Program-made: the position numbers and the translations under genes | Shown: positions 1 through 64,000 of the stretch, piece by piece | Layout: every line of letters begins with the position of its first letter | Numbering within the stretch: position 1 is the first letter of the stretch | Origin: Enterovibrio calviensis DSM 14347 | GTDB taxonomy: Bacteria; Pseudomonadota; Gammaproteobacteria; Enterobacterales; Vibrionaceae | Assembly (NCBI RefSeq): GCF_000621165.1 | Contig: NZ_JHZA01000009.1 | Coordinates: 1-64,000, forward strand | Direction of reading: 5' to 3' | DNA: 64,000 nucleotides | The notes under the pieces: generated by a model | The model's input: only the letters and a program-made list of their open reading frames with translations | Database searches by the model: none | What the model was told of the DNA's origin: nothing

Positions 1-17
1 GCTTATCGTTTAAAGAA

Positions 18-94
18 TGGTGCGCGTGGGAGGATTCGAACCTCCGACCGCCTGGTTCGTAGCCAGGTACTCTATCCAGCTGAGCTACACGCGC
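18..94 (-). tRNA. tRNA-Arg (anticodon ACG)
   Basis: A 77-nt cloverleaf on the minus strand. The seven-base acceptor stem GCGCGTG/CACGCGC is perfect, the 3' CCA is encoded, the T loop reads GGTTCGAATCC, and the anticodon loop CTACGAA gives ACG, which is read as I34. It closely resembles E. coli argV-type tRNA-Arg. It is identical to the copy at 335-411 and is the last visible member of a Ser-Arg-Ser-Arg array downstream of csrA. The array may continue past the left window edge. Confidence 0.97.
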
Positions 95-193
95 ACAGTG
101 CTTTCTTCTTTCATAAAGCGTTCCCTTTGCTTCAAAAGGAACAGTGCCACCAATGAACATTACCATACAGGTAAATTCAGTGGTGGCAAAGAA

Positions 194-285
194 TGGCGGT
201 GAAGGAGGGATTCGAACCCTCGATACGGGATAAACCGTATACTCCCTTAGCAGGGGAGCGCCTTCAGCCTCTCGGCCACCTCACC
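194..285 (-). tRNA. tRNA-Ser (anticodon GCU)
   Basis: A 92-nt class II tRNA with a long variable arm and an encoded 3' CCA. The anticodon loop CTGCTAA gives GCU, which decodes AGC and AGU. The 5' half is nearly identical to E. coli serV. This copy is identical to the one at 487-578 and lies about 100 bp upstream of the tRNA-Arg at 18-94 in the same transcript direction. Confidence 0.97.
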
Positions 286-334
286 GCACAAATCTGGTGC
301 AATAATAAGTCAAATAACTCATTACTTTAAAAAA

Positions 335-411
335 TGGTGCGCGTGGGAGGATTCGAACCTCCGACCGCCTGGTTCGTAGCCAGGTACTCTATCCAGCTGA
401 GCTACACGCGC
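335..411 (-). tRNA. tRNA-Arg (anticodon ACG)
   Basis: The second copy of the ACG arginine tRNA, identical over its 77 nt to 18-94. It follows the tRNA-Ser at 487-578 after a 75-bp spacer, and the spacers within the array differ in sequence. The two pairs therefore look like an old tandem duplication in which only the tRNA bodies are kept identical. Confidence 0.97.
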
Positions 412-486
412 AATATTTCTTTTTGAAACTGTTCTCTTCGCTAGAGAAAACGTGTTGATTGTCATATCAAACCATCAACAAAATAA

Positions 487-578
487 TGGCGGTGAAGGAG
501 GGATTCGAACCCTCGATACGGGATAAACCGTATACTCCCTTAGCAGGGGAGCGCCTTCAGCCTCTCGGCCACCTCACC
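487..578 (-). tRNA. tRNA-Ser (anticodon GCU)
   Basis: The promoter-proximal tRNA of the array, a 92-nt class II tRNA identical to 194-285, with encoded CCA and anticodon GCU. A near-consensus promoter lies about 16 bp upstream of its 5' end. Confidence 0.97.
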
Positions 579-593
579 GTCTTGCGGAGGCAC

Positions 594-621
594 ATATTAC
601 TTTGAGACGAAAATATGTCAA
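594..621 (-). promoter_or_regulatory. Promoter of the tRNA Ser-Arg array
   Basis: On the minus strand a perfect -35 box TTGACA (616-621) is separated by 16 bp from a TAATAT -10 box (594-599). A GC-rich stretch, GCCTCCGC, follows directly. A GC-rich discriminator is typical of stringently controlled stable-RNA promoters. The transcript would start just before the tRNA-Ser at 578. Confidence 0.85.
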
Positions 622-739
622 ACACTTTATCCGTAAAAAGCTGCATTCACGTTGCGTTTGCACACTTCTCCGCCACTTACATCATTGGGCGAACAAAATG
701 TCAGCCATTTGTGTTTTAAATGAACAACCTGACATTCGC

Positions 740-768
740 AAAAAGGCCGATGTATTAATCGGCCTTTT
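740..768 (-). terminator. Rho-independent terminator after csrA
   Basis: A GGCCGAT/ATCGGCC stem (745-751 with 758-764) with a 6-nt loop is followed on the minus strand by five Ts. It sits 23 bp beyond the csrA stop and separates csrA from the tRNA array. A T-run on the other flank makes it potentially bidirectional. Confidence 0.85.
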
Positions 769-790
769 ATAAAATACGTGTGCTTTAGAC

Positions 791-988
791 TTAGAAATTA
801 CCAGTCGTTGGTGCTGGGTTGCCTTTTTCAGCCTGGATACGCATGTAGATCTCTTCACGGTGAACAGAAACCTCTTTAGGCGCGTTCACACCGATACGTA
901 CCTGATTACCTTTAACACCCAGTACGGTTACCGTTACTTCATCACCAATCATCAGCGTTTCACCTACGCGACGAGTCAAAATTAGCAT
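791..988 (-). CDS. csrA: Carbon storage regulator CsrA
   Basis: This 65-residue RNA-binding protein is the post-transcriptional regulator that binds GGA motifs in leader RNAs and blocks or stabilises translation. It is the usual family length, and the N-terminus [16 protein letters not shown] carries the conserved Arg and Gly-Glu-Thr segment of the beta-strand that forms the RNA-binding face. The conserved HREEIY segment follows. The start is fixed by an AAGGAG Shine-Dalgarno sequence 7 nt upstream, which itself sits in a small hairpin. It is monocistronic, with its own leader and terminator. The BarA kinase (33356-36100), which controls CsrA through small RNAs in related bacteria, is in the same window. 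Confidence 0.98.
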
Positions 989-1355
989 TCTTCTACTCCT
1001 TGAGTAATTACAACTTTCTTAGTTGAGTCATTGGTCTTCTTACTGCACGAAGTAAACTCACGCGGCAGCTCAAGCTCCGAGATGGACAATCAACATCTTT
1101 CCTTCCTTGCGAGCATCCTTTGTCGAGTGCTGGATACAAACGTCAGCACTCGTCTGGTTTTTCAATATGGCTTATTTCTTTGGCCAACTCCAGTTTGCCA
1201 ATGAGAATTTACCCATAGAATCCAGACATTGTGACTCCTGTGCCCAGAAGATCACCTTTTAAGATACTGCATAGAAAGAAAAGTTCATCCTACCGGTGCA
1301 AAAATTCTGATGTATAAGACTTTGTATAAAAGCCCCACCAGCATTAAGGCGATGC
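989..1355 (-). promoter_or_regulatory. Long csrA leader with CsrA-type GGA motifs
   Basis: If the promoter at 1356-1383 is used, csrA has a leader of about 360 nt with no sizeable gene. On the minus strand it holds GGA motifs at 1116-1118 (in CAAAGGATG), 1104-1106, 1100-1102 and 997-999. The last overlaps the Shine-Dalgarno sequence in a TACTC/GAGTA hairpin (994-1006). A 9-bp inverted repeat CGAGTGCTG/CAGCACTCG lies at 1124-1152. GGA motifs in or next to hairpins are the known CsrA target, so autoregulation is inferred. Vibrio relatives usually carry lysC between alaS and csrA, and no aspartokinase is visible here. Confidence 0.6.
1209..1229 (-). other. Possible 6-codon upstream ORF in the csrA leader
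   Basis: An AGGAGT Shine-Dalgarno match five bases before an ATG opens a six-codon reading frame (MSGFYG, then TAA). A second ATG overlaps its end and opens a 14-codon frame. Both are too short to judge as coding. The good ribosome-binding site is the only support, and nothing is known about function. Confidence 0.25.
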
Positions 1356-1383
1356 ACTATACAGAGATAAAACCAAAGTGCAA
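1356..1383 (-). promoter_or_regulatory. Putative csrA promoter
   Basis: On the minus strand, TTGCAC (1378-1383) and TATAGT (1356-1361) are 16 bp apart, just past the alaS terminator. This is a fair sigma-70 match. Whether csrA has further promoters closer to the gene cannot be told from sequence. Confidence 0.5.
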
Positions 1384-1401
1384 ATAATAAACGATAGGGA
1401 C

Positions 1402-1428
1402 AAAAAAGGCTTCCAATCGGAAGCCTTT
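1402..1428 (-). terminator. Rho-independent terminator after alaS
   Basis: A GGCTTCC/GGAAGCC stem with loop AATC (1408-1425) is followed by a run of Ts on the minus strand. It begins 30 bp after the alaS stop. Confidence 0.9.
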
Positions 1429-1458
1429 CATTAAGAATGCTCTAGGTCATTCTCAGCC

Positions 1459-4041
1459 TTACAGACGCTCAGCCAACCAAGGTGAAACTGTGTCGAGTGC
1501 TGCAGGCAACGCAGCAGCGTCAGAGCCGCCGGCTTGTGCCATATCAGGACGACCACCGCCTTTACCACCGACTTGCTGAGCAACCATGTTGACCAACTCG
1601 CCCGCTTTCACTTTGCCAACAAGATCTTTCGTTACGCCTGCAATGAGCGCCACTTTGTCGTCAGCAACGTTACCAAGGAAAACCACACCGCTACCCATTT
1701 GGTTTTTCAGATCGTCAACCATGGTACGAAGGGCTTTACTGTCTGCGCCATCGAGCTTGCTGATTAGTACTTTCACGCCGTTAATTTCAGTGACGTTGTT
1801 AATCAGGCTTGCACTCTCTTGCGCGGCCAGTTTCTCTTTAAGCTGTTGAATTTCTTTCTCCAGTGCCTTCGCACGGATTTGAGATTCATTCACTTTTGAC
1901 GTGAACTCTTGTTGCTGACGGTAGAATACTTCTTCTGCACCCTTACCCGTTACAGCTTCAATACGACGCACACCAGCAGCAATACCGCTTTCAGAAACAA
2001 GCTTCAGCATACCGATGTCACCGGTACGATTCGCGTGAGTACCGCCACACAGTTCGATTGAGAAATCGCCCATGGTCAATACACGAACTTGCTCGTCATA
2101 CTTCTCGCCGAATAATGCCATTGCGCCTTTTGCTTTTGCAGACTCAATGTCCATCAGCTCAGTGCTAACGTCGTGGTTGCGTCGGATTTGCTCATTCACT
2201 AACGCTTCTACAGTACGAAGTTCTTCCGGCTTCACCGCTTCAAGGTGAGAGAAGTCAAAACGCAGGCCTTCAGCGCGAACCAAAGAGCCTTTCTGTTGTA
2301 CGTGCTCACCCAGAACAATTCGCAGCGCTTCATGCAACAAGTGCGTGGCTGAGTGGTTTAACGCAATCGCTTGGCGACGCTCAGCATCTACTTGTGCAGT
2401 CATGCTGTCACCAACAGACAGTGTGCCGTCGACTAGTTTACCGCGGTGACCAATCGCTGAACCGTACTTTTGAGTATCAAGCACTTCAAACTTGCCCGCT
2501 TCTGTCATCAAGAAGCCTGCATCGCCAGACTGACCACCAGACTCAGCATAGAATGGCGTTTGATCAAGAACGATAACCGCTTCATCTGCCGTTGCTAGCG
2601 TATCGGCTGACAATCCATCAACAAAGATGTCGGTAATTAAGCCACGGCCTTCAGTTTCGCCGTAGCCGGTAAACTCAGAGTCACCGTCAACCTTGATAAC
2701 AGCGTTGTAATCTGTACCGAACTGACCCGCTTCACGTGCACGTTGACGCTGAGCTTCCATCGCCACTTCGAAACCTTCTTCATCAATCGACAGGTTGCGC
2801 TCACGAGCAACATCGTTGGTAAGGTCAGCAGGGAAACCGTAGGTATCGTAAAGTTTGAAAACTGTCTCGCCGTCAAGCACATCGCCTTTCAGGCCTTCTA
2901 GCGCTTCATCTAGAATTGCCATACCGCGATCCAAGGTGCGACCGAAGTTTTCTTCTTCAATCTTCAGCACTTTCTCAACCAAAGCCTGCTGTTTTTTCAG
3001 CTCTTCGCCAGCGGTGCCCATGATCTCAGCCAATGGACCAACAAGCTTGTAGAAGTAAGACCCTTTCGCGCCTAGCTTGTTACCATGACGAACTGCGCGA
3101 CGAATAATACGACGCAGTACATAGCCACGACCTTCGTTTGACGGCATCACACCATCAACGATCAGGAACGCACAAGAACGAATGTGGTCAGCCACAACAC
3201 GTAGTGATTGGTTAGACAAATCGTCATAGCCGATCACTTCCGCCGCTGATTTAATTAGGGTTTGGAAGATGTCGATTTCGTAGTTTGAGTGAACGCCTTG
3301 CATGATTGCAGCAATACGCTCAATGCCCATACCGGTATCAACAGACGGCTTCGGCAGTGGTTCCATCGTGCCATCGGCTTGACGGTTGAACTGCATGAAT
3401 ACGTTGTTCCAGATCTCGATGTAACGGTCGCCATCTTCTTCAGGAGAGCCCGGAGGACCGCCCCAGATGTGATCGCCGTGATCGTAGAAAATTTCAGTAC
3501 AAGGACCACAAGGGCCAGTGTCACCCATCTGCCAGAAGTTATCTGACTCAAATGGCTTGCCACCTTCTTTATCACCAATGCGCACGATACGATCCGCAGG
3601 AATGCCCACTTTCTCATTCCAAAGCGCGAACGCTTCATCATCCGTTTCGTAAACCGTTACCATCAAACGATCTTTTGGCAGTTTCAGAACGTCAGTCAAA
3701 AACTCCCATGCGTAGTTAATCGCATCTTCTTTGAAGTAATCGCCAAAGCTGAAGTTACCTAGCATTTCAAAGAATGTGTGGTGACGGGCAGTAAAACCGA
3801 CATTTTCCAGGTCATTATGCTTACCACCGGCACGAACACAGCGCTGCGCTGATGTTGCACGCGTATAGGCGCGTTTCTCGGCGCCAAGGAAGCAATCTTT
3901 AAACTGATTCATACCTGCGTTTGTAAACAACAGTGTCGGGTCGTTTGCAGGCACAAGCGATGAGCTAGGCACGATGGTGTGCCCTTTGCTTTCAAAGAAT
4001 TCGAGAAACGCTGTGCGAACCTCGTCGGTGCTCATGTACAT
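1459..4041 (-). CDS. alaS: Alanine--tRNA ligase
   Basis: This cytoplasmic class II synthetase charges tRNA-Ala and edits mis-charged Ser and Gly. At 860 residues it is close to the usual 870-880. The order is a catalytic N-terminal domain with [16 protein letters not shown] near residue 70, a tRNA-recognition domain, an editing domain with zinc ligands HSATH near residue 560 and CGGTH near 665, and a C-terminal glycine-rich domain. The start is ATG at 4041 or the ATG two codons later, and an AGGA box fits either. It lies downstream of recX, as in most gammaproteobacteria. Confidence 0.98.
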
Positions 4042-4196
4042 TGGCTAATCCTGAAATTGGAGTGGTGGTGGCAAAAAAATCGCGATTGAATGCGATATTA
4101 CCAGAGTCAATTGGGGCTTATTGTAAACAACCTGTGGGGTGTCGAAAAGAGGCAGAAACAAGATAGCTCGCAGTGCAAGCCAAGAAAGGCAAGGAT

Positions 4197-4649
4197 TTAG
4201 CTTTCTTTTGATAGTGCGTAGTTGATTTGATCGAAACTAAAGCCGCGGCTTTGCAGGTATCGCGTCCACTTGGCACGTTGCTTAAAATCAACCTCCGGCA
4301 AAACGCCGTCAAGATCAGCAAAGCGACGAGTCGCTAACTCTTTGGCTAACTCATACCAATCATGCTGTTGATTTTCTTGCGCTGTTTCCAGCATATCAGT
4401 GGTGATACCTTTACGTTTGGCATCAAAGCAGATTCGTTGCCATCCGTGTCCTTTCGACACGCCATGACGTAACGTTGCTTCGGCAAAACGCTTGTCATCC
4501 AGCCAGCCATGGTAATGGCAATGCTCAATAGCAATATCAATGTCTTCTGGTGGGCACTGTTTCTGCGCCAGCTTTTGGCGAAGTTCCAGTTCAGAATGAT
4601 CGCGGCGGGCAAGCATGCCCACCGCTAATTCTCTAGCGCTTAAAGTCAG
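4197..4649 (-). CDS. recX: Regulatory protein RecX
   Basis: RecX binds RecA filaments and limits their extension. The sequence [15 protein letters not shown] followed by three-helix repeats is the RecX family pattern. The first conventional start, GTG at 4622, gives 141 residues but would begin inside the first conserved helix. The frame stays open upstream and reads [16 protein letters not shown] from a CTG at 4649 that overlaps the recA stop codon. The family's N-terminal helix favours this longer form or one starting further upstream. The gene directly follows recA, so it is probably co-transcribed and SOS-induced. The function is sure and the start is not. Confidence 0.9.
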
Positions 4650-5689
4650 AACACTTCGCCTTCTGGCTGCTTATCGTCTTCTTTCGCGCTTTCTTCTTTA
4701 CCACTGCTCAACAACATGTCACGCAGTTTCTTGTCTAGCTCTTGAGCAAGGTGCGAGTTCTCTTTCAGGTACTTACAAGAGTTCGATTTACCCTGGCCAA
4801 TTTTGTCACCGTTGTAGCTGTACCACGCGCCTGCTTTCTCAACCAGCTTGTGCTTCACGCCCAAGTCGATCAATTCGCCATAAAGGTTGATACCTTCACC
4901 GTACATGATTTGGAATTCAGCTTGTTTAAACGGTGCAGCAATCTTGTTCTTCACCACTTTTACGCGGGTGTCATTACCCACAATCTCATCGCCTTCTTTG
5001 ATAGAGCCGATACGGCGAATATCAAGACGAACAGACGCGTAAAACTTCAGTGCGTTACCACCTGTAGTGGTTTCTGGGTTACCAAACATCACACCAATCT
5101 TCATACGGATCTGGTTGATGAAAATCATCAAGGTGTTGCTGTTCTTGATGTTGGCGGTCAGCTTACGCATGGCTTGAGAAAGCATACGAGCTTGGAGACC
5201 CATGTGAGAGTCACCCATTTCGCCTTCGATTTCCGCTTTTGGCGTCAATGCCGCCACGGAGTCAATGATGATAACGTCAACAGCACCTGAGCGAGTCAAT
5301 GCGTCAGCAATTTCCAGAGCCTGCTCACCAGTATCTGGCTGTGAAACCAACAGGTTATCGATATCAACGCCTAGCTTGCCTGCGTAAACAGGGTCAAGGG
5401 CGTGCTCTGCATCGATGAACGCACAGGTTTTGCCCGCTTTTTGCGCTTCAGCGACAACTTGCAGCGTGAGCGTTGTTTTACCTGAAGATTCAGGACCATA
5501 GATTTCAACAATACGACCGAATGGCAAGCCACCCGCTCCCAGCGCGATATCCAGCGACAATGAACCGGTCGATACGGTTTCAATATCCATGGTGCGATCA
5601 TCGCCAAGGCGCATGATCGAACCTTTACCAAATTGTTTCTCGATCTGGCCTAGAGCTGCGGCTAACGCCTTCTGTTTGTTGTCGTCCAT
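4646..5689 (-). CDS. recA: Recombinase RecA
   Basis: The ATP-dependent strand-exchange protein and LexA co-protease. Features include the N-terminal polymerisation segment, Walker A GPESSGKT near residues 66-73, the conserved [20 protein letters not shown] stretch, and an acidic C-terminal tail ending KQPEGEVF. The start is placed at the ATG giving MDDNKQKAL (347 residues), because GGAG lies 8 nt upstream. An in-frame ATG 21 bp earlier lacks this support. The promoter has a textbook SOS box. recX follows with essentially no gap. Confidence 0.98.
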
Positions 5690-5745
5690 TTGATTCTCCA
5701 ACGGAAGCAATATTCGTTCAGATAACTGTTCGTTAATTGATGCTA

Positions 5746-5773
5746 AGTATACTGTCCATTTATACAGTGTCTA
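5746..5773 (-). promoter_or_regulatory. recA promoter with embedded LexA (SOS) box
   Basis: On the minus strand, TAGACA (-35, 5768-5773) and TATACT (-10, 5746-5751) are 16 bp apart. The spacer is exactly the SOS box CTGT-N8-ACAG (5752-5767). LexA bound there would block RNA polymerase, the same architecture as the E. coli recA promoter. Confidence 0.95.
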
Positions 5774-5813
5774 GCCCTGTGTAACATTTTTCTTTGCTTT
5801 CGTGTTACGTCTC

Positions 5814-6302
5814 TTATTTTTCTGCTTCGAGGTAACTCAGCAAACGACACAAACTGTGGGCAATGGTGTTTCTGCGAATTTCATACCGTGAACCATCAAA
5901 CAAACAGGTTTCTGTTACAACGCCTTTCTTAGTGGCCCAGCCGAAGCACACCATGCCTACGGGTTTCTCGTCACTGCCCCCTGTCGGGCCTGCAATACCG
6001 CTTACCGCCAACGCAAAATCGGCACTGGCCGCATCAAGTGCACCCTGCGCCATTTCCGCGACCACCTCTTCACTCACTGCGCCATGAGCCGTCAAGGTTG
6101 CCTCTGACACTCCAACCAAGTCATGCTTCGCCTCGTTACTGTATGTCACGAATGCGCGTTCGAACCATGCTGAACTTCCTGCAATTTCCGTCAACATATA
6201 GGCTATCCCGCCACCTGTGCATGACTCTGCAGTGGTCACCGACTGTTGATTCTCTTTAAGTCGTTCACCGACTTTTGTCGCCAAATTCACTAACTGTTCC
6301 AT
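5814..6302 (-). CDS. pncC: Nicotinamide-nucleotide amidohydrolase PncC (CinA C-terminal family)
   Basis: This protein deamidates nicotinamide mononucleotide to nicotinate mononucleotide in pyridine-nucleotide salvage. At 162 residues it has the stand-alone CinA C-terminal domain. Conserved blocks are TTAESCTGGGIAYMLTEIAG near residues 23-42, VTYSNEAK, and AVSGIAGPTGG near residue 100. GAGGG precedes the ATG. It sits between recA and mutS and is transcribed leftward towards recA, the usual place in gammaproteobacteria. The original competence-damage (CinA) annotation reflects this location. Confidence 0.93.
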   Translation of the reverse strand: MEQLVNLATKVGERLKENQQSVTTAESCTGGGIAYMLTEIAGSSAWFERAFVTYSNEAKHDLVGVSEATLTAHGAVSEEVVAEMAQGALDAASADFALAVSGIAGPTGGSDEKPVGMVCFGWATKKGVVTETCLFDGSRYEIRRNTIAHSLCRLLSYLEAEK

Positions 6303-6428
6303 GCTTCCCTCTGACGGTCATTTTTTTCAACATCTTTCAGCCATCGCGAGATCGATACTTTACCCTTTCACCGCGATTCACGTATCCTTGTTGCCTTCTC
6401 TTACCTTTGTAATTTTGCAGGCCAGAAC

Positions 6429-8996
6429 GTGACAGTACAAGCACCCACTAATCACACGCCGATGATGCAGCAATATCTAAGAATTAAAGCTCAGCATCCC
6501 GAAGAACTTCTTTTCTATCGCATGGGTGATTTCTACGAATTGTTTTTTGACGATGCAAAGCGAGCTTCTCAACTGCTCGACATTTCATTGACTAAACGTG
6601 GTGCTTCCGCAGGCGAACCCATCCCGATGGCTGGCGTTCCTTACCATTCTGTCGAAGGTTACCTTGCGCGTCTGGTTCAGCTCGGAGAATCCGCTGCAAT
6701 TTGTGAACAAATTGGCGATCCTGCCACCAGCAAAGGGCCCGTTGACCGCCAAGTGGTCCGCATCATCACCCCTGGAACCGTATCAGACGAAGCTTTGCTC
6801 AGTGAACGCGTCGATAACCTTGTTGCTGCCATTTATGCGCAAGGCGAACGTTTTGGTTACGCCACGCTAGATATTACTTCCGGTCGCTTCCTATTAAGTG
6901 AACCTGGCACCGAAGAAGAAATGCAGGCCGAGCTTCAGCGCACACGCCCCGCAGAATTGCTCTACCCTGAGGACTTTGCATTTCCCGCTCTCACCGCCAT
7001 GAGTAAAGGCAGCCGCCGTCGCCCAATTTGGGAATTCGACATTGAAACGGCCAAACAACAGCTCAATCAGCAGTTCGGCACGCGCGATCTTGTTGGCTTT
7101 GGTGTTGAAAGCTGCTCGCTCGGTCTAGCTGCTGCCGGATGCTTAATGCAATACGTGAAAGACACTCAACGTACTGCTTTGCCACACATTCGCGCTTTGG
7201 TGAAAGAAAACAAAGACCATGCAGTGATTTTAGATGCTGCCACGCGCCGCAACCTTGAATTAACGCAAAATCTGTCTGGCGGGTTGGAAAATACCGTCGC
7301 CTCTGTGTTGGATAAAACCACCACCGCAATGGGCAGCCGACTGCTAAAACGTTGGCTTCATCAGCCGATGCGAGACTTTACTGTCGTCAACGCGCGCCTA
7401 GACGCCATTACGGCATTAAAAGAAACCGGGATCTATTCTGACCTCGCCACGACATTACACCCAGTCGGCGATATGGAGCGGATCTTGGCGCGTTTAGCAC
7501 TGCGTTCTGCGCGTCCACGCGATATGGCAAGACTCCGCGGTGCGTTGCAGCAATTGCCAGACGTCGAGTCACTGTTAGGTGAAATCGATAACCCGTCTAT
7601 TGTGCCGCTAAAAGCTGCCTGCGAACCTGTCCCTGAGTTAGTACAACTCTTGGTTGATGCGGTCGTTGAAGCACCACCTGTGGTTATTCGCGATGGTGGG
7701 GTGATTGCACCCGGCTATAACGCGGAGCTGGACGAATGGCGTGAGCTTGCCGATGGCGCGACGCGTTATCTCGACGAACTAGAGCGTCGTGAACGTGAGC
7801 AACATGATATCGACACGCTCAAGGTTGGATTCAATCAAGTCCACGGTTTCTTTATTCAAGTGAGCCGAGGCCAAAGCCACTTAGTGCCGCCTCATTACGT
7901 GCGTCGCCAAACGCTAAAGAATGCTGAGCGCTACATCATTCCCGAACTCAAAGAGCATGAAGACAAAGTGCTTAACTCGAAATCCAAAGCACTCGCATTA
8001 GAGAAAAAGCTTTGGGAAGAGTTGTTCGACATGCTGCTCCCGAACCTTGAAACGTTGCAACGCATCTCTGATGCACTCTCAACGCTTGATGTCATGGCTA
8101 ACCTCGCTGAGCGCGCCGATACACTGAATTACTGTCGCCCTTCGCTGAGCGATAAACGTGGCATTGATATCACTGGGGGTCGTCACCCTGTGGTTGAACA
8201 AGTGCTGGACGCGCCGTTCATTGCCAACCCAACGTCGCTTCATCCCGATCGTCGTATGCTGATCATTACTGGCCCGAACATGGGCGGTAAATCGACCTAT
8301 ATGCGCCAAACCGCATTGATCACCTTGCTAGCTCATATCGGTTCTTATGTGCCAGCAGAGTCCGTCACGCTAGGGCCTGTTGATCGTATTTTCACCCGCA
8401 TTGGCGCTTCCGATGATCTGGCCTCAGGCCGCTCTACCTTCATGGTGGAAATGACGGAAACGGCCAATATCCTTCACAATGCGACTGAAAATAGTTTGGT
8501 TTTGATGGATGAAATCGGCCGCGGAACCAGCACTTATGATGGTCTTTCTCTGGCTTGGGCAAGTGCGGAATGGCTGGCTGAAAGGCTAAAAGCCATGACC
8601 CTGTTCGCCACTCACTACTTTGAGTTAACCGAACTGTCAGGACAGGTTGATGGGTTGGTAAATGTTCACCTTGACGCTGTAGAGCATGGTGATGAAATTG
8701 CCTTCATGCATGCTGTTCAAGAAGGCGCTGCAAGCAAATCTTATGGTCTCGCCGTGGCGGGGCTTGCTGGTGTGCCGAAAACGGTAATCCAGCGAGCTAA
8801 AAACAAGTTACGTCAGCTAGAAGCTAGCGGACATGAAGTCGTCACGGGTGAAGCGGTTAAACCATCTGCCGCAGCGCAACTGTCACTGTTACCTGAATTG
8901 AGCGAAACAGAAAAAGCGTTAGCCGACATCGAGCCCGACAACTTAACACCAAGACAAGCGTTAGACGCACTGTATCGACTCAAAGCGCTTCTTTAA
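6429..8996 (+). CDS. mutS: DNA mismatch repair protein MutS
   Basis: MutS recognises base mismatches and small loops and starts methyl-directed repair with MutL and MutH. The protein is 855 residues. The mismatch-wedging Phe-Tyr-Glu motif is at 35-37, followed by connector, lever and clamp domains. The C-terminal ATPase has Walker [10 protein letters not shown] near residue 614 and the Walker B region [16 protein letters not shown]. The start is GTG at 6429. It is divergent from pncC and convergent with rpoS, with which it shares a bidirectional terminator. Confidence 0.98.
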
Positions 8997-9026
8997 GCAA
9001 CAATAACGTCTCTAGCTCTATAAAAC

Positions 9027-9050
9027 GAAAAAGCCCCGTAAGGGGCTTTT
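9027..9050. terminator. Bidirectional terminator between mutS and rpoS
   Basis: AAAAGCCCC/GGGGCTTTT (9029-9037 with 9042-9050) forms a strong GC stem with A and T tracts on opposite sides, so it can end both the rightward mutS and the leftward rpoS transcripts. Confidence 0.9.
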
Positions 9051-9089
9051 CATTAAGCACTGAAAAGGAAAAGCAAAAAGGAGATGTGC

Positions 9090-10067
9090 TTAATGTTCAG
9101 TATTGAAAAGTGATTCGATATTCAGGCCTTGGTGAGTCAACATATCGCGCAGACGGCGCAAGCCTTCTACTTGAATTTGACGTACTCGCTCACGCGTCAA
9201 GCCTATCTCACGACCAACATCTTCAAGTGTTGACGCTTCATGACCCAGCAATCCGAAACGACGCGCTAACACTTCACGTTGTTTAGGGTTTAACTCTTGC
9301 AGCCAATGAACAATAGATTTCTTCATGTCATCGTCTTGCGTGGTCGTTTCCGGTCCGCCTTCTTTTTCATCAGGGATGATATCAAGAAGCGCTTTTTCGG
9401 AATCACCACCAATCGGATTGTCCACCGAACTAATGCGTTCATTTAGACGAAGCATGCGGTTTACATCTTCAACAGGCTTATCTAGCTGAAATGCGATGTC
9501 TTCTGCTGTCGGTTCATGGTCGAGTTTTTGCGCCAGCTCTCGAGCAGTACGCAAGTAAACATTCAACTCTTTAACAACATGAATAGGGAGGCGGATGGTG
9601 CGAGTTTGGTTCATGATCGCACGTTCGATGGTCTGACGAATCCACCATGTCGCATAAGTAGAAAAACGGAAGCCTCGTTCAGGGTCAAATTTCTCAACCG
9701 CACGAATTAGACCTAGGTTTCCCTCTTCGACGAGATCAAGCAATGCGAGACCACGGTTGGAGTAGCGTCGAGATATTTTCACCACCAAGCGGAGGTTACT
9801 CTCAATCATGCGCTTACGAGCAGCTTCATCACCACGAAGAGCACGACGGGCGTACAACACTTCTTCTTCTGCTGTCAGCAGAGGCGAATAGCCGATTTCG
9901 CTCAAGTAAAGTTGTGTCGCATCCAATGCTTTGGATGATGCAGTAAAGGATATTGATTCTTCGACGCTTTCTGTCGTTTCAGCTTCGGTATCAAGTTCCA
10001 TTTGCTCGATATCAGCTTCTTCAACATTCAAATCGTCGACTTTCTTTGCGGTATTATTCTGACTCAT
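9090..10067 (-). CDS. rpoS: RNA polymerase sigma factor RpoS (sigma-38)
   Basis: The master sigma factor of stationary phase and general stress. With the start at MSQNNTAKK (GGGAGG Shine-Dalgarno 4 nt upstream) it has 325 residues. An earlier in-frame ATG at 10097 lacks such a site. The order is an acidic N-terminal extension, region 1.2 ([21 protein letters not shown]), region 2 with the -10-binding stretch [14 protein letters not shown], region 3, and region 4 with the helix-turn-helix [20 protein letters not shown]. It lies downstream of nlpD, and in relatives the main rpoS promoter is inside nlpD. Confidence 0.98.
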
Positions 10068-10123
10068 AGCGCCTCCCAATTTTGGCATAAGCAGCAAGAC
10101 AGTACAGCAACATCTGTCCCGGT

Positions 10124-11071
10124 TTACCGTTTCGGCAGATACCTTAACGGATTCACCGATTTTCCTTTGTAGCGAATCTCAAAATGCAACCGGACACTGT
10201 TGGTACCAGAACTACCCATTGAGGCTATTTTTTGCCCTTTTTTGACATTCTGGCGTTCCGAAACAAAAATGCGGTCGTTATGTGCATAAGCGCTCAAGTA
10301 ATCATCGTTATGTTTAATGATGATCAAATTCCCATATCCGCGCAGCGCATTGCCCGCATATACCACCTTACCGTCGGCTGCCGCACTGATGCTTTGCCCA
10401 CGTTTACCTGCAATATCAACCCCCTTATTTCCAAGCTCTGAGCTTGAAAAACCAGAGACAACTCGTCCACTCACTGGCCAACGCCAACTTATGGCTTTCG
10501 ATTTATTTGCAGATTTATCAACAGGTGGTTTGTTTTTTGTTACAGGCTGACTGTACTCCTTCACTTTTTGCTGTTCAACATTTTTCTTATTCTGTGAAGC
10601 AGATTCCGACTTCTTTTGCGAAGCGTTTTTTTGATTATCTTTGCTCGATTTAGCAGATGATCCTGTAGTGGTTTTTGGCTTCGGTGCAACCACGACTGGC
10701 GCAGCTGCAACTGCTACAGGAGCGGCAACAACGGGAACTACAGGAACATCGCCTTTTTTACCATACGCAGGAGGCACGTACTTCTTCTGCCAAAGATTTA
10801 GGCGTTGTCCGGGGAAGATTGTGTAGGGCGCAGCAAGCTTATTCGCGCTGATTATTTCTTTAACATCACGGTCGGTCACATACGCGATATAATACAAGGT
10901 ATCGCCCTTCTGAACCTCGTAATAGCTGCCTCTATAGCTGCCTCGCTCGATCCCACCGTAGTCAGGACCAACACTTGAAACGGGCGCAGGGCTGGAAACA
11001 GAGCATGCGGACAGAAATCCCAATACAGAAAGAAAAACCAGTATTTTCAACTGAATTGAAACCCCTTCCAC
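10124..11071 (-). CDS. nlpD: Murein hydrolase activator lipoprotein NlpD
   Basis: An outer-membrane lipoprotein that activates the amidase AmiC during cell separation. It has a signal peptide with lipobox LSAC at residues 20-23, a LysM peptidoglycan-binding domain near 50-95 ([15 protein letters not shown]), a low-complexity Lys/Ser/Gln linker, and a C-terminal M23/LytM domain from about 200. The M23 domain reads [10 protein letters not shown] where active enzymes have the first zinc His and Asp, and only part of the LHFEIR end is kept. It is therefore a degenerate, regulatory LytM domain, as in known NlpD. It sits in the surE-pcm-nlpD-rpoS run. Confidence 0.96.
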
Positions 11072-11081
11072 TAATTCTTAC

Positions 11082-11711
11082 CTATGCCAAATCACCAGCA
11101 ACCAATGGGACAAAACGTACCGCTTCAATTGCTGTTGTTTCAAAATCATCACCCACACGAGTGACTTTATAGAGAACCTGATCGGTCTCACCGACAGGTA
11201 CAATCAGGGATCCGCCCTCTGCGAGCTGCTCGCAAAGTGCCATTGGCATGCGTGATGCAGCGGCGGTAACGATGATGGCGTCAAAAGGGCCTTTGCTTGC
11301 CCAACCTTCCCATCCATCTCCATGTTTTGTAGAGATGTTATAAAGCTCTAGCTGTTTAAAACGGCGCTTTGCGATCATTTGAAGCTGCTTAATTCGCTCC
11401 ACGGAGTAAGCATGCTCAACCAGTTGCGCTAGCACACATGTCTGAAAGCCCGAGCCCGTGCCGACTTCTAACACTCTACTGTCATAACGAAGCGCAAGCA
11501 GCTCTGTCATCTTCGCCACAATATAGGGCTGAGAAATAGTCTGACCAAACCCAATCGGCAAAGCATTATTATCATAAGCTTGATGTGCCATCGCCTCAGA
11601 AACAAAGAGATGTCGCGGCAAACGCTCGATGGCGTTAAGCACACGTTCGTCCGAAATCCCTTGCTGACGAAGTTGTTGAATAAGTGAATGCGAGTAATTC
11701 ACCAATGTCAC
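11082..11711 (-). CDS. pcm: Protein-L-isoaspartate O-methyltransferase
   Basis: A cytoplasmic repair enzyme that methylates isoaspartyl residues in aged proteins using S-adenosylmethionine. At 209 residues it is the normal length. The SAM-binding motif [18 protein letters not shown] lies near residues 80-97, preceded by the conserved [20 protein letters not shown] segment. The gene follows surE after 3 bp, the conserved stationary-phase survival arrangement. Confidence 0.97.
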
Positions 11712-11714
11712 CTT

Positions 11715-12464
11715 TTATTGTTCCGTTGCGTATGTTGCCCAATGAGACAATGTCTCTAACGTGTCATGCGCTGTTAAATCGACCTGCAAAGGTGTCAAAG
11801 AGACACAATTGTTTTCAATCGCATGAAAATCCGTTCCTGACCCAGCGTCTTGTTTGGCGCCCGGAGGACCAATCCAATAGATAGGCTGTCCTCTCGGATC
11901 GGTTTGTTCAATCATGTCTTCAGCTCGATGACGCGCTCCAAGACGTGTTACCTGCCAGCCCTTTAAATCTTCTAGAGGACAATCAGGCACGTTGATGTTC
12001 AAAATACGATTGCGCGGCAACGGGTTCTGTTTATCAAAAAGCACCGCTTTTTTTACCACCTGCGCGGCAGTATGAAAATGCGTTGACCCACAAAGAGAGA
12101 CAGCTATCGCAGGTACACCGAGGAAAAAGCCTTCTGTTGCTGCTGCAACGGTGCCGGAATAGAGTACATCATCACCCAAGTTCGCACCGTGATTGATACC
12201 CGTGATAACGAAATCCACTTTCTCTTTAATAAGAGAATTTAGCGCCATATGAACGCTATCTGTCGGCGTGCCTTGAACGGCATAGCGACGCTCACCAACC
12301 TCACGAATACGCAATGGGTTTTCGAGTGTCAGTGAGTTTGATGCGCCAGAGCGATTGCGGTCGGGCGCAACCACAGTGACCGTCGCGATTTCTGCTAACG
12401 TGTCAGCCAGTACATTGATGCCTTCAGCAAACACGCCATCGTCGTTACTGATCAATATGTGCAT
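11715..12464 (-). CDS. surE: 5'/3'-nucleotidase SurE
   Basis: A metal-dependent nucleotidase and exopolyphosphatase. The N-terminus ILISNDDG holds the Asp-Asp metal ligands, and the [23 protein letters not shown] block forms the rest of the active site. The likely start is the ATG giving MHILISND (249 residues), four codons inside the longest frame. Its 5' end overlaps the 3' end of truD by 20 bp, which suggests translational coupling. Confidence 0.96.
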
Positions 12465-13503
12465 CAAGTTCTCCATTGGAAGTATCGTCGATGAGTTCGC
12501 GCATCACCGCGGTAGCAAAGCTTCCTGCCGGTAGTGAGAAAGACACGGTTAATGTATCTTCCTCACGCGTCCAATCCATATCTTGCGGATAGAGCATGAG
12601 TGCACGACGGTCATGTCGCATACGGTTACTGCGGATCACCGCGAGCAAGTCAGGCTCTTGGTTGATAATATTCTGTTCGAACTTACGCGCATCAGCCTCG
12701 GTTGGCAGTGCATTGTCACCGGTCATCGGGCCCGAAATCTGCCATGTGCCTTTGCTCAACCACTCATCGGCTTTGGCCGTATCTAACACCAGTTTCAACT
12801 GCTCAGCGCTATCAATCAGCATGTCACCGCGCATTGGGGTTTGTACCATGTCTGATTCAATACGAGCGGACAGCACTTGGTTGAACAGATACGAACGTGC
12901 CGCTGATAAATAGAAGCTTCGCTTACTCTTATCACGCACTTGAAACTTGTTTTGTCCCCACTCGCGTGCTGATACGACGTTGTTCCCATTGCGCCCAAAG
13001 CGCTGGCTGCCAAAATAGTTTGGTACACCTTGGTCGCGAATGCTGGCGAGACGTGCTTCAATCTCATCATCACTATTGAAATCTGTGATCACTAGCGAGA
13101 AGCGGTTGCCAATCAAATCGCCTGGGCGCAGCTTTTTGTCATGACGAGTGGTCTCTAAAATCGCATCAATGCCTTCGTGTGTTTCAACAAACTCGGTCAA
13201 ATCAGGATCAGGTTGGCCCGGCAGATGCACGCTAAACCACTGCTCGGTCACGGCATGGCGATCTTTCAGTCCCGCCCAGCTCACATCACGCGATTTCACG
13301 CCACACGCTTTCGCTAACTCGTTGACGACATATTTGGTGTTTTCACCGATTTTACGGATGCGAACAAGAAAATGCTCGCCGTGACCGACGGGGGTGAAAT
13401 CGAGGGTTTCGCTAACAAAGAAGTGCTCAGGCTTTGCCTTAAGGCAACCTGTCGCGGTTGGTTTACCATGCAGATAAGCCAACGAAGTCATTACATCACT
13501 CAT
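12445..13503 (-). CDS. truD: tRNA pseudouridine(13) synthase TruD
   Basis: This enzyme makes pseudouridine 13 in tRNA-Glu. The TruD family signature [20 protein letters not shown] includes the catalytic Asp. An inserted TRUD domain follows, then [14 protein letters not shown]. The annotated start is MSDVMTSL (352 residues), whose ATG overlaps the end of ispF. A later ATG four codons in is also possible, and the longest frame begins inside ispF. The ispD-ispF-truD-surE order is conserved. Confidence 0.95.
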
Positions 13504-13981
13504 GAGATTCCTTACGGATAATAACGACCGCTTCACAGGCAATCCCTTCTTTACGTCCGGTAAAGCCGAGTCGCTCGGTGGTCGTTGCTTTCACATTAAT
13601 ATTCGTGATATCCGTTTCAAGATCGTCAGCAATCGCTGCACACATGGCATCAATATGCGGTGCCATTTTCGGTGCTTGCGCCATGATGGTCACATCAAGG
13701 TTGCCAATAACATATCCCTTTGCTTTCACTTTTGCGTAAACGTCACGCAGTAAGAATCGGCTATCAGCCCCTTCCCACTCTGCATCAGTATCGGGGAAAT
13801 GACGCCCAATATCACCCGCGGCAATTGCGCCTAGCAGCGCGTCACAAACAGCATGAAGGGCAACATCACCATCGGAGTGTGCAATCAAGCCTTGCTCATA
13901 AGGCACTGCGACGCCACCAATAATCACAGGGCCTTCTCCGCCAAATTTGTGTACGTCGAAACCGTGTCCAATGCGCATCAT
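13496..13981 (-). CDS. ispF: 2-C-methyl-D-erythritol 2,4-cyclodiphosphate synthase
   Basis: The fifth enzyme of the MEP isoprenoid pathway. It makes the cyclic diphosphate from CDP-ME 2-phosphate. The start [13 protein letters not shown] is chosen over an in-frame ATG 21 bp upstream, because AAGAGGA lies just before it, giving 161 residues. Metal ligands are Asp and His in GHGFDVH, and [18 protein letters not shown] and FPDTDAEW are family motifs. It follows ispD closely. Confidence 0.97.
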
Positions 13982-14008
13982 AATCTGTCCTCTTACTCTC
14001 AATCCCAG

Positions 14009-14734
14009 CTAGGTGCGTTGCGTTAAGAAAAACGCCGCTAATGTCAAATCTTCTGGCTGGGTGACTTTAATGTTGTCTGCGTGTCCCACGACGAGCTTAG
14101 GCATTCCGCCCGCAAATTCAATTGCAGACGCTTCGTCAGTCACCGCTAAGGATTGTTCTAACGCACTTTCCAATGCCGCCAACAATGTCGTTCTCTGGAA
14201 CATTTGTGGGGTCAGTGCGTGCCATAGTTGCTCTCGAGAAACGGTATGGTCAATGTCACCTTGCGCATTGCTGCGCTTCATGGTGTCTCGCACGGGAGAA
14301 GCCAATATCGCCCCATCTTCGTGAGAGGTTGCAGCTTCGATTAACGCATCGATATCTTGATGACGTACACACGGCCGAGCCGCATCATGCACCATCACCC
14401 ATTTAGCTTGGGTCGCATGCAACCCAGCGAGCACAGAATCAGCACGCTCAGCGCCACCTGTCGTCACAATCACTCTAGCGTCACTGGCTAACGACGTGGT
14501 TTGGAAGTACTCATCTTCTGCACCAATCGCCACAACGACCTTCGACACACTTGGGTGTGCAAGAAGCGCGTAAACAGTGTGCTCTAGCAAGGTTTTGTCT
14601 TGGATTGTCAGGTATTGCTTGGGGCAAGCTGCGCCCATACGTTTTCCAACACCCGCTGCTGGCACAATGGCCACAACGTCGGAAACGACGGAGCGAGGCG
14701 AGCATTGTTGTTCATTACTTGCCGGGGTAGTCAT
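14009..14734 (-). CDS. ispD: 2-C-methyl-D-erythritol 4-phosphate cytidylyltransferase
   Basis: The third enzyme of the MEP pathway. It transfers CMP from CTP to MEP. The nucleotide-binding N-terminus reads VAIVPAAGVGKRMGAACPKQYL after an extension of about 20 residues, and VMVHDAARPCV and the C-terminal VTQPEDL are family motifs. At 241 residues it is slightly longer than E. coli IspD because of the N-terminal tail, and an internal start is possible. It lies between ftsB and ispF, as in E. coli. Confidence 0.97.
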   Translation of the reverse strand: MTTPASNEQQCSPRSVVSDVVAIVPAAGVGKRMGAACPKQYLTIQDKTLLEHTVYALLAHPSVSKVVVAIGAEDEYFQTTSLASDARVIVTTGGAERADSVLAGLHATQAKWVMVHDAARPCVRHQDIDALIEAATSHEDGAILASPVRDTMKRSNAQGDIDHTVSREQLWHALTPQMFQRTTLLAALESALEQSLAVTDEASAIEFAGGMPKLVVGHADNIKVTQPEDLTLAAFFLTQRT

Positions 14735-14764
14735 GATTCTCTTCGTTCTATAAGGGGGAGAGGG

Positions 14765-15037
14765 TTAATCGTTAACGATACGGAAGAAGGTTTCTCCCGG
14801 CTTGATCATGCCCAGTTCATTGCGTGCACGCTCTTCAATCGCTTCTTGTCCACGCTTGAGATCCGCAATCTCTGCGAACATTTGCTGGTTACGCTGATGC
14901 AGTTTGTCATTGGCTTGGGCGGTCGATTCTGTGACAGCACTGACGCTAAGGTAATCGTCAATTCCGTTTTTGCCCCACCAAAGGTGGTATTGGAGCCAAC
15001 CGAACAAAACGATAAGCATCACTGTCAGCATTCGCAT
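14765..15037 (-). CDS. ftsB: Cell division protein FtsB
   Basis: A small bitopic membrane protein of the FtsQLB divisome subcomplex. With the start at MRMLTVML (GGAGG 7 nt upstream) it is 90 residues. It has one transmembrane segment at about residues 3-20, then a periplasmic coiled coil (about 30-70) and the C-terminal [15 protein letters not shown] motif. A longer frame from 15097 adds 20 residues with no ribosome-binding site and is rejected. Confidence 0.95.
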
Positions 15038-15232
15038 TGCGTTTCCTCCGACCCTACACACGCATATTGGATATGGCTTTGCCACGACACTCAGCACGGT
15101 AACCGAGTAATCTCAAGAACATAATAAAGAAGGGTAATATTCCCACATTCGTCATTGCCACACCAGCATGGCAACGACAAACGTGTGATTATATCTGTCA
15201 AACAGTTGAAGCTTAGCGCATGAGGGTAGCGA

Positions 15233-15739
15233 TCACTGAGTGATGGATTCGCCGAGTATATGAATGGGGTTGGTTAACGCAGACAATAAAACCGGTAAAT
15301 CTTTTGCTGCAAAGGCAAAAGTGACATCCGGATGCCCAGGGGTGTACATCAATGATTCAAAGCCAAACAGTGCTTCATCAACCAGCACTGGGACAGAAGC
15401 TGGCACGCCGAAGGGACAAACTGCACCGGGCACACAGCCAAGTACTCTGATCATTTCGTCATCTGACGCAATTGAGGGCCGCTTCCCTATGGTGGCTTTG
15501 ACTTTTTTGCTGTCGAGGCGCGCGTTTTTATGCGTCAGCAGCAAAGCATGCTCTCCAGATTTAAAGGACAGAAACAGGCTTTTGGTGGGCGTCGCCGTCC
15601 AACCTAATCGCTTCCCAACTTGCTCATCGGTCGCAAAGTCCAAGATGGGTTCATGCTTCCATTGCTGATAATCCACACCACAAGCATCCAGCAGCGAGAC
15701 ATTGCGCTGGAAAATATCCTCAAGTACGTTTTGATTCAT
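15233..15739 (-). CDS. YbaK/EbsC-family aminoacyl-tRNA deacylase-like protein
   Basis: The 168 residues show the YbaK/ProX fold family: KSLFLSFKSGEHALLLTHKNARLDSKKV carries the conserved Lys, and GCVPGAVCPFGVP is the typical Gly-Pro-rich substrate loop. Members hydrolyse mis-acylated tRNAs such as Ala- or Cys-tRNA(Pro). The exact substrate cannot be read from sequence. It ends 3 bp from the argO stop side and reads leftward in tandem with it, so the two may be co-transcribed. Confidence 0.8.
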   Translation of the reverse strand: MNQNVLEDIFQRNVSLLDACGVDYQQWKHEPILDFATDEQVGKRLGWTATPTKSLFLSFKSGEHALLLTHKNARLDSKKVKATIGKRPSIASDDEMIRVLGCVPGAVCPFGVPASVPVLVDEALFGFESLMYTPGHPDVTFAFAAKDLPVLLSALTNPIHILGESITQ

Positions 15740-15742
15740 CCC

Positions 15743-16372
15743 TTACAACCCTGTTAACCATTTCAGCATCAATAAATACGCAACATAAAGCATCATCGTG
15801 GCCACCAACACATCAATCGCCTGACGCACACGAGGACGAGACAAGACAGGCGACATTTTCGCTGCCCCTAAAGAGATACCATAAAACCACACAAAAGACG
15901 CAAGCACGGTGCCGATGGCAAAAGCAATACGCTGCGAAGGCTCAAATTGACCACCAATAGACCCCAATACCACCACAGTGTCCAGATACACATGCGGGTT
16001 TAATACCGTAACCGCCAGAGCGCCAAGTACAACCGCAAACACGCCTTTTCGGCTTACCGTGTCTCCCTCGGGTACGTCGTCTTTTTCACCTTGCCAAGCA
16101 CGATATAGTGACTGCAGCGCGTACGTCACCAGAAAGGCAACACCACCAATCGTTACCACATTGAGCAATATCTCGTTGCTTGCCAACATCGCACCGCCAC
16201 CAAAAATCCCCAACGCAATCAAGATGGCATCACAGAGAAAACAAATAGTGGCTGTTGCAACATGGTGGTGACGACGTATGCCCTGATTAAGCACATATGC
16301 ATTTTGTGCTCCTATCGGAATGATCATACTCAGTCCGAGGCCAAATCCTTGGAAAATAATTGCACTGCTCAT
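15743..16372 (-). CDS. argO: Arginine exporter ArgO (LysE family)
   Basis: An inner-membrane exporter of arginine (and canavanine or lysine in relatives). At 209 residues it has about six hydrophobic segments. The N-terminus GFGLGLSMIIPIGAQNAYVLNQG is the LysE family hallmark. It is transcribed divergently from argP, whose product activates argO in E. coli, over a 129-bp shared control region. Confidence 0.93.
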   Translation of the reverse strand: MSSAIIFQGFGLGLSMIIPIGAQNAYVLNQGIRRHHHVATATICFLCDAILIALGIFGGGAMLASNEILLNVVTIGGVAFLVTYALQSLYRAWQGEKDDVPEGDTVSRKGVFAVVLGALAVTVLNPHVYLDTVVVLGSIGGQFEPSQRIAFAIGTVLASFVWFYGISLGAAKMSPVLSRPRVRQAIDVLVATMMLYVAYLLMLKWLTGL

Positions 16373-16501
16373 GGCTCGACATCCTTTGACTTAGGCTCTG
16401 ATGAAAGCCACACGATAAGGGCGACAAGGATGTAAGTAAAACTAATAAAATTGATGCTACATTAGATAAGCTAATATTCGAATTCAATAAAGGATACTGG
16501 G

Positions 16502-17398
16502 ATGAAAGGACTCGATTATCGCTGGGTAGCTGCATTGGATGCGGTGATCGCCAATGGCAGTTTTGAAAAGGCTGCGGATACGCTTTTCATCACTCAGTCG
16601 GCAGTCTCTCAACGTATCAAGCAACTTGAAAAGCTGGTGGCACAGCCCGTACTGATAAGAGATAACCCGCCACAACCAACCGCTATCGGAAGGAAACTAC
16701 TAGGGCTTCATCAACGCGTTCAACTGTTGGAGCAAGAACTGATTCCCGAACTGATGCCAGATGGGCAATCGAGCGCGGTGACCGTGCCCATTGCTACCAA
16801 TGCCGATAGTCTCGCAACCTGGCTACTTCCCGCACTGACGCCGCTCATGCAGGCACAAGCTCTTGAGCTGAGCCTAATCGTTGACGATGAAGTGCGCAGC
16901 CTCAATCGCATTCGCTCTGGTGAAGCAGTCGTAGCTATCAGCACAGAAGCGCATCCATTACATGGTTGCATAGCGCAATATCTCGGTGAAATGAAGTACT
17001 TGTGCGTATCCACACCCGATTTCAAAGATCGCTTCTTCCCTAATGGCATGAATGCTGAAACGGTCAGCAAGGCCCCCGCCGTGGTGTTCGACCGCCTTGA
17101 TGACATGCACACTCTATTCGTATCTGAACGCTTCAATCTACCCACCGTCGGATGGCGCAGCCACATGGTTCGTTCGTCTGAAGCCTTTGTGAATATGGCG
17201 AAACTCGGTGTTGCCTATTGCCTCATACCCAAGCTGCAAATTGAACAAGAACTCGCAAGCGGAGAGTTAGTCGACCTGTGTCCTGGCGATGGCGTATCCC
17301 GACACCTGTATTGGCATCACTTTGCAACTGAAAGTGGCGTACTGGCGCAAATGACCAATGCATGCTTAAGTTATGCTCGACGTGTATTACCCCATTAG
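16502..17398 (+). CDS. argP: LysR-family transcriptional regulator ArgP
   Basis: ArgP (IciA) senses arginine and lysine and activates argO. At 298 residues it has an N-terminal winged helix-turn-helix near residues 4-60 (GSFEKAADTLFITQSAVSQRIKQLE) and a C-terminal effector domain. The start follows AAAGGATACTGGG. Its divergent position next to argO supports the specific assignment over a generic LysR protein. Confidence 0.93.
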   Translation: MKGLDYRWVAALDAVIANGSFEKAADTLFITQSAVSQRIKQLEKLVAQPVLIRDNPPQPTAIGRKLLGLHQRVQLLEQELIPELMPDGQSSAVTVPIATNADSLATWLLPALTPLMQAQALELSLIVDDEVRSLNRIRSGEAVVAISTEAHPLHGCIAQYLGEMKYLCVSTPDFKDRFFPNGMNAETVSKAPAVVFDRLDDMHTLFVSERFNLPTVGWRSHMVRSSEAFVNMAKLGVAYCLIPKLQIEQELASGELVDLCPGDGVSRHLYWHHFATESGVLAQMTNACLSYARRVLPH

Positions 17399-17512
17399 CT
17401 ATTCGCTCTGCCCGAGAAGGTTTGGGTGTTTCGTATTTTCTCAACGTCAGGGATAATCGAGAAAGACTTGCGGTCAAACCGTGTTGAAACTGATAAAAAT
17501 GGAAACTCTCCT

Positions 17513-18211
17513 ATGAAAAAGCACCTCATTGCGACTTTGCTCGGCGCGGCAGTGACTTTGTCGCCTTTTGCCGCTATCGCGTCACCTGATTTTCCGCATT
17601 TGCAAACCGTGGGCGTGGGCGAAGTGATTGCCACTCCAGACATGGCAAATATTGACGTCGCCGTGTCACTCAACCGCACATCTGCACAAGCCGCCAAGAA
17701 AGCGTCAGACAACGCCATCGCCGCTCTCGTTGAGCGCCTTCAAAAAATGGGGATTGCAGATAAAGACATAGACAGCGCTAACCTGTCGCTACAACCTCAA
17801 TACAGCTATCCCAAGAATAGCGAGCCGAAGCTCACTGGCTATCGTGCAACTCGCACAGTCACAGTCACGGTCAACGATCTCGATAACCTAAACCGTGTAT
17901 TGGATGGCGCATTAGCCGACGGAATTAACCGCGTAAATGGCATCGCATTTTCTTCCAGCAAAGAAGCTGAACTAAAAGAAAAAGCCCGCATGGCAGCCAT
18001 TGCTGACGCACAAGCGAAGGCAAAATCCTTAGCCAAAGGCTTTGGTGAAACCTTGGCGGGCGTTTGGGAGATCCGTTACGTCGATCAATCGCCGATTCGC
18101 CCAGTGATGATGCGCATGGCAGAGGCTGCAGCTGACGTAAGCGCGACTTACAAAGACGCGGAAATCACCATCCGAGATCGTGTCGACGTTGTCTATGCGC
18201 TAGGGGAATAG
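17513..18211 (+). CDS. SIMPL-domain periplasmic protein (YggE-like)
   Basis: A DUF541/SIMPL protein of 232 residues, starting MKKHLIATLLGAA with a cleavable signal peptide (cleavage near AIA-SP, residue 24). The E. coli homologue YggE lowers oxidative stress by an unknown mechanism. Typical motifs are VGVGEVIATPDMANIDVAV and the C-terminal AQAKAKSLAKGFGE. The longest frame begins 87 bp earlier, but a signal peptide and spacing favour this ATG. In E. coli too, yggE lies next to argO and argP. Confidence 0.85.
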   Translation: MKKHLIATLLGAAVTLSPFAAIASPDFPHLQTVGVGEVIATPDMANIDVAVSLNRTSAQAAKKASDNAIAALVERLQKMGIADKDIDSANLSLQPQYSYPKNSEPKLTGYRATRTVTVTVNDLDNLNRVLDGALADGINRVNGIAFSSSKEAELKEKARMAAIADAQAKAKSLAKGFGETLAGVWEIRYVDQSPIRPVMMRMAEAAADVSATYKDAEITIRDRVDVVYALGE

Positions 18212-18245
18212 TCGCGGAGTCGCCAACAAAGAACAGACAACAGAC

Positions 18246-18277
18246 AAAAAAATAAGGCCGCTAATGCGGCCTTATTA
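18246..18277. terminator. Bidirectional terminator between yggE-like gene and serA
   Basis: An 11-bp stem AATAAGGCCGC/GCGGCCTTATT (18251-18261 with 18266-18276) has a TAAT loop and flanking A and T tracts. It serves two convergent genes. Confidence 0.9.
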
Positions 18278-18322
18278 ATGGGCGGAAGACGGTTTGAGGG
18301 GGAACAAACGCGTCAACCCAAA

Positions 18323-19552
18323 TTAGTGAAGAATACGCGCACGCAAGGTGCCATCGATCGCTTTTAGCTTCTCAAGGGCCTTCTCTGAATGCTCCGTTTC
18401 CACATCGATAACCACATAACCAAACTCTGCGTTAGTTTGCAGATACTGAGCAGCAATGTTGATGCCCTCTTCAGCGAAGATGGTGTTGATCTTGGTTAGG
18501 ATGCCAGGCTTGTTTTGGTGAATGTGAAGCAAACGTGATGTGCCGCTATGCTCTGGCAGAGACACTTCAGGGAAATTCACACACGACAAGGTTGAACCAT
18601 TGTCGGAATATTTCACCATTTTACCTGCGACTTCGATACCGATGTTTTCCTGCGCTTCTTGCGTAGAACCACCGATATGTGGCGTCAGAATAACGTTATC
18701 AAAGGCTTGTAACGGCGACATGAATGGGTCGCTGTTTGTTTTTGGTTCAGTTGGGAATACATCAATTGCTGCACCGCCAATGTGACCACTTTCCAGTGCA
18801 CCGCATAGCGCATCGATATCCACCACAGTGCCGCGAGCGGCGTTGATGAATACAGCACCAGGCTTCATGCGAGCAAACTCTTCGCTACCCATCATGTCTT
18901 GCGTAGATGCGGTTTCTGGCACATGTAAGGTAATCACGTCACTCTTGTTCAGCAGCTCTGACATCGACGCCACTTGCTGCGCATTACCAAGAGATAGCTT
19001 GTTTTCAATATCATAGAAGAAAACACGCATACCAAGGTTTTCCGCAAGAATACCAAGCTGAGTACCAATGTGGCCGTAACCGATAATGCCGAGGTTTTTA
19101 CCACGCGCTTCAAAAGAACGGTCAGCAGACTTCATCCACTCACCACGGTGCGCCTGAGCATTTTTCGCAGGAATACCGCGAAGAAGAAGAAGGATCTCAC
19201 CTAGCACTAATTCTGCAACGCTACGAGTATTTGAGAAAGGTGCGTTGAAAACAGGGATACCACGCTTTGCAGCAGCAGTCAGGCTGACTTGGTTAGTACC
19301 AATGCAGAAACAACCAACAGCAATCAGCTTCTTTGCTTTTTCAAAGACTTTTTCAGTCAGCTGAGTGCGAGAACGAATGCCAACAATGTGAGCATCAGCA
19401 ATTGCTGCTTCTAGCTCTTCACCCGCCAATGACCCTTTGTGATACTCAATATTGGTGTAACCAGAGCTTTGCAGCACTTCTAATGCAGTTGGGTGGACGC
19501 CTTCAAGAAGAAGGATTTTTATTTTGTCTTTATCAAGCGACACTTTAGCCAT
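18323..19552 (-). CDS. serA: D-3-phosphoglycerate dehydrogenase
   Basis: The first enzyme of serine synthesis, oxidising 3-phosphoglycerate with NAD. The 409 residues comprise a substrate domain, a Rossmann NAD-binding domain with GYGHIGTQLGILAE near residues 158-171, catalytic Arg in INAARG and His in LTPHIGGS, and a C-terminal ACT domain (from about 335) that gives serine feedback inhibition. This is the E. coli-type short SerA. It is monocistronic, with terminators on both sides. Confidence 0.97.
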   Translation of the reverse strand: MAKVSLDKDKIKILLLEGVHPTALEVLQSSGYTNIEYHKGSLAGEELEAAIADAHIVGIRSRTQLTEKVFEKAKKLIAVGCFCIGTNQVSLTAAAKRGIPVFNAPFSNTRSVAELVLGEILLLLRGIPAKNAQAHRGEWMKSADRSFEARGKNLGIIGYGHIGTQLGILAENLGMRVFFYDIENKLSLGNAQQVASMSELLNKSDVITLHVPETASTQDMMGSEEFARMKPGAVFINAARGTVVDIDALCGALESGHIGGAAIDVFPTEPKTNSDPFMSPLQAFDNVILTPHIGGSTQEAQENIGIEVAGKMVKYSDNGSTLSCVNFPEVSLPEHSGTSRLLHIHQNKPGILTKINTIFAEEGINIAAQYLQTNAEFGYVVIDVETEHSEKALEKLKAIDGTLRARILH

Positions 19553-19856
19553 GTGGTTCTCATCCTTAAAAACAAACCAGAATTACAAAAATTGGTTTTG
19601 CCATCCGAGTGGCTGAGGGCTTCGATCAAACCTGGGCTAGATTGAACATTTATCAACCAAAGTGGTCATGAACGCCTCACAATTAGTGACTAAGGTAACA
19701 AAAAGTTGTTCGAAAGGGTAAGAATATTACGTTATAAAAGCGAAAAAAAACGGCACCTAAAAGGCGCCGCTAACTTATTGAGTTCCTTGAACGCAAACGT
19801 TTGGCTTTCGTGGCAAAAAAATGCAGAAAGGTAAGGGTTTGCCCGTCAAAGAGAAT
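19553..19856. other. serA upstream region and rpiA terminator
   Basis: A gene-free stretch of about 300 bp. It contains the rpiA terminator (19743-19770) and the serA control region (19553 to about 19742). I see no RNA gene, convincing promoter or repeat in the rest. Confidence 0.6.
19743..19770 (-). terminator. Rho-independent terminator after rpiA
   Basis: CGGCGCCT/AGGTGCCG pairs (one G-U pair) on the minus strand (19762-19769 with 19751-19758) and is followed by eight Ts. It lies about 87 bp downstream of the rpiA stop. Confidence 0.85.
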
Positions 19857-20510
19857 TTAGCTTTTCACAACGCCGTTTGGTGTGCCTTCTAGCACCACAT
19901 CAGCACCGCGATTTGCAAATAGACCCACAGTCACCACACCAGCAATACCATTGATGGTATCTTCTAATTGCTTCGCATCAGTGATTTGAAGATTGTGCAC
20001 GTCAAGAATCATGTTGCCATTGTCAGTCACGCAGCCTTCACGGTAGCAAGGGTCACCACCAAGCTTAACCAGTTCGCGAGCAACATAAGAACGCGCCATT
20101 GGGATCACTTCAACCGGCAATGGGAATTGGCCCAGAACATCGACCTTCTTGGTGTCATCAATAATGCAGATAAATTTCTCTGCAATGGCTGCGACAATCT
20201 TCTCACGCGTCAGCGCCGCGCCGCCGCCTTTGATCATGTCATTGCTTGGGTTGATTTCGTCTGCACCGTCCACGTAGATATCCAAGCTCGCCACTTCATT
20301 GGCGTCAAGCACAGGAATACCAATCTTCTCAAGGCGCTCAGTCGATGCGACAGAACTCGACACCGCACCTTTGATTTGCTCTTTCATGGTTTCAAGGGCA
20401 TCAATGAAGTGATTCACGGTTGAGCCTGTACCTACGCCGACAATGCTGCCTTTGGTAACATATTCCAACGCAGCCCAGCCAGCCGCTTTCTTCATTTCAT
20501 CCTGAGTCAT
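19857..20510 (-). CDS. rpiA: Ribose-5-phosphate isomerase A
   Basis: This enzyme interconverts ribose 5-phosphate and ribulose 5-phosphate in the pentose phosphate pathway. At 217 residues it has the canonical motifs [13 protein letters not shown] (phosphate binding), [26 protein letters not shown] (catalytic Asp, Glu and Lys) and the C-terminal [23 protein letters not shown] ribosome-binding site precedes the ATG. The serA-rpiA-fau neighbourhood matches E. coli. Confidence 0.98.
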
Positions 20511-20627
20511 GAGGATCTCCTGCTAATTTAGGGGGAAAAACGCGAGGCCGATTATACAGAACTGATTACATAAGGTGGGGATTTTTGCGTACCAAGATCC
20601 CGTTCCTGCTTATCTGATCCAATTCCA

Positions 20628-21230
20628 TCATACCGACCAGTGCCAATGTCGCGATGGCGTTAATATTTCAGGAAGCGGCACGTCCCATGCTTCAATCGGA
20701 AGGGCATCAACTTGCTGACAATCATGGGCAACGCCCAAGGGTTTTGCGCCTTGCTGTGTCTCGTACCAAGGCGCAAGGGTGCGATCATAATACCCCCCGC
20801 CCATTCCCAAGCGTTGACCGGTTTGATCAAACGCCACTAGCGGCGTGCAGATCAGATCCAGCTTGTCGACGGGCAACACATCTCGCACATCCAGTTTAGG
20901 CTCTAAAATGCCATATCGATTGGGTAAGAGAATGGATTGCTGATGGTAATGGAGGAAGAGTAAATGCCCAGCGCTGAAAGGGTGAAGCACTGGCAAGTAC
21001 ACTGACTTGCCAGTAATCCAACAATGCTCAATCAAGGGTGTTGTATCGATTTCACCGTCCACCGACAGATACAGGGCAATATGCTTAGCTTGGCTGACTG
21101 AGTCAGATTGCTGAAAGCGCATCAGTAATTGCGCAGCAGCGTATTGCTGATCTTGTTCGGATAGAGAGCGACGTTGGTGGCGGATATGCTTGCGTAGCGC
21201 TTGGCGCTGATCGGAAGTGCTCACTGGCAT
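20628..21230 (-). CDS. fau: 5-formyltetrahydrofolate cyclo-ligase
   Basis: An ATP-dependent enzyme that converts 5-formyl-THF to 5,10-methenyl-THF. The 200 residues start with a basic helix (RQALRKHIRHQRR), contain the GEIDTTPLI segment and end with the nucleotide-binding signature RLGMGGGYYDRTLA. It directly follows the 6S RNA gene, as in E. coli (ssrS-ygfA), so it is probably transcribed as a read-through product of that RNA. Confidence 0.95.
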   Translation of the reverse strand: MPVSTSDQRQALRKHIRHQRRSLSEQDQQYAAAQLLMRFQQSDSVSQAKHIALYLSVDGEIDTTPLIEHCWITGKSVYLPVLHPFSAGHLLFLHYHQQSILLPNRYGILEPKLDVRDVLPVDKLDLICTPLVAFDQTGQRLGMGGGYYDRTLAPWYETQQGAKPLGVAHDCQQVDALPIEAWDVPLPEILTPSRHWHWSV

Positions 21231-21273
21231 CGGGCTGTCCTTGCCGTTTGCTGAATGGTCTATCTAAGAAGGG

Positions 21274-21453
21274 ATGGCCCCGGAGTGCCGTTGGGGATCT
21301 TACGCCCTTGAACCCTGCGGTTCAAGGCGGATGGGCAGAACAGACCGTAGGCTTCTCGGTACGAGCCGAGCTTGCACAAAAGCCTGTAACAACTCACCCT
21401 TAGATGTGCTTATCGGCTCAGGGACTCAGATCCACTGACGCACACTCCAGGGT
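21274..21453 (-). ncRNA. ssrS: 6S RNA
   Basis: The minus strand between zapA and fau carries the 6S RNA signature blocks: TCCCTGAGCCGATA near the 5' side of the central bubble, CTCGG...CCGAGAAGCCT in the middle, and the CCTTGAACC/GGTTCAAGG terminal-loop hairpin. The ends pair through CCCTGGAGTG and CACTCCGGGG. 6S RNA mimics an open promoter and sequesters sigma-70 RNA polymerase in stationary phase. The ends are estimated from the closing stem and are good to a few bases. Confidence 0.93.
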
Positions 21454-21469
21454 CAAACAGGTAAAGCCC

Positions 21470-21778
21470 TTAGGCTTTCGACGCGCTGTGTTTCAACAAC
21501 GCCTCTTCAATCGTTTGCTGCAACAGCGTAATACGCTGTTCCATGTCATTCTTTTCGTCGACACTTTTTTGTCTTTCTGCCAACAATTCGTAGCAGACAT
21601 TCAGTGCCGCAATGGTGAGCAACTGCTCTGTATTCGTTACTTTAGTGCGCCCAGACAATTCATGCAACCGTTGATCAAAGTCGTTCGCTGCTTCAATCAA
21701 TGCTTCTTCCTGCCCTGCTGGACAGTTAACGCGCATCGTCTTGCCTAGGATTTGAATTTCAACAGCCTGCGTAGTCAT
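21470..21778 (-). CDS. zapA: Cell division protein ZapA
   Basis: A small FtsZ-ring-associated protein that cross-links FtsZ protofilaments. The 102 residues comprise the N-terminal ZapA domain (VEIQILGKTMRVNCPAGQEE, about 6-25, then the RLHELSGRTKVTNTEQLLTIAALN region) and a C-terminal coiled coil (about 70-97). The 6S RNA gene begins 17 bp after its stop, the arrangement in E. coli, and the 6S promoter must lie within the end of zapA. Confidence 0.96.
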   Translation of the reverse strand: MTTQAVEIQILGKTMRVNCPAGQEEALIEAANDFDQRLHELSGRTKVTNTEQLLTIAALNVCYELLAERQKSVDEKNDMEQRITLLQQTIEEALLKHSASKA

Positions 21779-22059
21779 GTTCTTTTTGAGCTCCCTTCAA
21801 AGTGCGATGTCGCACCCTGACGTAACGGGCACAAACTATAGAAAATGGCAGATTAAACTGCAAGTTTATCCTAATGTCTTGTGTCTCTCGATGCACTGAT
21901 TACACGAAAAGTCGTCAATGTGATGAAAATCAGAGCTATTTTGAAAATCTGAAACACGTTTCCGTGGGCATACATGGACTTTTTAGGTTGAGATGTTCAG
22001 TGACATTGCGCTAAGTGGTAGCATACGGCAAGAAATTAACGGCATCCAAGGTGGCCCTC

Positions 22060-22635
22060 GTGACCCAAGTAACTTTACCCGAATACAGCATCATCGCTAC
22101 CACTTTAAAATCCGACAGCTTGGCGGTGACTCCCGCTGAAATGCAAGGTTTGCTTTGCGGTATGCTTTGCGGTGGACTCGACCCAGAACTCGGCAATTGG
22201 ATGCCAATGCTTTATGACTACACCAATGACGGTGCTGGTTGGCCGCATGAATCAAAAACGCTAGCTGCAACTTCTCTCGGCATTGCAAATACACAACTAC
22301 ACTCAGGCCAAATGGACTTCGATCCTCTACTGCCTGATGAAAACGTCGATCTCATGGAGCGAGCAGACGGCTTGTCTGAGTGGGTTAATGCCTTTATCGC
22401 CGGTGTGGGCCTTGCTGGTGTCAGCGCAGGTAAGCTATCTGACGATGCCAAAGAAGTGCTTGCTGATTTGTCTGAAATCGCCCAACTTGGCATTGATGAA
22501 GACGAAGATTTGGAAGAACAAGCGCTGCTGCTTGAGCAAGTGATTGAGCACGTTCGTGTATGCGCCATGACCTTGCACATTGAGCTCGGTGCCAAAGCCC
22601 AAGACGATGAAGATGCAAAGCCAACGCTGCATTAA
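22060..22635 (+). CDS. ygfB: UPF0149 family protein YgfB
   Basis: An acidic cytoplasmic protein of about 190 residues with the UPF0149 pattern: TPAEMQGLLCGMLCGG near residue 24, then the ADGLSEWVNAFIAGVGLA and IAQLGIDEDEDLEEQ segments. Its function is not established in general, although a Pseudomonas homologue modulates a programmed-lysis regulator. The frame opens at GTG 22015, but GTG 22060 has AAGGTGG 7 nt upstream and fits the family N-terminus. It is divergent from zapA and heads the ubiH-ubiI run, as in E. coli. Confidence 0.88.
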   Translation: MTQVTLPEYSIIATTLKSDSLAVTPAEMQGLLCGMLCGGLDPELGNWMPMLYDYTNDGAGWPHESKTLAATSLGIANTQLHSGQMDFDPLLPDENVDLMERADGLSEWVNAFIAGVGLAGVSAGKLSDDAKEVLADLSEIAQLGIDEDEDLEEQALLLEQVIEHVRVCAMTLHIELGAKAQDDEDAKPTLH

Positions 22636-22713
22636 TGGCGCGTTAACGCCAACGCATCACGAAGAATCAATAAGCCGTTGTTATCAGAAACAACCGTTGG
22701 AGTAAGGCAGGGA

Positions 22714-23919
22714 ATGGACGCAACAGCGCCGTCAACACACACCTATGATGTGATCATCGCCGGAGGCGCAATGGCCGGTGCCACGCTTGCACTCGCCATA
22801 GAGCGTTTAACGCAGGCTCAACTGTCCGTTGCCGTGGTGGAAGCTGCCATCCCTGACAATGCACACCCTGGATATGATGCGCGAAGCATTGCGCTTTCGT
22901 ATGGCAGTTGCCAATTGCTGGAACAACTCGGTATTTGGCAAAAAGTCGCCCCATTCGCCACGGCAATCAACACCATTCATGTTTCTGATCGCGGCCATTT
23001 CGGCCTCACCGAAATGAACGCTCGCAAGGAAGGCTTGCCCTACTTGGGCAATGTCATTGAATTAGCCGACGCAGGTCGTGTGTTCCATCAAGCCCTGCAT
23101 CAAGCCAAAAACATCACCTTGTACTGCCCATCTTTCGTCACTGAATTGCGCCGTGAAACCGACAAGGTCTCGATAACGCTCAACGACGGACAAGTGCTAA
23201 CCACCAAGTTAATGGTTGCTGCCGACGGCGCACTCTCATCGTGTTGTGACATGGTAGGCATTGCGCGTCACGAACATGATTTTGAGCAGGTCGCCTTGAT
23301 TGCCAACGTGACCACATCATTGCCTCACCAAGGCAAAGCCTTTGAGCGTTTTACCGAAACGGGCCCTGTCGCATTACTGCCGATGTCTGAAGGTCGCAGC
23401 TCACTGGTATGGTGCGTTAAACCGCATCAAGCCGACGATCTGCTTGCGCTTTCTGATGGTGAGTTCACTGACAAGCTTCAACACATGTTTGGCTGGCGCC
23501 TTGGTCAACTTCTGCATGTTGGGCAGCGCAGCAGCTATCCGCTGATTCTACGCCAAGCCACGCAGCTTGTGAGCCACCGTTTTGCTGTTGTAGGAAACGC
23601 GGCACAAACGCTTCACCCTATTGCTGGCCAAGGTTTCAATCTTGGGCTTCGCGACGTGGTGACCTTGGCAGAAGAAATTGCACAGGCACATAACGAACAC
23701 CAAGACGGCGGTAACATGATGATGCTTCAGCGTTATCTGCATCGTCGAGAACCAGACAGAGACGCGACCGTCGCCATGACATCAGGGCTTGTTCATGGTT
23801 TTTCCAACACGTCTGCGCCACTCATTGTTGGGCGCAATTTAGGACTGGCGGCCATGTCCGTCTTTAGCGGATTAAAAGCGCCATTGCTAACGCGCGCAAT
23901 GGGGCTGGTAGAACGATAA
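22714..23919 (+). CDS. ubiH: 2-polyprenyl-6-methoxyphenol hydroxylase UbiH
   Basis: A flavin monooxygenase of aerobic ubiquinone synthesis. The FAD-binding motif GGAMAGATLALAIE lies near residues 18-31, the second motif is AADGALS, and the C-terminal VGNAAQTLHPIAGQGFNLGL is diagnostic of the UbiH/UbiI/UbiF family. The ATG at 22714 (402 residues including the stop codon) is preferred over a TTG 36 bp upstream. Its stop overlaps the start of the next gene in TAATG, so the two hydroxylases are coupled. Confidence 0.95.
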   Translation: MDATAPSTHTYDVIIAGGAMAGATLALAIERLTQAQLSVAVVEAAIPDNAHPGYDARSIALSYGSCQLLEQLGIWQKVAPFATAINTIHVSDRGHFGLTEMNARKEGLPYLGNVIELADAGRVFHQALHQAKNITLYCPSFVTELRRETDKVSITLNDGQVLTTKLMVAADGALSSCCDMVGIARHEHDFEQVALIANVTTSLPHQGKAFERFTETGPVALLPMSEGRSSLVWCVKPHQADDLLALSDGEFTDKLQHMFGWRLGQLLHVGQRSSYPLILRQATQLVSHRFAVVGNAAQTLHPIAGQGFNLGLRDVVTLAEEIAQAHNEHQDGGNMMMLQRYLHRREPDRDATVAMTSGLVHGFSNTSAPLIVGRNLGLAAMSVFSGLKAPLLTRAMGLVER

Positions 23920-25130
23920 TGAAAATGACAAACGTAGACATCGCCATTATTGGTGGCGGCATGGTGGGATTAACACTGGCGGCAGCCCTCGCAGACAGCG
24001 ACCTTCGCATTGCGGTGATTGAAGGGAAAATGCCAGACACCGATCTGCCTCCCCTTCCCGACCTGCGTGTTTCTGCACTCAGCCGAGCCAGCGAAAACAT
24101 CTTAAAAAACGTGGGTGCATGGGACGGGATAACGTCTCGACGCAGCAGCCCATATCAAAAGATGTCGGTATGGGAGCAAGACAGCTTTGGCGCGATTGAT
24201 TTTGATGCCATGGACATGGGTCAGCCTAACCTCGGCTATATCGTAGAAAACCGTGTTATCCAACTGTCATTGTTTGAACGCATCAAGCAGCAGCACAATG
24301 TCACCCTATTTTGCCCAGACAAATGCGCGAGCCTGATGTTCGGTGAAACCGAAGCATGGCTAACGCTCGATTCCGGCAACGCCATTACCGCGAAGCTGGT
24401 GGTCGGTGCTGATGGCGCAAACTCATGGGTACGAAACCAGCTTTCGATTCCACTCACGCATTGGGATTACGGGCATAGCGCACTCGTCGCTAACATTCGC
24501 ACGGCAGAGCCTCATGGCGGCGTTGCTCGTCAAATATTCACACCAGATGGCCCATTAGCGTTCTTGCCACTCTCAGACCCACACCTTTGCTCTATTGTAT
24601 GGTCACAATCCCCTGAGCTTGCAGACCAGCGCTGCAGCATGTCAGATGAAGACTTTAACAAAGCACTGACTGCTGCATTTGATACTCGATTAGGGCTTTG
24701 CTCTGTAGAAGGCCAACGCGCTGCATTTCCTTTGAAGATGCGTTACGCCCGCGACTTCGTGGTCGATCGCGTCGCGCTCATCGGGGATGCTGCTCACACG
24801 ATTCACCCGTTGGCAGGCCAAGGGGTAAATCTCGGGTTGTTAGATGCCACCAGCTTGGCGCAGGAATTAGTGCGCTTGCATGAAGAAGGCAAAGACATTG
24901 GCGAGAAAGCCAACCTTCGCGGTTTTGAACGCTGGCGCAAAGCCGAAGCGGCTCACATGATTGCTGCCATGCAAGGGTTTCGCGATATTTTCTCAGGAGA
25001 GAACCCTGCTAAGAAACTGTTCCGTGGCATTGGTTTAATGGCAGCGGCGACGCTACCGGGTATCAAAACACAGTTTATTAAAAGAGCTTTGGGCTTGAGT
25101 GGGGATTTGCCAGATCTGGCGAAGAAATAA
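23919..25130 (+). CDS. ubiI: 2-polyprenylphenol 6-hydroxylase UbiI (VisC)
   Basis: The paralogous flavin monooxygenase that carries out C5 (C1-numbering) hydroxylation in ubiquinone synthesis. At 403 residues it has GGGMVGLTLAAAL near residue 12, VGADGANSWVR near 160 and IGDAAHTIHPLAGQGVNLGL near 285. Order and overlap with ubiH match the E. coli ygfB-(pepP)-ubiH-ubiI operon, but pepP is not present between ygfB and ubiH here. Confidence 0.94.
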   Translation: MKMTNVDIAIIGGGMVGLTLAAALADSDLRIAVIEGKMPDTDLPPLPDLRVSALSRASENILKNVGAWDGITSRRSSPYQKMSVWEQDSFGAIDFDAMDMGQPNLGYIVENRVIQLSLFERIKQQHNVTLFCPDKCASLMFGETEAWLTLDSGNAITAKLVVGADGANSWVRNQLSIPLTHWDYGHSALVANIRTAEPHGGVARQIFTPDGPLAFLPLSDPHLCSIVWSQSPELADQRCSMSDEDFNKALTAAFDTRLGLCSVEGQRAAFPLKMRYARDFVVDRVALIGDAAHTIHPLAGQGVNLGLLDATSLAQELVRLHEEGKDIGEKANLRGFERWRKAEAAHMIAAMQGFRDIFSGENPAKKLFRGIGLMAAATLPGIKTQFIKRALGLSGDLPDLAKK

Positions 25131-25203
25131 GGTACTGGGTACTGCAAAATGTTGTTGAAGGCCTAAGAGACGATAAAGATTTTCGCTTTCGCTCTTCGTA
25201 GGA

Positions 25204-25245
25204 TCTAGGACCTTCTTTTCCTAGGTCCTGCTCTTCCTAGGTCCT
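25204..25245. repeat. Short CCTAGGTCCT repeats downstream of ubiI
   Basis: TTCCTAGGTCCT occurs twice as a direct repeat with a 16-bp period (25218-25229 and 25234-25245), preceded by an inverted-type variant TCTAGGACCTT at 25204-25214. CCTAGG is itself palindromic, so the unit can fold. It lies in the intergenic space between ubiI and the eno terminator. Function is unknown. Confidence 0.6.
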
Positions 25246-25264
25246 TACATTCCCTATCCGACAA

Positions 25265-25295
25265 ACAAAAAAACGGCTCCCGAGGGAGCCGTTTT
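25265..25295. terminator. Bidirectional terminator between ubiI and eno
   Basis: AAACGGCTCCC/GGGAGCCGTTT (25271-25281 with 25284-25294) has a very tight loop and A and T tracts on both flanks. It fits the convergent ubiI and eno transcripts. Confidence 0.9.
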
Positions 25296-25340
25296 CATAT
25301 CTAAATCAGCTTATCGCCGACTGAATGAAGTGCTAAGCGA

Positions 25341-26660
<1,320 letters not shown>

Positions 26661-26724
26661 TCATATAGCTTAAAAATGCGAAAAAAGCGGCTGCACTACC
26701 TTCGCAACCGCCTCTTGTTCTCAG

Positions 26725-28416
<1,692 letters not shown>

Positions 28417-28498
28417 TTACCAGAGCCCGAAACTTCCCACAACGTGAAAACTATCACACAGCCGAACGTTTTTTTTTGTCGTAAATCAATGGAGTGAT

Positions 28499-29317
28499 TT
28501 ACACAGCTTTGTTGCCTTCGTCACGTTTCACTTCTTGCCAGAGATTTTCTAGCTCATCTGTCTGACTTTCCTGCAAGTTTTTACCATTTTCGCGTAATTT
28601 CATTTCAATTTGACGAAAACGCTTTTCGAATTTTAAATTCGCTTTTCTTAATGCACTTTCGGGATTTGTCCCAACATGGCGAGCTAAATTCACCACGGCA
28701 AACAACAAGTCGCCTACTTCTTCATCAACACGCGCTTGATTAACGTCCACCATCAAGGCTTCTTCCATGACTTCTTCAAGCTCTTCTTGCACTTTTTCAG
28801 CCACAGGGCCAATCGCATCCCAATCGAACCCGACGCTGGCGCAACGTTTTTGAATCTTGGTTGCTCTGCCTAACGCAGGCAATGCGTTCGGCACATCGTC
28901 TAAGAGACTCAAGGTTGCATCTGGGGCTGCTTTTTGAGCACGCTCTTGTGCTTTTATGCCTTCCCAATCTGCTGACTGGAGTGGATTGCCATCCGCGTCT
29001 TTCTCACCAAACACATGCGGGTGACGACGCACCAATTTGTCACAGATAGCCCCAACGACATCGTCAAAATCAAAGTCGCCCTGCTCTTTACCGAGTTGAC
29101 TATAGAACACGATTTGGAACAGGAGATCGCCGAGTTCATCACGCACATCCGCCCAATCTTGGCGTTCAATCGCATCCACGGTCTCGAAAGTTTCTTCGAT
29201 GGTGTAAGGAATTATGGAATCAAACGTCTGCTTTTTATCCCACGGACAGCCATTTTTCGGGTCTCGTAGGGTCGCCATAATTTCTAATAATTCTTGCATT
29301 CGCGACATTTTTTTCAT
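28499..29317 (-). CDS. mazG: Nucleoside triphosphate pyrophosphohydrolase MazG
   Basis: MazG hydrolyses NTPs to NMPs and is thought to lower (p)ppGpp effects and remove aberrant nucleotides. The 272 residues contain two MazG domains. The first has CPWDKKQTFDSIIPYTIEETFE near residues 24-45 with the EExxE metal motif, and the second has EELEEVMEEAL near 170. ATG choice among the first few Met codons is uncertain. It lies between relA and pyrG, the usual neighbourhood. Confidence 0.95.
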   Translation of the reverse strand: MKKMSRMQELLEIMATLRDPKNGCPWDKKQTFDSIIPYTIEETFETVDAIERQDWADVRDELGDLLFQIVFYSQLGKEQGDFDFDDVVGAICDKLVRRHPHVFGEKDADGNPLQSADWEGIKAQERAQKAAPDATLSLLDDVPNALPALGRATKIQKRCASVGFDWDAIGPVAEKVQEELEEVMEEALMVDVNQARVDEEVGDLLFAVVNLARHVGTNPESALRKANLKFEKRFRQIEMKLRENGKNLQESQTDELENLWQEVKRDEGNKAV

Positions 29318-29434
29318 GTCTATTTGCCCGCTGTCAGTGTGTCAAAACGTGTTGTGATGGCCTCGGAGTCAGGTTCTAGCTTCCAAGCTCTTACCCCTTA
29401 TTTTCCTGCCATTTAACAACACGCGTTCAATAAC

Positions 29435-29465
29435 AAAAAGGGAAAGCCGAGGCTCTCCCTTTTTA
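29435..29465 (-). terminator. Rho-independent terminator after relA
   Basis: On the minus strand AGGGAGAGCC pairs with GGCTTTCCCT (one G-U pair) and is followed by Ts. It lies 30 bp beyond the relA stop and separates relA from mazG. Confidence 0.85.
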
Positions 29466-29494
29466 AACCGAATATTTTCACTCAGTCTTCGAAC

Positions 29495-31708
29495 TCAGTG
29501 AAGTCGTTTGGCTTCGTGCACATCGCGCACTTGTTCGAGTCGAGAGATCACTCGGCTCAGCACTTCTAAATCACTCAGTTCCAGATCGAAGTCCATGATC
29601 GACATGTTTTGCTTGTAGTCGACACGGCTTTGCATGCCTGCCACTTTCACTTTGTCATTGGTCAGTACGTTAGTTAGGTCTTTGATTAAACCGTTACGCT
29701 CTGACGCCAACACGCGAACCGTGATTTGGTAGTTACCCACAAATCCGCCGCCCCATACCGTATCGATAATACGTTCTGGTGCATGATGGCGAAGCTCAGA
29801 TAATTGATCACAGTCCGAACGGTGAACCGAGATACCCCGCCCCTGCGTCACATAACCTTCAATCGCATCACCAGGGATCGGCTGACAGCAACGTGCAAGA
29901 TGGGTCATCAGGTTATCAACCCCTTCAACCACCACCGCATCACGGCGAGGTTTTTTCGGCGCTGACGAGGTTTCGGCTTGTTCGAGTTTTTCGCGGAGCT
30001 GCTGGTCTTCTTGTGCCTTGGTCGGTTTATTGACCAAGGAATTGATGTAATTGACCACTTGGTTGATGCGCAAGTCGCCACTGCCAACACCGGCATACAC
30101 TTCTTCCAAGCTGTTCATGTTGAAGCGTTTCATCGCCAGCGAGGCATCTTTGCTCACCGCGCCAATTTTCGCCAGTTCGGCATCGAGGATCTCTTTGCCC
30201 GCAATCATGTTCTTTTCACGTGATTGCTTGCGGAACCATGCATTGATTTTGGCGCGAGCACGGCCTGAATTGACGAAACCCAAGCTTGGATTTAGCCAGT
30301 CACGCGAAGGGTTCGGCTCTTTCTGGGTGATGATCTCGACTTGATCGCCCATTTGCAGGTGGTAAGTGAACGGCACAATGCGCCCTTCCACTTTGGTACC
30401 AATACAACGGTGACCCACTTCGGAGTGGATGTGGTAAGCGAAATCGAGCGGCGTAGCGCCGATAGGCAAATCGACCACATCACCTTTTGGTGTAAAGGCA
30501 TAAACACGATCATCAAAGACTTGGCTACGAAGCTCATCGAGCATTTCACCCGAGTCAGACATCTCTTCTTGCCATGCCAACAGTTTGCGTAGCCAGGTGA
30601 TTTTCTCATCGTAGCCACTGCGTCCGCCCGCGGATGCACCTTCTTTGTATTTCCAGTGCGCCGCTACGCCAAGCTCAGCATCATCATGCATTTGCTTGGT
30701 GCGGATTTGGATTTCAACGGTTTTCCCTTCAGGGCCGAGCACCACGGTGTGGATAGACTGATAACCATTGGGCTTCGGGTTGGCGACATAGTCGTCGAAT
30801 TCTTTTGGAAGGTGGCGATATTTGGTATGCACCACACCCAATGCGGCGTAGCAATCTTGTAGTTGGTCAGCAATGATACGCACGGCACGTACATCAAAAA
30901 GCTCATCAAAATCGAGGCTCTTCTTCTGCATTTTCCGCCAGATGCTATAGATGTGCTTAGGGCGACCATACACCTGTGCATTGATGTTGGACGCGCCCAT
31001 CGCCTGCTGCAAGTCAGTCACGAAGGTATCAATGTACTCTTCGCGATCGATACGGCGTTCTGCCAGTTGCTTGGCAATTTGCTTGTAGATGCCCGAATGC
31101 TGATAACGGAAGGTATAGTCTTCAATTTCCCATTTGAGCTGACCGATACCCAAGCGGTTAGCCAGTGGTGCGTAGATGTTTGCACATTCTTTCGCGACAG
31201 CCTGACGAACGTCATCTGGCTCATTTTTCACTTCACGCAGGTAGCTAATTCGCTCAGCCAACTTGATCACGACGCAGCGGAAATCATCAACCATCGAGAG
31301 CAACATGCGGCGCACATTATCCACTTGGGCTGCGGTGGCTTCTTCATTGTTGGAGTTCAAATGGCGAATCGACGCCATCTCTTGCACACCATCGACCAAT
31401 TTGGCGATGTTGCTGCCGTAGCGTTCTTTCAGCGCTTCTTGTGTTAACAGGCCATCTTCCACTACAGGGAAAAGCAGCGCTGCGATCAAGGTTTCCTTGT
31501 CCATGCTAAGAGTGACAAGAATTTCAATCATCTCGCGGCCAAACCACAGAGATTGAGCCAGCGTTTGCTCATCGCCCAATGATTGGCAGTCATAGTAAGC
31601 GTCAATCAGTGCTTGTGAGACATCCGCATCTTGGGCTAGGCCATCTACCCAGCGTTCTAGCAAGAAATCTTTATTGTCATTTAGGTGCGCGCCACGAATT
31701 GCGACCAT
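29495..31708 (-). CDS. relA: GTP pyrophosphokinase RelA
   Basis: The ribosome-associated (p)ppGpp synthetase of the stringent response. The 737 residues run as an N-terminal pseudo-hydrolase domain (the HD motif position reads FPVVEDG, so hydrolysis is lost, as in RelA), the synthetase domain with GRPKHIYSIWRKMQKK and EFDDYVANPKPNGYQSIHTV, a TGS domain near 405-465 (YAFTPKGDVVDLPIGATPLDFA), and a C-terminal ACT domain. The CCQPIPGD motif of the zinc-finger region is present. The rlmD-relA-mazG order matches E. coli. Confidence 0.98.
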   Translation of the reverse strand: MVAIRGAHLNDNKDFLLERWVDGLAQDADVSQALIDAYYDCQSLGDEQTLAQSLWFGREMIEILVTLSMDKETLIAALLFPVVEDGLLTQEALKERYGSNIAKLVDGVQEMASIRHLNSNNEEATAAQVDNVRRMLLSMVDDFRCVVIKLAERISYLREVKNEPDDVRQAVAKECANIYAPLANRLGIGQLKWEIEDYTFRYQHSGIYKQIAKQLAERRIDREEYIDTFVTDLQQAMGASNINAQVYGRPKHIYSIWRKMQKKSLDFDELFDVRAVRIIADQLQDCYAALGVVHTKYRHLPKEFDDYVANPKPNGYQSIHTVVLGPEGKTVEIQIRTKQMHDDAELGVAAHWKYKEGASAGGRSGYDEKITWLRKLLAWQEEMSDSGEMLDELRSQVFDDRVYAFTPKGDVVDLPIGATPLDFAYHIHSEVGHRCIGTKVEGRIVPFTYHLQMGDQVEIITQKEPNPSRDWLNPSLGFVNSGRARAKINAWFRKQSREKNMIAGKEILDAELAKIGAVSKDASLAMKRFNMNSLEEVYAGVGSGDLRINQVVNYINSLVNKPTKAQEDQQLREKLEQAETSSAPKKPRRDAVVVEGVDNLMTHLARCCQPIPGDAIEGYVTQGRGISVHRSDCDQLSELRHHAPERIIDTVWGGGFVGNYQITVRVLASERNGLIKDLTNVLTNDKVKVAGMQSRVDYKQNMSIMDFDLELSDLEVLSRVISRLEQVRDVHEAKRLH

Positions 31709-31789
31709 TTCACTGTCCTGTTTGTTCTAGTCCATATACACAAACCGCCTCGAGTGCCTGTTCCATGAACAAGGAAGAGGTTTGAGTAT

Positions 31790-31819
31790 ATAAACCAGCA
31801 ACCCTCATGGTTGCTGGTA
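31790..31819 (-). terminator. Terminator-like hairpin after rlmD
   Basis: A perfect 10-bp inverted repeat ACCAGCAACC/GGTTGCTGGT (31794-31803 with 31809-31818) sits 11 bp beyond the rlmD stop. The T-run on the minus strand is weak (TTTATAT), so it may only attenuate read-through into relA. Confidence 0.65.
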
Positions 31820-31828
31820 TTCTGCCAC

Positions 31829-33145
31829 CTAAGCCTTTTTGATGAACAACGCCATCGACTCTAAGTGCCCAGTGTGCGGAAACATGTCCAACATGCCCAA
31901 TCTCGCTAAGGTGTATCCACGCTCTAGCAAGGCTTGGCTGTCTCTTGCTAAGGTTGCAGGGTTACACGAAACATACACAACACGCTCAGCCCCAGATTGT
32001 GCCACATAAGGCATAACCCCTAAAGCACCAGCACGTGCTGGATCGAGCAAAACTTTGCTATAGCGCTGTTTACCCCAATCACTGCCAGCAGCATCCAGCT
32101 CAAGGTTGGCATGATAGAAAGACGCATTGCCTAAGCCATTGCGCTTCGCGTTTTCGCTCGCTCGTTGCACCATGTCGTCCACGCCTTCAACGCCAACCAC
32201 CGATGCCACTTGTGTTGCTATCGGCAGACTGAAGTTGCCTAGACCACAGAACAAATCAAGAATGTTATCGTCATCGCTCAGTGCCAACCAATCGAGCGCT
32301 TGCGCAATCATTTTCTGGTTGATATCGGCATTCACTTGAATGAAGTCTTGAGGTTCAAACGCCAACGTCAAGGTATCTAGCGAGTAATGCGGTGACTCGC
32401 CACTGAGTCGCTCTGCGTCAGCATCGGCTTGTTGCACATACAAAATCAACGCTTGTTCGTCTGCGAACTGCTTGAGGCTCGCCACGTCTTCATCATGCAA
32501 AGGCTTCACCGCACGAACAAACAGGACGCGTCCGGCATCCGAGCCCACCAGCTCGATGTGCCCAATAATGCGTCGACCACGCAGACCATCCAATAGGGCA
32601 TAAACCTTTGGAAGCAGCGAATCGAGATCGGTATCCAATACCGGGCAATGCGTTACGGTGACAATGTCTTTTGAGCTTCGTTGACGGAAGCCCATTTCGA
32701 GTTTTCCATCTTTGCTAATTTTTACGCTCAAGCGCACACGACGGCGATAGCCCAAATCCTCTGAGCGCACTGGCGCATCTTGCGTTAAATCCGCAGCAGC
32801 GAATTTTTTCATCAATTGAGAAAGCGTTTCTTGCTTTGCTTCGATCTGAGCGTCATGCGCTAAGTGCTGCAAGTTGCAGCCTCCGCATCGGCCATAATGC
32901 TGACAAAATGGCTTCACACGTTCAGCGCTTGGCTTGCTCACTTTGATCAATTTGGCGCGCGCAAACTGTCGCTTATCTTCCGTCACCTGCACCACGACAT
33001 CTTCGCCCGGTAGCGCGCCAGCAATAAACACCGGCTTTTTGCCGTCAAAGGCTACGCCATCGCCTTGGTGATCAAGACGCTCAACGCTCATCGCCTTGTG
33101 TTTGGTATCGAGACTTTTTTTCTGCGGCTTAAAAAAACGCGCCAT
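31829..33145 (-). CDS. rlmD: 23S rRNA (uracil(1939)-C(5))-methyltransferase RlmD
   Basis: An SAM-dependent RNA methyltransferase with an iron-sulfur cluster (formerly RumA). The 438 residues start with a TRAM domain (about 20-75), then the cluster motif CQHYGRCGGC near 80-90 with a fourth Cys in the later CPVLD segment. The SAM domain contains LDLFCGLGNFSLP, and the catalytic Cys is in VSCNPATLARD near 395. It lies between barA (divergent) and relA. Confidence 0.97.
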   Translation of the reverse strand: MARFFKPQKKSLDTKHKAMSVERLDHQGDGVAFDGKKPVFIAGALPGEDVVVQVTEDKRQFARAKLIKVSKPSAERVKPFCQHYGRCGGCNLQHLAHDAQIEAKQETLSQLMKKFAAADLTQDAPVRSEDLGYRRRVRLSVKISKDGKLEMGFRQRSSKDIVTVTHCPVLDTDLDSLLPKVYALLDGLRGRRIIGHIELVGSDAGRVLFVRAVKPLHDEDVASLKQFADEQALILYVQQADADAERLSGESPHYSLDTLTLAFEPQDFIQVNADINQKMIAQALDWLALSDDDNILDLFCGLGNFSLPIATQVASVVGVEGVDDMVQRASENAKRNGLGNASFYHANLELDAAGSDWGKQRYSKVLLDPARAGALGVMPYVAQSGAERVVYVSCNPATLARDSQALLERGYTLARLGMLDMFPHTGHLESMALFIKKA

Positions 33146-33355
33146 GTTGGTATTCCAATGTCGGCCGTCATCACTTTTTCTCCGTGATCACAGCAGTGAA
33201 TCATATATTGGCGAACAGCGTGTTGTGATAACCTGCTGAATTCTCGCCGACAGCTTTGGTGTACAGCCGAACCAAGGATTAGAATGTAACCCTAGGTACG
33301 TCGTGAATTAGGTACGTCATGAAAATGGCGGCAATTCTCCCACAGAACAAACAGC

Positions 33356-36100
33356 ATGACCAAATACGGACTTCGCGCCAGAGTAATTACCCTTACCATT
33401 GCACCGACTCTGATCATCGGCATTTTACTGAGTGCCTATTTTATCAAAAACCGCTATCAAGAGCTGGAACAGCAATTGAGCGTGGCGGGTCAGGCAATCA
33501 TAGAGCCACTAGCAATTGCTAGTGAAATCGGCCTTTCTAACGAAAGCCGTGAAAACGTGCGTCGTCTCATCGGCCACACTCACCGGCAGCACAGTCAATA
33601 TATTCGAAGTATCGCGGTATTTTCGGGCAAGAATGACCTCTTCGTCACCTCGAACTACCACCGCAACCTCGATTTAATGGCCGTCCCTGATGGTCAGCCC
33701 ATCCCCGATCGCTTGGAAATAAGCCGACTGCAAGACACTTTGCTGTTACGTGCGCCTATTCGCGCCATCGGCAATTTCAATAACGCGCTGGCACCTGAAA
33801 TGCCCATCGGCTACATCACGATGGAAATGGATTTGTCCACGGTGAAGCTCAAGCAGTATCAGGAAATCATTTCCGCCAGTGTGGTGCTCATTCTCGGCGT
33901 TATTCTATCGGGATTTTTCGCCTATCGCTTGTTGCTTGATGTCGAAACGCCAATAAAGCAAATGATCAATATGATCGACAGAATCCGTCGAGGGCATCTC
34001 GATGTTCGGATTGAAGGCAAATTATTGGGTGAGCTTGATACCTTGAAGAACGGTATCAATGCCATGGCAATCTCTTTGTCTGAATACCATTTGGAGATGC
34101 AACAGAGCATCGATCAGGCAACATCAGATTTGCGTGAAACGCTCGAACAACTTGAAATTCAAAACGTTGAATTGGATATCGCCAAGAAAAACGCGCAAGA
34201 AGCCGCACGCGTTAAATCCGAATTTCTCGCCAACATGTCTCATGAGCTGCGTACGCCGCTCAATGGTGTTATCGGCTTTACTCGCCAAATGCTCAAAACA
34301 CAATTGAGTAGCAGTCAGCGCGATTACCTCCAAACCATCGAGAAATCAGCCAACAACTTGCTGACCATTATCAACGATATTCTCGACTTCTCGAAGCTAG
34401 AAGCGGGCAAATTGTTGTTGGAGAATATTCCATTTGATTTCGAAGACTCACTGGAAGAAGTCATGCGCTTGCTTGCGCCAATGGCGCACGAGAAAGGCTT
34501 GGAGCTAAACCTTCGCATTGACCCTCGCATTCCTTCAGGGGTGATTGGCGATCCCCTTCGGATTCAGCAAGTACTCACTAACTTGATTGGTAACGCCACC
34601 AAGTTTACCGAACGCGGTCATATTCGTATCAGCGTTGAACTCAAGCAACAGCGTGACGAGCAATTAGAACTGCAGTTCGTGATTCGAGATTCTGGCATCG
34701 GTATCTCCGAACGCCAGCAAGCTCAACTTTTCCAAGCATTCCGACAAGCGGATGCAAGTATCAGCCGTCGTTATGGCGGGACGGGGCTTGGCCTTGTGAT
34801 CACCCAAAATCTTGTGAATCAAATGGGTGGCGACATTGGTTTTAGTAGCCGATTACATCAAGGTTCTACCTTCTGGTTTACTTTGTCGCTAATGAAAACC
34901 GACTTACCGTTGGTGCAACCTGTCGATGATCAGGCGCTTGCAGGAAGTTCGCTAATTTTGGTTGAGAGCGACCTTGAAAGTCGTCAGATCACCAGCGAGA
35001 AACTCGCTCAATTTGGCTTGAGCATTCGAAGCGTTGATGAACTGCCTGAACATTCCGATCCCGTCTCTTGTGTGATGATCTGCATTAACGCCGATGCAGT
35101 GCCCGAGCCTGATGCCTTGATTTCGCAAGCCTCTCGCGCAAAAACATTCAGTGACAAAGTGGTATTTTGCTTGCCCACGACCGAGCTCGCGCTGTCAGAA
35201 CATCTCTTAAATGCGGGTGTCGATGCGTGCCTTCCTAAACCATTGTCAGTGCGTAAGCTGGTGGAACTTTTGCAAGGTGAACCACAAAGACCCAAAGCCC
35301 TGCCCGCCGTGGTTCAAACACATGTAAACAAACTGCCAATGACTGTCATGGCAGTGGATGATAACCCTGCGAACCTCAAGCTCATCGCTGCACTATTAAA
35401 AGAGCGCGTGACCAACGTGGTAACCGCGCATGATGGTAAGCACGCCGTCGAGCGAGCGCATTCGCAACGCTTTGACCTGATATTGATGGACATTCAAATG
35501 CCAGAAATGGATGGGGTAACAGCGTGTCAGGAAATTCGTCGTTCGCCTCTGAATCACCAAACACCCGTTATTGCCGTCACCGCGCATGCGATGGCAGGAG
35601 AGCGTGAGCGCTTGCTCGGTGAAGGAATGGATGACTACCTCACCAAGCCAATTGAAGAACATATTCTCGAACAAGTCCTGCACCATTGGACTCACCCACA
35701 ATCTGGAGATGTGCCTTCCTACAGTCCATTGACCCATACTAATGCGGTTAGCTCATCGCTCAGTGTTGATTGGTCACAAGCTATGAAGCAAGCATCTGGC
35801 AAAGAGGCATTGGCGAAAGAAATGCTGCAAATGCTGGTGCGCTCATTTGATGAAGTGGAAGACAAAGTGAACCTGGCACTGGACGGCGATTCCATTGAAC
35901 TCTGGCCTGTCATTCACAAGCTGCATGGCAGTTGCGCCTACAGCGGCGTACCTCGACTTAAAAACCTGTGCCATGAGCTAGAAACTCAGTACAAGCAAGG
36001 GGCTAACAACGAAGACCTTGAGCCGGAATTGTGCGAATTGCTTGATGAAATACGTAACATTCGGGAGCAGTCGCCACACTATCTCAACGATACGGCGTGA
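33356..36100 (+). CDS. barA: Hybrid sensor histidine kinase BarA (VarS)
   Basis: A tripartite kinase that phosphorylates UvrY/VarA and so induces the Csr small RNAs that titrate CsrA. The 914 residues run as a transmembrane segment at about 8-30, a periplasmic domain, a second transmembrane segment near 173-193, HAMP, HisKA with phospho-His in SHELRTPLNG near 297, and HATPase with NLIGNATKF and GTGLGLVI. A degenerate receiver follows (near 525-640, no clear phospho-Asp), then a true receiver with ILMDIQMPEMDG near 705, and a C-terminal HPt with IHKLHGSCAYSG. It is the last core gene before the aryl polyene cluster. Confidence 0.97.
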   Translation: MTKYGLRARVITLTIAPTLIIGILLSAYFIKNRYQELEQQLSVAGQAIIEPLAIASEIGLSNESRENVRRLIGHTHRQHSQYIRSIAVFSGKNDLFVTSNYHRNLDLMAVPDGQPIPDRLEISRLQDTLLLRAPIRAIGNFNNALAPEMPIGYITMEMDLSTVKLKQYQEIISASVVLILGVILSGFFAYRLLLDVETPIKQMINMIDRIRRGHLDVRIEGKLLGELDTLKNGINAMAISLSEYHLEMQQSIDQATSDLRETLEQLEIQNVELDIAKKNAQEAARVKSEFLANMSHELRTPLNGVIGFTRQMLKTQLSSSQRDYLQTIEKSANNLLTIINDILDFSKLEAGKLLLENIPFDFEDSLEEVMRLLAPMAHEKGLELNLRIDPRIPSGVIGDPLRIQQVLTNLIGNATKFTERGHIRISVELKQQRDEQLELQFVIRDSGIGISERQQAQLFQAFRQADASISRRYGGTGLGLVITQNLVNQMGGDIGFSSRLHQGSTFWFTLSLMKTDLPLVQPVDDQALAGSSLILVESDLESRQITSEKLAQFGLSIRSVDELPEHSDPVSCVMICINADAVPEPDALISQASRAKTFSDKVVFCLPTTELALSEHLLNAGVDACLPKPLSVRKLVELLQGEPQRPKALPAVVQTHVNKLPMTVMAVDDNPANLKLIAALLKERVTNVVTAHDGKHAVERAHSQRFDLILMDIQMPEMDGVTACQEIRRSPLNHQTPVIAVTAHAMAGERERLLGEGMDDYLTKPIEEHILEQVLHHWTHPQSGDVPSYSPLTHTNAVSSSLSVDWSQAMKQASGKEALAKEMLQMLVRSFDEVEDKVNLALDGDSIELWPVIHKLHGSCAYSGVPRLKNLCHELETQYKQGANNEDLEPELCELLDEIRNIREQSPHYLNDTA

Positions 36101-36114
36101 TCATGTCGAGACAA

Positions 36115-36156
36115 TAAAAAACGGCAGAGACGTTGCTCGTCTCTGCCGTTTTTTTA
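36115..36156. terminator. Bidirectional terminator between barA and the polyene cluster
   Basis: A perfect 12-bp stem ACGGCAGAGACG/CGTCTCTGCCGT (36121-36132 with 36138-36149) has a TTGCT loop, an A tract on the left and a T tract on the right. It ends barA and the leftward flavoprotein transcript, so it insulates the cluster from the core genome. Confidence 0.93.
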
Positions 36157-36219
36157 TCTGCCCAACAAGCCTCAGGAATGGGATTGCACTTTGGCTAAGT
36201 TAACCGTCAGGCAAAAATA

Positions 36220-37449
36220 CTAAGGCGCACAAATACTGGCCAACGCATTCAAACGTCGAACAGGTTCTTTCACGTACGGGTTATCTTGATCCCACGCATA
36301 CCCTGCAAGAATCGAGCAAATCATCTGCTTAACCTTGGTATCAGGCCTCGGGTAGAAAATTACGTCTTGAAGTGTTCCCGTATACCAGCCTTCCACATAA
36401 CAACGGAACGTATCAATTCCCTTTAAGAGAGGCTGTTCATAGTCAGCGGCCCAATCAACGTCTTCGCCGGCCAATTGGCGAGCTAACACTTCCGTGGCCA
36501 ATTCCGCGGACTTCATAGCAATGGTCACGCCAGAAGAAAACACCGGATCAAGAAACTCTCCTGCGTTACCTAGTAAGGCAAATTTGTTGGTAGCCAGTGT
36601 TGATACATTGGCCGAATATCCACCAATTTGACCTGATGGATTCGGGTACTCAGCGTTCGCAAGTAACACCGCCAATCGTGGCTCCTCCGCAGCAAGCTGA
36701 CGAATGGCCTCGATGTGATTGTCTGGGTAGCGCTCAAAAAACGCAGGTTCGCCAACAATTCCAAAGGAACATGTACCATTACTAAATGGGATCAGCCAGT
36801 ACCACACATCGTGATGCTCAGGATGAACTGAGATGAGAATTTTATCTCTGTCATATTGAGAGTCTTCAATATTATCAACGATATGGGTAAAAATCGCCTG
36901 ACGAGGAGGTAAGCATGAAGGGGTTTCAAGTTCTAATAGACGCGGTAGCACGCGTCCAAAGCCACTGGCATCAAGAATAAAATCCGCGGCCAATGTATAA
37001 GCATCGCCATTTTGATTTTTCACAATCAGCCGAGGTTTATCGCCATCCAACTCAACCGATTCAATCTCATGTTGATAGCGAATGGTGACGCCTTGACGCT
37101 CGGCGTCATCGGCAAGCACTTTATCAAACTGACCGCGCTGAACTTGGAAGGTCGTACCTATCCCGATGGAAAATTTGTCTGTGAAGTCAAAATTGACATA
37201 GCGTCCGCGATGGCTAAACGCCGCACCATTTTTAAACTGAAAGCCGGCTTGATTAACGGCATCAAGCATTCCCGCGGCTCGTATCGATTCCATGCAAGCA
37301 GGTAACAGACTTTCACCGATAGAGAAGCGTGGAAACGTGGCTTTCTCAAGCACTAGCACGTCAATGCCTTTTTGATTTAACAAAGCGGCGGCAATTGCCC
37401 CTGATGGCCCAGCACCAATAATTGCAACCTGAGTCGTTTCCATCTTCAA
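36220..37449 (-). CDS. Tryptophan-halogenase-like FAD-dependent oxidoreductase
   Basis: A flavoprotein of about 409 residues. The N-terminus VAIIGAGPSGAIAAALLNQKG is a Rossmann FAD-binding motif. PRFSIGESLLP, the later VWYWLIP (compare the WxWxIP motif of flavin-dependent halogenases) and LLGNAGEFLDPVFSSGV place it in the halogenase/geranylgeranyl-reductase-like superfamily. Such proteins occur in aryl polyene, flexirubin and xanthomonadin clusters. Hydroxylation, halogenation or reduction of the polyene head group are all possible. The best start is TTG 37449 with GGAG about 7 nt upstream, although ATG 37443 is also in frame. It is the last gene of the leftward three-gene unit. Confidence 0.8.
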   Translation of the reverse strand: MKMETTQVAIIGAGPSGAIAAALLNQKGIDVLVLEKATFPRFSIGESLLPACMESIRAAGMLDAVNQAGFQFKNGAAFSHRGRYVNFDFTDKFSIGIGTTFQVQRGQFDKVLADDAERQGVTIRYQHEIESVELDGDKPRLIVKNQNGDAYTLAADFILDASGFGRVLPRLLELETPSCLPPRQAIFTHIVDNIEDSQYDRDKILISVHPEHHDVWYWLIPFSNGTCSFGIVGEPAFFERYPDNHIEAIRQLAAEEPRLAVLLANAEYPNPSGQIGGYSANVSTLATNKFALLGNAGEFLDPVFSSGVTIAMKSAELATEVLARQLAGEDVDWAADYEQPLLKGIDTFRCYVEGWYTGTLQDVIFYPRPDTKVKQMICSILAGYAWDQDNPYVKEPVRRLNALASICAP

Positions 37450-37487
37450 ACAGTATCTCCTTTCAATATTCACAGAGCGTGGCGGTA

Positions 37488-38585
37488 TTATGAATCTTGG
37501 CGAGCGCTTAGTGTCAACAAGGTATGCCCAAGACCGATATTATCCGTTTGCTCGACCACCTCAAAACCTGCTTCCTCAACAATTTGAAGGAATTCATTAC
37601 AGCGGTAAAAACGACTGTTGCCGTTTGCCAAGCACGTAAAATATAGCGAAGTCGCATTCAAACTGTACGACGCGGCTTCATATTTTTGCGCATCCCAAAA
37701 CAGTTCAAGAATATACACTACCGCATCCGGTGCCATGGCTTGTCTGACTCGACGAAGAATACTCAGAATTTCCATCGGCGAAAAACAATCAAGGAATTGG
37801 CTCATCCACCACACATCCGCCCCTTGTGGCAGCGCCAGTGAGGTGTTCAGTGCATCAAAAGGATGACCATGAATACGGTCTTCAAACCCTTGCTGCTTGG
37901 CGTTTTCTAGCGCCATGTTAATTTGCTTCGGCAAATCAATGATGGTGACGTCGACGTTCTCGTCATAGTGACAGCACTGCATCGCCCATTTGCCGGTATT
38001 GCCACCAATATCGAAAATTTTCTTCGGCGAACGTGCGAACACTTTTTTAAGCAGCAGCGGGAAAGAACGATCAGAGTAGAAGTGATCAAACTGGAACCAA
38101 CTCTCCTTGGCCTTTTCAGGCAACTCAGACAAGCCTTCGTAAATCGTGCTCCACTCACCCAGCTCTTTCAATCCAGCAGGCTTACCTTCTTTGATGGCAT
38201 CCGTAAGGTGAGCCATTGCGGCATAACAAACGTCTGCCGTGAAATCCATATTGGCGCGCGTCATGCCATCATGCAGCACAAAATGGCCAATATTCGCGAG
38301 TCGATAATGTGGTTCGTGCCAAGTCACCAACTTTGCACATAACGCCATGTCGAGCAGCACTTTAACGCCGTACTCAGACACCCCCGTGAGCTCAGAGAGA
38401 CGCACTGCATCTAAGCCTTCAGTACCTGCATCATCCAGTGTTTTCAAAATACCAAGGTCACGTAACGTTCTGGCGGTATGAAAAACAATTGGCGCAAAAG
38501 CAAGCTTTTGCGCCTCGGTCTTAGCATCAAATGCGCTAATGGTATCCACATCAAAGGTGTTCAAATTAAACCTACTACTTAACAT
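37488..38585 (-). CDS. SAM-dependent methyltransferase of the aryl polyene cluster
   Basis: The 365 residues resemble the O-methyltransferase family 2. An N-terminal winged-helix dimerisation region (LGILKTLDDAG...LSELTGVSEYGVKVLLDMAL, about 45-90) is followed by a SAM-binding domain with KIFDIGGNTGKWAMQ near residue 190. The C-terminal LELFWDAQKYEA region is typical. In aryl polyene clusters a methyltransferase modifies the aromatic head group. Ring C-methylation, as in known Vf- and Ec-type products, is an inference. It starts 3 bp after the upstream lipoprotein gene. Confidence 0.82.
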   Translation of the reverse strand: MLSSRFNLNTFDVDTISAFDAKTEAQKLAFAPIVFHTARTLRDLGILKTLDDAGTEGLDAVRLSELTGVSEYGVKVLLDMALCAKLVTWHEPHYRLANIGHFVLHDGMTRANMDFTADVCYAAMAHLTDAIKEGKPAGLKELGEWSTIYEGLSELPEKAKESWFQFDHFYSDRSFPLLLKKVFARSPKKIFDIGGNTGKWAMQCCHYDENVDVTIIDLPKQINMALENAKQQGFEDRIHGHPFDALNTSLALPQGADVWWMSQFLDCFSPMEILSILRRVRQAMAPDAVVYILELFWDAQKYEAASYSLNATSLYFTCLANGNSRFYRCNEFLQIVEEAGFEVVEQTDNIGLGHTLLTLSARQDS

Positions 38586-38588
38586 CAG

Positions 38589-38984
38589 TTACTTTTGAGA
38601 TGCAGACAGCATTGAAAGCTTTTTACGAATGTCTACATCTAGGTTGTTGATCCAGCGATTGTAATTACGGTGAATCTTGCCATCGCTGTATTTTAAGTTG
38701 TCAGAGTCGACATAGTGAATGGAATACACCTTGTCGCTGTAATTCACGTCAATGACCGCGCTGTGAGAGCGTACAAATAATTCGCCGCGGATAACGCCAG
38801 GCTCAATCTCCGTCATCACCCATCCACGGTTTGACCCAGACTCAATAATGGCTTGCTTCACCGTCGCCGTTGGCAGGTTATACGCGATAGGGGCGTTTTC
38901 AACATTTCTGATCGGTTGCACTCGACCACAACCAACTAACAAGACAGATAAAGTAAGTAAAACCAGATATTTTTTAATTTTCAC
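38589..38984 (-). CDS. Small lipoprotein of the aryl polyene cluster
   Basis: A 131-residue protein with a signal peptide (MKIKKYLVLLTLSVLLVGCG) and lipobox LVGC, so it is lipidated at Cys19. The mature part has a fold of two repeats ending in basic helices (IHRNYNRWINNLDVDIRKKL). I recognise no enzymatic motif. Small lipoproteins of this kind accompany aryl polyene genes. It is the first gene of the leftward unit and is divergent from the 17-gene operon. Confidence 0.75.
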   Translation of the reverse strand: MKIKKYLVLLTLSVLLVGCGRVQPIRNVENAPIAYNLPTATVKQAIIESGSNRGWVMTEIEPGVIRGELFVRSHSAVIDVNYSDKVYSIHYVDSDNLKYSDGKIHRNYNRWINNLDVDIRKKLSMLSASQK

Positions 38985-39118
38985 GACACACTCCTTGTTA
39001 TTTCACAGGTGGGTTGATTACCTATACCGAAGATTACGATATGATCATGTATTACAACATTGATCGAAGCGTAAGAATATTGATCAATGACATAATCAAC
39101 GACGTTATAGCACCTCCC
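38985..39118. promoter_or_regulatory. Divergent control region of the aryl polyene cluster with three GATC sites
   Basis: A 134-bp AT-rich region between the leftward and rightward units. TGATCA occurs at 39042-39047 and 39081-39086 (within the palindrome ATTGATCAAT, 39079-39088), and TGATCG at 39061-39066. The three GATC sites are therefore 19 and 20 bp apart, on one face of the helix. Either repeated operator half-sites or Dam-methylation control would fit. I found no strong sigma-70 boxes, only a weak TTACAA...GAATAT pair. Confidence 0.6.
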
Positions 39119-39868
39119 ATGAGTAGTATTCAATTCAATCTGCAACGACTAAATGCACTGTCACCAGGCCTTGAAAACACTGAGGCGTGGGAGAATTGGT
39201 GTCGGCAAAACCACGCTTGGCCAGAGGACGCGCCTGCACCTAGAGCAGACGCCATTCCCGCCATGATGAAGCGTAGAATGAGTCCAATCAGCAAGTTAGC
39301 GGTGCAAGTTGCCACAGAGCTTTCTCGCGATGAGCACATCGATTTTGTTGTGTTTTCAAGCCGTCATGGCGAACTGCAACGCACGGTGGCGCTGTTAAAA
39401 GACATCCAGTTGGGTGAGCCAGCTTCTCCGACAGCGTTCTCGCAATCGGTTCACAATACGGCTGCCGGCTTGTTTACCATCGCCACCAAAACTCCGGTGC
39501 CTGCAACGTCATTAGCAGCAGGAGAAGATACGTTTCACTGTGCCTTGACGGAAGCGGCGATTTATCTCAGCGAGCATCCCGATCATCGTGTACTGGTGAT
39601 CGACTTTGATGCCCCTTTACCCGCACCGTATGATGAGTTTGAACAGCAAACGTTTCAGCCTTATGCATTGGGTTTGTTACTTACGAAAGGTGACGACATT
39701 CGCATTGAGCGACACCCAATGAGTGATGTTAACGGCGGCGGGATTCAAGAAAATGCCTTGCCACAAGGGCTTGCTTTCTACTCGCAGTGGCTAAATAGCG
39801 AAGCCCGTTTTTATATTGACAGTGCACGCCAATCTTGGCGCTGGAACATCGAGCGGGTAGAAAAATGA
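39119..39868 (+). CDS. apeC: Beta-ketoacyl synthase chain-length-factor subunit
   Basis: A 249-residue protein of the ketoacyl-synthase-like chain-length-factor family. FSSRHGELQRTVALLKDIQ and the SFxxSVHNTAAGLF-like FSQSVHNTAAGLF blocks are typical. It has no catalytic Cys in the usual TACSSS context, so it cannot condense alone. In studied aryl polyene systems such a subunit pairs with a full ketosynthase (ApeO). The ATG at 39119 is chosen because the mature family N-terminus begins here, although the Shine-Dalgarno match is poor. It is the first gene of the rightward operon and overlaps the next gene by ATGA. Confidence 0.85.
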   Translation: MSSIQFNLQRLNALSPGLENTEAWENWCRQNHAWPEDAPAPRADAIPAMMKRRMSPISKLAVQVATELSRDEHIDFVVFSSRHGELQRTVALLKDIQLGEPASPTAFSQSVHNTAAGLFTIATKTPVPATSLAAGEDTFHCALTEAAIYLSEHPDHRVLVIDFDAPLPAPYDEFEQQTFQPYALGLLLTKGDDIRIERHPMSDVNGGGIQENALPQGLAFYSQWLNSEARFYIDSARQSWRWNIERVEK

Positions 39869-40656
39869 TCATAGTCGTCAGCAAAGGATGGCGGGTTTTT
39901 GCTACCGGTTTTTGCTTCAGCCTGTTTGGGCTTGGCGCATTGTTGCTGACATTCCTCGTTTTTCCGGTGATGACCTTTACCGCAAAAGATCATCAAGACA
40001 GGGAAAGGCGAGTTCAACGGATCATCCAAAAAACCTTCTTGTTGTTTTGTTTGATCATGAAATACACCGGTGCGATCAATTTTCGTATTACGGGTGCAGA
40101 AAAGCTGAAGGAAGACAGAAACTGCCTGATCCTCGCCAACCACCCGAGCTTGATCGATTACGTACTCATCGCATCGCAATTACCGCAGTGTGATTGCTTG
40201 GTGAAATCGGCCATATGGCATAACCCCTTCATGAAGGGCATCGTCAAAGCCGCAGGTTATATCCCCAATAACAGCCCTGACGATCTTTTCTCACGTTGCA
40301 GTGAACGCCTCGGTAACGGCAACGTGTTGCTCATTTTCCCTGAAGGGACGCGCACCACGCCCAATGAGCGGGCAGAGTTGCAACGTGGCGCTTCACAAAT
40401 TGCCGTAAGAACACAAACAGATATCCGCATCATTCATATCACCGTCACCCCCAGTTTTCTCACAAAAGAAAAGAAATGGTATCAAGTTCCAGACACGAGA
40501 CCCTTTTTTCATGTGGAGGTGAAAGGTAAGATAGTCGCGAGTGAATTCACAGATTGTGATGTAACGGAAGCGACACTTGCTCGTCGGCTAAATAAAACGC
40601 TGGCATCGGCACTATTTCCAAACACTGACAATTCCAAACATCAACACTCAACATAA
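39865..40656 (+). CDS. PlsC-like lysophospholipid acyltransferase
   Basis: The 263 residues start MIIVVSKGWRV, with a hydrophobic membrane segment at about 10-35. The acyltransferase motifs are LANHPSLIDY (HX4D catalytic pair) near residue 88 and FPEGTRTT near 163. Family members transfer acyl chains to glycerophospholipids. In this cluster the likely role is to attach the polyene acyl chain to a lipid anchor. The start overlaps the previous stop by 4 bp, and an in-frame ATG 30 bp earlier would lie inside the neighbour. Confidence 0.85.
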   Translation: MIIVVSKGWRVFATGFCFSLFGLGALLLTFLVFPVMTFTAKDHQDRERRVQRIIQKTFLLFCLIMKYTGAINFRITGAEKLKEDRNCLILANHPSLIDYVLIASQLPQCDCLVKSAIWHNPFMKGIVKAAGYIPNNSPDDLFSRCSERLGNGNVLLIFPEGTRTTPNERAELQRGASQIAVRTQTDIRIIHITVTPSFLTKEKKWYQVPDTRPFFHVEVKGKIVASEFTDCDVTEATLARRLNKTLASALFPNTDNSKHQHST

Positions 40657-40663
40657 GAAGGCT

Positions 40664-40924
40664 ATGGTGAATACACTACATAACGAGCTAAAAACGTTGA
40701 TCATCGAGGCATTGAACCTTGAAGATCTAACTATTGACGATATTGAAACCGATGCTCCTCTCTTCGGAGAAGGACTTGGGCTTGATTCTATTGATGCCCT
40801 AGAGCTTGGGCTAGCCATTAAAAAAGCGTACAACGTGGTACTGGATGCTGATGACAGCAACACCCGCGAGCATTTTGCTTCTGTCGCTAACTTGGCTACG
40901 TTCATCTCTGCCAACAAAGCGTAA
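40664..40924 (+). CDS. apeE: Acyl carrier protein (first)
   Basis: An 86-residue acidic ACP. The phosphopantetheine-attachment Ser is in GLGLDSIDALELG near residue 41. The four-helix pattern is intact and there are no extra domains. With the second ACP it carries the growing aryl polyene chain as a thioester. It lies 7 bp after the acyltransferase and 8 bp before the second ACP. Activation needs a phosphopantetheinyl transferase, and acpS at 56313 is the nearest one. Confidence 0.92.
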   Translation: MVNTLHNELKTLIIEALNLEDLTIDDIETDAPLFGEGLGLDSIDALELGLAIKKAYNVVLDADDSNTREHFASVANLATFISANKA

Positions 40925-40932
40925 GTAAATAA

Positions 40933-41193
40933 ATGACAGAAGTAAGCAAAACCCAAGTATTTGAACAGGTACGTGATGCTCTTGTTGAGCTGTTTGAGCT
41001 TGACCCAGCGGACATCACGCTAGAAACCCACCTGTACCAAGAACTTGATTTAGACAGTATTGATGCGGTTGATTTGGTTGTTCATCTGCAAAACCTCACA
41101 GGTAAAAAAATCAAACCTGAAGAGTTTAAATCAGTACGCACAGTACAAGATGTTGTTGATTCCGTAGTTAATCTGCTTTCTGAAGCCCAATGA
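40933..41193 (+). CDS. apeF: Acyl carrier protein (second)
   Basis: The second 86-residue ACP, with the attachment Ser in ELDLDSIDAVDLV near residue 39 and FELDPADITLETHLYQ in front of it. It differs clearly from the first ACP, so the two probably have separate partners. In the characterised systems one of them interacts with the starter ligase. Its stop overlaps the next gene's start (ATGA). Confidence 0.92.
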   Translation: MTEVSKTQVFEQVRDALVELFELDPADITLETHLYQELDLDSIDAVDLVVHLQNLTGKKIKPEEFKSVRTVQDVVDSVVNLLSEAQ

Positions 41194-41744
41194 GGCTACT
41201 TACCGTTTTAGCGGGCTTGCTGTTACTTGCCTATCCGCTAGCGGTATACACAGGACTATCAAACTTCGGGATGGCTCCCCTCGCACTTGTGCTCGTCATC
41301 CTTTTTGGGTTTCGCATCGCTTCTGGTCATTTAGCCAATCGTGGACCATTGAAACACCTCGCAGTCGTCACTGGCGCAATCGGTATTGTGCTCGTGTCTC
41401 TTGGGTATCTGTTTCGACAACACGATTGGCTATTGTTTTACCCGGTTGCCGTCAATAGCGTCATGCTGACAGCGTTTGCCTATAGTCTGACTCAATCTCA
41501 ATCCATGATTGAACGACTCGCACGGTTGCAAGATCCCGACCTCCCACCTTCCGGTGTGCGTTATACCCGTAACGTCACCAAAATTTGGTGTGTGTTTTTT
41601 CTGGTGAATGGCAGCATTGCGTTAGCAACCTGTTTTATGCCCCTGACATCTTGGACACTCTACAACGGCTTATTAAGCTATGTTGCGGCAGGCGTTTTGT
41701 TCGGCATTGAGTTTGTGGTCAGAAAAAGGGTTCAGGCATCCTAA
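41190..41744 (+). CDS. Integral membrane protein of the aryl polyene cluster (COG4648-like)
   Basis: A 184-residue, strongly hydrophobic protein with about five predicted transmembrane segments (clear ones near 2-20, 25-45, 55-72 and 80-98, and two near the end). It has no catalytic motif I can name. Proteins of this kind sit between the ACPs and the AMP-ligase in aryl polyene clusters. A role in anchoring the synthesis complex at the inner membrane is inferred only from context. It is coupled to both neighbours by 4-bp and 1-bp overlaps. Confidence 0.75.
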   Translation: MRLLTVLAGLLLLAYPLAVYTGLSNFGMAPLALVLVILFGFRIASGHLANRGPLKHLAVVTGAIGIVLVSLGYLFRQHDWLLFYPVAVNSVMLTAFAYSLTQSQSMIERLARLQDPDLPPSGVRYTRNVTKIWCVFFLVNGSIALATCFMPLTSWTLYNGLLSYVAAGVLFGIEFVVRKRVQAS

Positions 41745-43120
41745 TGTCTCTCATTCCTCTCGCACATTTGCTGGCGTGTGAACGTCCGCATGATCAACCT
41801 GTTGCGTTCAGTGATAATCACACGACAACATGGGCACAGTTTCAACATGACGTGTCATCACTTTCTGCGTATTTCGACGCCAAAGAAGAACAACGTTGGG
41901 CCTTGGCATTCGGTGACAGTTATCTGTTTGCGACCGCCTTTCTCGCGCTATGTCACGCACGGAAAAACATTGTGTTGCCCGGAAACCTCCAGCCCGGTGC
42001 GCTCAATGAACTGCGTCCGCATTTCGATGCCATTGTGCATGATGAACGTATTAAACTGCTCGCAAACACCCCTGCTATTTCTCTTCCAAACGCAGAGATA
42101 AACGCGCAAGCGAAAACGACATGCCCAACTCCGTTCGATAACGTCACGCTGACCTTGTTTACGTCAGGTTCAAGTTCGACGCCGAAGGCCATCGTGAAAC
42201 AGCTCAGTCAACTCCAAGCAGAACTCAACCAACTTGAGTTTCAATGGGGAGGCACACTGTCGAACACACGCGTTCAAAGCACGGTGTCCCACCAGCACAT
42301 TTACGGCTTGTTGTTCCGCGTTCTTTGGCCGTTAAGTGCAGGCCGCGCCTTCTCATGCAGTGATTTGGTTTACCCTGAACAAGTCACCGCCGCCGCGCAA
42401 TCCGATGCCGTGTTAATCAGCAGCCCGGCGCTGCTAAAACGCTTGGAAGGCCAATGCAAACACGGCGAGTACCGTGCGGTATTTTCGTCCGGCGGTCCGC
42501 TTCCTTTTGATGCGGCAACGCACAGTGAGCAGTTACTCGGTCAACGCCCTGTCGAGGTCTATGGCAGCACAGAAACCGGCGGTATTGGCTTTAGACAACA
42601 AACCCTTTCGACTCAGCCGTGGCACTTGTTTGATGACATTCGCGCCGAACTGGATGAGCACGGCTGTCTGCGCTTGCTGTCTCCCTACATTGATGCCAAT
42701 GCGTGGTACCAAACTGCTGATCTTTGCGACCTCATCAACCACACGCAGTTCGTGCTAAAAGGCCGCGCAGATCGCGTCATAAAATTGGAAGAAAAGCGCG
42801 TTTCATTATCTGAGATAGAACAACGACTTTGCGAAAATGCGTGGATTTCAGATGCCGCTTCTTTGGTTTTGTCACTTGATGAACGTCAAGTTGTCGCCGC
42901 AGTCGTGGTATTATCTCCCGAAGGACAACAGAAGGTTGCCGACGTTGGGAAAGGAAAATTCCAGCTAGCACTGAGACAACAACTTCGGGATTGGTTAGAG
43001 CCGATTGCGATTCCGCGCCAACTCCGATTTGTTGATGCAATACCGCAAAACAGTCAGGGAAAACGACAGCAACAGGTGATTGAATCTTTATTTTCACCCG
43101 CATCGTCGACGAACGAGTAA
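41744..43120 (+). CDS. apeH: AMP-dependent acyl ligase that loads the aromatic starter
   Basis: An ANL-superfamily adenylating enzyme of 458 residues, shorter than typical CoA ligases. It has the P-loop TLFTSGSSSTPK near 140, VYGSTETGGIGFR near 268, YQTADLCDL near 325, GRADRVIKLEEKRVSLSEIE near 340 and the catalytic C-terminal Lys in NSQGKRQQQ. The studied ApeH enzymes activate aromatic acids such as 4-hydroxybenzoate and pass them to an ACP. With a lyase in this operon, a (hydroxy)cinnamate is also a plausible substrate. Confidence 0.88.
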   Translation: MSLIPLAHLLACERPHDQPVAFSDNHTTTWAQFQHDVSSLSAYFDAKEEQRWALAFGDSYLFATAFLALCHARKNIVLPGNLQPGALNELRPHFDAIVHDERIKLLANTPAISLPNAEINAQAKTTCPTPFDNVTLTLFTSGSSSTPKAIVKQLSQLQAELNQLEFQWGGTLSNTRVQSTVSHQHIYGLLFRVLWPLSAGRAFSCSDLVYPEQVTAAAQSDAVLISSPALLKRLEGQCKHGEYRAVFSSGGPLPFDAATHSEQLLGQRPVEVYGSTETGGIGFRQQTLSTQPWHLFDDIRAELDEHGCLRLLSPYIDANAWYQTADLCDLINHTQFVLKGRADRVIKLEEKRVSLSEIEQRLCENAWISDAASLVLSLDERQVVAAVVVLSPEGQQKVADVGKGKFQLALRQQLRDWLEPIAIPRQLRFVDAIPQNSQGKRQQQVIESLFSPASSTNE

Positions 43121-43130
43121 CAGGTAAATC

Positions 43131-43481
43131 ATGCAAAGAAAACCCACTTTACTCAATACAACATTGGGTGAGAACAGCGCCACATTAACCTTGAAAGTGG
43201 ACGCAAGCCTTGAAGACTTCAAAGGCCACTTTCCTGTGTTCGCACTTCTCCCTGGCGTGACTCAAATTGATCTGGCGATGCGCTACGCGCGCGATACCCT
43301 TGGCGTGAATGGCACTTTTGGCGGCATGGAAGTGATCAAATTCCAAGATCCAATTTTGCCCGATGCCATCGTCGACCTGACACTCACGTGGCATCCAGAC
43401 AAAGAAAAGCTGCACTTCAGTTATCAATCCGGAAGCACTGCGCACTCATCAGGCCGAGTGATCCTTCGTCAGGCACAATGA
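43131..43481 (+). CDS. apeI: Hot-dog 3-hydroxyacyl-ACP dehydratase
   Basis: A 116-residue FabA/FabZ-like protein. The active-site helix reads FKGHFPVFALLPGVTQIDLA, keeping the catalytic His with Asp 14 residues later, the FabA-type His/Asp pair. In studied systems ApeI works as a heterodimer with ApeP, and here ApeP lacks the His. This subunit therefore probably supplies the whole active site. It lies 10 bp after the ligase gene. Confidence 0.88.
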   Translation: MQRKPTLLNTTLGENSATLTLKVDASLEDFKGHFPVFALLPGVTQIDLAMRYARDTLGVNGTFGGMEVIKFQDPILPDAIVDLTLTWHPDKEKLHFSYQSGSTAHSSGRVILRQAQ

Positions 43482-43495
43482 GTGATTAACGTCGT

Positions 43496-45181
43496 ATGAG
43501 TAGTTATCGACCCTGTTTTCTGATCCCTTGTTACAACCATGGCAACACGGTGCACGGCGTTGTTCAGCAGTTGATGCCCTTTGGCTTTGACGTATTGCTA
43601 GTGGATGACGGCAGCAATGCTAATACCAAAGCTGCCCTCGCCGACGCTGCCCTTTCACCGAACGTCACCTTGCTGACATTGGAAGAAAACCAAGGCAAAG
43701 GCGGCGCGGTAATGGCAGGGCTGAAAGAAGCGCAGAGGCTGGGTTACTCCCATGCGATTCAAATCGATGCCGATGGTCAGCACGACACGCAGGCATTACC
43801 CGAACTAATCCAAACCTCGGAAGATAACCCGAACGCCTTGGTCTCTGGTAAACCCATTTATGATGCGTCCATTCCGGCCTCTCGCCGCTATGGCCGATAC
43901 ATCACGCATTTCTGGGTGATGTTAGAAACCCTCTCCACATCCGTAAAAGACACCATGTGTGGTTTTCGTGCCTATCCATTAGCGCAAACGCTGGCGGTCA
44001 TCGACGGGGCAGCCATTGGCACACGCATGGATTTCGACATTGAGATCATGGTTCGCCTTTACTGGAACGACACTGACATCTTGTTTGTCGATACACGGGT
44101 GATTTACCCGGAAGACGGTATCTCGCATTTTGATGCGTTGAAAGACAACGTACGCATCAGCAAAATGCACAGCAAATTGTTCTTCTCGATGTTTCCTAAA
44201 ATCCCGCATTTGCTCAGCAGAAAGCGCCGAAAAGCCAAACATTGGTCAACGCAAAAAGAACGTGGCACCATCCTTGGCATTAAAATTCTGTTGGGATCTT
44301 ACCGCTTATTAGGGCGCGGATTTTTCAGTCTGCTGTTGCGCGTCGTCATGGCGTATTACTGGCTAACGGGCAAATCTGCGAAGCGCGCATCTGAGCAATA
44401 TTTAGCACGACTGAATGCCTACGGCGCAGAGCAAAGCATCACGTTCCCTGAAAAGATGACATCGTATAAGCACTTGTTATCCTTCGGAGAAACCATGCTC
44501 GATAAACTCGCGGCATGGCAAGGTGACTTCGACGAGAGCAATTTAACTATAAGTGGCGCGGAACATTTTCATGACTCAGTGTCGCAAGGCAAAGGTGCAG
44601 TGTTATTAGGCTCGCATCTGGGAAATATTGAACTGTGTAGAGCGTTGAGCCGTCGACACACTGGTGTGAAAATAAACGCCTTGGTGTTTACTGAACATGC
44701 AGTTCAATTTAATTCGGTAATGGAAGCTGTTAACCCAGACTCCGCCGTGAACCTGATTCAAGTTACCAGCCTTGGCCCTGACACCGCGATCATGTTGCAA
44801 CAAAAAATCGATCAAGGGGAATGGATAGTCATTGTTGGAGACCGGACATCAGTGACCCGTGAAGGGCGCGTAGTGATGGCCGATTTTCTTGGTCAACCAG
44901 CGCCATTTCCACAAGGTCCATTTGTGCTCGCGTCGGTGTTGAAAGCCCCCGTATTTCTGCTGTTTGGCCTCAGAGCCGAAAGCGAAAGTGGTCCGCACTT
45001 CAACGTCTACTTCGAACCTTTTCATGACCCGATTGTACTGCCTCGCGGAAAGCGAGAAGAAGCACTTCAAGACGTAGTACAACAATACGCTTCGCGTTTG
45101 GAGCACTACACCCTTTTAGCACCACTCCAATGGTATAACTTTTTCAATTTCTGGCAGTTAGCGGGTAAAAATAATGAATAA
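43496..45181 (+). CDS. Glycosyltransferase (GT2)-acyltransferase fusion protein
   Basis: A 561-residue two-domain protein. Residues about 5-235 are a GT2 family glycosyltransferase (CFLIPCYNHGNTV, VDDGSNANTK, QGKGGAV and the metal-binding IDADGQHD). Residues about 260-560 are an LpxL/HtrB-like acyltransferase with a membrane stretch near 280-300 and an HX4E motif in LLGSHLGNIELC. The fusion is typical of aryl polyene clusters and points to building a glycolipid-type anchor for the polyene. The 3' end overlaps the lyase gene by 8 bp. Confidence 0.88.
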   Translation: MSSYRPCFLIPCYNHGNTVHGVVQQLMPFGFDVLLVDDGSNANTKAALADAALSPNVTLLTLEENQGKGGAVMAGLKEAQRLGYSHAIQIDADGQHDTQALPELIQTSEDNPNALVSGKPIYDASIPASRRYGRYITHFWVMLETLSTSVKDTMCGFRAYPLAQTLAVIDGAAIGTRMDFDIEIMVRLYWNDTDILFVDTRVIYPEDGISHFDALKDNVRISKMHSKLFFSMFPKIPHLLSRKRRKAKHWSTQKERGTILGIKILLGSYRLLGRGFFSLLLRVVMAYYWLTGKSAKRASEQYLARLNAYGAEQSITFPEKMTSYKHLLSFGETMLDKLAAWQGDFDESNLTISGAEHFHDSVSQGKGAVLLGSHLGNIELCRALSRRHTGVKINALVFTEHAVQFNSVMEAVNPDSAVNLIQVTSLGPDTAIMLQQKIDQGEWIVIVGDRTSVTREGRVVMADFLGQPAPFPQGPFVLASVLKAPVFLLFGLRAESESGPHFNVYFEPFHDPIVLPRGKREEALQDVVQQYASRLEHYTLLAPLQWYNFFNFWQLAGKNNE

Positions 45182-46718
45182 GATTTCTGACAACCCTATT
45201 GTGTTTGGGGATGATCAGCTCACCATCGAGTCTGTTGTCGCCATCGCGAATGGTCAACAGGCTGCGTTGAACAGCTCTCCTGAATTCAGCGCGCGCATAG
45301 ACCGCGGCACCAAATTCTTAGAGCGCTTGTTGAAAGAAGAAGGCGTGATTTATGGCGTTACCACAGGGTACGGGGATTCTTGTACCGTGGCGATTCCACC
45401 TTCTCTTGTCGATGAACTTCCCCTTCACCTCACCCGTTTCCACGGTTGCGGACTAGGGCAAAACCTAAACCATGCTCAAAGCCGAGCAGTATTGGCGACG
45501 CGCCTGAACTCCTTAACCCAAGGCGTATCTGGCGTGAGCATGGAATTGCTCAACCAGCTCACGACCTTGATCAATCACGACATCTCACCACGCATTCCAC
45601 AAGAAGGTTCGGTGGGCGCAAGTGGCGACCTTACGCCGCTTTCTTATGTTGCAGCGACCCTTATCGGCGAACGTGAAGTGATTTACAAAGGTGAAATTCG
45701 CCCAACGGCGGAAGTATTTGCTGAGCTTCGCATTAAGCCCATCAAACTCAAGCCAAAAGAAGGCTTGGCGATGATGAATGGCACGTCAGTCATGACAGCG
45801 CTCGCGTGTCTTGCGTTCAAACGAGCTGAATACCTGACTCAGCTTTCAACGCGCATTACCGCCATGGTGTCGTTGGCAATGCAAGGTAACGACTTCCACT
45901 TTGACGAAGCCTTGTTTGCAGTAAAACCTCACCCAGGTCAGCAACAAATTGCCGCTTGGCTGCGTGATGATCTACAAGCTGATCGTCCACCACGAAACAG
46001 CGATCGTCTGCAAGACCGCTACTCGCTACGCTGTGCGCCACACGTTATCGGTGTTCTTCAAGATACCTTGCCGTGGCTGCGCCAAATGATCGAAAACGAG
46101 CTAAACAGCGCGAACGATAATCCCATCATTGATGGCGACAACGAGCGCGTATTACACGGCGGACACTTCTACGGTGGCCACATTGCCATGGCCATGGACA
46201 CACTGAAAACCGCCGTAGCGAACATCGCTGATCTGCTTGATCGACAAATGGCACAATTGATGGACTACAAGTTCAACAACGGACTGCCATTTAACCTGAC
46301 AGGCGCAGAAGGTGAGAGAAAGCCAATTAACCATGGCTTTAAAGCCGTACAAATCGGCATTTCAGCATGGACAGCGGAAGCGTTGAAAAACACCATGCCT
46401 GCCAGTGTCTTTTCACGCTCTACCGAATGTCATAACCAAGATAAGGTCAGCATGGGTACCATCGCATCGCGCGATTGTCTTCGTGTATTGGAATTGACCG
46501 AGCAAGTGACTGCCGCCAGTTTGCTGGCTGCGACACAAGCGCTTGAAATTCGCATTCGTAAAGGCGAGCTCAACATGAATCACTTCAGCCCAGCACTTCG
46601 TCAAATGATGAAAAACGTGCAAAGTGATTTTGATTTTGTTGTTGAAGACCGCCCGTTGGAGCAGGATCTGCGTCGTTTTATCGACCGTATCCAGCATCAA
46701 GGTTGGGAGCTTTACTAG
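45174..46718 (+). CDS. Aromatic amino acid ammonia-lyase (HAL/PAL/TAL family)
   Basis: A 514-residue MIO enzyme. The self-cyclising Ala-Ser-Gly is in EGSVGASGDLTPLSY near residues 145-159, YGVTTGYGDS near 60 contains the catalytic Tyr, and NDNPIIDGDNERVLHGGHF near 318 contributes active-site residues. At the two-residue selectivity site it reads Phe-His (LTRFHGCGLG), neither the Ser-His of histidine lyases nor the His-Leu of classical tyrosine lyases. Given the cluster, deamination of Tyr or Phe to a cinnamate starter is inferred. Host histidine catabolism is unlikely, because no hut genes are nearby. Confidence 0.85.
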   Translation: MNKISDNPIVFGDDQLTIESVVAIANGQQAALNSSPEFSARIDRGTKFLERLLKEEGVIYGVTTGYGDSCTVAIPPSLVDELPLHLTRFHGCGLGQNLNHAQSRAVLATRLNSLTQGVSGVSMELLNQLTTLINHDISPRIPQEGSVGASGDLTPLSYVAATLIGEREVIYKGEIRPTAEVFAELRIKPIKLKPKEGLAMMNGTSVMTALACLAFKRAEYLTQLSTRITAMVSLAMQGNDFHFDEALFAVKPHPGQQQIAAWLRDDLQADRPPRNSDRLQDRYSLRCAPHVIGVLQDTLPWLRQMIENELNSANDNPIIDGDNERVLHGGHFYGGHIAMAMDTLKTAVANIADLLDRQMAQLMDYKFNNGLPFNLTGAEGERKPINHGFKAVQIGISAWTAEALKNTMPASVFSRSTECHNQDKVSMGTIASRDCLRVLELTEQVTAASLLAATQALEIRIRKGELNMNHFSPALRQMMKNVQSDFDFVVEDRPLEQDLRRFIDRIQHQGWELY

Positions 46719-46719
46719 T

Positions 46720-47148
46720 ATGCCAGAAGCCACTTTACAGGCTGAGGTTACTCTTAGGACGGCGTTTCAGGATGCCGATCCTATGGGTGTGATCTACCAC
46801 GGAAACTACTTCCGCTTTTTCGAAGAAGCCCGTCGCGCCATGATGGAACAGCTCGATTATAGCTACATGGCGATGAAAGAGTCTGGCTACATGTGGCCAA
46901 TCATTGATGCGGCAGTACGTTACGTAAAGCCCATCAAGTTTGACCAATCCATCATCGTGACTGCCAAACTCACCGAGTGGGAAAACCGCCTTCGCACCGA
47001 TTACGTGATTTACGATGCAGCCACACGCAAACGCCTCACCAAAGGCCACACCATTCAAGTGGCAGTAAGCATCGACACGGAAGAGATGTGCTTTGTCTCT
47101 CCGACTGTCTTTACCCAAAAACTCGAGGCGTACCTGAGTGCTCAATAA
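46720..47148 (+). CDS. Hot-dog acyl-ACP/CoA thioesterase
   Basis: 142 residues from the ATG giving MPEATLQAEV. The hot-dog thioesterase segment FQDADPMGVIYHGNYFRFFE contains the catalytic Asp of the 4-hydroxybenzoyl-CoA/YbgC family, preceded by a beta strand. In this cluster it would free the polyene or edit ACP-bound intermediates. It starts one base after the lyase stop, and its end overlaps the LolA-like gene by 11 bp. Confidence 0.87.
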   Translation: MPEATLQAEVTLRTAFQDADPMGVIYHGNYFRFFEEARRAMMEQLDYSYMAMKESGYMWPIIDAAVRYVKPIKFDQSIIVTAKLTEWENRLRTDYVIYDAATRKRLTKGHTIQVAVSIDTEEMCFVSPTVFTQKLEAYLSAQ

Positions 47149-47755
47149 ATGCCGCTGTTTGCTTTCCGCGTTATTGCTGTTTGTGTGCGCCTTTCCGGTG
47201 CACGCATTAACCCTGTCTGATTTGCAAACCCGCCTTTCAGCACATGACATCACGCGCGGTAACTTTACCCAAACGCGTCATCTCGCCATGTTAGACATGC
47301 CGTTGGTATCCCAAGGTGCGTTCCTATTAAGCCAAGCGGATGGCCTATTGTGGCAACAAATAACACCCTTCCCATTGTCCTTGGTGTTAACGGGGCAAAC
47401 CCTCACTCAGCGTATTCCGGGACAAGCAGACAACATCGTCAATGCCGATGACAATCCGATGGTGTTCTATTTCAGCCGTTTGTTTTTGTCTTTGTTCCAA
47501 GGTGATACTGACGCACTGGCCGCACAGTTTGATTTGCAGCTAACCGGCACCACAGAAAGGTGGGCATTGGTATTAACCCCAAAACAAACGCCACTGTCTC
47601 AGGTATTTAAAGAAATCACGCTTCAAGGTGCAGATCATATCGATATGTTGACCTTGCACGAAGTCAGAGGCGATCATTCCGAGATTCACTTTACCCGCGT
47701 GACCTTCACCCCCTCGAGCCTAACAGAAGAAGAACAACGTGAATTTGGTGACTAA
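47138..47755 (+). CDS. LolA-like outer-membrane lipoprotein carrier protein
   Basis: 205 residues with a signal peptide (MLNKCRCLLSALLLFVCAFPVHA, cleavage near residue 23) and a LolA-type half-barrel: RGNFTQTRHLAMLDMPLVSQ and GLLWQQITPFPLSLVLT. LolA carries lipid-modified cargo across the periplasm. Here it probably ferries the lipid-linked polyene or a cluster lipoprotein. The start is GTG, overlapping the thioesterase gene, and the 3' end overlaps the exporter by 17 bp. Confidence 0.85.
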   Translation: MLNKCRCLLSALLLFVCAFPVHALTLSDLQTRLSAHDITRGNFTQTRHLAMLDMPLVSQGAFLLSQADGLLWQQITPFPLSLVLTGQTLTQRIPGQADNIVNADDNPMVFYFSRLFLSLFQGDTDALAAQFDLQLTGTTERWALVLTPKQTPLSQVFKEITLQGADHIDMLTLHEVRGDHSEIHFTRVTFTPSSLTEEEQREFGD

Positions 47756-50045
47756 AGCAACTGGCTGGTTACTTGTTCTTGTTTTGCTCTTCGCAACCTC
47801 ACTTTGGCGCCAGCCTAGTGACTTGCCGATGTTGGACACTGATGTCCTCAACCTTCTGCCTAAAAATCAGCAAGACCCATTGGCGCAAAAGGCATTCCAA
47901 CAAGCGGCAGAGAACATTGAAGATCAAGTTGTTGTTCTTGTCGGTCATGCGTCGCCAAGTATTGCCATTGATGCCACCAAAGCACTCGCCAATCAACTAA
48001 CACAGCTTCCTTTGTTTGATAGCGTTACCGCAGAGATTTCTGACGATGAACAAGCGGCATGGGGCACTGTCTTTGCGCCTGCCAAAGCACAACTGCTGAC
48101 GACAGAGCAACGTCAAAGGCTCACTGACAACCCCGCTGCACAAACAGCGCATGTCATTCAATCCATCTACAACCCCTTTTCAGGCGTGACCGGAGCCGAG
48201 CTCTCGCACGATCCTTTCTTATTGTTCCGCGATTTCTTGTTACACCTCGGTGCGCAAAACAGCCGTTTTACGTTAAAAGACAATGTGCTCACAACCCAGT
48301 TTGAAGGCAAGACTTACACGCTGCTGCGAGCAAACCTGTCAGGCAGCGCTTACAGTGTGCCAATGCAAGAACAGCTCGCGGATTTGTATCAGGCAGAAGC
48401 GCAGCTGAAAACGCAGTACGGTGTGGATGTTCTGCATACTGGTGCGGTGTTCTACGCGGCCTTTGGCGCAGAGAGTGCTCGGTCAGAAATCAGCACCATT
48501 GGTATTGGCTCCATGGTGGGCATTTTGCTCTTGGTGTTGTTTGTTTATCGCAGTGTGTTGCCCGTCAACCTTGCGCTGCTTTCCATTGGTTCTGGGGTTA
48601 TAACCGCCTTTTCCGTCAGCTTGTTAGTCTTTGGGCAAATTCACTTGTTCAGTCTGGTCATTGGTGCCAGTTTGATCGGTGTTTCCATCGATTATTCATT
48701 CCACTTCTTAACCGAAAGAATGGCAATGAGTGACAAGTGGAACGCTAAAGAAGGTTGGCGCGCGGTCGCCGTTCCTATCACGTTTGGCCTCGCCTCAACG
48801 TTAATTGCCTACCTGAGCATGTTTGCTGCGCCTTTCCCCGGCCTTCAACAACTTGCGGTGTTCTCAGCAGCAGGCCTCATTGGTGCTTACCTCAGCGTGA
48901 TGTGCTGGTATCCCTTACTTGCGGCTAAGCCTGCGAAAAAAAGAACACTGCCATGGCAATGCGCAGCGGCGTGGTGTCTCGCACCTTGGCAAAACACTTC
49001 ATGGCAACGGGGCGCAATGTGCATTGCACTGGGTATTGGCGCGCTCGGCCTATGGTATGCCGATTACGATGACAACATTCAGCAGTTGCAGTCACTGCCA
49101 CCCTCACTGAAACAACAAGAACAACGCATTCAAGATATAGCAGGGCTTGGAAGCAGCCAGCCTATGTTGCTGGTGCGAGGCGATAGCGAACAAGCCGTGC
49201 TCACCTCGCTCAGTGCATTAACGCCCTCTCTTGATGCGCTTAAAGCCTTTGGTGACATCCGTGGTTATCAAACCCTCTCGGATTATGTGCCGCCGTTATC
49301 GGTGCAAAAAGACAACTATCAACGCGTTGAAGCACTTTACGCTACTCAAGGTGAGACGCTGGCAACGCAACTCGGATTGGCAGAGATACCGACTCTCCAA
49401 CAGGCTTTTACGCCATTCACACTGCGCGACTTTTTACAGTCGCCGAGTGGCCGTGAGTTTCAGCCGCTTTGGCTCGGGGACATTGACGATCAGTTCGCGG
49501 CACTTGTGCTGCTTCAAGACGTTTCCTCTCCCGCCAACGTGAAGGCCGCCATTGCCCATCAACCTCATGTTACTTGGCTAAACAAAGCCGAGGAAGTGTC
49601 GCGTCTGTTTGGCGATTACCGTCAACGTATCAGCGTGCTCATTGGGTTGTCGTGCATCGTCATTCTTATCGTACTTAGCCTTCGCTTTGGCGTGAAAAAC
49701 GCGTGTCGAATTCTCATCGCCCCTGTGTTAGCCGCAGGTGTTGGCTTGGCCGCAGGTGCATTGAGCAGCGTGCCAATGAATCTGTTTAACTTGCTGGCTT
49801 TGTTCCTCGTGATGGGCATCGGCATTGATTACGCCCTCTTCTTTGCCGAGCAGAAAGACAGCCTGCGGGCGTGGGTAGCAAACACCTTAGCAGCGCTTAC
49901 TACCTTGCTCGCGTTTGGCCTGCTTTCACTCAGTAACACAGAAGCGATTCATAGCTTTGGCATTACGGTGCTCGTTGGCATCAGTGCGGCTTGGTTTCTT
50001 TCCCCCATCGCGATTCGCACGAGCGATAAGGTTCATTCCCAATGA
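47739..50045 (+). CDS. RND/MMPL-family exporter
   Basis: A 768-residue inner-membrane transporter with duplicated halves. A first transmembrane helix (about 5-20) and a large periplasmic loop are followed by a five-helix bundle near 255-400. A second periplasmic loop then precedes five helices near 635-760. The GVSIDYSFHF and GIGIDYALFFAE motifs in equivalent helices are the MMPL proton-relay-like segments. A transporter of this class is constant in aryl polyene clusters and is inferred to move the lipid-linked polyene to the outer envelope. The start is GTG. Confidence 0.87.
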   Translation: MNLVTKATGWLLVLVLLFATSLWRQPSDLPMLDTDVLNLLPKNQQDPLAQKAFQQAAENIEDQVVVLVGHASPSIAIDATKALANQLTQLPLFDSVTAEISDDEQAAWGTVFAPAKAQLLTTEQRQRLTDNPAAQTAHVIQSIYNPFSGVTGAELSHDPFLLFRDFLLHLGAQNSRFTLKDNVLTTQFEGKTYTLLRANLSGSAYSVPMQEQLADLYQAEAQLKTQYGVDVLHTGAVFYAAFGAESARSEISTIGIGSMVGILLLVLFVYRSVLPVNLALLSIGSGVITAFSVSLLVFGQIHLFSLVIGASLIGVSIDYSFHFLTERMAMSDKWNAKEGWRAVAVPITFGLASTLIAYLSMFAAPFPGLQQLAVFSAAGLIGAYLSVMCWYPLLAAKPAKKRTLPWQCAAAWCLAPWQNTSWQRGAMCIALGIGALGLWYADYDDNIQQLQSLPPSLKQQEQRIQDIAGLGSSQPMLLVRGDSEQAVLTSLSALTPSLDALKAFGDIRGYQTLSDYVPPLSVQKDNYQRVEALYATQGETLATQLGLAEIPTLQQAFTPFTLRDFLQSPSGREFQPLWLGDIDDQFAALVLLQDVSSPANVKAAIAHQPHVTWLNKAEEVSRLFGDYRQRISVLIGLSCIVILIVLSLRFGVKNACRILIAPVLAAGVGLAAGALSSVPMNLFNLLALFLVMGIGIDYALFFAEQKDSLRAWVANTLAALTTLLAFGLLSLSNTEAIHSFGITVLVGISAAWFLSPIAIRTSDKVHSQ

Positions 50046-50644
50046 TCAAACGATTTACGCTTCTCATCGCCCTGTCCATAAGCCTTATGGGCTGCTCCTC
50101 GCTTTTAGGTTCCCCGGAACCTAAAAGCCGTGTTGCGTTGGCAAAAGGTGTGTCTGTCACCCTGCCTACACCAGCAGAATTCGGTGGCAGAGTGAGTGTA
50201 AGTCAGCTCATTAACGCGGATTGGGAAGGTGAAGCGCATACGCTTCCTGTGCATTTAGAAATCACCCCTGAACGCGTGGTGTTAGTCGGGTTCTCAGCAT
50301 GGGGAACACGTTTGATTACGGCCACGTATGAGAATGGTCGACTCGAAGAAGATGCGCTTGCAGGCCTTGGCATTGTGCTGCCAGACAGCCGACAAATATT
50401 GATGAACTTGATGATTGCACTCTGGCCTGTCGAAGCGTGGGCACCGCATCTCAAGCCCATCAATTGGACGCTAATTGAACAAGATGAGCATCGCATCTTG
50501 CGTGATGAGAGCGGCGAAACCGTGATTGAAATACAGTATGATGAGCCCTTCAAGTTGGGGACGGTGCCAGCCTTCATCCAATACGAACACAAGCAACAAC
50601 ATTATCGCATTACGATTAAAACCCTGAGCCCGAACGGACGCTAA
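50042..50644 (+). CDS. DUF3261 lipoprotein
   Basis: A 200-residue lipoprotein with signal peptide MIKRFTLLIALSISLMGC (lipobox LMGC, lipidated at Cys18). The mature part matches the DUF3261 proteins seen only in aryl polyene-type clusters as far as I know. Its placement directly after the exporter suggests an outer-membrane acceptor or an exporter partner. No catalytic motif is visible. It overlaps the exporter gene by 4 bp. Confidence 0.82.
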   Translation: MIKRFTLLIALSISLMGCSSLLGSPEPKSRVALAKGVSVTLPTPAEFGGRVSVSQLINADWEGEAHTLPVHLEITPERVVLVGFSAWGTRLITATYENGRLEEDALAGLGIVLPDSRQILMNLMIALWPVEAWAPHLKPINWTLIEQDEHRILRDESGETVIEIQYDEPFKLGTVPAFIQYEHKQQHYRITIKTLSPNGR

Positions 50645-50669
50645 ATTCAACACCAAGGCGGTAAACATC

Positions 50670-51866
50670 ATGACTCCCGTTTACATACATGCCTGCGGTG
50701 CGCATTCCGCACTTGGCAGCACTCTCGATGAGATTCATTCCAGCTTAAAAAGTGGCATTAGCCCAGGCATGTCCGGCGAGCGCTTTCGGTTAAACGATGA
50801 CACCATGGTGACCGTCGGCCGCGCAGTCGGAGAGCTTCCCTCATTGGAAAGCGCGCCTTCACATCACCAGACACGCAACAACCAACTGGCACTCTCTGCG
50901 TTGTTGCCATTGTCTGATGCCGTTAACGACGCCAAGTCACAGTTCAGCCCAGATCGTATCGCAGTGGTGTTAGGTTCAAGTACCTCAGGCATTTCAGAGG
51001 GCGAGCGCGCGTTAAAACATCACATTGATCAGGGGGAATTCCCAAAAACTTACCATTACCACCAGCAAGAACTCGGTAACCTATCAGACTTCGTCAGTGA
51101 CTATTTTGGTCTAACGGGGTTGCGCTATACGGTATCAACCGCGTGCTCTTCCAGTGGCCGTGTTTTTCTGACTGCCAAGCGTTTATTAAAAGCAGGGCTT
51201 GCCGATGCAGTGATAGTGGGCGGCGCTGATAGCTTGTGTGCATTAACAGTCAACGGCTTCCACGGACTTGACTCTGTGTCGCCCGAACTTTGTAACCCGT
51301 TTGGTGAAAATCGAAACGGCATTAACATCGGCGAAGCAGCGGCATTTATGCTTCTCTCGCTTGAGAAGCCTTCCGCGCTAGCGCCTGATCAACCTGCTAT
51401 TGCTTTGCTTGGTGCGGGTGACAGTTCAGATGCACACCATATTTCTGCGCCTCACCCCGAAGGCGATGGCGCTGAACGCGCGATGCGAAAAGCACTGGAT
51501 GATGCGCGTCTCACCGCGAGCGACATTGGCTATGTGAATGCGCACGGTACGTCTACGCCATTGAACGATGCGATGGAATCCAAGGCGATTTTACGCACAT
51601 TGGGTGAACAAGTCCCTGTCAGTTCAACAAAGCCGCTGACGGGACATACATTAGGCGCAGCCAGTGCCATTGAAGCCAGTATTTGCTGGCACGTATTGAA
51701 GCACGCACTACCGTTGCCCGTCTCACTGCATCAACAAGCGCATGCAAAGGATGTTGCGCCGATTCGATTGGCTCAACTCGGCGATGCCTTGGAAAAACCG
51801 ACCATTTTGAGCAACTCCTTTGCGTTTGGCGGTAACAATATCAGCCTGATTTTTGGACACGTATGA
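50670..51866 (+). CDS. apeO: Beta-ketoacyl-ACP synthase
   Basis: A 398-residue condensing enzyme. Catalytic Cys is in VSTACSSSGRVFL near residue 159, and the two His are in NAHGTSTPLND near 290 and LTGHTLGAASAIEA near 330. GGNNISLIFG closes the fold. In the studied systems this ketosynthase pairs with the chain-length-factor-like subunit (39119-39868) to extend the polyene. A 25-bp gap before the gene is the longest in the operon. Its 3' end overlaps the dehydratase gene by 4 bp. Confidence 0.92.
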   Translation: MTPVYIHACGAHSALGSTLDEIHSSLKSGISPGMSGERFRLNDDTMVTVGRAVGELPSLESAPSHHQTRNNQLALSALLPLSDAVNDAKSQFSPDRIAVVLGSSTSGISEGERALKHHIDQGEFPKTYHYHQQELGNLSDFVSDYFGLTGLRYTVSTACSSSGRVFLTAKRLLKAGLADAVIVGGADSLCALTVNGFHGLDSVSPELCNPFGENRNGINIGEAAAFMLLSLEKPSALAPDQPAIALLGAGDSSDAHHISAPHPEGDGAERAMRKALDDARLTASDIGYVNAHGTSTPLNDAMESKAILRTLGEQVPVSSTKPLTGHTLGAASAIEASICWHVLKHALPLPVSLHQQAHAKDVAPIRLAQLGDALEKPTILSNSFAFGGNNISLIFGHV

Positions 51867-52327
51867 AAACAGTACCTCATGTGAATGATTTGCTTCCTCA
51901 TGAAGCACCGATGATCTTGATCGACGACATGATCGATGTGGGTGAAAAACACATTCACTGCCGCGTTACCTCAAAAGAGAGCAACCTCTTTTTTGACCAA
52001 GAGATAAAGGCAATTCCAGGTTGGGTCGGCATTGAGTTAATGGCCCAAACCATTGCAGCGTGGTCCGGGTATCACGCATGGCATGAAGGTGGCGAACCGC
52101 CTGTCGGCTTCTTACTCGGCAGTCGTCGCTACAACACTGAAACCAGCGTATTTCCTGCAGGGCAAGTGTTAGACATTCGTGCCGATCATATGATGGAAAG
52201 CAATGGCATGGCCGTTTTTGCTTGCCGAATTGAACATGACGGCGTTGAACTTGCCACCGCGCAGCTCAACGCATTTGTACCGCCAAAAGAAAAACTCGAA
52301 CAGATGATGAACAGGGATACCCAATGA
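51863..52327 (+). CDS. apeP: Hot-dog dehydratase partner subunit
   Basis: A 154-residue hot-dog protein of the 3-hydroxyacyl-ACP dehydratase family with LPHEAPMILIDDMIDV near the N-terminus. The central-helix region reads KAIPGWVGIELMAQTIAAWSG. The acidic residue (Glu) is present, but the catalytic His position, 14 residues earlier, is Phe. Alone it would be inactive, consistent with a structural heterodimer partner of ApeI. It overlaps both neighbours by 4 bp. Confidence 0.88.
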   Translation: MKTVPHVNDLLPHEAPMILIDDMIDVGEKHIHCRVTSKESNLFFDQEIKAIPGWVGIELMAQTIAAWSGYHAWHEGGEPPVGFLLGSRRYNTETSVFPAGQVLDIRADHMMESNGMAVFACRIEHDGVELATAQLNAFVPPKEKLEQMMNRDTQ

Positions 52328-53049
52328 ACAGAGATGTGCTTGTAACGGGTGCCAGCAAAGGCATCGGTAAAGCGATTGCGCTGCAACTCGCGAAAGATGG
52401 GTTTTCTGTGGTGGTGCACTATGGCCGAGATAAAGCTGGCGCAGAAGAAACACTTGCCGCCATTCAGGCTGAAAATGGACAAGGTCGCCTCATCAGTTTT
52501 GATATCAGCGACCGTGAACAATGCCGCGAAACCTTAGAGACGGATATTGCTGAACACGGCGGCTATTACGGCGTCGTGAACAACGCGGGCGTTACCGCCG
52601 ATACCGCATTCCCCGCCATGACGGCAGAAGAGTGGGATGGCGTGGTTCATACCAATTTAGACAGTTTCTACAATGTGCTGCACCCTTGCATCATGCCAAT
52701 GCTTCAACGCCGCAGAGGGGGACGCATTGTCACCATGGCGTCTGTTTCAGGTATGATGGGCAACCGCGGTCAAACCAACTATAGCGCAGCGAAAGCAGGC
52801 ATTATCGGCGCAACGAAAGCACTGGCCTTAGAACTGGCTAAACGAAAAGTCACGGTTAACTGCGTCGCTCCCGGTTTGATCGATACAGGCATGATTGACG
52901 AGCATGTTAAAGAACACGCGTTGCCACAGGTTCCTTTGCGCCGCATGGGCGAACCTGAAGAAGTCGCGGGTCTTGTCAGCTACCTGATGTCAGACATCGC
53001 AGGGTATGTCACTCGACAAGTTATTTCAGTCAATGGAGGCCTCATATGA
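52324..53049 (+). CDS. apeQ: 3-ketoacyl-ACP reductase (FabG-like)
   Basis: A short-chain dehydrogenase of 241 residues that reduces the 3-keto group in each extension cycle. The NADP-binding motif is VTGASKGIGKAIALQL near residue 6, with NNAG near 88. Catalytic Ser lies in SVSGMMGNRGQ, and the Tyr-Lys pair in YSAAKAG near 152-156. The C-terminal GYVTRQVISVNGGLI is typical of FabG. It is translationally coupled to its neighbours by 4-bp overlaps. Confidence 0.93.
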   Translation: MNRDVLVTGASKGIGKAIALQLAKDGFSVVVHYGRDKAGAEETLAAIQAENGQGRLISFDISDREQCRETLETDIAEHGGYYGVVNNAGVTADTAFPAMTAEEWDGVVHTNLDSFYNVLHPCIMPMLQRRRGGRIVTMASVSGMMGNRGQTNYSAAKAGIIGATKALALELAKRKVTVNCVAPGLIDTGMIDEHVKEHALPQVPLRRMGEPEEVAGLVSYLMSDIAGYVTRQVISVNGGLI

Positions 53050-54278
53050 ATCGCAGAGTTGTTGTCACTGGTATGTCCGGTGTCACTGCGTTTGGTAACA
53101 ACTGGCAAGACGTTAGCGCGAAGCTTGATGAGCTTAAAAATGCGGTACGTTACATGCCAGATTACGAACAGTATGACGGACTAAACACCAAACTCGCCGC
53201 GCCGATCGACGAGTTCGCAGTCCCTTCTCATTACAGCCGCAAACAACTTCGCGGCATGGGCAGGGTCTCTAAACTTTCCACCGTGGCGACAGAAAACGCC
53301 TTGCTGCAAAGTGGGTTGATTGGCAGCAACACGCTTACCGATGGTCGTACCGGCATCGCCTACGGCTCGTCTACAGGCAGTACGCCAGCTATCGGTGCCT
53401 TTGGTGTGATGCTGAATGACAAAACCACCAAAGCCATTACCGCGACCACCTATGTGCAAATGATGCCACACACCACGGCGGTTAACGTCGGCTTGTTCTT
53501 TGGCTTAAAAGGCCGCGTTATTCCAACCAGCAGCGCCTGTACGTCAGGCAGCCAAGCCATCGGCTATGCGTTTGAAGCCATTAAACACGGCTATCAAACG
53601 GCCATGGTTGCTGGTGGTGCAGAAGAGCTTTGCCCAACAGAATCTGCTGTGTTCGATACCTTATTCGCGACAAGCTTGAGAAACGATACCCCTGAAACGT
53701 CACCGCGCCCGTACGACAAAGACCGTGATGGCCTTGTGATCGGCGAAGGTGCAGGTACCTTGGTACTGGAAGAATACGAGCATGCGGTTGCCCGTGGCGC
53801 AACGATTTTGGCCGAATTGGTGGGCTTTGCCAGCAACTGCGATGCTGCCCACGTGACACAGCCTAAAATGGAAACCATGCAAATTTGCATGGAAATGGCA
53901 CTGCAAAATGCAGGCTTAACGCCCTCTCAAATTGGCTATGTGTCTGCGCACGGCACGGCAACTGAAAAAGGCGATATCGCAGAATCTCAAGCGACCTCAA
54001 ACGTGTTTGGCAACCAAATGCCAATCAGTTCGATGAAAAGCTACTTTGGCCATACGCTCGGCGCATGTGGCGCGATTGAAGCATGGCTTGCTATCGAGAT
54101 GATGAATGAAGGCCGTTTTAGCCCGACGCTGAATCTGGAAAACATCGACCCAGCCTGTGGCGATCTTGATTACATCCGAGGTGAGAGCCGTTATATTGAT
54201 TGCGACTACATCATGAGCAATAACTTTGCGTTTGGTGGTGTGAACACCTCCCTCATCTTTAAGCGTTTTCAGGCGTAA
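53046..54278 (+). CDS. apeR: Beta-ketoacyl-ACP synthase, stand-alone (FabB/FabF-like)
   Basis: A 410-residue condensing enzyme with catalytic Cys in TSSACTSGSQAIGYA near residue 165. The His residues are in SAHGTATEKGD near 302 and YFGHTLGACGAIE near 337. It is a complete homodimer-type ketosynthase, and in studied systems this enzyme is proposed to start chain building, the ApeO/ApeC pair doing the later rounds. It is the last gene of the 17-gene operon, followed by a terminator. Confidence 0.92.
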   Translation: MNRRVVVTGMSGVTAFGNNWQDVSAKLDELKNAVRYMPDYEQYDGLNTKLAAPIDEFAVPSHYSRKQLRGMGRVSKLSTVATENALLQSGLIGSNTLTDGRTGIAYGSSTGSTPAIGAFGVMLNDKTTKAITATTYVQMMPHTTAVNVGLFFGLKGRVIPTSSACTSGSQAIGYAFEAIKHGYQTAMVAGGAEELCPTESAVFDTLFATSLRNDTPETSPRPYDKDRDGLVIGEGAGTLVLEEYEHAVARGATILAELVGFASNCDAAHVTQPKMETMQICMEMALQNAGLTPSQIGYVSAHGTATEKGDIAESQATSNVFGNQMPISSMKSYFGHTLGACGAIEAWLAIEMMNEGRFSPTLNLENIDPACGDLDYIRGESRYIDCDYIMSNNFAFGGVNTSLIFKRFQA

Positions 54279-54326
54279 ACGCCACACTGAACAACGGCGG
54301 CGTTCAGCGCGCTAAGCTAACAAGAT

Positions 54327-54360
54327 AAAAAAATGCCCACAGTTCGCGGGCATTTTTCTT
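54327..54360. terminator. Bidirectional terminator at the right end of the polyene operon
   Basis: AAAAATGCCC/GGGCATTTTT (54329-54338 with 54348-54357) with a 9-nt loop sits between the convergent last polyene gene and the nucleotidase gene. Confidence 0.9.
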
Positions 54361-54375
54361 TCAGGTTGAATCGGA

Positions 54376-56202
54376 TTATTGCAGGTTCCCATCCGCGTCA
54401 TAAAAACGCTGGGTGCTGTATTCTTCCAAAGGCAGCTTGCTCAGCGTACCAATCGCTTCTGCGTAATCCACGAAAGACTTCGCATAGTCGAGGTACGTAT
54501 CCACCGCACGCCCCTCATCCGTCACGTCGCCAAACACAAAGTAACCATCACGGCCTGCGCTAACAAAGTTGTTCGTCACCACTTGAATGTTGGCTTCAGT
54601 GCTGGTGGTATCGAGCGCAGTCCAATCTCCCGCGAGGCGAGAATTGATTTCAATGTTGGTCACGCGCTCACCGAACGTTTTCGAAATATCGACATCGAAA
54701 CGCAGGCCTGAAGCATATGGGTAAGCACCACTTGAACCGTCTGGGCTCAGTGCATAATCCACACCTTGCTCCAGCGCCAGCTTAACTTCCGCACCGCTCA
54801 TGTTGAGGTTCACGAGCGTGTTCGCAAATGGCAGCAACTGATACGCCGTTGCAATCGTGACATCGCCCATTGGTACATCAATGCGCACACCACCCGCATT
54901 CTGAATTGCAACGTCCGCTTCAAGGCTCTGTGTCATAAAGGCCTTAGCGACCAGATTAGAGACATCAGAACCATTCGATGCGGTCTCAGTCACGTCACAC
55001 AGTGAGCTGCGGCCTTGTCCTGGGATACGCTCAAGACATAGATCCGTCGCTGCGTTAGCAATCACGGTTTGTGTTTCTTCTTCGATACGCTGGGTATAGG
55101 TGTCTAACAGGGTTTGTGTTTCCGTGTCTGTATCCACGATCGTCAGCACTGGGATTTCTTCGATATCTGCGTAAACCGCATCACGATCAGCACCTTCAAG
55201 CTCGACACGATCACCGTCATCATTGCGACGTTTAAAGGTATCACCCAACAGCAAATGCGGTGTACCGGAACACGCTTCTACCGCGCCTTTGCGGTCAAAG
55301 CTGATGTCTAGCTCACCCACAACAGAGGCGTACTGCCACGCTTGGGCAACACATACAGGATCGCCATCTAGGTTTGTCACCATCGTTGGGTAATCACCCA
55401 TGCTGTTTAGACCCACTTCCTCGAAATCACCTAACAAAGAGTGAGAATCGCCACCAATGATGACGTCAACACCTGACAGGTTCTTCGCCAGTTCGAGATC
55501 GTTCCCGTACTGATAGTGTGTCAGCAGCACAATTTTGTTCACGCCTTTTTTCTTGAGCTTATTGATAAAGCGCTGGGCGATTTTAGTTTCATCCAAAAAC
55601 TCAGTGGTTGCATCTGGGTTGGATGAGTTTTTGGTTTTGGTAGCGATATCGATACCGATGATACCGACCTTTTGACCGTTGAATTTTTTCACCACGAATG
55701 GGCGGAAAGAATCCCATTTCTTTTCAGGCGTTAATGGTGAAACACCCACTTCAGGACGAACGTTTGCCGCCAGCACTTTGGTATTACAGTCGCCGCCTGC
55801 CAGTTGGTCGAGGAAGGTTTTTAGGCCTGCATCGCCATCATCAAACTCATGGTTACCCAGCGCAAACGCGTCGAAACACACTTGGTTCATCATGGCCGCA
55901 TCAGCTTCGCCACCAAACAGTGTGTAATAGAGGTCACCCGTGATCGCATCACCCGCATGAAGCTTAAGCACGTTTTGTTTGGACTCGTCTATTTCACGAA
56001 TTTTGGTCACAACGCGGGGGAAACCACCGACTTCTACTCGTGTTTCCTCGCCACCCACGGTAATGTCAAAGCCGTCGTCAGCTTCAAGGTGTGAGTGGTG
56101 ATCATTGATGTGTGCAATGGTGAGATCCATTGGACGCTCAAAACAGCCTGTGAGCGGGATGGATAGCGCTGCGACAGCAGCGGCAATAACGGTGGTTTTC
56201 AT
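54376..56202 (-). CDS. nadN: NAD nucleotidase / 5'-nucleotidase lipoprotein (NadN-like)
   Basis: From MKTTVIAAAVAALSIPLTGC (lipobox LTGC, Cys20) it has 608 residues. The metallophosphatase domain shows HINDHHSHLE, LHAGDAITGDLYYTLFGG and LGNHEFDDGD. The C-terminal nucleotide-binding domain contains IQNAGGVRIDVPMGDV and LPFANTLV. These blocks align with Haemophilus NadN, which cleaves NAD to NMN and further to nicotinamide riboside at the cell surface. The lipobox suggests membrane anchoring. The longest frame adds 29 residues upstream but would hide the signal peptide. NadN rather than UshA is moderately sure. Confidence 0.85.
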   Translation of the reverse strand: MKTTVIAAAVAALSIPLTGCFERPMDLTIAHINDHHSHLEADDGFDITVGGEETRVEVGGFPRVVTKIREIDESKQNVLKLHAGDAITGDLYYTLFGGEADAAMMNQVCFDAFALGNHEFDDGDAGLKTFLDQLAGGDCNTKVLAANVRPEVGVSPLTPEKKWDSFRPFVVKKFNGQKVGIIGIDIATKTKNSSNPDATTEFLDETKIAQRFINKLKKKGVNKIVLLTHYQYGNDLELAKNLSGVDVIIGGDSHSLLGDFEEVGLNSMGDYPTMVTNLDGDPVCVAQAWQYASVVGELDISFDRKGAVEACSGTPHLLLGDTFKRRNDDGDRVELEGADRDAVYADIEEIPVLTIVDTDTETQTLLDTYTQRIEEETQTVIANAATDLCLERIPGQGRSSLCDVTETASNGSDVSNLVAKAFMTQSLEADVAIQNAGGVRIDVPMGDVTIATAYQLLPFANTLVNLNMSGAEVKLALEQGVDYALSPDGSSGAYPYASGLRFDVDISKTFGERVTNIEINSRLAGDWTALDTTSTEANIQVVTNNFVSAGRDGYFVFGDVTDEGRAVDTYLDYAKSFVDYAEAIGTLSKLPLEEYSTQRFYDADGNLQ

Positions 56203-56312
56203 TCTTCGTTCTTCCTTGTGAAGTTGCGTACGTGGCAATACGCTAGATTTGTCATGTTTCACTGAGGTAACTAAAACATGACAAAACAAAGAAAAATCAG
56301 AATTGATACAAG

Positions 56313-56693
56313 CTATTGTTCAAGTAAGACAGTGGCCACCGCATAGCGTTTTTCATCCGCAATGGTCAGCAGAATATTGGTCACACCTCGCTCGTCAGCA
56401 CGTTGTTTGGCAACACCGGAGAAGGTCACAATCGGTTTGCCCAGATCGTCATTACTGACATCGAAATCGTGGAAAGTGACACCACACGCGATTCCGGTGC
56501 CCAGCGCTTTTGCCGCGGCTTCTTTGACCGCGAAACGCTTTGCCAGATAGCGAGCCTGAAACTTGGTACTGTTGTATTTTTCCATTTCGCTATCAGTGAG
56601 AACGCGTCTTGCAAACGCGTCTCCACTTCGAGCGACCACTTTCTCTAGTCGCTCAATTTCTACAATGTCAGTTCCTAAACCGACAACCGCCAT
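56313..56693 (-). CDS. acpS: Holo-[acyl-carrier-protein] synthase
   Basis: This enzyme transfers the phosphopantetheine arm of CoA to acyl carrier proteins. At 126 residues, metal and CoA ligands lie in [15 protein letters not shown] (Asp8-type) and [21 protein letters not shown] near residue 50. Its start overlaps the pdxJ stop. It is the only phosphopantetheinyl transferase visible in the window and so a candidate activator of the two ACPs of the polyene cluster 16 kb away. Confidence 0.97.
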
Positions 56694-57424
56694 TAGCGAC
56701 GCGCGTCCTGCATGATGGCTTTCATGTCTGCAACCGCTTTTGGCAGGCCATCAAACACAGCGCGGCCAATGATCGCATGACCAATATTGAGTTCGTAAAT
56801 CTCCGGGATTTTAGCGATAGGCGTGACATTGTGGTACGTCAGACCATGGCCGGCGTTTACTTTGATGCCTTGGTCGGCGGCATAGCTTGCGCCCGCAGCA
56901 ATTTTCTTCAGTTCCGCTTGCATTTCTTCATCAGATTCAGCATCCGCGTAGCTGCCAGTGTGCAATTCAATAAACGGTGCGCCACACGTTTTAGCTGCAT
57001 CAATCTGTGCACGATCAGCATCAATAAACAGGGAGACTTTGATGCCCGCCTCGGTCAGTGTTTGCGTTGCCGCTTTGACTTTCTCAAGTTGACCGACAAC
57101 GTCTAGGCCACCTTCAGTCGTCAGCTCTTCACGCTTCTCTGGCACCAAACACACGTAAGCCGGTTTTACGTCCAATGCGATGGCGACCATTTCATCTGTC
57201 ACGGCCATTTCTAGGTTCATGCGCGTTTGCAGCGTGTCTCTAAGAATGTAGACGTCGCGGTCTTTAATATGGCGGCGATCTTCACGTAAATGCACAGTGA
57301 TACCATCCGCACCTGCACGCTCCGCGATTTCTGCGGCATGAACAGGATCAGGGTATTTGGTACCACGTGCGTTGCGAACGGTTGCGACGTGGTCAATGTT
57401 GACGCCCAGATAAATGGTATTCAT
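56693..57424 (-). CDS. pdxJ: Pyridoxine 5'-phosphate synthase
   Basis: The final step of vitamin B6 ring formation, condensing 1-deoxyxylulose 5-phosphate with aminoacetone phosphate. The 243-residue TIM barrel starts [17 protein letters not shown], with [16 protein letters not shown] near residue 39 and the C-terminal [12 protein letters not shown]-like [12 protein letters not shown] block. It is transcribed from recO with a 1-bp overlap in the conserved rnc-era-recO-pdxJ-acpS operon. Confidence 0.98.
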
Positions 57425-58134
57425 TACGTTAATTTCCTTGTTCTTAACGAAAATAGCTCTCGGCTTTTTAGAGGCTTAGAGCCAAGATACGGCTTGAGTG
57501 CCAGCCGTGTAAAGCGCTTCGCCGCTTTTAGCTGGTCTGCCGTTGAGAATTGTCTCGAAGATAGCGCCATTAAGTCGCTGCCCGTAAACACGAGGTTGTT
57601 GCTCTTCATCAATGACGCCACAAACCCAAGTTGCTCACGAAATATATACGTCATACGCTCATCAACGGGTTCACCGCTGCCTGCACAATTAAGAAAGTCG
57701 ACACCGTAACCAAGAGAGTCGAGCAAGGCCAGCTCAAAACGGCGCAACGCGGGCTCGGGATTGGCATGTTGGGCCAACTCCGTCAATGCGGTCACGTAAT
57801 CAAAGAACAACTGGTGATAGCCCGTTTCCGGTTCAACCACGCGACTCAATATCTCATTCAGGTAGAACCCAGAGAACAGCGCGTTGCCAGAAAGCGGGAT
57901 CGCAAGACCCATGGCTTCTGCATGTCGAAGGGTACGCATTTCACCGCGACCAGACCATTTCATCAAAAGTGGAGTAAAGGGCTGAAGAGCCCCTTTAAGA
58001 GGAGAGCGCTTGCCACGAGCACCTTTCGCCATAATGCTGACGCGCCCGTGGCTTTCGCTGAATACATCGAGGATCAGGCTGGTCTCACTGTAAGGGCGTG
58101 AGTGCAGAACAAAGCAGCGCTGCAAGCCTTCCAT
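57424..58134 (-). CDS. recO: DNA repair protein RecO
   Basis: RecO works with RecF and RecR to load RecA on gapped DNA. The 236 residues begin with an OB-fold domain ([23 protein letters not shown] near 5-28, [18 protein letters not shown] near 36-53) followed by a helical domain. Like many gammaproteobacterial RecO proteins it lacks the four-Cys zinc motif of Gram-positive forms. It is placed between era and pdxJ. Confidence 0.95.
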
Positions 58135-58154
58135 AGTGCATTCCTATTTGAGGA

Positions 58155-59069
58155 TTAAAGATCGTCGATGTAGCCAAGGCTGCGCAGTGCGCGTTCGTCG
58201 TCAGCCCAACCCGATTTCACTTTTACCCAAAGCTCAAGGTAGACCTTGCGCTCGAACAAACCTTCCATATCCAGTCGTGCTTCACGACCGATGGTTTTAA
58301 TTTTGTCGCCCGCTTTGCCAATAACCATTCTCTTCTGGCTATTGCGCTCCACCAGAATCAAGCCATTGATTTCGAACCCATCTGTCGCAGGATTGTAGTC
58401 AAAGCGCTCGATTTCTACAGTAACGGAGTATGGCAATTCGTCACCCGTAAAACGCATTAGCTTTTCACGGATAATTTCAGATGCCATAAAACGCTGAGAG
58501 CGATCGGTCACGTATTCTTCAGGGAAGTACCACTCGCCTTCTGGCAAATGCGAACGAACCAATTTCTCAACCACATCAATGTTTTTACCGCTCTTCGCAG
58601 AGACAGGCACAACATCAACGAAATCCATCTTCTCGCTTAGTGCTTGAAGGTGTGGGAACAAGACAGCTTTTTCTTTTACGTTGTCGACTTTGTTGATCAA
58701 CAGAACAACGGGCAACTCAGACTTTTTAAGCTTGTTCAGCACCATTTCGTCATCTTCGGTCCAATGTGTACCGTCAACAAGGAAAAGTACCAGTTCCACA
58801 TCCGTTAGTGAACTCGCCGCGGCGCGGTTCATCAAGCGGTTAATGGTGCGTTTTTCTTCGATATGAAGCCCCGGAGTATCCACATAAACCGCTTGAAAAC
58901 CATCACGTGTATCAACACCCATAATGCGGTGGCGTGTGGTTTGTGGTTTACGCGAAGTAATAGACAGTTTCTGACCCACTAAGCGGTTCAGTAGTGTCGA
59001 TTTACCGACGTTTGGGCGACCAACAATGGCGATAAAGCCACAGTGGTGAATTTCGTGCGTGTCTGTCAT
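58155..59069 (-). CDS. era: Ribosome-assembly GTPase Era
   Basis: An essential GTPase that binds the 3' end of 16S rRNA. The 304 residues comprise a GTPase domain with P-loop [12 protein letters not shown] near residue 17, switch and G3 DTPGLH near 65, G4 NKVD near 126, and a C-terminal KH domain with [14 protein letters not shown] near 255. Its start overlaps the rnc stop by 4 bp (rnc-era coupling). Confidence 0.98.
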
Positions 59070-59740
59070 GAGTCCAGCTTTTCTAATGCTAGTTCTGCAG
59101 CCGCTTGCTCAGCCTTGCGACGACTACTGCCTTTACCAATTACAGGTCGTTCCAAACCTGCTACTTCACACTCAACCGTAAACTGTTGGTTGTGCGCTTC
59201 ACCGTGCACCTTTGTTACATTATAGGCTGGCAGTGGCTTTCTACGTCCTTGCAGGAATTCCTGCAAACGCGTTTTAGGATCTTTTTGGTTCACGCCCGGC
59301 ATAATGGTATCCAGACGCTGCTTGTACCAACTCAGCACTATTCCACGTACCGTTTCCAGATCGCTGTCGAGATAGATAGCACCAATGATCGCTTCTACAG
59401 CATCAGCCAGAATTGAGTCACGGCGGAAACCACCACTTTTTAACTCACCTGGACCCAACTGCAGGACATCCCCTAGTTCGAACTCGCGGCCCAGTTCGGC
59501 CAACGTGTTACCACGAACTAAAGTTGCACGCATGCGGCTCATGTCGCCTTCATCAACGTTCGGGAAACGATGGTAGAGATCGTCAGCAACAACGAAACTC
59601 AAAATAGAATCGCCCAAAAACTCCAAACGCTCGTTGTGTTTTCCACTGGCGCTTCGGTGTGTAAGGGCAAGACTGAGAAACGCCGCATCGTTAAATTCAT
59701 AACCAATGCGACGTTGTAGTTTATTTGTAGGTGTTGTCAT
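59066..59740 (-). CDS. rnc: Ribonuclease III
   Basis: A double-strand-specific RNase that processes rRNA precursors and many mRNAs. At 224 residues the catalytic signature [17 protein letters not shown] lies near 37-53, the second acidic cluster is in [16 protein letters not shown] near 114-129, and a C-terminal dsRNA-binding domain starts near 155. It lies between lepB and era. Confidence 0.98.
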
Positions 59741-59751
59741 GTCTTTCCAAG

Positions 59752-60651
59752 TTAATCAATGCCGCCGATACGCTCAAAGCGCACGCCGACAGGTACCCAA
59801 GACGGTAGGAAACTATCGCCTTGTTCGTCAAATTCAAAACTGGTCCAGATAGCGACGGCTTTACCCACTAGGTTGGCTTCAGGCACAAACCCCCAGAAAC
59901 GGCTGTCTTTACTGTTGTCACGGTTATCACCCATTACAAAGTATTGGCCTTCTGGTACAACCCATTCACCCTCGCCAGGGGTCGGATAATACTGACCTTC
60001 TTGGTTTGGCATGTAAGGGTTAACTAGGATTTGGTGTGGTTCTTGGCCTAGCTGTTCTTGTGCTTGAATCAAATTAACACCACGTTGTTCAAATTCACTT
60101 TTATGAACATCATCAACTGGCACTAACTCACACGTTGCCTCACCTTGCTTTTGAACACACAGACGCTTTTCTTCGCTGTAGCGAATCGTGTCACCCGGTA
60201 AACCGATCACGCGCTTGATGAAGTCGATGCTAGGCTGTGGCGGGTATTTGAACACCACCACGTCACCACGCTCTGGCTTACCTGTTTCCACCAATTGATG
60301 ACGGAAAACAGGGTCTTTTAAACCGTAAGCGTATTTCTCAACCAGAATAAAGTCGCCCACCAATAAGGTCGGCATCATTGAGCCTGACGGAATTTGGAAC
60401 GGCTCGTAAATAAACGAGCGCAGTACCAATACCAAGCCAATCACAGGGAACACTGACGCAGCCGTCTCCACCCAGCTAGGCTGAGGGGCGACGCTAGCGA
60501 CTTGTTCGGCACTTATCTCGCCGCTTTCCAGATTGAGCGTATCCGCCGCTTTTTGCTGACGCAGAGGTGCCCATCTGAATCTATCCAATGCCCAGATAAT
60601 CCCAGTAAACAGGGTGACGAGCACCAGAATCAGCGAGAAAGTATTAGCCAT
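59752..60651 (-). CDS. lepB: Signal peptidase I
   Basis: The inner-membrane serine protease that removes signal peptides. The 299 residues have an N-terminal transmembrane segment (about 3-20), a short cytoplasmic loop and a second transmembrane segment near 63-80. The catalytic Ser is in [15 protein letters not shown] near 90 and the catalytic Lys in [14 protein letters not shown] near 145. [11 protein letters not shown] is the C-terminal box. In relatives it is translated together with lepA. Confidence 0.97.
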
Positions 60652-60673
60652 TATGTTCCCTTAAATCCTTTTA

Positions 60674-62470
60674 TTACTTATCTTTGCCTACATGCAGAAT
60701 TGCAAGGAAGGCTTCTTGAGGCAGTTCTACGTTACCGATCTGCTTCATGCGCTTCTTACCATCTTTTTGTTTCTGCAGTAGTTTCTTCTTACGGCTGATA
60801 TCGCCACCGTAACACTTAGCGGTTACGTTCTTACGCAGCTGTTTCACGGTTGAACGCGCAATGATGTGCGTACCGATCGCCGCTTGAATCGCAATATCAA
60901 ATTGTTGACGAGGAATGAATTCCTTCATTTTCTCAACCAAATCACGGCCACGAGTTTGCGCGTGATCTTTGTGAGTAATGATCGCCAGTGCATCCACGTT
61001 ATCGCCGTTAAGCAATACATCGACACGAACCATGTTTGATTCTTGGTAACACTGGAAGTTGTAATCCAGTGACGCATAACCACGTGAGGTTGATTTCAAA
61101 CGGTCAAAGAAGTCGAGTACCACTTCTGCCATTGGAATGTCATACGTCAACGCCACTTGGTTGCCGTGATAAACCATGTCTACCTGTGTACCGCGTTTCT
61201 CAACACACAAGGTAATCACGTTACCTAGGTATTCAGATGGCACCAAGATGTGACAGCGAGCAATTGGCTCACCCATGATTTCCACGTCGTTAGTCGCTGG
61301 CAGCTTCGCCGGGCTATCAACGTAGATAACGTCACCGTTGGTTTTCTTCACTTCATACACTACGGTCGGTGCCGTGGTGATCAAATCAAGATTGTATTCA
61401 CGCTCTAGACGCTCTTGAATGATTTCCATGTGCAGCATGCCAAGGAAGCCACAACGGAAACCAAAGCCAAGTGCTGCTGAGTTCTCTGGTTCATAGAACA
61501 GAGATGCATCGTTAAGGCTCAATTTGCCCAAAGCATCACGGAAGTTTTCGTAGTCGTCAGACGATACAGGGAACAGACCCGCGTAAACCTGAGGCTTCAC
61601 TTTCTTAAAGCCTGGCAGCGCTTGCTCTGCACCATGTTTGGCCAGAGTCAGCGTATCGCCAACTGGCGCACCTAGAATGTCTTTAATGCCACAAACAACC
61701 CAACCAACCTCGCCGGTACGAAGACCTTGGGTGTCAGTTTGTTTTGGCGAGAAGATACCGATGCGATCCACACCCCATACTTGGCCAGTGCTCATCACTT
61801 TGATCTTTTCGCCTTTCTTTAGTTCGCCGTTTTTAATACGAACCAAAGAGACAACACCCAAGTAGTTATCGAACCATGAGTCAATAATCAGTGCTTGTAA
61901 CGGACCTTCCGGATCACCCTCTGGCGCAGGAATGCTCTTCACGATTTCTTCAAGCACTAAGTCAACGCCTAGGCCGGTCTTCGCAGAACAACGGACAGCT
62001 TCAGTCGCATCGATACCAACGATGTCTTCAATTTCTTCAGCCACACGATCAGGATCGGCTGCTGGTAAATCGATTTTGTTCAAGATTGGAACCACTTCTA
62101 GGTCCATCTCGATAGCGGTGTAGCAGTTAGCTAGCGTTTGAGCTTCTACGCCCTGACCCGCGTCAACCACCAGCAAAGCACCTTCACAGGCCGCCAGAGA
62201 ACGCGATACTTCGTAAGAGAAGTCAACGTGTCCTGGGGTGTCGATGAAGTTCAGCTGATAGGTTTCCCCATCATTGGCTGTGTAATTCAGCGTCACACTC
62301 TGTGCTTTGATGGTGATACCGCGTTCGCGCTCAAGATCCATAGAATCCAGAACCTGTGCAGCCATTTCACGGTCTGTAAGACCACCACAAACCTGAATTA
62401 AACGGTCTGATAATGTCGACTTACCGTGGTCAATGTGGGCAATAATCGAAAAGTTACGAATGTGCTTCAT
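60674..62470 (-). CDS. lepA: Elongation factor 4 (LepA)
   Basis: A ribosomal GTPase implicated in translation initiation and back-translocation. The 598 residues start with the G domain ([15 protein letters not shown] near 10-24, DTPGHVDF near 77, NKIDLP near 131), followed by domain II, the EF-G-like domains and the LepA-specific C-terminal domain with [25 protein letters not shown] near 560. It precedes lepB. Confidence 0.99.
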
Positions 62471-62546
62471 AGATGGTGTGACTAACTCGTTAATGAAAAT
62501 GGGACGATCAATAGATCAAGTGGCGGGATTCTACCGAAATTAATGG

Positions 62547-63041
62547 CTAGTCGCTATCTTCTGTTGCGGCATTTATCACCGCCGCACTTGGAATAGCACT
62601 GCCAAGGACACGCAAAAGTGTCGGTATTGAACGCGTATCTTGTTCAACCTTACGTGAAAAGTGGCGTGCTACAGCCACGCCTAATGCACCTGCGAGCAGT
62701 GAACACAAAATCACAATGCCCTCACCCATTGCCAACAATGTCGCTAAAAACTGTCCTGAAAGCGCACCGGCAATCGCAAAAAATAAAGGGAGGATATAAA
62801 CCAACAATGCCGACGTGAGGACGGTTTGCTCTTCCAGGCCGATTTCTATCACACTGCCGACCGCTACGGGTTGAGGTGAAGGCACTCGAATATCGAGCAC
62901 CTTCCCCGGCAAAGCATTGCTGACAATGCCGGTTCCGCAATGACTTTTCGATGCACAACTACCGCAACTGGTTTTTTGCTGACAACGAACCATGACATAG
63001 CCATCACCATTGTCCGTCACTTCGGCCAACGCTTTGATCAT
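62547..63041 (-). CDS. rseC: Sigma-E regulatory membrane protein RseC
   Basis: A small inner-membrane protein linked to the RpoE and SoxR systems. The 164 residues have an N-terminal cysteine cluster (CQQKTSCGSCASKSHCG near residues 20-36, able to bind a metal or iron-sulfur centre) and two transmembrane segments near 77-97 and 102-122. It overlaps rseB by 4 bp. The usual rpoE-rseA-rseB-rseC operon would continue outside the window. Confidence 0.95.
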   Translation of the reverse strand: MIKALAEVTDNGDGYVMVRCQQKTSCGSCASKSHCGTGIVSNALPGKVLDIRVPSPQPVAVGSVIEIGLEEQTVLTSALLVYILPLFFAIAGALSGQFLATLLAMGEGIVILCSLLAGALGVAVARHFSRKVEQDTRSIPTLLRVLGSAIPSAAVINAATEDSD

Positions 63042-64000
63042 GGTGCCGAAGTCTCAACGGCAGGAGAATCCGGAGATTCGGTTGCTGACGATAGCTTCAC
63101 AGACTCAGCAACTTTCTTTGCCGTCGCTGGCGGAATATCGCCTACAACGGTAATTTCCGCATTGCCAACCACACGACTATGAAGCGTTCGACTACCTTTG
63201 CGAACAAGCTGCTCTCTTACCGACATTTTATCCGCTTCAGATAAATACACGGAAAAGCTAAACAGACCATCACTGAACATTTGGCTCTCGACTGGACGCT
63301 CAGTAATAAGCAGTCGATGACGGTTTTGGTAAATCGGCGTGAACCCTTCAGGCAAACCCGTCACCTGCCATTTTAACTGAGCACTCGTCTGTCGAGGCAC
63401 TTGCACCACAGGTGGCAATTCTAGCAATGACAATTGCCCCATCGCTTCACTGATTTGCGGAGAAAGCGCGAGGGACAATGCGCGATATTGCTCAATCGGG
63501 TCGCCATCGCGATCCAAAAGATCGGCTCGGACTAACAGCTTGCTGTTTTGATCAATCCATAACACGTATGAATAGCGTTCACCGTCTTTAGGAGAGACAC
63601 GTACCACATCGCTCGCTACTCCCGCCTCTCTTGCGCGGCCTAGCGGAACAAAGTCATACAAAGTCGCAAGGTGGGCGATATCGGTCTGCATGATGGCCGG
63701 CAGTGGCGCAATCATTTGACTACTTTCAATGGTGAAAGGATCGGTTCCTGGTTCGAAGTAGCTGACTTCATTACCGCGACGAATCACTTCTCTTGGCGGC
63801 CCTGCAAGATAAGCAATGTGACCAAAGGATTCACCATCCACGACAGCGTGACGGAAACGAAGAGGTTCGATGCTATTTTTACGCACCAAAATGTAGGATA
63901 TCTCGTAGTTCTGTTGCTCAGTGGCTTGGCCCATCTGATGCAGCAATGCCTCGGCGGGATTCTCTTCCGTCGAGGCATTGGCGGCCAAGCTAACCAGTGC
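63038..64000 (-). CDS. rseB: Sigma-E factor regulatory protein RseB (partial)
   Basis: A periplasmic protein that binds RseA and senses lipoprotein or LPS signals upstream of sigma-E. The visible 321 residues contain the MucB/RseB motifs LRFRHAVVDGESFGHIAYLAGPP-type segment, RGNEVSYFEPG and YSYVLWIDQNSKLLVRADLLDRDG. The gene runs off the right edge: the frame stays open to the last base (ALVSLAANASTEENP), which is the end of a signal peptide, so the true start lies outside the window. An internal TTG at 63988 is not the start. Confidence 0.95.
   Translation of the reverse strand, partial: ALVSLAANASTEENPAEALLHQMGQATEQQNYEISYILVRKNSIEPLRFRHAVVDGESFGHIAYLAGPPREVIRRGNEVSYFEPGTDPFTIESSQMIAPLPAIMQTDIAHLATLYDFVPLGRAREAGVASDVVRVSPKDGERYSYVLWIDQNSKLLVRADLLDRDGDPIEQYRALSLALSPQISEAMGQLSLLELPPVVQVPRQTSAQLKWQVTGLPEGFTPIYQNRHRLLITERPVESQMFSDGLFSFSVYLSEADKMSVREQLVRKGSRTLHSRVVGNAEITVVGDIPPATAKKVAESVKLSSATESPDSPAVETSAP

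Follow-up and report, generated by a model that had tools for sequence, protein, structure and literature searches.

A complete Vibrionaceae-type aryl polyene cluster within a mosaic barA–acpS region of Enterovibrio calviensis DSM 14347

What do the genes between barA and acpS of Enterovibrio calviensis DSM 14347 encode, and how did they come to lie there? We analysed a stretch of 64,000 nucleotides around them (the window). We suggest that they form a complete aryl polyene cluster, the greater part of which was replaced, together with the adjoining 'nadN' gene, by homologous recombination. Taken as a whole, this explanation is highly probable in our view.

Gene content and borders of the cluster

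Twenty open reading frames span positions 36220–54278 of the window, three on the minus and 17 on the plus strand (Table 1), and the complete 20-gene set claimed in the initial annotation is located there. Pfam and NCBIfam assign two acyl carrier proteins (ACPs), a PF13723 subunit with the N-terminal ketosynthase domain only, two full ketosynthases, a FabG2-type reductase, ApeI-like and ApeP-like dehydratases, an AMP ligase, an aromatic amino acid lyase, a methyltransferase, a GT2/lipid-A-acyltransferase fusion, LolA-like, MMPL and DUF3261 proteins and a thioesterase; the two left without a match in these collections measure 131 and 184 aa. The families listed initially are confirmed, but that list had omitted the leftmost gene, a halogenase-like FAD enzyme. 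Homology of ApeK begins mostly at residue 33.

Terminators had been claimed at both ends, and folding finds a hairpin at each; the consensus terminator scan returns the right one only. The borders are also free of tRNA genes, as first described, with all four tRNA genes of the window at 18–578, distant from the cluster. The reported lack of an integrase holds for the proteins searched, since neither the 20 cluster proteins nor 'nadN' showed an integrase-type domain. Base composition gives no sign of a foreign origin, as the GC content over the cluster (0.47–0.52) is like that of the remaining window. The promoter scan was uninformative (13 promoter-like sites against 18.4 expected from shuffles).

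Table 1. Features of the barA–acpS region, in window positions.
Feature	Position	Strand	Evidence
Bidirectional intrinsic terminator, barA/cluster gap	36116..36154	.	Fold -27.4 kcal/mol on both strands, z -8.5/-9.1
FAD-dependent halogenase-like oxidoreductase, accessory	36220..37473	-	Pfam Trp_halogenase 3.4e-24; PDB 3nix 3.9e-110
ApeB-type methyltransferase	37488..38585	-	FlxJ-family NF053543 483 bits, below cut-off 560; 54% to E. coli homologue
E. norvegicus/E. baiacu-type tract in ZSDZ42-type chromosome	37541..56439	.	Fitted break points
ApeA-type small lipoprotein	38589..38984	-	41% to first gene of E. coli cluster; lipobox-like LLVGC; no family match
ApeC chain-length factor	39014..39868	+	PF13723 4.5e-73; start may be ATG 39041
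ApeD lysophospholipid-type acyltransferase	39835..40656	+	PF01553 1.5e-18; start may be ATG 39865
ApeE acyl carrier protein	40664..40924	+	PF00550; NF006617 94.5 bits, cut-off 70 passed
ApeF acyl carrier protein	40933..41193	+	PF00550; NF003757 133.6 bits, cut-off 65 passed
ApeG-type membrane protein	41190..41744	+	Position and 47% over residues 52-181 to E. coli gene only; no Pfam match
ApeH acyl-ACP ligase	41744..43120	+	PF00501, PF13193; top NCBIfam TIGR02372 (4-coumarate ligase) 101 bits, below cut-off 334.7
ApeI dehydratase	43131..43481	+	PF22818 4.9e-18
ApeJ glycosyltransferase-acyltransferase fusion	43496..45181	+	PF00535 and PF03279
Aromatic amino acid ammonia-lyase, predicted tyrosine ammonia-lyase	45174..46718	+	PF00221 1e-166; MIO-type ASG triad
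ApeK thioesterase	46624..47148	+	PF13279 7.3e-14; start probably ATG 46720
ApeL LolA-like carrier	47138..47755	+	PF19574, PF03548; NF053544 LolA2_flexi below cut-off
ApeM MMPL/RND exporter	47739..50045	+	PF03176 1.3e-09
ApeN DUF3261 LolB-like lipoprotein	50042..50644	+	PF11659 3.2e-31
ApeO ketosynthase	50670..51866	+	NF006618 529 bits, cut-off 407 passed
ApeP dehydratase	51863..52327	+	PF22817 1e-24
ApeQ ketoreductase (FabG2)	52324..53049	+	TIGR01831 414 bits, cut-off 338.85 passed
ApeR ketosynthase	53046..54278	+	NF006587 758 bits, cut-off 470 passed; Cys165, Tyr136, Phe203 present
Terminator hairpin 3' of cluster	54327..54359	.	Fold -13.2/-20.1 kcal/mol, z -5.0/-6.0; consensus scan
5'-nucleotidase ('nadN')	54376..56289	-	PF02872, PF00149; goes with replaced tract

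Comparison with characterised aryl polyene clusters

The gene set and order of the E. coli ape cluster are given for strain CFT073 in Table 1 of PMC8253772. In E. coli PCN033 (region L189) homologues of all 18 genes apeA–apeR were found at 33–70% identity, and the A–R order is kept both there and in the related loci compared. The set is complete for two ACPs, the ligase ApeH, the reductase ApeQ and the dehydratases ApeI and ApeP; the pair of ketosynthase and chain-length factor, ApeO–ApeC, is present (NF006618 over cut-off, PF13723; 48%/37% to E. coli), and so are all the anchoring and transport homologues ApeD, G, J, K, L, M and N. Two Enterovibrio genes go beyond apeA–apeR, the ammonia-lyase between apeJ and apeK and the halogenase-like flavoprotein at the left end, and the E. 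coli cluster is without both. Unlike in E. coli, apeA and apeB lie on the opposite strand in Enterovibrio, and E. coli carries acpT directly downstream of its cluster, while in the window acpS comes next beyond 'nadN'.

Aliivibrio fischeri emors.2.1 (L039) carries 19 of the 20 genes, arranged as in the window and including the lyase, the methyltransferase and the FAD enzyme (protein identity 42–83%); a homologue of the ApeA-type small lipoprotein was not found there at E 1e-4. According to PMC8253772, the cluster of V. fischeri ES114, a strain other than the emors.2.1 compared here, yields an aryl polyene on heterologous expression.

Conservation was followed in 80 related loci chosen by their GT2-acyltransferase, 72 of them at least 21 kb long. 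Fifteen genes, the query GT2-acyltransferase included, occur in all 72 long loci, the methyltransferase and DUF3261 in 71 each, the ammonia-lyase in 70, the FAD enzyme in 53 and the small lipoprotein in 49. As 14 further cluster genes accompany the GT2-acyltransferase in 72 of 72 long loci, chance association is ruled out. The occurrence of the same cluster across Vibrionaceae, A. fischeri included, supports the aryl polyene reading, and the initial assignment to aryl polyene biosynthesis, with the comparison proposed for it, is borne out by gene set and order in E. coli and A. fischeri alike. Hence, these sequence comparisons support a complete Vibrionaceae-type aryl polyene cluster, a further example of a known system.

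The ketosynthases, reductase and ACPs are FAS-like, as they would also be in an unrelated lipid or fatty-acid pathway from which the ketosynthases had been borrowed. We regard such a pathway as extremely improbable, since the ApeI- and ApeP-specific Pfam models match, the genes stand in one-to-one order with the E. coli ape genes and the ketosynthase models NF006618 and NF006587 score over cut-off. The top PDB matches of ApeR are 7f27 and 4ewg, and the latter, assigned to an ApeR in PMC8358021, likewise argues against an unrelated pathway. Tyr136 and Phe203 of ApeR, the aryl-stacking Tyr/Phe, align with residues 135 and 202 of 7f27, a structure that we take, from its numbering, for the A. baumannii enzyme described in PMC8358021.

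The flexirubin cluster of Chitinophaga pinensis shares an ammonia-lyase within a polyene cluster and a LolA-like carrier (PMC3992019), and flexirubin models score on the Enterovibrio methyltransferase, LolA and reductase, all below cut-off. It differs by its dialkylresorcinol genes (darA/darB), for which nothing over cut-off was found among the 20 cluster proteins (DarB model on ApeR, 27 bits against a cut-off of 550). Xanthomonadin and arcuflavin clusters share the aryl polyene and a halogenase-type gene in the cluster (PMC3949708); in contrast to them, the chorismatase XanB2 was not found among the 20 Enterovibrio proteins.

The left-end FAD enzyme

The FAD enzyme carries GAGPSG, Lys81, WYWLIP and FLDPVFSSG (motifs at 20, 81, 224 and 307). 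Reading every matched piece finds all four in 52 of 53 homologues, and reading a single extended frame finds them in 51 of 53; L034, the exception, is fragmented. We take GxGxxG, WxWxIP and FxDPxFSSG with the catalytic Lys to be halogenase-type motifs. Xanthomonadins are brominated or chlorinated, and the flavoprotein might likewise be a true halogenase that gives a brominated or chlorinated pigment. The motif matches speak for this, as do the halogenases that come next after 3nix among the PDB matches and the halogenase gene listed in Azoarcus arcuflavin clusters (PMC3949708). Nevertheless, we think a halogenase rather unlikely: 3nix, the top match, is named only as a flavoprotein/dehydrogenase, the CmlS and geranylgeranyl reductase models are both under cut-off, and the gene is absent from 19 of the 72 long loci.

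Starter unit and proposed pathway

The ammonia-lyase, which 75 of the 80 related loci carry within the cluster at 66–99% identity, predicts a tyrosine-derived starter, and we suggest that this is probably 4-coumarate, made from tyrosine by the cluster enzyme. The five loci without it come from two Xenorhabdus, two other Enterobacterales and one unclassified gammaproteobacterium, and three of the five are short. The enzyme scores below cut-off with the FlxA, BagA/FevW and HutH models (FlxA-family NF053541, 365.8 bits, cut-off 700). Its selectivity positions are mixed, with 'FH' at the first and a TAL/PAL-like 'NQD' at the second. For the flexirubin lyase FlxA the first motif is misleading; FlxA deaminates tyrosine to 4-coumarate, which its authors propose as the primer (PMC3992019).

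Alternatively, 4-hydroxybenzoate from UbiC would be the starter, and the ammonia-lyase would have another role or make a minor starter. A UbiC-family gene (Chor_lyase, PF04345) in the genome means that 4-hydroxybenzoate is available, and this starter has been proposed in E. coli; in Xenorhabdus, the ligase ApeH was shown to load it (PMC8253772). It is, however, unlikely here, given the conservation of the lyase in 75 of the 80 clusters, its retention in the reduced clusters described below and its distinctness from the one other lyase of the genome (33% identity). The ligase also argues against it: identity to the E. coli counterpart is only 36%, and the top family of the ligase is a 4-coumarate ligase model (below cut-off and scored for the Enterovibrio ligase only). 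Against the PDB the ligase gave seven weak matches.

With 4-coumarate as the preferred starter, we infer the following steps from the gene families.

Step 1: The ligase ApeH would load the starter acid onto an acyl carrier protein.

Step 2: The chain would be extended with malonyl units by ApeR and the ApeO–ApeC pair. In each round reduction by ApeQ and dehydration by ApeI–ApeP would follow, leading to the conjugated aryl polyene, the ring of which would be methylated by ApeB.

Step 3: ApeK, ApeD and ApeJ would transfer the chain onto a lipid, and ApeL, ApeM and ApeN would deliver it to the outer membrane. With homologues of apeD, apeJ, apeL, apeM and apeN all present, a membrane-attached aryl polyene is the expected product, predicted to be a yellow aryl polyene carboxylic acid.

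The barA–acpS site across the genus

Ordinary core genes had been expected at this site in related genomes. Among 18 genomes, five of which were not placed at the site, we find instead the full cluster in seven and a distinct reduced cluster in three (ten in total, the window genome included), a decayed cluster in one and none in two genomes of the same genus, with a barA–acpS spacing of 92 and 60 bp. Nor does 'nadN', of the initially named nadN–acpS–pdxJ block, belong to a fixed core: it adjoins the cluster in the window genome and G005 and not in G010, G012 and G011. The G005 copy is 92% identical to it at the protein level and is interrupted by one stop, at codon 21 of the window's frame.

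The reduced cluster consists of the ammonia-lyase, a ligase-dehydratase fusion, an ACP, a thioesterase, the ApeP dehydratase, the ApeQ reductase and ApeR only, and is without the ketosynthase–chain-length factor pair, anchor or exporter genes. Since ApeR by itself extends chains to no more than about four double bonds, this gene set predicts short, unanchored aryl polyenes, which the reduced form should make. An origin by recent independent deletion is not supported, as the reduced clusters group apart from the others, as a separate clade of the ApeR tree (G014, G003 and G017; 100/99) and of the lyase tree (G014 and G003; 100/99). The ligase-dehydratase fusion was also dismissed as a unique mark, with stop-free single-frame matches over both parts found in G301, G157 and others.

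The full, reduced, decayed and empty versions at one site make gain, exchange and loss comparable on an otherwise similar background. We tentatively propose, giving it slightly less than even weight, that the barA–acpS gap of Enterovibrio and Grimontia serves as a cassette site at which whole pigment pathways are swapped, lost or kept in a streamlined form, and that this streamlined form is an undescribed class of aryl polyene system turning tyrosine into short, unanchored, perhaps diffusible aryl polyene acids. Among the literature matches listed, paper titles and abstract openings nowhere describe the cluster or its reduced form.

Probable replacement of the cluster between lineages

The DNA flanking the cluster is nearest to Enterovibrio sp. 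ZSDZ42 (G012; 87–94%), whereas between about 37.5 and 56.4 kb E. norvegicus and E. baiacu match at 91% and ZSDZ42 at 71%. Identity to G012 and G005, respectively, is 86.7 and 73.5% in barA, 76.6 and 69.6% in the FAD gene, 71.2 and 91.2% over apeB–apeR, 87.4 and 80.1% over acpS–recO and 93.6 and 82.9% over 58–64 kb. Sites that match exactly one of these two genomes agree with G005 in 1413 of 6631 cases over 1–36100, 95 of 274 in the FAD gene, 3341 of 3739 over apeB–apeR, 85 of 303 over acpS–recO and 980 of 3827 over 58135–84000. The FAD gene lies just outside the replaced tract. Contamination was rejected as the cause of the mosaic, since identity between tract and donor type is about 91% instead of near 100%, and a single 291 kb contig contains the tract.

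The core-flank tree (five genes, 12 rows) joins the window with G012 (100/99) and rejects the grouping of window, G005 and G010 (p-AU 3.2e-8). The cluster tree (17 genes, 13 rows) is of the 'quick' kind, and it contains one long branch and two rows of unusual composition. It groups window, G005 and G010 and rejects window with G012 (p-AU 4.5e-4); both AU tests were picked after the identity profile had been seen. In single-gene trees ApeR places window, G005 and G010 together (93/92), more weakly than the 17-gene tree, and the lyase gives no clear grouping among window, G012, G005 and G010. As the flank and cluster trees conflict, each rejecting the grouping of the other, about 19 kb, 'nadN' next to the cluster included, appear to have been replaced as a block between species. 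We suggest that homologous recombination with an E. norvegicus/E. baiacu-like donor replaced the segment of about 37.5–56.4 kb, which holds 'nadN' and the cluster except for its FAD gene. The direction of transfer is inferred, and at 91% identity the genomes sampled would be relatives of the donor and not the exact donor.

Conversely, no transfer into this lineage would be needed if G012 had gained a divergent cluster and the window genome had kept the ancestral one. The cluster tree puts G012 beside Grimontia species (SH-aLRT 91), and the copy of G012 may therefore also have moved. We consider this alternative very unlikely, because window and G005 are 91% identical in the tract and 73–84% in the flanking segments, while vertical inheritance would predict flank-like identity in the tract; either way, DNA must have passed between the window and norvegicus lineages. 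Replacement in the window lineage is thus preferred, and the initial claim of an insertion stands for the position of the cluster between barA and acpS, while a plain insertion gives way, on the identity profile and trees, to a shared site with block replacement in this lineage. The replacement of a whole cluster is in this way placed between lineages, and its ends are mappable. At 25–27 kb G010 is as near to the window as G012, and a further exchange may have taken place there.

An aryl polyene cluster between barA and acpS

The 20 open reading frames claimed by the initial annotation at 36220-54278 agree with our ORF call. Their naming as an aryl polyene cluster proved correct, as it is evidenced from family searches and from the same gene order in E. 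coli PCN033. Strong hairpins are present at both ends, where terminators had been proposed, and the borders are free of tRNA genes as stated, all four of the window lying elsewhere. The cluster is not distinguished by GC content from the rest of the window.

Genes of the window cluster (assigned by family searches unless noted) and located features
Feature	Location	Strand	Remark
FAD-dependent halogenase-like enzyme		-	
Methyltransferase		-	
Small lipoprotein		-	beside FAD enzyme and methyltransferase genes; no family match
Chain-length-factor-type ketosynthase fragment		+	
Acyltransferase		+	
Two ACPs		+	
Membrane protein		+	no family match
AMP ligase		+	
ApeI-like dehydratase		+	
GT2-acyltransferase fusion		+	
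Aromatic ammonia-lyase		+	
Thioesterase		+	
LolA-like protein		+	
MMPL exporter		+	
DUF3261 protein		+	
Ketosynthase		+	
ApeP-like dehydratase		+	
FabG2-type reductase		+	
Second full ketosynthase		+	last in order
tRNA genes	window 18-578		Arg(acg) alternating with Ser(gct), two of each, like a tandem duplication
'nadN' (5'-nucleotidase)	window 54376-56289	-	
acpS	window 56313-56693		
acpT, E. coli PCN033	L189:18448-19035		
Reduced seven-gene cluster	L139:7979-14690, L142:5576-12277, L190:3003-9660		three same-genus genomes, barA-acpS site
Decayed reduced cluster	L143:7893-11651		no lyase or ApeI; ligase shortened to residues 1-244; remnant of the thioesterase

The apeA-R genes of E. coli CFT073 are tabulated in Table 1 of PMC8253772. 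All 18 ape genes of the PCN033 region have a counterpart in the window, with the order kept and 33-70% protein identity; the main difference of the window cluster is its ammonia-lyase. In a DNA scan apeQ-apeR matched 813 of 5426 E. coli genomes.

The GT2-acyltransferase query gave 229 coding matches in the species genomes, and the best 80 were kept as related loci, mostly of Vibrio, Photobacterium, Aliivibrio, Grimontia, Enterovibrio and Psychromonas. Genes were counted over the 72 of these best 80 that span at least 21 kb, leaving out eight shorter loci (L037, L042, L073, L081, L091, L094, L095, L096). Fifteen genes, the query included, occur in all 72, the methyltransferase and the DUF3261 protein in 71 each, and the ammonia-lyase in 70 (the two without it are Xenorhabdus; 75/80 when all kept loci count). 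Less constant are the FAD enzyme, with 53 loci, and the small lipoprotein, with 49. By its sequence, the window cluster is a further example of a cluster type already known. Beyond the naming, our comparison adds a putative cluster-wide replacement with mapped ends and alternative states at a single site.

The cluster and its flanks differ in closest relatives

Within the genus group (genomes of Enterovibrio and Grimontia) the nearest by barA is Enterovibrio sp. ZSDZ42 (G012). The window is closer to it than to G005, of the E. norvegicus/E. baiacu side, at 1-25 kb (89.8% vs 78.1%), 25-33 kb (90.7% vs 84.4%), barA (86.7% vs 73.5%) and the FAD gene (76.6% vs 69.6%), and again over acpS-recO (87.4% vs 80.1%), 58-64 kb (93.6% vs 82.9%) and, beyond the window on the same contig, 64-84 kb (88.7% vs 81.4%). 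From apeB to apeR the order is reversed: 91.2% to G005, 90.6% to G010 and 71.2% to G012. Unlike in other flank parts, at 25000-27000 G010 equals G012 in closeness (94-96% each), which would reflect either a further exchange or a conserved gene there.

Fitting two break points to the 14782 sites that match exactly one of G005 and G012, with every third site tried, places the tract ends at 37541, 54 bases within the apeB 3' end, and at 56439, within acpS. 'nadN' contributes no informative sites, since G012 lacks it there. This gene travels with the replaced tract and adjoins the cluster in G005, where the copy shares 92% identity and has a single stop, at codon 21 in the frame used here. That codon lies upstream of the match starts in G009 and G011; both carry homologues of 89-90% identity on other contigs.

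In the core tree (five genes, 12 rows, careful) the window groups with G012 (100/99), and window+G005+G010 is rejected (p-AU 3.2e-8). In the cluster tree (17 genes, 13 rows, quick), where the Psychromonas and V. furnissii rows drew warnings, the window groups with G005 and G010, and window+G012 is rejected (p-AU 4.5e-4). Both AU tests were set up after the identity profile had been viewed, and single-gene trees give a weaker signal than the combined ones. We suggest block replacement by homologous recombination as the simplest account of these sequences. We infer the direction of transfer, and G012's own cluster copy may likewise have moved.

Alternative states of the barA-acpS site

Among 18 same-genus genomes, the window's own included, the full cluster lies between barA and acpS in seven (G000, G005, G010, G012 and G011 by gene, G008 and G009 by DNA alignment). 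In two (G002, G015), 16 of the 20 genes are present; their contigs are short and the flanks not visible. Three (G014, G003, G001) have the reduced cluster and one (G017) its decayed form. The site is empty in G016 and G007, with 92 and 60 bp between matches. G004, G006 and G013, covered by the ApeR search, gave no match at 1e-120. The fragmentation of barA, recO and lyase alike in G001 suggests assembly errors.

The reduced cluster encodes an ACP, a ligase-dehydratase fusion, the ammonia-lyase, a thioesterase, ApeP, ApeQ and ApeR. All seven genes are found in G014, with a ligase-ApeI fusion of 572 aa; the fusion reads as a single frame in L139 and L142 only. In trees of both ApeR and the lyase these clusters form a separate clade, and the ApeR Cys and His motifs are retained. 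Between G014 and G003, where pS is saturated, pN/pS is 0.074/0.80 for ApeR, 0.13/0.68 for ApeQ, 0.092/0.78 for the lyase and 0.339/0.79 for the ligase fusion (comparison gene barA, 0.148/0.81). As pN is below pS in these four genes, the reduced cluster appears to be under maintenance.

Anchor or exporter genes are absent from the reduced locus. PMC8358021 reports that ApeR on its own, given a 4-hydroxybenzoyl starter, forms predominantly shorter polyenes with at most four double bonds; hence a short polyene is predicted as the product. Our literature search (titles and abstract openings, a few texts in part) found no description of this variant.

Proposed pathway

Only the genes are observed, and from them and the literature we infer every step. 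The ligase would load the starter onto the ACP, followed by elongation by ApeR and ApeO-ApeC, reduction by ApeQ and dehydration by ApeI-ApeP. ApeB would methylate the ring, ApeK/D/J would transfer the chain to lipid, and ApeL/M/N would transport it.

The predicted FAD enzyme may perform a halogenation. Its closest solved relative is 3nix (E 3.9e-110), labelled 'Flavoprotein/dehydrogenase'; later matches to solved structures include ChlB4, a FADH2-dependent halogenase, CmlS and PltA. It has GAGPSG, WYWLIP, FLDPVFSSG and Lys81. Reading one extended frame, we find the four patterns together in 51 of 53 homologues; with all matched pieces taken into account the number is 52, and the one left out is the fragmented L034.

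In alignments the window lyase carries the MIO-kind ASG triad, with 'NQD' at one position, which we take to be the site where HAL differs, and 'FH' at what is presumably the other selectivity position. The genome has a single further lyase, 33% identical to it. In Chitinophaga, according to PMC3992019, FlxA acts on tyrosine and FlxY activates 4-coumarate. Since a UbiC-family gene is present in the genome, 4-hydroxybenzoate is a live alternative starter.

The single ACPS-family phosphopantetheinyl transferase match in the genome is the cluster-adjacent acpS, Sfp/AcpT-type enzymes being possibly beyond the profile's reach. Aryl polyene clusters lie near such a transferase gene in both the window (acpS) and E. 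coli (acpT), and these are unrelated sites.
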